Source of the DNA: a virus
Reading direction: 5' to 3' (one strand)
Virus record (IMG/VR): IMGVR_UViG_3300010883_000568
Coordinates: 1-22,010 of that record
Length of the DNA stretch: 22,010 nt
In this document: positions 1 through 22,010 of the stretch, piece by piece
Numbering within the stretch: position 1 is the stretch's first letter
Layout of the letters: the number at the start of each line of letters is the position of its first letter
Made by a program: the position numbers and the translations under genes
Notes under the pieces: generated by a model
Seen by the model: the letters and a program-made list of their open reading frames with translations, nothing else
Databases searched by the model: none
Told to the model about the DNA's origin: nothing

Positions 1-3000
1 CCGTGAAGACACTGCCAGACGATAGTCGTAAACGAGATAGAGATAATTACCCGAGCCGTTAAAATTAAAATTGCCAGAATAAAGACTAGCGCCATCAGTA
101 CCAGGCGTAACAGTTAAGTCGGTTGAATTAGAAAGTATAGTCTGTATGTTGGCAGGTGTATTAGAATACAACTGAGTAGTTCTCCAGTACTTTAAATTGT
201 TTTCAGCAGGTAAGAAATTAAACACATCGCCTGCTAGCTTTGCGCTTTGAACATATACCGTAGCCCCTTGAGGAGGGAAAACGCTGGAACCTTGGTCCCC
301 TGTAAGAAGTTGATACTGAGACACAACGGGATTTGTTCCCGCGTCAAATAAAACAAACTCAGAGTAAGTAGGGCTAGGCGTGCTACCGTCTTCAAATCTA
401 AACTGACTGTGTATCGTTTCGGTGTTCTGCCAATCTAAATTAAGCGATACCATTATCACGTTAATCTCAGTAGCGTCAGGACACTCTACGGTAATAGGCA
501 AGTTGTTGACGGCTCCTCCATTCGCTGTTATTACAACAGACACTGTATTGGGAAGAAGACCTGTTTTAGGGATAGTTAACGAACCCGCTCCCGTTTGGTT
601 TAAAGCTGAATAAGTAGTGCCAAAAGTAGCTACTACGTCAAAAGTTACTCCAGAGCCTAGAATAGGAGCGCCCCATACAATATCTATATCACCTACCGCA
701 CTACCTACATTGACGCAGAAAGAGTTTGTCGACCCAGCTTGTGGAATCGAAATAGTTTGAGGTATACCGCAGTTAATACACTTGGCTTCTACAGGTAGTA
801 ATATATCGTTAGAGGCCAATACATACTCATCCAGATACGGGTCAAACCCTCCTAGCTTTTGAGTGGTAAAGCTCTCGTTAAAGAGGTCTCTAAACCACGA
901 GCGCATACCTGCCTTGGAAATTACCGTTAGCGTTTCATTGTTAGCCGCTGTTCCTCGGAGTTGTATTACAGCGCCGCGTTTAGCATCGGTAAAGTATTTA
1001 TCGAAACCAAACTCAGCGTAGCTCTCTGGGTTAGCCGAGACACCGTACTCTTCGACTCTGGCAACTTGCTGGCCTAGGATAACAGGTGCGGCGGTCAAAA
1101 CGCTACCGCCTTGAGCGTCGGTCAGGACGTTCTTATTGACAACGACATAAGAGATACGGTCCTCTTGCAATACCAAGATGTCCGTCTCTCTAGCCACCAT
1201 CTTTTGAATAGGTCCGTACACGTCCTCTAAAGGCTTGAAATTAAGAAGCCCTAGGTTGAACTCATTGAGTTTGTTTACGTTACTCTCGTCGTTGTATATA
1301 CCACTGTACGTGATGTCAGCAAAGCGGTCGGCCTCTTTAAAGTCCTGAGCAGAAACCAACACAGCGCGTTCTCCTAACTGGAACGACTCGCCTACAGCGG
1401 AGTCCTCAATTTTATAGCTCTCTACACCGTTACCAAACGAATAGGAATTAAAGAAATCCAGGTCCACTACACCCTCTGTCGTAGCGTCTTGGTTGGTGAC
1501 GTTACCTTGGTGGTATCCACCCGTAATGGCATAGTTTTCGCTTCCTTCATAGAAGATATCGTCAGCTACTTCCGCTGGTTCAGTCTCAAAAACAATAAGA
1601 CTTCCAGGTTCTTGTATCGTTATATTTACTTTAGTTATAGATGACCTGTTGTCTAGGATTGCCCCCGTGGCACCAGAACCGTTCTGACACCTTAAGTATA
1701 ATCTCTGAGTAGACACAGGACCAGTATCATTACTAATGCTATAAAAGAAAATCTGATTGTTATTAGGCACAAACGGAATTATCGTGCCATTTGAACCAGC
1801 ATTAGCTGAATAAGAACCTGGATAGTACGTATTTGTATTTGGACCTCCGCTGTATTGGCATTCTACCTCACAATTCATTGCGTTAACAATTATCGAGCCC
1901 ACTCCTTCTCCGTCCCAAAACGCTTGAATGTCGGAATAAGATTGGCTAGCTGCAATTGTTTTTGTTATTCGACATAAAGAAGCTCCGTTATCTCCACCGC
2001 AAAAAATACCTAAATCGTCTCTTCTAAATTTAATTTTTATAGTAACAAGTGACCCTGATGGAACGCTAGCTCTAGTATATCCATCTGAAGCGTTACCAGT
2101 AAAACAAGGGTAATTTACTGTTGAGTATTGTAGGTAATTAGTTACTGTAGTTGTTGAGTCAGGATACCCAGGAGAATTAAAAATAGCTTCTGAAGTTATT
2201 TCACCTGCAACGGAATAACTAGACACCGTTGTGTCAATGCTAAATCCTTCAGCACGAAGTCGCATATAAAGTCCTGGTACCTCAAGGATATCAGATGAAC
2301 CTTGAAGAAGATGAAGAAAATTAGTAGGTTGAGAAACCTTGTCTAATACAACGGCTTTTGTTTCTGAATTTAAAATCCCAGTAGAATCTCGCTTAACAAT
2401 AAGCTCTGTTCCAGCCTCTATCAGCGCTTGGTCTTGACCGATAAGCCTAAACCAATAAGAAGTTGTACTAGGGTCGTAGTAGTATAAAGTTGAGTATATA
2501 GTTTCGTAAGCGCCCTTAGATTGCTTAAGGACAAACTTATATGTCTCCGCCCAGCTTGGGGCAGTCATATTGGTGGGGATAGTAACCCGTATCTTATTGA
2601 TATCGTTACTATTGATAGGCGGAACAAAGACAGCGTTTTGATTGCTCGTTAAAGCAGTCGTAGCCCTTTTATATTCATCCATATAGACAACTCCCACCTC
2701 GTAGTCTCGGTTACTATGAAGGCTTTTATTAGAAGACTGTTGCTGTAAAGAATACGAAACATTACTGACATTAAAATACTCAAAGTATTGATTGTCCCCC
2801 TCTAAAGTGTTGTTGTACTGAACGCCCAGTATGCTCACTCCAAACTCATCAGTTGAAAGCGGGTCAACATCTATAAAGACCCCTTGAGAAAGCGCCGTTA
2901 TGCCTGAGTTTACAGTTGTATATCCCGATGGTGCAATTAAAGAACAATTGAATACATCGGTAAACGTACTTCCGTCAGCACAGTTCGCTAAAGACTGGTA

Positions 3001-4428
3001 CGTCCCTGACCCGTTAGCTCCCAGTTGAGATTGGAACTCAGGACTGGTAACCATCTCATAAACACTGCCGTATGTTTGAGGAAGGGTATATACGAAAGAT
3101 ATGGTAAACGTAGGGTGGTTAGGTAGGCCCGCAGAGCCTGTGCCAGAGCCAGAAAAAGAAGCGTGAGTAACGGTAAAAGAAAAGCCAAAGACACCTCCTT
3201 GAGCTAATACAGGAGCTGTGGCAAAATCAATTACAGCTTTACCCGTAGTAGTTGGCGCAGCGTTTTGGTCAATACTGTAAGCCTGACTAGCCACATCTCC
3301 AGCCGCTTGGAATACCGATAGGTTCTCCGAGACCACCTTAGCGCTGTAGTTGGTATCTATACGAGCCCCCGATGCAATTGTCAAATTATATCCATCGATG
3401 TAGTTCCCATACATTAGGCGGTTGCCCATAATAGTCTGAGCTTGCGCCTTAAGCGGTACGTTATCGTAAAGCCTCGCTATCTCTGATTGAGGCAGTAAGG
3501 TGTAGATTTTCTGATTGGTAAAGTTGACCGTCTGAACGACGTTATTAGGCCAGCCCTCTTCGCTTTTTATATACTTCTGTATGACCCGAACTGTAGAGTC
3601 TGTACCGAGTTTAAAACAAAGGTCAATACCCACTACATCCTCACCTCCTGTATTGATACCCACAACAGCGGTGTTGTAGCGGTTAAGCATACCAGTATTA
3701 AAGTTGGTAGCGGGGTCTAAGCTAAAGGGGCTACTCTCAAAAGCTACATCGGTAAACTGAGATAACGCGCTATAGTCGTTATTGACATACTTATATCGGT
3801 ATGAAAACGACACGAAATGAGATTCTAAATAATCCTCCTCTCCAGGTATATCAATAAGCGTCAGCGTAGGAGCTGCGTTTGGTGGCCTTTTAATAACGTT
3901 TATATCGTCATTGGTAATCTGGTCAACGTCGGTTGCCGCTATAGGCTGAGGGTAGTTTTCAACTACGTTAATTTTACGAGGCGGATTGTAATCGTCCGTA
4001 AAAAACAGCAGGTCCTCTACCTTATTTACACCCGTTATTAAAAATGTAGGATTAAAATTAAGGACAGATGTACTGATAACGTGATAAGTCAACACCTCGT
4101 CTGTCGTTCTAAACGACGCAATTATATCAACGACCCCAGTTACGGATGCTGTATTAGCAGAGTCGTGAATAAACCAGTATATAGTTTCGTTAACGCCATC
4201 TTCGAACGCCCCAATACATCGAGCTGAATCACTTAAATCTACCCCCTGATACTGCAAGGTGGTCAAGCGAGTATTACCCTTAGAGTTTTCTACAGAACCT
4301 ACCTCCGAGCCTTCGGTAGAACCTAGCCTGACGTTTAAGGCATCGATATATTCTCCATTGGGGACAAGGCGTTCATCGACGCTCTTGTTCATACGCCCCT
4401 TGATAAAGTTCCTTTTGACGTTCCCCAT
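1..4428 (-). CDS. giant tail/stabilisation-type structural protein, 3' end outside window
   Basis: This is an unbroken reading frame of 1476 codons. I checked every in-frame triplet from 4428 to 1 and found no stop, and the gene continues past the left edge. Residues about 12-52 read RMNKSVDERLVPNGEY...SENSKGN-like (seen: DERLVPNGEY, ALNVRLGSTEGSEVGS), a start I recognise from large structural proteins of Bacteroidota podoviruses; crAss-like phages call the counterpart stabilisation protein (P22 gp10-like). Around residues 1144-1157 is KYFTDAKRGAV, then a G-F-D-P-Y-L-D-E-Y stretch, also typical of these proteins. Residues about 1215-1320 form a beta-rich, Ig-like stretch with Cys1217, Cys1220, Cys1238 and Cys1316. 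The ATG overlaps the preceding stop by one base (TAATG), so translation is probably coupled. Role by inference: a tail hub or tail-needle-region protein in a short-tailed virion. The family assignment rests on memory of homologues. Confidence 0.85.
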   Translation of the reverse strand, partial: MGNVKRNFIKGRMNKSVDERLVPNGEYIDALNVRLGSTEGSEVGSVENSKGNTRLTTLQYQGVDLSDSARCIGAFEDGVNETIYWFIHDSANTASVTGVVDIIASFRTTDEVLTYHVISTSVLNFNPTFLITGVNKVEDLLFFTDDYNPPRKINVVENYPQPIAATDVDQITNDDINVIKRPPNAAPTLTLIDIPGEEDYLESHFVSFSYRYKYVNNDYSALSQFTDVAFESSPFSLDPATNFNTGMLNRYNTAVVGINTGGEDVVGIDLCFKLGTDSTVRVIQKYIKSEEGWPNNVVQTVNFTNQKIYTLLPQSEIARLYDNVPLKAQAQTIMGNRLMYGNYIDGYNLTIASGARIDTNYSAKVVSENLSVFQAAGDVASQAYSIDQNAAPTTTGKAVIDFATAPVLAQGGVFGFSFTVTHASFSGSGTGSAGLPNHPTFTISFVYTLPQTYGSVYEMVTSPEFQSQLGANGSGTYQSLANCADGSTFTDVFNCSLIAPSGYTTVNSGITALSQGVFIDVDPLSTDEFGVSILGVQYNNTLEGDNQYFEYFNVSNVSYSLQQQSSNKSLHSNRDYEVGVVYMDEYKRATTALTSNQNAVFVPPINSNDINKIRVTIPTNMTAPSWAETYKFVLKQSKGAYETIYSTLYYYDPSTTSYWFRLIGQDQALIEAGTELIVKRDSTGILNSETKAVVLDKVSQPTNFLHLLQGSSDILEVPGLYMRLRAEGFSIDTTVSSYSVAGEITSEAIFNSPGYPDSTTTVTNYLQYSTVNYPCFTGNASDGYTRASVPSGSLVTIKIKFRRDDLGIFCGGDNGASLCRITKTIAASQSYSDIQAFWDGEGVGSIIVNAMNCEVECQYSGGPNTNTYYPGSYSANAGSNGTIIPFVPNNNQIFFYSISNDTGPVSTQRLYLRCQNGSGATGAILDNRSSITKVNITIQEPGSLIVFETEPAEVADDIFYEGSENYAITGGYHQGNVTNQDATTEGVVDLDFFNSYSFGNGVESYKIEDSAVGESFQLGERAVLVSAQDFKEADRFADITYSGIYNDESNVNKLNEFNLGLLNFKPLEDVYGPIQKMVARETDILVLQEDRISYVVVNKNVLTDAQGGSVLTAAPVILGQQVARVEEYGVSANPESYAEFGFDKYFTDAKRGAVIQLRGTAANNETLTVISKAGMRSWFRDLFNESFTTQKLGGFDPYLDEYVLASNDILLPVEAKCINCGIPQTISIPQAGSTNSFCVNVGSAVGDIDIVWGAPILGSGVTFDVVATFGTTYSALNQTGAGSLTIPKTGLLPNTVSVVITANGGAVNNLPITVECPDATEINVIMVSLNLDWQNTETIHSQFRFEDGSTPSPTYSEFVLFDAGTNPVVSQYQLLTGDQGSSVFPPQGATVYVQSAKLAGDVFNFLPAENNLKYWRTTQLYSNTPANIQTILSNSTDLTVTPGTDGASLYSGNFNFNGSGNYLYLVYDYRLAVSSR

Positions 4429-5354
4429 TATTTAATCCACTTATTCTGTCCACGCAAGTTCATCAATAATCGGCCAGGATGGATATTGCTGATACGGATT
4501 TTTGCATTTCGTAAAAGAGCGGTCTTAGACTTTCGATAACGGTTAACTATATACTCCTGAGTTCCCATCTTAGAGTTGAGGATAGCATAAGAGATATACG
4601 AGTAGATAAAGTCCTCAAACAATTTATTGACCGTAACTAACGAGTCATCGCCTCCCTCCATACCATCGCTAACGTATTCTAGTATACAGCTCTGACCAGA
4701 CATAGCCGAGCTAAAGTTTATAACGCCCGCTTTGGGGTCGATACGGAACGTAGGATTGGCATTAGCGGTTTCAGTGTTTAGACCAAACGCAGCGCCTCCA
4801 ATTGGGAAATCAAAATACCACAAGCCATCAATACACCAGCCTTCGTTTCCGTCGTAAGGGCTGTTCTCGTTGATGTACATTGACCTTAAAGTGCTGTTAA
4901 GCCTTTCGGTATCAATAGGTGAGAACTCTGGCTTTAAAGCGGCTCCTGTCTCGTCAAAAAGAATTCTATTGTTTGAGTCTTGTAGGTACGCCTGTGCGCT
5001 AGTGATTTGGATGTTTTCCGTTAAAGGGAATACCGTTCCATTTCTAAACAAAGAAACTCGAACCCAGTTTACATAATCGCTAGGAAGGACAAAGCGAAGG
5101 TCCTCAGAGACATTAAGCTGCAATACCTTAATCTCTTTGAACGCATCGTAGTTAAGCTCCTGTATGGCCCTCTTAGCGTGAAATAGAATCTTATAGCGAG
5201 ACTTCTCGTTTACCAACTCGTTATTACCGCTATACATAAGCTGGTAGTTGGTTACGATATCTCGTAAGCTGACATATTGATACGACCCCCAATTGGCATC
5301 CTCTGGAGAAGCCCCTGCGTTTTCGTAGTATTGATACTGAGTAAGGTATGCCAT
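4428..5354 (-). CDS. neck/ring protein, P22 gp4-like (tail tubular type)
   Basis: This 308-residue protein begins MAYLTQYQYYENA. Residues about 27-85 include YVSLRDIVTNYQLMY, LFHAKRAIQELNYDAF and FVLPSDYVNWVRVSLF, the pattern I associate with the protein called tail tubular or P22 gp4-like in crAss-like phages. Such proteins form a ring below the portal that closes the filled head and holds the tail. The C-terminus is basic (RYRKSKTALLRNAKIRISNIHPGR), which could face DNA in the channel; that is inference. Its ATG lies one base after the upstream stop and its stop overlaps the next ATG, so it sits in the middle of a three-gene tail operon. No signal peptide or membrane segment is visible. The family call is fairly secure by context and sequence feel but was not checked by search. 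Confidence 0.75.
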   Translation of the reverse strand: MAYLTQYQYYENAGASPEDANWGSYQYVSLRDIVTNYQLMYSGNNELVNEKSRYKILFHAKRAIQELNYDAFKEIKVLQLNVSEDLRFVLPSDYVNWVRVSLFRNGTVFPLTENIQITSAQAYLQDSNNRILFDETGAALKPEFSPIDTERLNSTLRSMYINENSPYDGNEGWCIDGLWYFDFPIGGAAFGLNTETANANPTFRIDPKAGVINFSSAMSGQSCILEYVSDGMEGGDDSLVTVNKLFEDFIYSYISYAILNSKMGTQEYIVNRYRKSKTALLRNAKIRISNIHPGRLLMNLRGQNKWIK

Positions 5355-5355
5355 A

Positions 5356-6042
5356 TTACTTGCTTTGCTGGTCGGCGATTTGTTCTTGACTTACCGCATA
5401 ATTTACCACATCAATCTCACGGATAGAAACTCCTGCGTACTGTAAAATTTTATTTACCAAACGAGGCTCGTCGTCATCAGGAAGCTCAAAGTCTTGGTAG
5501 TCGGCTTGGCTTTGGTCAAATACAGGTTCGCCTGCCGTAAGTATTGAGTACGTCCAGTTTGGAGGAAGGGGATATCTGATATACTGAATCGTACCTGACG
5601 TGATGGTCGCGGGATACGCTGTAGCTGTATTTCCGTTTTGAACAAAAGCGGGGAAGCCAGTCGTAGGAGCCGTAAGAGATGACGCCAACAGTAAGTTAAT
5701 CTTAGAGTTAGACACCTGCTCTAATTCATAGTTGCTACCTGTAGGAAGTATTTTATTGATTAAATAATAATCAGCGGGAAGAGCAAATGAGTTTGTGGTA
5801 AAATTCACAATTGTAGAGAAGTCATCGATAACCTCCTCTAAAGAGCGCAATACATCAGCGTAGCCCGTTCCTGACTGGCGGACATTCTCTTTATTAATCT
5901 GGTAATTATAATCGTTAAAGTACTCATCGAATATCTCCAGCTGCGCTTGTTTAGCGTACAGATTAAAATCTGCTGGCGAGAGATAGCCAAAATTGTTCTT
6001 ATTCAGTATCGATAATACCGTGCTTCTGACCGATTCTATCAT
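5356..6042 (-). CDS. head-tail connector / ring protein
   Basis: This 228-residue protein is the first gene after a strong terminator and a candidate promoter. The N-terminal ~70 residues look helical (LSPADFNLYAKQAQLEIFDEYFNDYNYQINKENVR), followed by a beta-rich central part (FALPADYYLINKIL, TIQYIRYPLPPNWTY) and an acidic, Q-rich C-terminus. This shape and position match the small ring or adaptor proteins encoded between capsid genes and the gp4-like tail protein in Bacteroidota podoviruses. By inference it docks to the portal or to the next ring and extends the neck. Translation starts at ATG 6042; no Shine-Dalgarno motif precedes it. It could also be a tail completion protein; only position and general shape support the call. 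Confidence 0.6.
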   Translation of the reverse strand: MIESVRSTVLSILNKNNFGYLSPADFNLYAKQAQLEIFDEYFNDYNYQINKENVRQSGTGYADVLRSLEEVIDDFSTIVNFTTNSFALPADYYLINKILPTGSNYELEQVSNSKINLLLASSLTAPTTGFPAFVQNGNTATAYPATITSGTIQYIRYPLPPNWTYSILTAGEPVFDQSQADYQDFELPDDDEPRLVNKILQYAGVSIREIDVVNYAVSQEQIADQQSK

Positions 6043-6086
6043 AGGTACGCTTTTGACAAAGATAAATCAAAAAAAGGGGCCACAAT
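6043..6086 (-). promoter_or_regulatory. candidate promoter for the tail operon
   Basis: Read on the minus strand, TATCTTTG at 6064-6057 matches the Bacteroidota -7 consensus TAnnTTTG exactly. ATTG at 6086-6083 lies 18 bases upstream and fits a -33 TTTG box with one mismatch. Transcription would begin about 10 bases before the ATG at 6042. The -33 half falls inside the preceding terminator hairpin. Seen directly: the two boxes and their spacing. Inferred: promoter function. Confidence 0.4.
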
Positions 6087-6099
6087 TTGTGACCCCTTT
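6069..6099 (-). terminator. intrinsic terminator after the small head-protein genes
   Basis: On the minus strand the arm at 6099-6088 (AAAGGGGTCACA) pairs with the arm at 6084-6073 (TGTGGCCCCTTT) over 12 base pairs with one G-T wobble and a 3-base loop, followed by a run of seven T at 6075-6069. It lies just after the stop of the gene ending at 6123. The plus-strand reading lacks a clean T run, so the orientation is clear. Confidence 0.9.
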
Positions 6100-6122
6100 C
6101 TGTTCAATACAATCAAGTATTA

Positions 6123-6419
6123 TTATCCAGCCCCAAGAGCTACAGCACTAACTGTCAATGGAGGCATAATCAATGGAGCTGCATTAGTATAAGACGAAGA
6201 CATCAACTTAACGACTTCTGCTACTAAGAAATTCTGAACTAGAAAACCAGCATCAGCAGCGTGAGTTAACACGATAGTGTCCGCACCTGCATCTGCGTTA
6301 TAAATGATTTCGGTAGTCGTATTTGCCGACCCCTGTTTAATCATCATAATGTTAGAAGCATTAATCAATACAGGAGGGGTTTCTGCGTTATTGTAGAAAA
6401 TATTTAAATACTTTTTCAT
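6123..6419 (-). CDS. small structural protein, paralogue of the gene at 6431-6745
   Basis: This 98-residue hypothetical protein begins MKKYLNIFYNN. It aligns by eye with the neighbouring 104-residue product: a beta-rich N-terminal half with a G-(S/A)-(A/T)-x-T-T-(E/D) turn, then a Tyr-Asn/Ala-rich loop and the shared phrase (I/V)xLTHA or VTHA, then an amphipathic helix (FLVAEVVKLMSSS against SMIDVIQQLIVESAQ). Neither has a signal peptide or membrane segment. Placed between the capsid gene and the tail operon and closed by a terminator, the pair probably encodes virion components such as capsid decoration proteins. That function is inference only; I do not recognise a named family. The gap to the upstream gene is 11 bases. 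Confidence 0.7.
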   Translation of the reverse strand: MKKYLNIFYNNAETPPVLINASNIMMIKQGSANTTTEIIYNADAGADTIVLTHAADAGFLVQNFLVAEVVKLMSSSYTNAAPLIMPPLTVSAVALGAG

Positions 6420-6430
6420 AGTTTCTATTT

Positions 6431-6745
6431 TTATGCGGTTCCAATCGCTACGTTAGAAATTGTAGCAGGCACTCGATTAGTAATATCCATTGTAGCTTCA
6501 GACCATTTTGATTGGGCTGACTCTACGATGAGCTGTTGAATCACGTCTATCATAGACCCGAGAGCATACGGAGCCGACTCGCTAGCGTGAGTAACCGTAA
6601 TAACGTCTAAAGTCGTTGTAGCGGCTCCGTTAGCATAATACAAATCAGTGGTAGTAGCGCCGCCTGTGTTAACCCAAAGAAGATTGTCTAGCGGAATAAG
6701 TAGATTACCGTAACTAGCGGTTTCTACAGTGAAAAATGAAGCCAT
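6431..6745 (-). CDS. small structural protein, paralogue of the gene at 6123-6419
   Basis: This 104-residue hypothetical protein begins MASFFTVETASYGN. It is rich in Thr, Ala and Gly (NTGGATTTDLYYANGAATTT), then has VITVTHASES and a helix around residues 68-82. The likeness to the downstream 98-residue product suggests an old tandem duplication. A TATCTTTG box lies 27 bases upstream of its ATG, so it may start its own transcript. As a short beta-rich protein near the capsid gene it may decorate the head, or be a minor neck component; nothing in the sequence decides this. Confidence 0.7.
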   Translation of the reverse strand: MASFFTVETASYGNLLIPLDNLLWVNTGGATTTDLYYANGAATTTLDVITVTHASESAPYALGSMIDVIQQLIVESAQSKWSEATMDITNRVPATISNVAIGTA

Positions 6746-6771
6746 CGTTAAAAAATTAGATGATTAAAACC

Positions 6772-6791
6772 CAAAGATAGGTATTTTAAAA
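6772..6791 (-). promoter_or_regulatory. candidate -7 box upstream of the small structural gene pair
   Basis: The spacer reads TTTTAAAATA (6791-6782), two bases, then TATCTTTG (6779-6772) on the minus strand. The second part is an exact Bacteroidota -7 box. The same TTTTAAAATA-N2-TATCTT arrangement recurs before the scaffold-like gene at 10155. No clear TTTG -33 box is seen at the usual distance. Confidence 0.4.
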
Positions 6792-6793
6792 AA

Positions 6794-7534
6794 TCACTCT
6801 AGATGCTTCTCAAGCATCTTTAAGATTTCAATTCCGTCATCAGATTTCAAGTAAGCTGAGATAGCTGACTTAGGGTCTTCACCAAACGGAACAGACATCA
6901 TACGTTTCTTGTTAGTCTTCAAATTAAAGTGGACATCGCGTCCGTTATTGCGAAGTCCCAATAAATTCTTTTCTAGAAATAAAGCCACCTTGCCAAACAT
7001 ATCCATCGAAGGGTCTTCTAAAGCATCTAGGAAATCTTCTGGGTAGCGTTTAGCGAGAATTAAAATATCGCGCTTAAGCTCCGAAGACGAAAGTTTAGAA
7101 GGGTCAATTTCTAGTAGTACACGGGCGACCATTTCCATTTCGGTAAGGTCCATCTTACGTGCAGCAGCTAAAGCGTCAGCTTCCAGGACCATATAGTCGA
7201 GCTCTTCTTGAGCGTCCTTTTCCTTATCGACTTCAGAAAATGCCGCACCCGAATCAGGATGTAGGCTTAAAAAATGTTGTAGTACCTGGTTTTCTTTTGG
7301 TACAGAAAGGAACCCGTCTTCAAAGACGATTGGTTCTAAAATAAAGTTTCCGTCTTGCTCGTCCTCGAAAGGCGTTTTTTGATTGCGAGCATAGCGTAAA
7401 GCGCGATTGACTTGTCCGTCAAAATACATAAGCGGCTTACGAGCGGTATTGCGGGAAGACAGCGTAAAAGTTAACGGTGCCACATCGCGGTTGAGTTTGT
7501 AGACCTTGTCTACAATAGGATTTGAATTTTTCAT
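6794..7534 (-). CDS. conserved hypothetical phage protein next to the capsid gene
   Basis: This 246-residue protein begins MKNSNPIVDKVYKLN. Its N-terminal third carries TFTLSSRNTARKPLMYFD, NRALRYARNQKTPFEDEQDG and EPIVFEDGFLSVPK; I recall similar proteins from marine phages, where it is unnamed. The middle is acidic and helical (EKDAQEELDYMVLEADALAAARKMDLTEMEM), and the C-terminus has NNGRDVHFNLKTNKKRMMSVPFGED. It starts right after the terminator that follows the capsid gene. An assembly, head-completion or internal virion role is possible but is context inference only. Start: ATG 7534, the first in frame after the terminator, with an A/T-rich leader and no Shine-Dalgarno motif. Confidence 0.75.
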   Translation of the reverse strand: MKNSNPIVDKVYKLNRDVAPLTFTLSSRNTARKPLMYFDGQVNRALRYARNQKTPFEDEQDGNFILEPIVFEDGFLSVPKENQVLQHFLSLHPDSGAAFSEVDKEKDAQEELDYMVLEADALAAARKMDLTEMEMVARVLLEIDPSKLSSSELKRDILILAKRYPEDFLDALEDPSMDMFGKVALFLEKNLLGLRNNGRDVHFNLKTNKKRMMSVPFGEDPKSAISAYLKSDDGIEILKMLEKHLE

Positions 7535-7553
7535 TCGATTGAATTTAAAGTTT

Positions 7554-7593
7554 AAAAAGAAAAAGGGAGGAGGTTTTACTGCCCCCTCCCTTT
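7554..7593 (-). terminator. intrinsic terminator after the major capsid gene
   Basis: On the minus strand 7593-7582 (AAAGGGAGGGGG) pairs with 7573-7562 (CCTCCTCCCTTT) over 12 base pairs with one G-T wobble and an 8-base loop. The following tract TTTTTCTTTTT ends at 7554. It begins 7 bases after the capsid gene stop, so it closes the packaging/head transcript. Confidence 0.9.
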
Positions 7594-7599
7594 CAGAGA

Positions 7600-9051
7600 T
7601 TAGTCACGGAACAAGAAGAAGTTGTTGGCACCTAAAGTGCAAACAGCTCGTTCAGACAAGAAGTTAACTTGCATCTTATCGATAGAGCTATTGACTGCTC
7701 CACCAGCAGAACCAGTAATCCAAGTCTTGTAACGACGGTCTTCAGTTTCTGAAGCGCGGTACCGAACGTGAAGGAAAGGTCGCTTAGCATTCTTACCCAT
7801 AATCTGGTCGTATACAGTTGTTGAGCCAGCTGGCACCAATAAACCATCTACCTTACCCGAATTAAGACCACCACGCATAGTTGGGTCGTTCAAGTACTTC
7901 CAGTCAGACTTATAGAAGTCATAGCCACGACGGAAACCACGGAAACCTAGGTTCAACGCCATCTCTTCGTCATTGTCAAAGAGACCGTAAGAAGTACCAC
8001 CAGCTCCGTAAGAGTTCTGAGCAGCCAACATATCATCAATAGCAAATGAGAAGTCACGGTTAACGAAGATTACATTCTCTTCGATAGAACCCTGCTTATC
8101 CAATCGCTGGATAATAGTGTCAAACTCAGCCAATGTAGTTGGGATACCTTGGAATACATTTCCTCGAGTATTTACTACATAGAAGATTCCGTCAGAACCA
8201 GCATCTGTACTTCCAGCAGCGCCACCAGTAGCAGAATTAGCAGCAGGGCTAAGCTCAGCCAATGCTCCAGAACCAGCTACAGCAGGTACAGCTTCAATCA
8301 TAGCAGTCTCCAAGTAGTCGTCAAAACGAAGACGTGTCTCGTGCTCAGACTTCAAATACCATAAGTATCCAGTAGCTCCGTTCTCGGTAGTTACTTCAAC
8401 CCAACCGATTTGAGCCATATCAGAACCATTAACACTATAAGTGTCCTTCAAGATAATAGGCTTATTCTCAAAGAAGTTGTCTTCAGCTTCTAAAGAACCA
8501 ACCATTGTATCTGTTCCTTTAGCAAACTCAGAACCGTATACAAATACAGTACAAGTAGTGTTTTGAGGAAAGTTTTGAGTAGTCTCGTAATACTTTACCT
8601 TAAAGGTAAAAGTACCACCTGCTCCAGTAGGAGTGCTAGAACCTTCAGTTACAACGGCTTTATTGTTCAATGTTGATGCGCCTGCGTTAGCAGAAATCAT
8701 AACGGTTTGACCAACTCGCAAAGCCGCTGTTGAAACACCAGCAGGTAGAGTTACAGTAAACGTGTGCTCAGCAGCAGCAGAAGGTGCTGTGTCAGCATTA
8801 CAGTTTGTATACTTAGTATGCAAACGTCCTTGCTCAGCCCATTTGATAAGGTCAGAGTTAGAAGGCATCTCCGCTCCTACCATACGTAAGAATCCAGAAA
8901 CAGTACGGTTACCGTAACGCTCGAATTCTTTCTCGTAGGTATCAGGAAGATACTGGTTTAAGAAATTAAAATTAGTAATGTAGTTCGTTTGAAGAGCTAC
9001 TTTACTTGGTGCTGGATTCAAATCGAATCCAGGGGATGTTAATACAGCCAT
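7600..9051 (-). CDS. major capsid protein
   Basis: This 483-residue protein begins MAVLTSPGFDLNPAPSK. Residues about 24-80 contain NYITNFNFLNQYLPDTYEKE, ERYGNRTVSGFLRM and PSNSDLIKWAEQGRLHTKY, which I recognise as the N-terminal region of major capsid proteins of Bacteroidota podoviruses. The middle holds an Ala/Gly/Thr-rich beta stretch (SAAAEHTFTVTLPAGV) and a Gly/Ala/Ser-rich loop around residues 263-283. Length and place, after the portal and a scaffold-like gene and before a terminator, fit an HK97-fold shell protein; the fold itself is inferred. The A-rich leader directly before the ATG (eight A, no Shine-Dalgarno motif) suits a highly expressed Bacteroidota phage gene. Confidence 0.88.
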   Translation of the reverse strand: MAVLTSPGFDLNPAPSKVALQTNYITNFNFLNQYLPDTYEKEFERYGNRTVSGFLRMVGAEMPSNSDLIKWAEQGRLHTKYTNCNADTAPSAAAEHTFTVTLPAGVSTAALRVGQTVMISANAGASTLNNKAVVTEGSSTPTGAGGTFTFKVKYYETTQNFPQNTTCTVFVYGSEFAKGTDTMVGSLEAEDNFFENKPIILKDTYSVNGSDMAQIGWVEVTTENGATGYLWYLKSEHETRLRFDDYLETAMIEAVPAVAGSGALAELSPAANSATGGAAGSTDAGSDGIFYVVNTRGNVFQGIPTTLAEFDTIIQRLDKQGSIEENVIFVNRDFSFAIDDMLAAQNSYGAGGTSYGLFDNDEEMALNLGFRGFRRGYDFYKSDWKYLNDPTMRGGLNSGKVDGLLVPAGSTTVYDQIMGKNAKRPFLHVRYRASETEDRRYKTWITGSAGGAVNSSIDKMQVNFLSERAVCTLGANNFFLFRD

Positions 9052-9069
9052 TTTTTTTGTTTTAAAATA

Positions 9070-10155
9070 TTACACTCGACGGGCGCTCTTAATTTTGAGG
9101 CCACGTCCCGAATCGGAACTTACGCTCCGAATTTGCACCCCATCCTTATTAGCTGTCTCAGGTACTCGCCGCGAATCCATATTAATATTTTTGGACTTAC
9201 GACTTATATCTTCGACGCCATCAGACTTACCCTGCTCATAAAAGAACTCGGCAAATTTAGAAGGATTCATTGCCACGCTTAAAGCCTTGTGGTATCCCGC
9301 AGCGTCTTTAATCAACCCGTCATCCCCTATAAACTTATTTACGAAGTTCATAATATCTAACTGAGCCGACTTTAAGTCGCTAGCGTTGCCTGGATTAAAA
9401 GTGACGTCCTTTTCTCCGACTGCAAATTCAAAACCTTTGAATTTATCAGAAAAAACTTCGTCAGTTTGCTTCCGAAACCACTCGTTACGACGAGTGTTCT
9501 CTTGTTGGACACTACTAGACTCTTTCACGTATTGTTGATAGGCTTCAAAGTTCTCCTTCTCTTCTCCAGACAACGGGTTACCACTTGACTCAAGGGGTAC
9601 CTTATATTGCTCTTGAAGGTCAGAAAAATATTTCTTGGCCTTATTAACCACCTTTTTCTTAGCTACTTTTTGCTTACGTACAAAAGACTCCTCATCGAGG
9701 TCTTCATCATAAGTTAAGTCTTCTACCATACCCTTTACATCGTCGGCATCTAAGCCTTCTTCAGTAGCTAGGTAGTACTCCGCTAAGAGAGTATCTGTAT
9801 CGACAGCCTCATAGTCTTTGTTGAGTTCAACAAAATCCTTAAGGCCGCGACCAGTTTCTTTTTTGAAACGGAAATAAGCGTCTACATCTTCAGGAAGTTC
9901 TGGAGCGTTATTACGCTGTTCCAAAAGCTCGTCTAAGTTATTGACTTCTTTTCCGTATCGGTCTTTTAAGAAAGAAAGAACTTGCTCTTCATCTAAATCA
10001 GAAGAGATTTGTGTCGGTTCCGACACAATTTCCTCTACTACTTCAGGTGAATTCTCATCACTAAATTGAGCTTCGTGCTTTTCAAGAAGTTCTTGCTCTA
10101 TTTCAGCAGTAGATTTTTCTTCCAAAGCTCCTAGGTCTCGTACTTTAATTTCCAT
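9070..10155 (-). CDS. scaffold-like capsid assembly protein
   Basis: This 361-residue, strongly acidic and mostly helical protein has low Cys and aromatic content. The first ~130 residues are Glu/Asp-rich (IEQELLEKHEAQFSDENS, VEEIVSEPTQISSDLDEE). A lysine-rich helix follows around residues 163-180 (KVAKKKVVNKAKKYF), then a mixed C-terminal half that ends basic (GRGLKIKSARRV). This composition and the position between portal and major capsid genes are usual for an internal scaffolding protein, whose basic C-terminal end often binds the shell. No protease motif is visible, so whether it is removed by cleavage is unknown. It could instead be a minor internal protein. Translation starts at ATG 10155 after a 39-base spacer that carries a TATCTTCG element. 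Confidence 0.65.
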   Translation of the reverse strand: MEIKVRDLGALEEKSTAEIEQELLEKHEAQFSDENSPEVVEEIVSEPTQISSDLDEEQVLSFLKDRYGKEVNNLDELLEQRNNAPELPEDVDAYFRFKKETGRGLKDFVELNKDYEAVDTDTLLAEYYLATEEGLDADDVKGMVEDLTYDEDLDEESFVRKQKVAKKKVVNKAKKYFSDLQEQYKVPLESSGNPLSGEEKENFEAYQQYVKESSSVQQENTRRNEWFRKQTDEVFSDKFKGFEFAVGEKDVTFNPGNASDLKSAQLDIMNFVNKFIGDDGLIKDAAGYHKALSVAMNPSKFAEFFYEQGKSDGVEDISRKSKNINMDSRRVPETANKDGVQIRSVSSDSGRGLKIKSARRV

Positions 10156-10170
10156 TAGATTTAATTTGTG

Positions 10171-10191
10171 CGAAGATAACTATTTTAAAAT
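10171..10191 (-). promoter_or_regulatory. promoter-like element before the scaffold/capsid genes
   Basis: The minus strand reads ATTTTAAAAT (10191-10182), a perfect palindrome, then TATCTTCG (10178-10171), one mismatch from the TAnnTTTG -7 box, 16 bases before the ATG. TTTTAAAATA-N2-TATCTT is shared with the spacer at 6772-6791, and GTTATCTT plus CACAA is shared with the spacer before the gene starting at 18312. Extra capsid-gene transcription from here would make sense, but this is inference. Confidence 0.35.
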
Positions 10192-10194
10192 CCT

Positions 10195-12630
10195 TCATCG
10201 TGGGTCAAATTCAGCAAGGTCGAAGCCATCTAGGCTGTCCTCATTGGATTCAAAATTGATGGGAGGTAAGTTATTCTTACGCTGATTGATTAGTTTAGAC
10301 TGCTCTGTATTTTGCTGGCTGATACGCTTGCCTTTAGCATCTTCTCGCATATCCTCTCTTCCCGCAATTAGCTCTTCATCAAGCCCCTTAAGCTGCATAT
10401 TAAAGTTAAACTCCTGCTGCATAAGTTGGTTTTTCAGCTGAGCCTCCATCTGCATACGCTCAATATCGAACGCTACTTCGGCCTGCTTTACCTGAACTTT
10501 TTGTTGCCCTTCTGCCTGGATTTTCATCATCTCAGAATCGGCAGCAATTTTTTGAGACTGGAACTGCTGCTGCATCTGTGTTTGTTGCTGCTGCAATTGC
10601 ATAGCCTCCTCGCGCTCCTGCTTTTTCTTGCGCTTTAACTTAAGAAGTTGGTTGGCAAGTTTAATATTTCTAATCTCCCGAATATCAATGGCATCCTCTA
10701 AGTTGATGTCATTTTTAGAAAGCGCCATCTGGATATTTTGCTCCAGCATAGCCTTCTGTTCTTCATCAGGAGCTACTTCAATAAATACCCCGAAGTCATA
10801 GATATATAAATCTTTGATATCGTTAAGGATAGATACATTGTACTTGCCAATTTGATTTGAAAACTCTTCTTTAAAATCAGCGTACTCCAATATATCAGCT
10901 ACTCGGCACGAAAGGGCTTCGGCCATAGATTTAAGGATATAAAGGCTTCCGTCTAATATATGCCGTGTAGCTACATTAGAGTTTAAAGCCGCCAACTTCT
11001 GTACACCAACTAAAGCATAGGGGTCTGGTGTAGAGCCATCACGCGCTTCGTTAAGACCCGTTATATCACGTATCATACTGAGATAGTGATTGTAGTTGCC
11101 GATAAGAGCACTAATCTTCGACTGTCCCGAGTTACTGGTAAGCTGCTGGATAGGAACGCGGGCGTTATTAAACTCGCCGTCCTGGGTATAGCTTCTACCT
11201 ATAACACTACCTGTCTGGAAATATAGCCGCAAAGCATCTTCTGGGTTATATGCGTTACCCGTACCCAGGTCGACTTCGTTAAGTCCATCGGCATCGATAA
11301 AGACACCGTCAGGGACAATACGAGACATCACCTGCTGTAACTTAAGGTGCGTAATTTGTATCTGGTCAGCTAAAGGAATCATACGACGAACTAACGACTC
11401 TATATTTCCTTTGTACATACGAGGCGCACACGCTACGTAATTAGGAACTGCATATTGAGATGCCGATTTAGGTCGGACCATATTTTCTGCCATCTCCCAC
11501 TTAAGTAGGATGCTGGTTCCCATAACCATAACACCCTCATACCATACATCGATAGTCTTTTCGATTTTCTCAAAACGACCCTCTTCCATCATCTCATCTG
11601 GCGGGTTGAATGTATCGTCTTTCTCGATAACCTTACTTCCGCCCGTTTCGTTAATCTTCTTCTTATAGACAAACTTCTTAGTCGTCTTATAATTAAAATA
11701 CATCAGCGTAGCGGTATCTCGATAGAACATATCGTTTTGATAAAGCTCCGCTACGTTATAGTAATCATACCAACTTTGAGAATACTTAGAAATTTCCTCT
11801 AGGTCTTCCCTGGTAAGGGTAGGGTCGATTTTAATCAGCTCTGTAATAGCTACCGTTTTAATCTCACCCCAGTAAAAAGTATCTTTAAAGTATGGGTCTT
11901 CAGTATAGCTGTATACCACATTAGCAGGGTCTACATACTCTACCCGTACCCCGTCTCCCTTCAAAAACTCGTGCTTTGCAATACCAATCCCTAAAGTAGT
12001 TAGGTCATAGTCTACCCGTTGGCGTGTCTCGCTATAATGATTTTGGTCCAACAACGTATTAATCGCCGTCTCTTCTGCAATTTCAATAGCAGGCTTATAG
12101 TTAAGCTGCATATAAAGAGATAGCTCTTCATCGCTGTTGGGTAAATCGTCAGGAGCTACTGTAAAGGGGTCAACGCCAAAGTCTTGCTGAACCTGTAGTA
12201 ATAAATCTTTAGAGACCATCTGGGCCTCTATCATATCCTGGTATTTACTGCGTTTAGCAGAAGACATAGCATCCTGAGCATATGCCTTTACATCAAACAA
12301 CCTGTCGGACATACCGTTAACTACAATATCAACAAACTTAGGTATGATAGGAATAGGTGTCCAGTCCAGATTGAGATACGAAAGGTCACCATCTGTAGAT
12401 AGCTCGTTTTTGTATTTCGCTACCGATTGCTCCCCGCGAGAGTACAGGCGTAATCGATTAAATTCTCGCCATTGGCTATAGAATCTACAACTGTTACCAT
12501 CTCTTTTAAACCACTCATACTGAATGGCTTGGCCTACTTGAATTCCAAACTCACTACTTGCTTTTTCGGAGTCAGAAACAAATTGAGTAGGGAACGAGGT
12601 AGATGCTATATTGACTTGAACATCTCTCAT
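10195..12630 (-). CDS. portal protein
   Basis: This 811-residue protein is close to the ~800-residue portals of crAss-like phages. The N-terminal part includes WREFNRLRLYSRGEQSVAKY and LNLDWTPIPIIPKFVDIVV, phrases I recognise from portals of Bacteroidota podoviruses, and the centre has ITHLKLQQVMSRIVPDG and a DITGLNEARDGSTPDPYALV region typical of portal clip/stem areas. From residue ~662 the protein becomes a long Gln/Lys/Glu-rich coiled coil (LLKLKRKKKQEREEAMQLQQ) extending to ~770, then an acidic tail ending DLAEFDPR. The portal forms the dodecameric DNA entry ring and docks the terminase; the coiled coil would be the barrel inside the head (inferred). The start ATG overlaps the terminase stop by one base (TAATG). 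Confidence 0.88.
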   Translation of the reverse strand: MRDVQVNIASTSFPTQFVSDSEKASSEFGIQVGQAIQYEWFKRDGNSCRFYSQWREFNRLRLYSRGEQSVAKYKNELSTDGDLSYLNLDWTPIPIIPKFVDIVVNGMSDRLFDVKAYAQDAMSSAKRSKYQDMIEAQMVSKDLLLQVQQDFGVDPFTVAPDDLPNSDEELSLYMQLNYKPAIEIAEETAINTLLDQNHYSETRQRVDYDLTTLGIGIAKHEFLKGDGVRVEYVDPANVVYSYTEDPYFKDTFYWGEIKTVAITELIKIDPTLTREDLEEISKYSQSWYDYYNVAELYQNDMFYRDTATLMYFNYKTTKKFVYKKKINETGGSKVIEKDDTFNPPDEMMEEGRFEKIEKTIDVWYEGVMVMGTSILLKWEMAENMVRPKSASQYAVPNYVACAPRMYKGNIESLVRRMIPLADQIQITHLKLQQVMSRIVPDGVFIDADGLNEVDLGTGNAYNPEDALRLYFQTGSVIGRSYTQDGEFNNARVPIQQLTSNSGQSKISALIGNYNHYLSMIRDITGLNEARDGSTPDPYALVGVQKLAALNSNVATRHILDGSLYILKSMAEALSCRVADILEYADFKEEFSNQIGKYNVSILNDIKDLYIYDFGVFIEVAPDEEQKAMLEQNIQMALSKNDINLEDAIDIREIRNIKLANQLLKLKRKKKQEREEAMQLQQQQTQMQQQFQSQKIAADSEMMKIQAEGQQKVQVKQAEVAFDIERMQMEAQLKNQLMQQEFNFNMQLKGLDEELIAGREDMREDAKGKRISQQNTEQSKLINQRKNNLPPINFESNEDSLDGFDLAEFDPR

Positions 12631-14876
12631 TATTTAACTAGTTCGCTGATGTTTCCACGGTTGTTGTATCTAGCAAAGGTAACAGATATTTTCGATTGCT
12701 TTTCTTCGGGTTGATATACGTGTTTTTGATTCGCCATAATTGCCAATCCCGAACTGATAGTAGCATCAAATTTTGTCCTGTTATTGATATCAAATTTAGC
12801 CCAGTCTTCTAAGGTTCGAGTAAACGGCATCACTCCGATATCCCCTGCCGAACGATAAGTTCCTTCTAAATCTATACCGATATGTTTTTCAATATACGAT
12901 TCTATAGCAGAAGCGTGAGACTGCTTGACGTCCTCAGAACTATTGGGTATACCTCCAAGTTCTTTCTCTGTTTTAGAGAGTTTATTAAACTTCTTGTCGG
13001 GACGGTTCATAGAAAACTTTCGATAGCCTCTATGTTTAAAATGATAGAGAAGCCTTGGTTTATTATTCTCCGTTAGGATAGGCATACCATAGAAAATACA
13101 GGCCATTAGTACCTCTTCAAAAAATATCTCTGCCGTTTGAGGACGTGCTACATACTCTAGAAAAAACTCACTGCTCGGGGCGTCATCCATATTAAACTTA
13201 GTCATCCCGTGAAGAGAACCATTAGAACCTCTTCCGCCGACTACGCCTGATATATCATAAGGGTCACATCCAAACGACCCTATATGTTCATTGCCAGGAA
13301 ATTTCATCCCGTTGCGCGTAATAACATTGTTTTGTAAATGGGCAGGAGGTATCCATCCCAACACAAATCTACCGTTACGCTCTGGAGTCCAAATTACCTT
13401 GGTGTCTTTCTCTCCGTTGAGCCAATGAAACGAACCACGAGTAAGGTAATGCTCCTTAATCATCGTATCGTTATAGTCTATCTGCTGGTATATCTTGGTA
13501 AGATTAAATAGCGACTGTTTGCTTTCATCTCTAAAAGCGTGAGACTCCGTCCTAGGGAACTGCCTATAGAATTCGTTAAGAGCGTCAGGGTCATTTTTTA
13601 ATGACGCCACTTCATTCTCCCAATAGTCAATAGCACCAATTTTAATAACACTTCCGTCAATGCCTTTAGATGCAATTGCAGGAGTCCTAAAAATTGGCAT
13701 CCCATAGATATCTATATAACCCTCAAAATTCCATTCCATAGGAATAAAGAGACTGTACATACCGCTTTTAGTTTGCCCGTTAGCATTGCGGTTGCTGACG
13801 TCAGATTGCGAAAATAAAGTCTTATAGTTACCACCCCCTTTACTCAGCGCATTAGAAGTAGAACCCATCATACACTTACCTATAATGCGGCTACCTAGTC
13901 GCAGGCAAGTTTTAGTAACGCGCCAGTTATTGAGGATGTTCTCTGGCTTCTCCCACTTCCCGCTCTCATCGTGTACCAGCAATAGGAGCTTCTCTCCGTC
14001 ATAGCTGTTGTCTGATGTATTCTTCCAATCTATAGTTGTGTCAAGACCATCTAACTCGTTATCCTCATCCAAGTACATATTGCGCTTGGTAATTTTAGAG
14101 GCGGGGATACGGTAAGCTAGCTCGGTCTTTGGCTTGTCCATACCGTCCTGGATAGGCTTAAAGAAAAACGGATAGTTTGCCGATATAGGAACGACCTTAT
14201 CCGTAAACATCTTCTTAGCGTCAGAACCCGTTTTAGAAAGTATACCTACACGCGCGTCTTTAGCTAACGTACCGATATTAACGCATTCTGAAGAACCCAT
14301 AAAAGAAAATCCTGAACGACGAATCTTTAGGTAGCACATACCAAAACTTCGGGCGTCGGCCTTACACGCTTCCCAAAATATATAGAATATGCGATTGGCT
14401 TCTCTAAAGTCAGGAAGTCCTACGTCGATTTTAGTCCATTGAAGGTAGCTATAATGAGACCCCGTTACATACGTAGACTTACCGTTATTCATAAACCACA
14501 CGCCGTTCTCTCTACGGTTAAACTCCTCTTCTATAAAATCTACCCACTTATCTTTAAACTCGGTAGGCATTTCATTCCACTGAAAGATAGTCTTGATACG
14601 AGAGAGTTCTTTAGGATATTGAAGCGGTTGCCAATACTGCTCTTTTTTATTCTTACTACGCTGTATCGGCTCTTTATTTTTAGCGGGAAGAGCAATACGA
14701 AGTCCCTGGATATCCACGACATCTCCTACAGTTCCGTCTTTGGATATAACGACAAAATCATACTTTTCATTGTAGCCATACTCCCAGGTTTTACCTCTAT
14801 TTTTTGCCGCCATCGCCGCAGGAGGGACGATATCAGTAAGGTAGGTAAGAAGGTTATTTTGACCGTCGTTCTGCAA
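12630..14876 (-). CDS. terL: terminase large subunit
   Basis: This 748-residue packaging motor has an ATPase half with an unusual Walker A-like loop KIRRSGFSFMGSSE (residues 184-197), Walker B KLLLLVHDESGKW (296-308; Asp303, Glu304) and a coupling-like GST (338-340). The nuclease half has GSFGCDPYDISG (533-544) with Asp538 as the likely first metal ligand, acidic residues around 583-588, and FDATISSGLAIMA (703-715) with Asp704 as the likely last ligand. Together this is a complete ATPase plus RuvC/RNase H-like nuclease. The longest frame starts at TTG 14876 and overlaps the upstream gene by 23 bases; the first ATG in frame is at 14813 (residue 22, MAAKNRGKTW). Residues 1-21 read like protein, so the longer form is kept, but the true start is undecided. 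Confidence 0.92.
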   Translation of the reverse strand: MQNDGQNNLLTYLTDIVPPAAMAAKNRGKTWEYGYNEKYDFVVISKDGTVGDVVDIQGLRIALPAKNKEPIQRSKNKKEQYWQPLQYPKELSRIKTIFQWNEMPTEFKDKWVDFIEEEFNRRENGVWFMNNGKSTYVTGSHYSYLQWTKIDVGLPDFREANRIFYIFWEACKADARSFGMCYLKIRRSGFSFMGSSECVNIGTLAKDARVGILSKTGSDAKKMFTDKVVPISANYPFFFKPIQDGMDKPKTELAYRIPASKITKRNMYLDEDNELDGLDTTIDWKNTSDNSYDGEKLLLLVHDESGKWEKPENILNNWRVTKTCLRLGSRIIGKCMMGSTSNALSKGGGNYKTLFSQSDVSNRNANGQTKSGMYSLFIPMEWNFEGYIDIYGMPIFRTPAIASKGIDGSVIKIGAIDYWENEVASLKNDPDALNEFYRQFPRTESHAFRDESKQSLFNLTKIYQQIDYNDTMIKEHYLTRGSFHWLNGEKDTKVIWTPERNGRFVLGWIPPAHLQNNVITRNGMKFPGNEHIGSFGCDPYDISGVVGGRGSNGSLHGMTKFNMDDAPSSEFFLEYVARPQTAEIFFEEVLMACIFYGMPILTENNKPRLLYHFKHRGYRKFSMNRPDKKFNKLSKTEKELGGIPNSSEDVKQSHASAIESYIEKHIGIDLEGTYRSAGDIGVMPFTRTLEDWAKFDINNRTKFDATISSGLAIMANQKHVYQPEEKQSKISVTFARYNNRGNISELVK

Positions 14877-15138
14877 AGCCTTGTTTGGTATTGGTAGATG
14901 AGTCGCCGCGTTTTTCAGCTGCTTCTAAATTTTCTTTCTCTTGTTCAATTCGATTGAGTATCTCAAGAGCATCGAATATAGCTAGTTTTTTAGTAGCCGC
15001 TGCGTTCTTAAGCCTATCGGCTGCTAGCTCGTCTTCGATATCAGGCTTTATAATATCCTCTTTAGCGACTTTAATAAGCTGCTCTACAGCTCTATGGCCT
15101 GCTTTTATAATCTCTAGTTTAAGCTCTTTTATATTCAT
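14854..15138 (-). CDS. small helical protein, candidate terminase small subunit
   Basis: This 94-residue protein is nearly all helix, rich in Lys, Glu, Ala and Ile (MNIKELKLEIIKAGHRAVEQ, LAADRLKNAAATKKLAIFDA), with a polar disordered tail (EKRGDSSTNTKQGF). Its stop lies inside the start region of the large terminase gene, and its ATG overlaps the previous stop as ATGA, so it is translationally coupled on both sides. Small terminases are short, helical, oligomeric DNA-recognition proteins encoded immediately before terL, which fits. No helix-turn-helix is obvious, so the call rests on size, shape and place. A packaging or assembly cofactor is the alternative. Confidence 0.5.
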   Translation of the reverse strand: MNIKELKLEIIKAGHRAVEQLIKVAKEDIIKPDIEDELAADRLKNAAATKKLAIFDALEILNRIEQEKENLEAAEKRGDSSTNTKQGFAERRSK

Positions 15139-15698
15139 AAGACCATCGTTATGTTCTCAGTATACATACGATAAAGCTTTTCCCCGTCGACGGTAAACTC
15201 GTATTCACTTTGCGGGGTAAAAGAAATCTCATCGCCTTCTTTAACTCCTAGCTTTTCTAACTGCTCGTTGCCATAGCGAAGAGTCCCAAAGAGAGGTTCT
15301 TCCTTAACGAACTTCTTTATCCACGATTCTTTTTCTTCTACAGGCTTTACAAAACAGTACTTGCTGTGGGCTTTCCACTGGTCGTCTTTTTTGTACAAGA
15401 AGAATTGCTCTTCTTCGATAAAAAATAGCTGGTCTTTAAAGTAGCTACGCCCACTTTTTTGAACGCCTTTCATATCGTAATAGTATTTAAATACATTATG
15501 ATGGACGAGTAGGGTATCTCCTTTAGAAATAGGACCTGTATAAGAAATGGGGGTTGCCTCTACTATAGCATAACGATTAGAAAACCTATGGTCTTCTTGA
15601 GAGGAGCTTACGATGAATTCTACATCACCCATCTCTCTTATGTTATCGTACCTGGTATCGTTAAGTGGCTGAACTATAAATGCGTCTGGTGACCTCAT
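15135..15698 (-). CDS. possible GroES-like (gp31-type) co-chaperonin, two-domain
   Basis: This 187-residue protein appears to hold two related beta-rich halves. The first has RYAIVEATPISYTGPISKGD then TLLVHHNVFKYY (residues ~42-73), which resembles the GroES pattern of a small beta barrel with vkxGDxVl followed by a mobile region. The second, near the C-terminus, has LFGTLRYGNEQLEKLGVKEG DEISF...(positions ~136-160) and YEFTVDGEKLYRMYTENI, again GroES-like, with KEGD and a terminal 'LYRM..xxI' strand. Known biology: several phages encode a GroES substitute (T4 gp31) needed to fold the capsid protein. Inference: this protein may do the same. It overlaps both neighbours by 1-4 bases. The alternative is an unrelated beta-rich structural protein. 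Confidence 0.4.
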   Translation of the reverse strand: MRSPDAFIVQPLNDTRYDNIREMGDVEFIVSSSQEDHRFSNRYAIVEATPISYTGPISKGDTLLVHHNVFKYYYDMKGVQKSGRSYFKDQLFFIEEEQFFLYKKDDQWKAHSKYCFVKPVEEKESWIKKFVKEEPLFGTLRYGNEQLEKLGVKEGDEISFTPQSEYEFTVDGEKLYRMYTENITMVL

Positions 15699-15919
15699 TA
15701 AAAGTTAATGTTGTACTCTACGGACACAGGCATAGAATGAGAGAAGTGTTTCCACAGAACTATCTCATCGTTGCGCTCTATCCATATTTGGATTGAATTT
15801 GATTTAACCTCACTTTTTATGAGGTGGATTTTATAACCGCCCCCTAAAACCTCCTGCCCTATTAAATAGTGCATAGCCGACTTATAGTCAGGGCCTATAG
15901 AAATTTTACGGATAAGCAT
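15698..15919 (-). CDS. small hypothetical protein
   Basis: This 73-residue product begins MLIRKISIGPDYKSAMHYLI. It has short predicted beta strands (GGGYKIHLIKSEVKSNSIQI, EIVLWKHFSHSMPVSVEYNI) and no membrane segment or signal peptide. The gene sits 3 bases after the fibre-like gene and its stop overlaps the ATG of the possible co-chaperonin (TAATG). Similar short proteins occur before terminase blocks of marine phages as I recall, always without a function. The tight coupling to the next gene suggests a joint role, but nothing more can be said. Confidence 0.65.
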   Translation of the reverse strand: MLIRKISIGPDYKSAMHYLIGQEVLGGGYKIHLIKSEVKSNSIQIWIERNDEIVLWKHFSHSMPVSVEYNINF

Positions 15920-15922
15920 AGT

Positions 15923-16486
15923 TTAGATAGAATGAACGACAACGCTTACGTGCGAACAGTCTATGTTCGCAATTGCACTGTTTTTAACTTTAATTTTTAA
16001 GCTGTCGCCAAAAACCAAATTGGCAATACAGGTCATAACTAAATTAAACTCAGTACTGTTGCCTGTTTCTGTTACGCTACTTGTAGAGGAAACTATATCT
16101 GTCTCAGTTCCACCTGAAGTCTTCTGTGTTATTAAACCCGTAATAACATTATTATTAGATGCTTTTAAACTTAACACCACTGTTACTTGAGAAAGCAGTG
16201 TAGTCTGTGGCGTATTTACATTTGACACCAGTTCATTAGTGGCGGTATACCCGTCAGACAACCCTGTAGAAAGCACCACATTTAAATCAACATAAGTATC
16301 CGCCGCTGATATAGTTGTTGTAGCTGCCGCATTAGAAAATGCGTCGATATAATAAGCAGGAGCTGTCGCTGAAGACAGTGATTCTACAGTAATATTTTTA
16401 GTTGCATTAGAGTCGTTAGCATCGCTAACAACAATCCTATCGGAAGGGCTAGGAGTAACTGTTGCGTATGTACTAATCTTAGGCAT
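15923..16486 (-). CDS. small fibre/appendage-like structural protein
   Basis: This 187-residue, Thr/Ser/Asn/Ala-rich protein is almost free of charged residues after position 40. It begins MPKISTYATVTPSPSDRIVV and then SDANDSNATKNITVESLSS, the short N-terminal anchoring pattern (IS...PSxxDxxxVSD...T.NIT...L) seen in many phage fibre and head-appendage proteins. The rest is beta-rich (DTYVDLNVVLSTGLSDGY, QVTVVLSLKASNNNVITG, SVTETGNSTEFNLVMTCIA), consistent with a jelly-roll or TNF-like trimer domain at the tip. By inference it is a virion appendage. The spacer before it carries TACCTTTG, an exact TAnnTTTG match. Confidence 0.6.
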   Translation of the reverse strand: MPKISTYATVTPSPSDRIVVSDANDSNATKNITVESLSSATAPAYYIDAFSNAAATTTISAADTYVDLNVVLSTGLSDGYTATNELVSNVNTPQTTLLSQVTVVLSLKASNNNVITGLITQKTSGGTETDIVSSTSSVTETGNSTEFNLVMTCIANLVFGDSLKIKVKNSAIANIDCSHVSVVVHSI

Positions 16487-16505
16487 AGTCGTGAGGTTTA
16501 GTATT

Positions 16506-16513
16506 CAAAGGTA
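16506..16513 (-). promoter_or_regulatory. candidate -7 box TACCTTTG
   Basis: The minus strand reads TACCTTTG, matching the Bacteroidota -7 consensus TAnnTTTG, 20 bases before ATG 16486 in a 28-base spacer. No convincing TTTG box lies 17-20 bases further upstream. It could start a packaging-gene transcript below the lysis genes. Confidence 0.3.
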
Positions 16514-16514
16514 A

Positions 16515-16979
16515 TCAATCTCTATTTTTCCTTACAGCACTCCCAAAGAAGTAACCAAAGATACTTAAGACGATACCCTCAGTAATTCCGATGAGGTGAA
16601 TCCAAACCTCTTTATTGGGTTCTGGAATGGTTAAATAGACAATGGCATATATAATAAAAGCGAAAGAACTCAAGCCAATTATACCCGTTAGGTTGAACAT
16701 AAGGTCAAAATTGCTAGTCTTAGAAATCTCTACCTCGCGCTTACGTGCGGAGTCCCTATCCGACACCTCTAATGCATAAAGCTCTTTAAGATGATTGTGG
16801 CCCTGTTCTTTGTCAGCAGGGTCCATCTTAGGGTCGTCGTCTATAAGTCGGCTTATGATGCCTAAAACGCCCGCGTCAGGGACTACATCGCCTACAACAC
16901 GTAAGATATCGGGAGCTTTGGATTTAAGCCACCCTGCCATCTTGGTATCGCGGAACTTTTTCTTTTCGTTTACGCCCAT
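16515..16979 (-). CDS. holin-like two-TM membrane protein
   Basis: This 154-residue protein has a soluble N-terminal half (WLKSKAPDILRVVGDVVPDA) and the phrase SDRDSARKREVEISK (residues 73-87), common in phage membrane proteins annotated as holin family. Two hydrophobic segments follow, about 94-117 and 126-147, the second ending in the positive tail AVRKNRD. A gene directly downstream of the amidase with this shape most likely makes the inner-membrane hole that lets the amidase reach peptidoglycan. The ATG lies inside the last codons of the amidase gene (10-base overlap). A second in-frame ATG at 16940 (MAGWLKSK) might give a shorter form. Function is inferred from shape and neighbour. Confidence 0.6.
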   Translation of the reverse strand: MGVNEKKKFRDTKMAGWLKSKAPDILRVVGDVVPDAGVLGIISRLIDDDPKMDPADKEQGHNHLKELYALEVSDRDSARKREVEISKTSNFDLMFNLTGIIGLSSFAFIIYAIVYLTIPEPNKEVWIHLIGITEGIVLSIFGYFFGSAVRKNRD

Positions 16980-17377
16980 CGGTACTCTGCTGTTGCGTCA
17001 AATGAAGGGCAAGCTTTATTAGAAAAATCGTTATGAGAGTGAACCTCTGCATTGCAATGCAATCGTTTAAGAGTACATATAAGCATCGTAAGAGAATCGA
17101 CCTGCTCATCGGTCCTAGTGTCCATAGGTTCGCCGTCTTTATCAAGACCTCCTATATAGCAAATACCAATAGAGCCCTCGTTATGGCCTTTACAATGAGC
17201 TCCAGTAAGTTTTAAATCTCTGCCGTATTCAATTACCCCGTCTAGGTTAATAACAAAGTGGTAGCCTATATCAGAGAACCCTCGAGCTTTATGCCATCGG
17301 CGGATATCGTCCGCAAAAAACTCTTGCTCTTCTTTTGTAGCCGAGCAATGGACAATAATTTTATTGATATCTCTCAT
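16970..17377 (-). CDS. N-acetylmuramoyl-L-alanine amidase, T7-lysozyme type endolysin
   Basis: This 135-residue amidase_2-family enzyme cuts the bond between N-acetylmuramic acid and L-alanine in peptidoglycan. It aligns by eye along nearly its whole length with T7 lysozyme: IIVHCSATK (residues 7-15), IRRWHKARGFSDIGYHFVIN (25-44), GAHCKGHNEGSIGICYIGG (59-77) and KACPSFD (121-127). The zinc ligands are His10, His115 and Cys123, with Tyr39 and Lys121 as the catalytic counterparts of T7 Tyr46 and Lys128. All are present, so it should be active. It has no signal peptide, so it needs a holin, which the next gene may supply. In T7 the same protein also restrains the phage RNA polymerase; nothing here tests that. 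Its ATG overlaps the preceding stop by 3 bases (ATGA). Confidence 0.93.
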   Translation of the reverse strand: MRDINKIIVHCSATKEEQEFFADDIRRWHKARGFSDIGYHFVINLDGVIEYGRDLKLTGAHCKGHNEGSIGICYIGGLDKDGEPMDTRTDEQVDSLTMLICTLKRLHCNAEVHSHNDFSNKACPSFDATAEYRWA

Positions 17378-17505
17378 CGTCCTTGACCGCGATAGGGCTT
17401 TTTACGCCCTTTGCTTTTGGTTAAACGGCTAGTGTTTTTAGAGTGTATACCAGGTCGTTTTGTACAGCTAGAGGCAGACTTGATATTTACTACAGACTTT
17501 GCCAT
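17374..17505 (-). CDS. 43-residue basic protein
   Basis: This short gene is tightly packed between two others. It starts with ATG 17505 one base after the stop of the upstream gene and ends at TGA 17374, overlapping the amidase ATG. The product begins MAKSVVNIKSASSCTKRPGI, continues with HSKNTSRLTKSKGRKKPYRG and ends QGR. Lys/Arg make up roughly a quarter of it and acidic residues are absent. Small proteins with a CKRPGxH...K...YxGQGR outline occur in marine phages as I recall, without function. One Cys plus one His is too few for a zinc finger in a monomer. Nucleic-acid binding or a virion role are guesses. The perfect fit into the operon is the main reason to call it a gene. Confidence 0.75.
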   Translation of the reverse strand: MAKSVVNIKSASSCTKRPGIHSKNTSRLTKSKGRKKPYRGQGR

Positions 17506-17506
17506 T

Positions 17507-17809
17507 TTATTGATTACTTAATTTATAGATACGGTCGTCTAGTTTTTGAAGGACCTGCTTTATTTCTTGGATATCTTCTTTAAGCACCGTTACGTCTTTA
17601 CTGGTAGACATAATAGCGCTATCAATAAGTTCATCGTGAATTTTAAGCTCTACAGATGACACCTGCGGAACAGGGAGTTCTTTTGCCTCGGCTATCTCAC
17701 TCTTCAGAGTAAAGTACATCCCAATGAATGTCGACAGCACTACCCCCAAACTGATAAAGTCTTTTATCCCTAATGATAGCTTGGTATCCTTGTCGATTTC
17801 GATTCCCAT
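17507..17809 (-). CDS. one-TM coiled-coil protein of the lysis region
   Basis: This 100-residue protein has a short N-terminal segment, one hydrophobic segment at about residues 18-35 (FISLGVVLSTFIGMYFTL), then a charged linker and a coiled coil to the C-terminus (VTVLKEDIQEIKQVLQKLDDRIYKL, heptad-like from ~72 to 97). Membrane-anchored coiled-coil proteins next to an endolysin are often holins, holin regulators or i-spanin-like proteins. In this Gram-negative setting an Rz-like role is possible, but no lipoprotein partner was seen. The start ATG 17809 follows an A/T-rich spacer, and the stop is one base before the ATG of the basic 43-residue gene. Confidence 0.6.
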   Translation of the reverse strand: MGIEIDKDTKLSLGIKDFISLGVVLSTFIGMYFTLKSEIAEAKELPVPQVSSVELKIHDELIDSAIMSTSKDVTVLKEDIQEIKQVLQKLDDRIYKLSNQ

Positions 17810-17877
17810 TTTTTCTAATCAGTATAAAATTTATATATCGATTTATAGTTGAATTAGATTTCATTAGGTAGAAGATA
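17810..17877. other. 68-base A/T-rich spacer between fibre and lysis blocks
   Basis: No gene, terminator hairpin with T run, or exact TAnnTTTG box is seen. The strongest structure is the A/T inverted repeat TATAAAATTTATA at 17823-17835. It may hold a weak promoter or operator for the lysis genes, but nothing decides this. Confidence 0.3.
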
Positions 17878-18312
17878 TTACTCTTCAATAAAGTCAACGT
17901 CCTCAGTCAATTCTTCAATAGGGTCTGGTGGGAACCATCCGTTAGCCTCCATATACGCTTGGTCGTGGACCGTACACTCGGTGGGGATAATCTGTTCAAA
18001 AAGAACCGTTGAAGACGTAGTGATAAGCGTAGTAAGGGCGTCCATCTCTGCTTGTGGCATTAAAGGAAATAAAGACTGTAGCTCGGTCAAGTCGACCGCT
18101 GCGTTGACATAGATAACCCAGTCTAAAATAATAGACAGCGCTGCTTCCCCTGTAGTAGGATGGATGGCAGAGCCAAATAAATTGAAGCTTGCCTCGTCAG
18201 GGTTCTGGATAGATTCTGGACGGGTGATACAATACAACTGACGTGAGATAGCTGCTGCTCGCTCCTCAGATGTAAGCCCTCCTTCGGGAGGTACGATTAG
18301 ATAGTTACTCAT
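17878..18312 (-). CDS. hypothetical acidic protein at the end of the fibre block
   Basis: This 144-residue protein begins MSNYLIVPPEGGLTSEERAA. Its middle is helical and hydrophobic (GEAALSIILDWVIYVNAAVD, ELQSLFPLMPQAEMDALTTL) without a clear membrane segment, and its C-terminus is Pro/Glu/Asp-rich (GWFPPDPIEELTEDVDFIEE). It has no Lys residues that I can see, giving a strongly acidic protein. It follows the receptor-binding block and precedes the lysis genes, so a fibre chaperone or minor virion protein is conceivable. I do not recognise the family. Its spacer carries TATCTTTA, close to the -7 box. Confidence 0.65.
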   Translation of the reverse strand: MSNYLIVPPEGGLTSEERAAAISRQLYCITRPESIQNPDEASFNLFGSAIHPTTGEAALSIILDWVIYVNAAVDLTELQSLFPLMPQAEMDALTTLITTSSTVLFEQIIPTECTVHDQAYMEANGWFPPDPIEELTEDVDFIEE

Positions 18313-18318
18313 ATTGTG

Positions 18319-18326
18319 TAAAGATA
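18319..18326 (-). promoter_or_regulatory. -7-like element TATCTTTA
   Basis: The minus strand reads TATCTTTA, one mismatch from TAnnTTTG, only 7 bases before ATG 18312. GTTATCTT followed by CACAA is shared with the spacer before the gene starting at 10155. If it is a promoter the mRNA would be nearly leaderless; the closeness makes this uncertain. Confidence 0.2.
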
Positions 18327-18332
18327 ACGATA

Positions 18333-19256
18333 TTAATAGATGACGTAGAAATTATTGATGTTGGTTTCAATTCCTGTTAGGTTGTTTGTTTCGTCTATTG
18401 GATACACAATAAATTCTTGCATCGTTCCAGACCAAGTAATACCGTTATTAATATACGCGCCAATCCTCATTTGTGTCGTATCAAGACTCCCTGTCAGAAG
18501 CGCCAAGGCAATCGGATACTCGACTGTATTCTTGAAAACTCGAAAGCCATTCGATGTGGTACCTGCTGTAACGCTGAATAAATTTTGATTTGTGTCGTTT
18601 ACAGTATAAGTTATAGGTGACCTGCTACCGTAATAAAACCTGTCAGAGTTTGAGCCTGGTGAATAATGCCAAATCCTATTTGTGTTCGTACCTCCCAAAA
18701 CAAATTGCATTGCGGCGTTTGAAGTATTGTTACTAGCGCAAACTGTGCTTATTGTTATATCGCCTTGGTCTAAATTAGGATAGCTAATTAAGAAATAGTC
18801 ACTAGAGCTCCTAATGAAATTAATCGCAGGCTTACCGTTCTCCGTTGTCACAGCACCCGTTGACCCATCGTAAATCTTAGGTCGGTTGGGAGACGAAACT
18901 TGAGTAGCGTTGTTCCCACTACCACTCTGGTCGTACCAAGTCTGTACGAACACGTCATTACTGCCTCCATAAGCAATAATAGCAGCCGTGTCCAACTCTC
19001 CGTTGCTATCGAAGCCTACATCAAGAGTGGCTCCACCTACGGTGTCCTGTACTTTAATAGCGCTACCCGTATAGGTAGAGCTTAGACGGCGTAAGCTATG
19101 TCCAGCTCTCGCACCTGGGTAGGTATCTAAAAGTAAAGAACCGCCCGTAGCTGGCTTATCTATAAGATTGATGGACCCTAAAGCTGAGACATCAACTCCG
19201 TCAAAATTAGATATATTGGCGAAATCAATTCCGCTTACTTTTTGAATAGTCGCCAT
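18333..19256 (-). CDS. host-contact protein with arabinofuranosidase-B-like / ConA-like module
   Basis: This 307-residue protein has a short virion-type N-terminus (MATIQKVSGIDFANISNFDG), then residues ~47-145 with the hallmark order AGHSLRRLSSTYTGSAIKVQ, LDVGFDSNGELDTAAIIAYG, VQTWYDQSGSGNNATQ and RPKIYDGSTGAV...ENGKPAI. This resembles the catalytic-domain family of alpha-L-arabinofuranosidase B (GH54), which has a ConA-like lectin/glucanase fold. A divergent beta-rich section follows, and the protein ends in TGIETNINNFYVIY. In phages such modules sit on tail appendages and bind or cleave surface glycans; whether this one is enzymatic cannot be told from the sequence. The same module occurs twice in the gene at the right edge. 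Confidence 0.7.
   Translation of the reverse strand: MATIQKVSGIDFANISNFDGVDVSALGSINLIDKPATGGSLLLDTYPGARAGHSLRRLSSTYTGSAIKVQDTVGGATLDVGFDSNGELDTAAIIAYGGSNDVFVQTWYDQSGSGNNATQVSSPNRPKIYDGSTGAVTTENGKPAINFIRSSSDYFLISYPNLDQGDITISTVCASNNTSNAAMQFVLGGTNTNRIWHYSPGSNSDRFYYGSRSPITYTVNDTNQNLFSVTAGTTSNGFRVFKNTVEYPIALALLTGSLDTTQMRIGAYINNGITWSGTMQEFIVYPIDETNNLTGIETNINNFYVIY
18355..18371 (-). repeat. 17-base trailer repeat, copy c
   Basis: TTGATGTTGGTTTCAAT (plus strand) is identical at 18355-18371, 20534-20550 and 21356-21372. It encodes ETNIN within the module ending GIETNIN(D/N)FY(S/V)IY that closes each ArabFuran-like module. Confidence 0.85.
18826..19136 (-). repeat. module repeat copy 3 (ArabFuran-like coding repeat)
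   Basis: The stretch encodes the conserved part from YPGARAGHSLRRL to ENGKPAI. It is clearly similar at DNA level to 21014-21318 and to 21775-22010; for example the 19 bases CTCTGGTCGTACCAAGTCT (plus strand) are identical in all three copies. The direct orientation could allow homologous exchange. Confidence 0.85.
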
Positions 19257-19268
19257 ACTAAGACATTT

Positions 19269-19811
19269 TTAAGCTAGTGTGATGAACGAACTGTCTGGAT
19301 TTATATAAGCAATTTTATTGGTTACGTCCAAAACATAACCTACAATTCGAACAATAAATCCTGTGGTTCCAGTAGGTTGCGTGTCCGTTAAAAGACCGTC
19401 GGTTGTAGATAAATAAATAGGAGCCCCCAACGTAGTAATGCTAGAACTTGAGTCCAGTACGATATTACCCTCGCGGAGCATTGACGAAGAATTAGTAGAA
19501 GCTGCAATAGCAATAATACCCGTAGACTTAGTGCTATCAGTAGCATTGGAAGCTTCCCACACAGAGCCAGTCCAATAATAAGCTTGACCAAGCGTCGTTG
19601 CACCAGAAGCCCAAGCGTTAAAGAAAGTAGAACCAGGTGAATAATCTCCTGCTGCTGCACCCGATGGGTTTTTCTCTAGGTTAGCTCCTGCTCCAGATAA
19701 AAAATTCGTAGGGGTAATTTTGATGTTACCCGCCGCCGTAAGACCGACTATCTCAGTTACATTTCCTACAGTTGTCTCAGCTGTAAACTCTGAAAATTTT
19801 ACGTTTGCCAT
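19269..19811 (-). CDS. short appendage/structural protein with shared C-terminal domain
   Basis: This 180-residue protein has an N-terminus MANVKFSEFTAETTVGNVTE of the anchoring type seen in small phage fibre proteins. Residues ~55-90 (FFNAWASGATTLGQAYYWTG) connect to a C-terminal beta domain. That domain (STGIIAIAASTN, LREGNIVLDSSS, GAPIYLSTTDGLLTD, FIVRIVGYVLD, AYINPDSSFITLA) matches by eye the end of the next upstream product (GMIIKGNIVQAS, GSPVYLDTTDGGATS, VVRVIGYKI, MYFDPSKDWTVIP). It is therefore one of two paralogues placed between the two lectin-module genes. Probably a virion appendage or head/tail decoration protein; the exact role is unknown. Start ATG 19811 lies 9 bases after the upstream stop. 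Confidence 0.65.
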   Translation of the reverse strand: MANVKFSEFTAETTVGNVTEIVGLTAAGNIKITPTNFLSGAGANLEKNPSGAAAGDYSPGSTFFNAWASGATTLGQAYYWTGSVWEASNATDSTKSTGIIAIAASTNSSSMLREGNIVLDSSSSITTLGAPIYLSTTDGLLTDTQPTGTTGFIVRIVGYVLDVTNKIAYINPDSSFITLA

Positions 19812-19820
19812 AATATTAAT

Positions 19821-20510
19821 TTAAGGAATTACAGTCCAATCTTTTGAAGGGTCAAAATACATCTCTTTGTTATTTATTTTATACCCTATTACCCTAACGA
19901 CATTTCCTGATGCGGTAGGACGAGTTGATGTTGCACCTCCATCGGTAGTGTCTAAGTAAACAGGTGAACCATTGCTGCCTGTTAAAGTACTTGCCTGTAC
20001 AATATTACCCTTTATAATCATTCCAACTGAACCGACTGAGTACGCGAACGCTGTCCAAGCCAAGAAACCTGTGGATACATTGCTTTCTGAAGTTGCATTT
20101 GATGGAGTAACTGTTACTCCCTCGATAACATAGAATGTTGCGGGTGTTAAAGTAACAGTAGTAATACTCCTATACGACTCTACTCCCCTTCCAAAATATG
20201 TGGGAGTTGTGTCGTCTGATGATGCGTAATTATTTTGTAGCAGATACGTTATAGAACTGAAGTTCATTGTATTGGTAGACGAATCGTATTTTATATTAAA
20301 AAAACACTTCAACTCATCTTCCGTATCCGAACAAAACACCATACGCCCATCACCTTGAAAATCTACTGTAATATCTCCGCCGCCAATAAGGTCTGACACT
20401 TCTTGAAGAGTGTAAGCTTCTCTACCTGCGTTAGCTTGAGCCGAGCCTCGGTTTACGGTGTCTACACCTGCGGCTACAGTATGTATCTTATCTGTGAGTT
20501 TAATTGCCAT
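19821..20510 (-). CDS. appendage/structural protein sharing C-terminal domain with its neighbour
   Basis: The 229-residue form starting MAIKLTDKIHTVAAGVDTVN is preferred: its ATG at 20510 lies one base after the stop of the upstream gene. A longer frame back to ATG 20549 would overlap that gene by 38 bases and adds 13 unremarkable residues. Residues ~20-45 (RGSAQANAGREAYTLQEVSD) are a likely anchor. A central domain includes FQGDGRMVFCSDTEDELKCF and TLTPATFYVIEGVTVTPSN. The last ~75 residues are the beta domain shared with the 19269-19811 product. No catalytic motif was seen. Role by context: tail or head appendage working with the adjacent lectin-type proteins. Confidence 0.65.
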   Translation of the reverse strand: MAIKLTDKIHTVAAGVDTVNRGSAQANAGREAYTLQEVSDLIGGGDITVDFQGDGRMVFCSDTEDELKCFFNIKYDSSTNTMNFSSITYLLQNNYASSDDTTPTYFGRGVESYRSITTVTLTPATFYVIEGVTVTPSNATSESNVSTGFLAWTAFAYSVGSVGMIIKGNIVQASTLTGSNGSPVYLDTTDGGATSTRPTASGNVVRVIGYKINNKEMYFDPSKDWTVIP

Positions 20511-20511
20511 C

Positions 20512-22010
20512 TTAATAAATCGAATAAAAGTCGTTGATGTTGGTTTCAATACCTAATTCATTTCCACTATATGCAGCATAAATGATTGATTCCTGCACCC
20601 GTTTAGATGTACCACCCTGTAAGCTTGGATGTTTGCCGATAAAATAAAGGTCTGCGGTACCTGTGTTTCCTACGTCTGTATTCGTGCCGACAGATGCCCC
20701 ATTGAGTCGAGCGTGTCGCGTCGTGCCATCATATGTACCTCCGTTAAGAACCTGAGTGGCTGCTACTATTGTACCGCCAACTGCCACTTCAAAGTTTGTA
20801 GCATTAGAATGATACCGAATTTGAGCGTTTGATGAATTTGTACCAATCATCACACCCCTAGTTGCTCCACCAATTTGAACCCCTGAAGCGTATTGGTTTC
20901 CAACATTTATTGTATCGTAAGATGCCACGCAATAAAGCTCGTTTTCAATAACCCCCGTAAACGCGGTGGCGCTGGTGCTTTGTAAAATCTGACTGTTTGA
21001 AGTAAATTCTACCGCAGGCTTCCCGTTCTCCGTTATCACCACTCCCGTTGTACCGTCATAAATCTTTGGACGGTCAGCAGACGTAGCTTGAGTTGCGTTA
21101 TTACTATTGCCGCTCTGGTCGTACCAAGTCTCTACGAAGACGTCGTTAGAGCCTCCGTAAGAAATAATAGCAGAAGTATCTAACTCTCCGTTGCTATCGA
21201 AACCTACATCTAGCGTAGACCCGCCTACGGTGTCCTGTACCTTAATAGCAAAACCTGTGTAGCTCGTGTTGAGCTTACGCAAAGAGTAACCCGCAGAAGC
21301 ATTAGGATATAAATTTAAAAGAAGAGGCGTAGGCCCGTAAATGCTGTAGAAATCGTTGATGTTGGTTTCAATGCCTGTGCGGTTGGTGGATTGGTCGGAA
21401 TTATAAATAATAAACTCTTGTCCGAAAGTGTACATTTTCTGTCCGCTTCGAGTCAATCCAAAGCCGCCCGTCCAAGTGCTGAAATCACCCGAAACGGTTA
21501 GAACGCTTTGCGATTGCAGCGCGTCCCAAATATCGTTACGCGTTGCTCCAATTGAAGTTCCGTTACTGAATTGCGATAAGCTACCAATTCCCGCGCTACT
21601 TGCTCCTGTGTTGCCGTTAATTCCTAAGCCGTAATATTCGACAACAGAACCAACATCGATTCCAATCCTTGGTAATGCTTCCAAGCCGTTCGATTGAAGG
21701 ACGTTGAAAATATAGGTTGTCGAGGCTCCGTTCCAAGTCGTGTCTGCCATAAAATCTCCCGCCTTAAAATCAAGCGAAGGTTTGCCGTTGTTAATCACCA
21801 CCGCACCCGTTGTACCATCATAAATCTTTGGACGGTTAGCAGACGTAGCTTGAGTAGAGTTATTACCATTGCCACTCTGGTCGTACCAAGTCTCTACAAA
21901 GACATCATTAACACCTCCGTAAGCGGCAATAGCAGAAGTGTCTAACTCTCTGTTACTATCAAAACCTACATCAAGAGTCGCTCCACCTACGTTGTCCTGT
22001 ACTTTAATAG
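20512..22010 (-). CDS. tail fibre/appendage with tandem arabinofuranosidase-B-like modules, 5' end outside window
   Basis: The frame is open to the right edge: bases 22010-21802 translate in frame as IKVQDNVGGATLDVGFDSNR then LDTSAIAAYGG, VETWYDQSGNGNN and RPKIYDGTTGAV, so the ATG at 21801 is internal. About 499 codons are visible. There are two modules in tandem. Each has the GH54-like conserved part (AGYSLRKLNTSYTGFAIKVQ, LDVGFDSNGELDTSAIISYG, WYDQSGNSNNATQ, ENGKPAVEF), a variable beta-rich part and the ending GIETNINDFYSIY; the first module is cut by the window edge. The repeat build and the position next to short appendage genes suggest a host-recognition fibre or adhesin that binds or trims surface glycan. 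Enzymatic activity is not established. Confidence 0.75.
   Translation of the reverse strand, partial: IKVQDNVGGATLDVGFDSNRELDTSAIAAYGGVNDVFVETWYDQSGNGNNSTQATSANRPKIYDGTTGAVVINNGKPSLDFKAGDFMADTTWNGASTTYIFNVLQSNGLEALPRIGIDVGSVVEYYGLGINGNTGASSAGIGSLSQFSNGTSIGATRNDIWDALQSQSVLTVSGDFSTWTGGFGLTRSGQKMYTFGQEFIIYNSDQSTNRTGIETNINDFYSIYGPTPLLLNLYPNASAGYSLRKLNTSYTGFAIKVQDTVGGSTLDVGFDSNGELDTSAIISYGGSNDVFVETWYDQSGNSNNATQATSADRPKIYDGTTGVVITENGKPAVEFTSNSQILQSTSATAFTGVIENELYCVASYDTINVGNQYASGVQIGGATRGVMIGTNSSNAQIRYHSNATNFEVAVGGTIVAATQVLNGGTYDGTTRHARLNGASVGTNTDVGNTGTADLYFIGKHPSLQGGTSKRVQESIIYAAYSGNELGIETNINDFYSIY
20534..20550 (-). repeat. 17-base trailer repeat, copy b
   Basis: Identical to copies at 18355-18371 and 21356-21372. 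It closes the second module and ends 20 bases before the gene's stop. Confidence 0.85.
21014..21318 (-). repeat. module repeat copy 2 (ArabFuran-like coding repeat)
   Basis: The middle copy encodes the stretch from LYPNASAGYSLRKL to ENGKPAVEF. It is a direct repeat with copies at 18826-19136 and 21775-22010 and is close to copy 1 at base level, including the identical run around WYDQSG and around RPKIYDGTTG. Confidence 0.85.
21356..21372 (-). repeat. 17-base trailer repeat, copy a
   Basis: This is the internal copy closing the first module and marking the junction (FYSIYGPTPLLLNLYPNAS) to the second module. It supports a tandem duplication of whole module units. Confidence 0.85.
21775..22010 (-). 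repeat. module repeat copy 1, truncated by window edge
   Basis: This copy encodes IKVQDNVGGATLDVGF through INNGKPSLDF. The conserved part continues beyond the right end. It differs from copy 2 mainly by scattered single-base changes, consistent with an old tandem duplication. Confidence 0.8.

Follow-up and report, generated by a model that had tools for sequence, protein, structure and literature searches.

Complete absence of GATC, CATG and CCGG from a 22 kb phage fragment and different missing words among its relatives

We have found that a 22,010-base fragment of an environmental phage genome (the window, positions 1 to 22,010) lacks GATC, CATG and CCGG entirely on both strands, with 69, 36 and 37 sites expected, respectively. 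Exactly these three palindromes are absent, independently of codon usage; the same is seen in the closest relatives (among the best 80 of at least 599), and the set of missing words switches across the phage group. The words were very probably removed because the ancestors of this phage repeatedly infected hosts with orthodox Type II enzymes of these three specificities, which would make this environmental phage a clean case of the joint elimination of three restriction sites. The principle of site avoidance is textbook knowledge, and what is worth following here is the lineage-level record and the asymmetric case of CCAG. The available part of a survey gives restriction-site elimination as an established feature of roughly one phage genome in ten (Rusinov et al., 2018, PMC6286503), more commonly in non-temperate dsDNA phages, and describes coliphages with a hydroxymethylase as avoiding fewer sites than relatives without one. 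We found no earlier report of site elimination in the present phages among the open-licence PMC papers listed.

The window and its missing words

The window is related to phages of Flavobacterium, Cellulophaga and Tenacibaculum. Its parent genome is probably that of a podovirus-type phage of about 60 kb, of which the window would be about one third, and the rest is presumably alike in its missing words. Its reading frames are long and intact, and all the genes named here lie on the minus strand. A large virion structural protein, open at the window edge (1–4428; phrog_14478, E 1.9e-219), is followed by two more (4428–5354, phrog_13977, E 7e-48; 5356–6042, phrog_14543, E 2.8e-41) and by a fourth at 7600–9051 (phrog_13704, E 1.7e-105) that, judging by gene position, may be the major capsid protein. 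Then come the portal protein (10195–12630; phrog_6547, E 1.7e-150), the terminase large subunit (12630–14876; phrog_6681, E 4.1e-178), a GroES-like co-chaperonin family protein (15135–15698; phrog_13932, E 2.9e-21), an N-acetylmuramoyl-L-alanine amidase, the endolysin (16970–17377; PF01510, E 9.7e-14; phrog_822), and two virion structural proteins each carrying a copy of the phrog_10356 domain (18333–19256, E 9.8e-15; 20512–21801, E 2.9e-13).

The preliminary description had noticed by eye that GATC was missing, and the computed count is indeed 0 in 22,010 bases. Its figure of about 86 expected sites was of the right order, if slightly high: a maximal-order (order-2) Markov model gives 69.3, base composition alone about 81, and synonymous-codon shuffling 74.1 ± 6.8. 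It dealt with GATC only and was incomplete, since CATG (0 versus 35.5 in the Markov model and 38.3 ± 4.5 in the shuffles) and CCGG (0 versus 37.4 and 29.5 ± 4.7) are absent too. The 200 shuffles kept the proteins and the codon usage of the 22 coding sequences. Both controls that had been proposed for GATC, a Markov expectation and codon bias, leave the absence standing: zero is not near 69.3, and the shuffles of the phage coding sequences never fell below 54. For all three words the ratio of observed to expected is thus below 0.1 at an expectation of at least 15.

These are the only tetranucleotides absent from the window (3 of 256) and every one is a palindromic Type II target, no non-target word being absent; the chance that three absent words would all fall among the 16 palindromes is about 2e-4 by combinatorics. 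The next lowest ratio belongs to GCGA (28 versus 48 expected in the Markov model), and for the remaining 13 palindromes the ratio to the Markov expectation ranges from 0.65 to 1.14. The largest departures of these 13 from the codon shuffles were AGCT (128 versus 98.0, sd 8.2) and TGCA (47 versus 70.7, sd 6.3), each about 3.7 sd, and both counts are far above zero. Each missing word is absent from all four 5.5 kb blocks. None of the 129 internal Met codons has a C just before it, while C ends 1,476 of the 7,094 preceding codons. Among 665 palindromes of five to seven bases with at least 6 expected, leaving aside those that contain one of the three words, the lowest ratios were CGTACG (0/6.4) and AACGTT (1/9.5). 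The loss can be described without recourse to longer or degenerate forms of these words; CCWGG (26), GANTC (60), GGWCC (18) and CTNAG (75) all occur in the window.

Missing words among the relatives

The terminase large subunit served as query for relatives and as the basis of a tree. The panel holds the best 80 of at least 599 relatives, i.e., a sample near the window, and near-duplicates were kept (L002 of the window, for example, and identical terminases), so that record counts are not independent. Comparison with related phages had been suggested for GATC: in the six closest relatives (L002–L007, among the best 80 of at least 599) GATC is 0 throughout. CATG and CCGG are 0 in five of them, and the sixth (L006, 26.9 kb) retains 2 CATG (49 expected) and 1 CCGG (57 expected). 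In their sister L008, GATC is gone, CATG nearly gone and CCGG partly retained.

Over 89 relatives each tetranucleotide palindrome was mostly either present or essentially gone. Actually, of 1,048 pairs of record and palindrome with at least 15 sites expected, 83 had a ratio below 0.1, with 74 at exactly zero, and only 16 fell between 0.1 and 0.4. GATC is absent in 34 of 85 scored rows, which requires 8 changes on the tree versus a minimum of 20 in 100 shuffles; for CATG the figures are 24 of 88 rows and 6 changes (shuffle minimum 17), and for CCGG 18 of 50 rows and 8 changes (shuffle minimum 10). The tree was built quickly; 22 of its 81 inner branches are open, some of its branches are long, and it leaves out L090 (partial terminase). 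Intermediate states (ratios from 0.1 to 0.4) and records for which fewer than 6 sites were expected do not enter the change counts. The missing sets thus track clades, yet they switch between them across the phage group.

Six relatives carry 218 GATC, CATG or CCGG sites in genes aligned to the window (16 of the 22 coding sequences, best match per relative), of which about 34 would be expected to be kept at the rate at which the window retains control palindromes (156 of 986). None was kept; the zero counts by themselves entail this, and the information lies only in the comparison with the control palindromes.

In the Manatee Spring podovirus MW202828 the terminase (73.8% identical), the portal protein and the virion proteins are homologous to those of the window and their genes are arranged alike, placing the window with podoviruses of this type. 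Like the window MW202828 lacks GATC (0/193, observed/expected) and CCGG (0/26), but it keeps CATG (47 sites in aligned genes alone) and has nearly lost CCAG (4/288). Elemovirus and the Cellulophaga and Tenacibaculum podoviruses have a homologous terminase, 33 to 44% identical among the matches listed, and in elemoA, phi13:2 and Calle_3 a GroES-like gene lies beside or near it, as in the window. In its first 50 kb, the part counted also for phi13:2, phi38:1, Gundel_1 and Calle_3, elemoA shows CATG 3/121, GGCC 0/19, CGCG 0/13 and CCGG 0/10, with GATC at 40/150. These counts took L028, L013, L044 and L042 without their last 425 to 2,321 bases. Unlike the window, phi13:2 and Gundel_1 miss no tetranucleotide palindrome there.

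Restriction and the alternative explanations

GATC is cut by MboI, DpnII and Sau3AI, CATG by NlaIII, and CCGG by HpaII and MspI. The ancestors of the phage would have repeatedly met Type II enzymes cutting these words in putative hosts; DNA without the sites cannot be cut, and synonymous codon choice suffices for full removal. The agents would be enzymes of the natural hosts, probably belonging to three separate systems. GATC and CATG were probably lost first and CCGG afterwards, because the loss of the former two is shared with the sister L008. Restriction is the best supported reading because the missing words are all palindromes, the loss is total although sites would fall in all three codon phases, the sets follow clades and switch, and the right nuclease families are found, if rarely, in the candidate host order. 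The preliminary description thus has partial support in invoking restriction pressure on the lineage, but GATC is one of three lost words, and any story of GATC alone, such as one based on mismatch repair or DpnI, is too narrow. The pattern agrees with the dsDNA phages in the available part of the survey (PMC6286503), with observed/expected ratios below 0.1 at palindromic orthodox Type II sites, and differs from what is described there in that three tetranucleotides all stand at exactly zero in the same DNA and in that relatives switch between missing sets.

Selection could instead have come from methyl-directed nucleases (DpnI-like, Type IIM/IV) acting on GATC methylated in a previous host, to which we give a small chance. 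We know of no methyl-directed counterpart for CATG, which counts against it, and it would need regular passage through methylating hosts. GATC is also a Type IIM target, and in the available part of the survey its observed/expected ratio is under 0.8 for 45 of the 46 phages with corresponding host enzymes, but avoidance of Type IIM/IV sites is weak overall there (PMC6286503).

Avoidance of methyl-directed mismatch repair or other Dam-dependent processes of the host has a precedent in phiX174, which like the window fully lacks GATC (about 20 expected) and in which, in the part of the report available, restored GATC sites lower the mutation rate (PMC5014478). That is, however, a 5.4 kb coliphage in a mismatch-repair context, and the window belongs to a dsDNA phage also without CATG and CCGG, the loss of which mismatch repair leaves unexplained, GATC not being lost alone. 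Moreover, L011 and L040 have retained GATC and lost CATG or CTAG. The hosts of the cultured relatives, Flavobacterium, Cellulophaga and Tenacibaculum, are not known to use MutH/Dam repair. This origin of the GATC loss is very improbable.

Hardly more credible is that the phage itself encodes nucleases cutting at these words, directed at the DNA of hosts or rivals, and is immune because it has no sites. HNH endonuclease genes are annotated in the relatives MW202828, elemoA and Gundel_1, and among 16 long contigs some clusters of reading frames follow the missing words in part, for example a frame of 587 aa (3 of 6 contigs without GATC, 0 of the 10 remaining), one of 122 aa (3 of 5 contigs without CATG, 0 of the 11 remaining) and two small ones (4 of 5 contigs without CTAG, 0 of the 10 remaining). 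Nevertheless, in this low-power comparison of eight words, top three clusters per word, no cluster occurred in all contigs lacking a word and in no other contig, and the CTAG-free contigs are neighbours on the tree. Scans of the 22 window proteins, with Pfam, PHROGs or both for each, gave no match to a nuclease family apart from the terminase, a weak test because such profiles recognise restriction nucleases poorly.

Codon usage, dinucleotide bias or mutational decay by deamination of methylated sites is extremely improbable as the cause. Composition can under-represent short words, but Markov models expect 36 to 69 sites and codon shuffles 30 to 74 versus zero, so both null models rule out codon bias and composition as causes. 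Methyl-cytosine can occur in CCGG and GATC; their single-base replacements at aligned sites (unpolarised counts, pooled over all the non-independent relatives) are nevertheless mixed, mainly GACC, GTTC, GGTC and GAGC for GATC, with C-to-T products in 30 of 698, and mainly CCTG, CTGG, CAGG, CCCG and CGGG for CCGG, with 59 of 219, which rules deamination out for these two. The case of CATG is less clear: here TATG, which a C-to-T change would produce, is the most frequent single-base replacement (290 of 748, with CATA adding 27 more), but the third positions of codons ahead of Met would also be expected to yield TATG. Finally, an artefact of assembly or library (e.g., a restriction-digested library) has next to no chance, as the triple loss occurs under six different IMG sample numbers (L002–L007), other words are missing in other contigs, the long frames of the window are intact, and nothing in its support was found.

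Candidate host enzymes and the asymmetric word CCAG

We have searched 296 genomes of the order of a Flavobacterium MAG, with one or two families per word; the order is a guess from the cultured relatives, whose terminases are at most 44% identical. The MutH/Sau3AI family (MutH presumably includes Sau3AI) was over the cut-off in 8 genomes, HpaII in 8, DpnII in 1 and ICEA, of which we take ICEA1 to be an NlaIII homologue, in 1. GATC-type families, which the preliminary description proposed to seek in candidate hosts, are thus present, although none of the 296 genomes held families for all three words. Only one (G123) had two, a MutH-like gene and an HpaII-like gene in two pieces, one of them with stops. 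Assigning the host through misbinned contigs was also tried: eight MAGs hold a related phage contig, and DpnII was found in none of the seven searched. The host was left unassigned because the titles of these MAGs disagree (Aliivibrio, Woesearchaeota, Pseudomonadales, Polaribacter, Flavobacterium and others). The rarity of the right nuclease families (1 to 8 of 296) and the loss of CCAG in relatives count against restriction by orthodox Type II enzymes.

The asymmetric CCAG/CTGG is at 0 in four relative contigs versus 266, 226, 165 and 150 expected. Orthodox palindromic Type II enzymes do not account for this loss, and in the available part of the survey elimination affects less than 0.5% of sites other than orthodox Type II ones (PMC6286503). 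It is conceivable, although rather doubtful, that the missing-word set is a heritable, near all-or-none and switching record of host restriction enzymes, in which the CCAG/CTGG loss would point to an uncharacterised host system for which, in contrast to Type III or Type IIG, every individual four-base site, although not a palindrome, carries a cost. The complete missing sets differ between related phages; therefore, missing words could read out restriction enzymes of uncultured hosts, and phage-host predictions could be checked against them.

Four methyltransferase families are nearly absent from the relatives. They were searched once with 37 of 80 viral loci and later with 24 of those plus six phage records; matches above the cut-off were found in 2 of 30 records in the later searches, phi13:2 (PF01555) and Gundel_1 (PF00145), and in none of the 22 window proteins (Pfam, PHROGs or both; about one third of the genome). 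Dam-like MethyltransfD12 matches in L011 and L019, below the cut-off, were rejected; these frames (218 and 222 aa) are also below the PF00145 cut-off, and we take their PPC motif to be cytosine-methyltransferase-like. That a methyltransferase goes with a lack of avoidance is seen in just two isolates, and both miss a six-base palindrome: GAATTC in phi13:2 (0/19), and GAATTC (0/16) and CTTAAG (0/20) in Gundel_1. Several records with no methyltransferase match likewise miss few words, for example L045 and L050, in which only ACGTG is missing at the threshold used.

Three palindromes missing from the window

We have found that GATC, CATG and CCGG are the only tetranucleotides absent from the window, where an order-2 Markov model predicts 69.3, 35.5 and 37.4 occurrences, respectively. 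The remaining 13 palindromic tetranucleotides appeared at 0.65 to 1.14 of the Markov expectation, and the longer palindromic words of the window showed no comparable depletion. In 200 synonymous-codon shuffles within the 22 coding sequences (21,348 coding bases), preserving proteins and codon usage, there were 74.1 ± 6.8 GATC (minimum 54), 38.3 ± 4.5 CATG (minimum 26) and 29.5 ± 4.7 CCGG (minimum 17), with expected sites falling in all three codon phases. None of the 129 internal methionine codons of the window follows a C, a base that ends 1,476 of the 7,094 preceding codons. The absence of GATC claimed in the preliminary description is therefore real, and larger in scope than first stated, CATG and CCGG having been overlooked.

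The window spans an entire virus contig of 22,010 bases from IMG/VR. All its recognisable genes are carried on the minus strand; they encode the large terminase (12630-14876) and the portal (10195-12630), along with several virion proteins, an amidase and a GroES-like protein. Two nearby structural genes (18333-19256 and 20512-21801) have a phrog_10356 domain in common and may represent a tail-fibre-like module that was duplicated; ARAGORN detected no tRNA genes in the window. The nearest named phage by terminase was MW202828 (73.8% identity), a 'Podoviridae sp.' genome of 60,850 bases from Manatee Spring, and the cultured relatives were Flavobacterium elemo phages (44%) and phages of Cellulophaga, Tenacibaculum and Maribacter. 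Since the terminase, portal and virion genes of MW202828 are in identical order, the window is probably about one third of a 60 kb genome.

When 16 genes of the window were aligned codon by codon with those of six relatives (contigs L008, L010, L024, L081 and L011, and MW202828), the relatives had 72 GATC, 103 CATG and 43 CCGG sites, 218 in total. The window keeps none of them, as its zero counts dictate, compared with 156 of 986 sites of the control palindromes (ACGT, AGCT, GTAC, TGCA and TCGA), a rate at which some 34 of the 218 would remain. The differences were silent at 102 of these sites and involved an amino-acid change at 116 (316 and 514 in the controls). Among single-base differences pooled over all relatives, C-to-T accounted for 30 of 698 at GATC and 59 of 219 at CCGG; the commonest CATG replacement was TATG. 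Deamination is thus disfavoured for GATC and CCGG, because the replacements are mixed rather than C-to-T.

Missing words among the relatives

The relatives were fetched by terminase, taking the best 80 of at least 599 viral contigs plus nine that had been deposited within assemblies of bacteria or archaea. The closest ones share the pattern, since all three words were at zero in L002 (99% terminase identity) and in L003, L004, L005 and L007 (88 to 89%). L006 (26.9 kb) had no GATC and retained two CATG and one CCGG (contig positions 6461, 7854 and 13645), and the sister contig L008 (80%) had observed/expected counts of 0/33 GATC, 1/28 CATG and 11/27 CCGG. These two contigs could represent intermediate states of word loss. 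In L010 and L024, which the terminase tree places in the same unresolved region as these contigs, observed/expected ratios for the three words ranged from 0.52 to 0.86. On this unrooted tree the simplest order would be that GATC and CATG were lost first and CCGG later.

Over whole contigs the missing words vary from phage to phage. L013 (60 kb counted) lacked CTAG (0/167), CCGG (0/25), GCGC (0/31) and CGCG (0/13); CATG was the sole eliminated word of L011 (0/138, 58.8 kb); L060 (52 kb) lacked GATC (0/167), and L076 (63.6 kb) lacked GATC (0/174), GGCC (0/29) and CCAG (0/226), with CATG at 13/172 and CTAG at 18/156. We surveyed 90 non-independent terminase-bearing records (the window, L002-L089 and MW202828). 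Of 1,048 record-palindrome pairs with at least 15 expected sites, 74 were exactly zero and 83 below a ratio of 0.1, only 16 had ratios of 0.1 to 0.4, and 850 had ratios of 0.6 to 1.2. At least one palindrome was absent (ratio below 0.1, expectation at least 6) in 70 of these 90 non-independent records, and three or four in 20. The eliminated palindromes were GATC, CATG, CCGG, CTAG, CGCG, GCGC and GGCC, i.e., seven of the eight words with G or C ends and none of the eight with A or T ends; the A/T-ended AGCT and TCGA are known enzyme targets. Related phage contigs (L082-L090) were filed in MAGs of Aliivibrio, Woesearchaeota, Desulfobacteraceae, Pseudomonadales, Flavobacterium and others, placements in unrelated taxa that are probably binning errors.

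The missing-word states cluster on the terminase tree. Compared with 100 shuffles, GATC required 8 state changes (shuffled mean 27.1, minimum 20), CATG 6 (21.4, 17), CTAG 7 (24.4, 18), CCAG 5 (20.0, 17) and CCGG 8 (15.2, 10); GCGC (4 changes, shuffled minimum 4), GGCC (5, minimum 4) and CGCG (4, minimum 5) had too few absent records for much signal. Fairly close pairs can differ completely, as in L056 versus L058 (path of 0.18 changes per site), with CTAG at 0/28 versus 140/145 and CCAG at 0/54 versus 180/287.

The asymmetric word CCAG/CTGG was fully absent from L081 (0/266), L076 (0/226), L074 (0/165) and L009 (0/150), nearly gone in MW202828 (4/288), and counted as absent in 22 of the 89 records scored. 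No standard enzyme is known to us that cuts at precisely this word. Further words at zero were GGTGA, CACTG, CCAGG, GGACC, CATATG, GATATC, TGTACA, GGGAC, CTTAAG and GAATTC, which we take to resemble Type II or IIS targets; their carriers were among L076, L074, L058, L081, L040 and the cultured phages phi38:1, Gundel_1 and phi13:2.

Restriction and modification

The pattern of the window is the one expected if orthodox Type II restriction enzymes exerted selection, and we favor this reading because only palindromes are lost there, the loss is complete and clade-inherited, and the sets switch. The mechanism is known in kind: phages have long been recognised to eliminate sites, and about one-tenth of viral genomes have done so wholly or almost wholly, chiefly at orthodox Type II sites and more commonly in non-temperate dsDNA phages (PMC6286503). 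Another route to GATC loss has been proposed for phiX174 (PMC5014478), but it leaves the absence of CATG and CCGG uncovered. In hosts of the Bacteroides fragilis group methylated motifs are reported to vary from strain to strain, with GATC in five of the five species studied (PMC10333322); such variation could produce switching pressure if phages of this group infect comparable hosts.

Among 296 genomes sampled within the order to which a Flavobacterium MAG belongs, we found nuclease families of the required specificities, namely DpnII (one above the cut-off, one below), MutH/Sau3AI (eight), ICEA (one) and HpaII (eight, three of them partial or with stops); one genome, G123, had a MutH-like gene together with a broken HpaII-like gene. 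These families show supply rather than a link. A study of Flavobacterium phages from the Baltic attributed poorer plating on one strain to the lack of a methyltransferase in the phage (PMC7077304), an indication that phages of this host group are subject to restriction.

As for modification genes in the phages, MethyltransfD12 matched in two of 37 records, both under the cut-off, and of 30 records one was above it for N6_N4_Mtase (phi13:2), one for DNA_methylase (Gundel_1, with L011 and L019 weak) and none matched Dam. No tetranucleotide palindrome was missing from phi13:2 or Gundel_1 (50 kb counted each); both lacked GAATTC, Gundel_1 also CTTAAG, and phi13:2 carries an annotated ArdA anti-restriction gene. 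Several phages without a methyltransferase match also miss few words, and avoidance in place of modification fits these two cases only loosely. No phage gene fully tracked the missing sets in 16 contigs, a comparison of low power. L011 (L092:1498-2154) and L019 (L091:1507-2175), which avoid CATG and not GATC, have short reading frames bearing a PPC motif like that of cytosine methyltransferases, and in L011 a second PPC-containing frame adjoins the first.

Follow-up and report, generated by a model that had tools for sequence, protein, structure and literature searches.

Genes A and D, on the minus strand of the window (the whole 22,010-nt stretch of DNA analysed), probably encode tail adhesins that consist of lectin modules of the GH54/concanavalin-A-like type, in which the centres are swapped by phage-phage recombination via conserved flanks. 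The phage has a bacterial host type and an aquatic setting.

Module architecture in the window and in related phages

Open reading frame and repeat analysis confirmed three module copies with conserved ends on the minus strand, at the places where the earlier note had put them. One copy is cut by the window end. Contig L001, which is 99.79% identical to window positions 10336-22010, runs 1,464 nt beyond this end, so that the cut copy is complete there and gene A encodes 584 aa. In the relatives compared, the arrays are followed immediately downstream by a 144-aa gene, which served as synteny anchor to fetch 30 related loci. The features are as follows.

20512-22010, minus: gene A, cut by the window end (complete, 584 aa, at positions 1215-2969 of L001); a leader outside the window plus modules M1 and M2
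21772-22010, minus: M1 N-flank (framework), truncated at the window end but full in L001; similar to GH54
21433-21771, minus: M1 centre, a variable cassette of 113 aa with relatives in L057/L058, L059, L060 and L061 (70-88% aa identity)
21337-21432, minus: M1 C-flank, ending in GIETNINDFYSIY
21322-21336, minus: M1-M2 linker, with a 6-nt (PT) length difference from L001
21010-21321, minus: M2 N-flank (framework)
20608-21009, minus: M2 centre, a variable cassette of 134 aa with relatives in L063/L065 and L064 (91-93% aa identity)
20515-20607, minus: M2 C-flank, ending in GIETNINDFYSIY; end of gene A
18333-19256, minus: gene D, 307 aa; a 41-aa leader plus module M3
18822-19133, minus: M3 N-flank (framework)
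18432-18821, minus: M3 centre, a variable cassette of 130 aa with distant relatives in L060 (47-48%) and L121 (41%)
18336-18431, minus: M3 C-flank, ending in GIETNINNFYVIY; modeled as a strand plus C-terminal helix
17878-18312, minus: 144-aa gene (synteny anchor)

The copies had been located correctly but their limits needed adjustment, as the modules proper span 22010 (cut)-21337, 21321-20515 and 19133-18336; the copy endings are corrected to GIETNINDFYSIY (twice) and GIETNINNFYVIY. Repeat family D1 comprises three copies of 246 nt with 81-83% DNA identity. The N-flanks (~104 aa) are 75-82% identical at the DNA level over 312 nt, with longest exact runs of 23-29 nt, and the C-flanks (~30 aa) share exact runs of 17-20 nt. 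For the three centres (113-134 aa), exact DNA runs of 8-10 nt were at chance level, blastp hits with the centres alone stayed at E~1 or worse, and profile-profile comparison between their three families returned probabilities <1%. The centres, previously called unrelated or strongly diverged, thus have no detectable similarity by any of these measures. Gene A also had a Pfam match to Exonuc_VIII, at E 0.029, which was below the cutoff and taken as chance.

The same pattern extends to other viral contigs, the majority of them from metagenomes, where 108 modules fell into a single N-flank family against 57 centre families. Pairwise identity among 57 modules was 0.3-0.6 for the flank and 0.10-0.19 for the centre, and tandem arrays reached up to seven modules. 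Scanning with one flank-like sequence identified 23 loci in bacterial assemblies, and no annotated isolate carrying the same M2 module DNA was found. Flanks are kept at some orthologous positions in L003, L004 and L005.

Exchange of centres between phages

Centres of M1 and M2 recur at 70-93% aa identity in other phages, behind diverged flanks. M2 of L001 is 91% identical to L064 in the centre and 54% in the N-flank (93% and 39% for L063), and M1 is 88% and 57-62% identical, respectively, to L057 and L059. Comparable values were obtained between L064 and L063 (centre 97%, N-flank 40%) and between L005 and L017 (96% and 58%). When synonymous sites were analyzed, the M1 and M2 centres showed dS of 0.26-0.55 to L059, L057, L064 and L063, the N-flanks of the same pairs were saturated or nearly so (dS >2), and dS was 2.6-3.0 for TerL in the closest relatives. 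On the left, DNA identity (third codon positions included) jumps at NGKP(A/S)..F, and on the right it decays near GIETNIN, placing the breakpoints at the flank-centre borders. The reverse combination, which the earlier note had proposed to look for in related phages, was also observed: L064 and L059 share an N-flank (89%) followed by an M2-type centre in the former and an M1-type centre in the latter, and 125 module pairs have N-flanks of at least 85% identity and centres without a match. Like centres with diverged flanks and like flanks with different centres both support the proposal that conserved flanks act as exchange points. The outcome that the earlier note had named as a refutation did not occur: centres do not align with each other within the genome, and module content differs between most of the relatives examined.

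Duplication followed by divergence, with constrained flanks and centres evolving fast under host-driven selection in the absence of genome-to-genome exchange, would be compatible with protein-level conservation of the flanks and with the orthologous flanks of L003, L004 and L005. However, this model does not accommodate centres that are 88-97% identical (dS 0.07-0.55) behind flanks with saturated synonymous sites, the abrupt change at third codon positions at the borders, or unrelated centres on ~99% identical backbones. Because centres and flanks are decoupled, divergence is refuted as the sole cause, and we consider it highly improbable as an explanation.

Replacement was most evident among near-identical phages. 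L101, L102 and L104 have backbones of 99.2% nucleotide identity (about 99%) over 7.5-10.6 kb and six modules each, with a homologous centre at none of the six positions (0/6). L105 is 99.6% identical to L101 from module 3 onward, and modules 1-2 differ. The first 2,639 nt of G022 recur exactly at positions 57245-59883, and these two copies diverge where the N-flank of the last module begins, representing two alleles in one contig. As relatives that are ~99% identical carry almost entirely different centres, this appears to be a natural re-equipping of the host-contact part. Short-read assemblers could generate a similar picture by jumping between modules at conserved flanks, a concern raised by flank stretches that match exactly between strains for as much as 158 nt and by the G022 ends, which differ exactly at a flank. 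Conversely, the same arrays were recovered from independent datasets (window/L001 at 99.8%, modules 3-6 of L101/L105, L116/L121 and L110/L115), which argues against chimeras as a general cause, and L001 was compared with L064, L059 and L057 as contigs from different datasets with flanks of 54-62% aa identity. Many distinct centres exist whatever the joins, and chimeras themselves need co-existing alternative centres; assembly artifacts are therefore a very unlikely explanation.

Under the favored model of exchange via conserved flanks, the N-terminal framework (~104 aa) and the C-terminal strand/helix (~30 aa) would close one beta-sandwich, and the ~115-135 aa between them would constitute a replaceable cassette, probably the ligand-contacting face, in which sequence similarity between types has been lost. 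When two phages meet in one cell, annealing-type homologous recombination via the conserved flanks would replace, without loss of reading frame, either centres or several consecutive modules. Two near-genome-length relatives, G022 (61 kb) and G023 (64.5 kb), encode a Sak SSAP beside a PDDEXK nuclease, and this phage-coded pair may perform the recombination; no Sak gene was seen in the 22,010-nt fragment.

Many alternative centres with fixed borders also resemble cassette systems, which raises the question of a dedicated diversifier, i.e., a site-specific recombinase/shufflon, a silent cassette store or a diversity-generating retroelement. No flank or centre copies occur outside the array in G022 or G023, and no silent centres in three partial relatives; neither of the two near-genome-length contigs contained a silent store. 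A scan of 61 proteins of G022/G023, which excluded small ORFs and the majority of proteins longer than about 800 aa, revealed no family of reverse transcriptases or site-specific recombinases, so neither a retroelement nor an invertase was detected in the proteins scanned. A conserved DNA recombination site at the borders was rejected as well, as border motifs showed no synonymous conservation across lineages and codon identity in 1,486 pairs with unrelated centres was near codon-usage expectation (observed/expected ratio of 0.9-1.2 along the whole module and about 1.1 at the C-flank). In addition, the centres are unrelated rather than point-mutated, and overall a dedicated diversifier seems improbable.

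Fold, probable virion location and proposed host contact

The arabinofuranosidase B resemblance noted earlier was confirmed, although by sequence it is confined to the N-flank (PDB 6sxr/1wd3, E~1.5e-8, chain residues 16-87). Pfam ArabFuran-catal was detected at E<=0.1 in 33 of the 50 module sequences (lowest E 5.9e-13), and Laminin_G_3 matched M3 weakly (E 0.018; best among modules 1.3e-6). The AlphaFold model of gene D (pLDDT 82) adopts a beta-sandwich fold, for which Foldseek identified GH54 1wd3 (E 5.6e-11, TMq 0.62); the model also matched the cyanopodophage Pan3 tailspike (PDB 9VYH, E 3.4e-5). A two-module model reached a pLDDT of 67 overall and only 25-45 in the M1 centre, so that a fold common to all centres is putative.

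The GH54 acid/base residue, Asp297, is not conserved, with Asp in 1/50 and Glu in 1/50 modules at the aligned column, though the alignment is weak there. The position of the nucleophile Glu221 lies in the unalignable centre (6sxr is an E221Q mutant). Judged from sequence, the modules are best read as non-catalytic GH54/concanavalin-A-like domains. Active arabinofuranosidases (depolymerases) with centres as alternative active sites would agree with the N-flank homology, the fold match and the mapping of GH54 catalytic residues to the centre; yet enzymatic activity is unlikely given the composition of the Asp297 column and given that the centres lack the conservation expected of a single active site.

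Several observations point indirectly to a location on the virion. The module forms the C-terminus of a muzzle-family protein (crAss_MUZ) in L006 and lies behind tail-terminator/tail-fiber domains in L058, the neighboring gene g153 matches a tail-fiber PHROG, and the fold resembles that of the Pan3 tailspike. By these homologies, the products of genes A and D are best interpreted as probable virion-borne tail adhesins. A muzzle-family tail protein, as in crAss-like structural modules, is present in this group of phages: crAss_MUZ_C was found in one relative and crAss_MUZ in L006, and window positions 1-4428 fall into phrog_14478, to which the L006 muzzle also belongs. Among Gordonia phage isolates that infect one host but belong to several genera, the module is shared at 94-100% aa identity, whereas many pairs differ in the tail genes upstream of it. 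Gordonia phage Hedwig, on G. terrae 3612, is one cultured phage with such a module. Fold, module fusion to tail proteins and Gordonia sharing suggest that the centres bind host surface glycans, and that centre exchange may alter host range, for which the Gordonia sharing is correlative.

Comparison with known systems

The modules resemble GH54 alpha-L-arabinofuranosidase B (PF09206; 1WD3) in N-flank homology and overall fold, but are shorter, do not conserve the acid/base Asp, have a centre without detectable similarity and form tandem phage arrays. With LamG/concanavalin-A-like phage lectins, including the Pan3 tailspike (9VYH), they share the beta-sandwich fold and occurrence in phage tail proteins; in contrast, a conserved framework here surrounds an exchangeable centre in up to seven tandem modules. 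Diversity-generating retroelements of phage tail proteins likewise combine a variable binding region with a fixed scaffold, whereas here no reverse transcriptase was found (61 proteins, two relatives) and centres are unrelated instead of mutated at selected sites. Unlike shufflons and invertible tail fibers, the locus has no extra flank or centre copies in G022/G023, no recombinase family among the 61 proteins scanned and no conserved border DNA site. Rad52-like phage recombinases are known for relaxed homologous recombination (PMC3945230); Sak beside its nuclease in two relatives is candidate machinery with a putative link to the locus.

Host-recognition fragments are traded between distantly related phages (Smug et al. 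2023, PMC10684548), and tail-fiber modules are shared among Alteromonas phages (PMC10579305). Module-centre exchange is a further form of this receptor-binding protein mosaicism, with a shared fragment in otherwise diverged proteins, but what is exchanged is a portion of a single domain, enclosed by two conserved framework segments, arrayed and with dozens of alternatives. A combinatorial adhesin of up to seven lectin modules, with plug-in centres from a large community-wide pool, turnover so fast that phages ~99% identical elsewhere have hardly a centre in common, and a framework whose conservation permits exchange and is kept partly as a recombination handle, is a tentative extension; if true, it would be a recombination-based counterpart of retroelement-driven diversification. 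The natural pairs (same flank with different centre, and same centre with different flank) are ready for adsorption tests, and the 57 sequence-unrelated, position-equivalent centre families can be used for structural and glycan-binding work. In metaviromic islands of marine phages, host-recognition genes, including carbohydrate-binding/lectin-like ones, vary between otherwise near-identical phages (PMC3909814). That study reports under-recruiting regions, whereas here the exchange unit is resolved, borders included, to the residue. Through it, aquatic phages renew a probable host-contact surface and leave the remainder of the genome unchanged, which provides a concrete molecular basis for such islands.

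Organization of the window phage and its modules

The window is an entire virus contig of 22,010 bases from a podovirus-type phage, with the structural half encoded on the minus strand:

Structural genes, minus strand: terminase large subunit, portal, amidase and several virion structural proteins, one of them of the muzzle family
Gene A, 584 aa (read from L001): two arabinofuranosidase-B-like modules (M1, M2)
Gene D, 307 aa: one module (M3)

The nearest terminase, at 74% aa, belongs to 'Podoviridae sp. ctfjg026' (Manatee Spring), followed by Flavobacterium Elemovirus isolates (44%) and then Cellulophaga phages, and crAss-like phage muzzle-family models match proteins in relatives. A near-identical contig, L001 (99.79% identity to window 10336-22010), reaches 1,464 nt beyond the window end, so the gene truncated there becomes readable. 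About half of the window/L001 substitutions in the 11.7 kb compared are concentrated in ~220 bp (window 16752-16973), located in the overlap of the amidase gene with a 154-aa gene and in the latter, suggesting a small recombination tract.

In all three modules, a common N-flank (~104 aa; 75-82% identical in DNA, with exact runs of 23-29 nt) and a common C-flank (~30 aa; exact runs of 17-20 nt) enclose centres of 113, 134 and 130 aa. Between these centres, common DNA runs reached only the chance length of 8-10 nt, blastp found no meaningful similarity and profile-profile comparison gave probabilities <1%. Among 57 modules from viral contigs (<90% identical), pairwise identity per ten-residue block was ~0.3-0.6 in the flanks and 0.10-0.19 in the centre. 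A larger set of 108 modules comprised one N-flank family and 57 centre families, a number that depends on the blastp cutoff (E<1e-3, 50% coverage). Arrays hold up to seven modules.

Several further features were observed. In a 64.5-kb relative, the product of the array gene (L123:1354-8361) is 2,336 aa long; DUF285 repeats and a weak match to PKD come before its five modules. The N-flank is also present in bacterial assemblies (L070-L092; Mitsuaria/Roseateles, Flavobacteriaceae, Saprospiraceae and others). A 44-aa leader (MAIKLTDKIHTVAAGV...) is near-identical in window gene B and L001 gene g192 (window 20377-20510, L001:167-300; 95.5% DNA identity over 134 nt) and is followed by largely unrelated sequences, giving the module region a second conserved-start/variable-end pair. 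Genes C and B (window 19269-19811, 19821-20525) also have in common an ~85-aa stretch near their C-termini (44% identical).

Centre exchange and array turnover

In searches by centre alone, six other contigs matched the M1 centre (70-88% aa) and three matched that of M2 (91-92% aa). The N-flanks accompanying these centres are only 39-62% identical to those of the window. Synonymous divergence was used to tell history apart from constraint. Centre dS was 0.26 for M2-L064, 0.30 for M2-L063, 0.32 for M1-L059 and 0.55 for M1-L057, with N-flank dS in the same pairs >2 or saturated and terminase dS of the closest relatives (88% aa) at 2.6-3.0. The window's own module copies have unrelated centres and a flank dS of 0.53-1.05; their flanks thus coalesce within the lineage more recently than the split from those relatives. 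In codon-level profiles, the left border shows a jump in identity at NGKP(A/S)..F and the right border a decay near GIETNIN. Despite flanks that are 89% identical, both at the last array position, L064 carries an M2-type and L059 an M1-type centre, two types that adjoin each other in gene A.

Turnover was also apparent among near-identical phages, with 30 loci retrieved through the 144-aa gene downstream of the arrays (80-100% identity). Three of these loci, L101, L102 and L104, have 99.2% identity across 7.5-10.6 kb on the downstream side of the array and 97.5-98.6% across 3.9-5.2 kb on its upstream side. Each has six modules with same-position N-flanks mostly 88-99% identical (60-63% at L104 position 2), and no pair has homologous centres at the same position. 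From module 3 onward, L105 and L101 are 99.6% identical, but their modules 1-2 differ, which is an internal crossover. In the relative G022 (61,168 bases), the first 2,639 nt are repeated exactly at 57245-59883, and the copies diverge at the start of the last module's N-flank into different upstream modules; this assembly holds two array alleles. Metagenome assembly can misjoin repeats and so generate mosaic arrays, but the same arrays were obtained from different datasets (window/L001, L101/L105, L116/L121, L110/L115), which argues against misjoining as the main cause.

Neither extra flank or centre copies outside the array in G022 and G023, nor a reverse transcriptase or site-specific recombinase among 61 scanned proteins of these two near-genome-length relatives, nor clear DNA conservation of border motifs above codon usage across lineages was seen. 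The simplest account is therefore that co-infecting phages would recombine through protein-conserved flanks, with selection for a working fold filtering the recombinants. Exact identity available in the flanks between strains spans 17-158 nt. In both relatives, a Sak single-strand annealing protein adjoins a PDDEXK nuclease, and Sak may take part in centre exchange. Rad52-like phage recombinases, the family including Sak, efficiently recombine short, diverged sequences, with relaxed fidelity demonstrated for members other than Sak (Red-beta, RecT, Erf) (PMC3945230).

Fold and likely role of the module

A 50-module profile matches GH54 arabinofuranosidase B (chain residues 16-87), and the Pfam model of the catalytic domain hits 33 of these 50 at E<=0.1, with a best E of 5.9e-13. 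The gene D structure model (pLDDT 82) matches GH54 1wd3 with E 5.6e-11; a phage structure that it also matches is the tailspike of cyanopodophage Pan3 (E 3.4e-5). The model of the M1 centre has low confidence. Opposite Asp297, the acid/base residue of GH54, Asp occurs in 1/50 modules, the alignment being weak at that column, so binding appears a more likely role than hydrolysis. The catalytic residues of GH54 fall between the two flanks, so the centre is probably the ligand-facing part. An arabinofuranosidase-like module forms the C-terminus of a muzzle-family protein (L006:3636-8756), so a tail protein can carry the module directly. In L058, tail-terminator and tail-fibre domains precede the modules, and both fusions support a location on the virion.

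Gordonia phages of different genera (L137-L144), all isolated on G. terrae 3612, have in common the module protein (94-100% aa) and, just before it, the ~1.2-kb end of a minor tail gene (~87-99% nt), with genes farther upstream divergent in many pairs. This correlation hints that the module may bear on host range; selection by the single isolation host would explain it, if the module matters for adsorption.

Comparison with known systems

It is established that receptor-binding proteins are mosaic (PMC10684548), that distant Alteromonas phages have tail-fibre modules in common (PMC10579305) and that host-recognition regions vary in marine phages (PMC3909814). A non-exhaustive literature search found no published description of the present module architecture. 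What is new is the exchange unit, a part of one domain between two framework segments that is tandemly repeated, together with the dozens of sequence-unrelated alternative centres for this one unit and the near-complete replacement of centres between phages whose backbones are ~99% identical.
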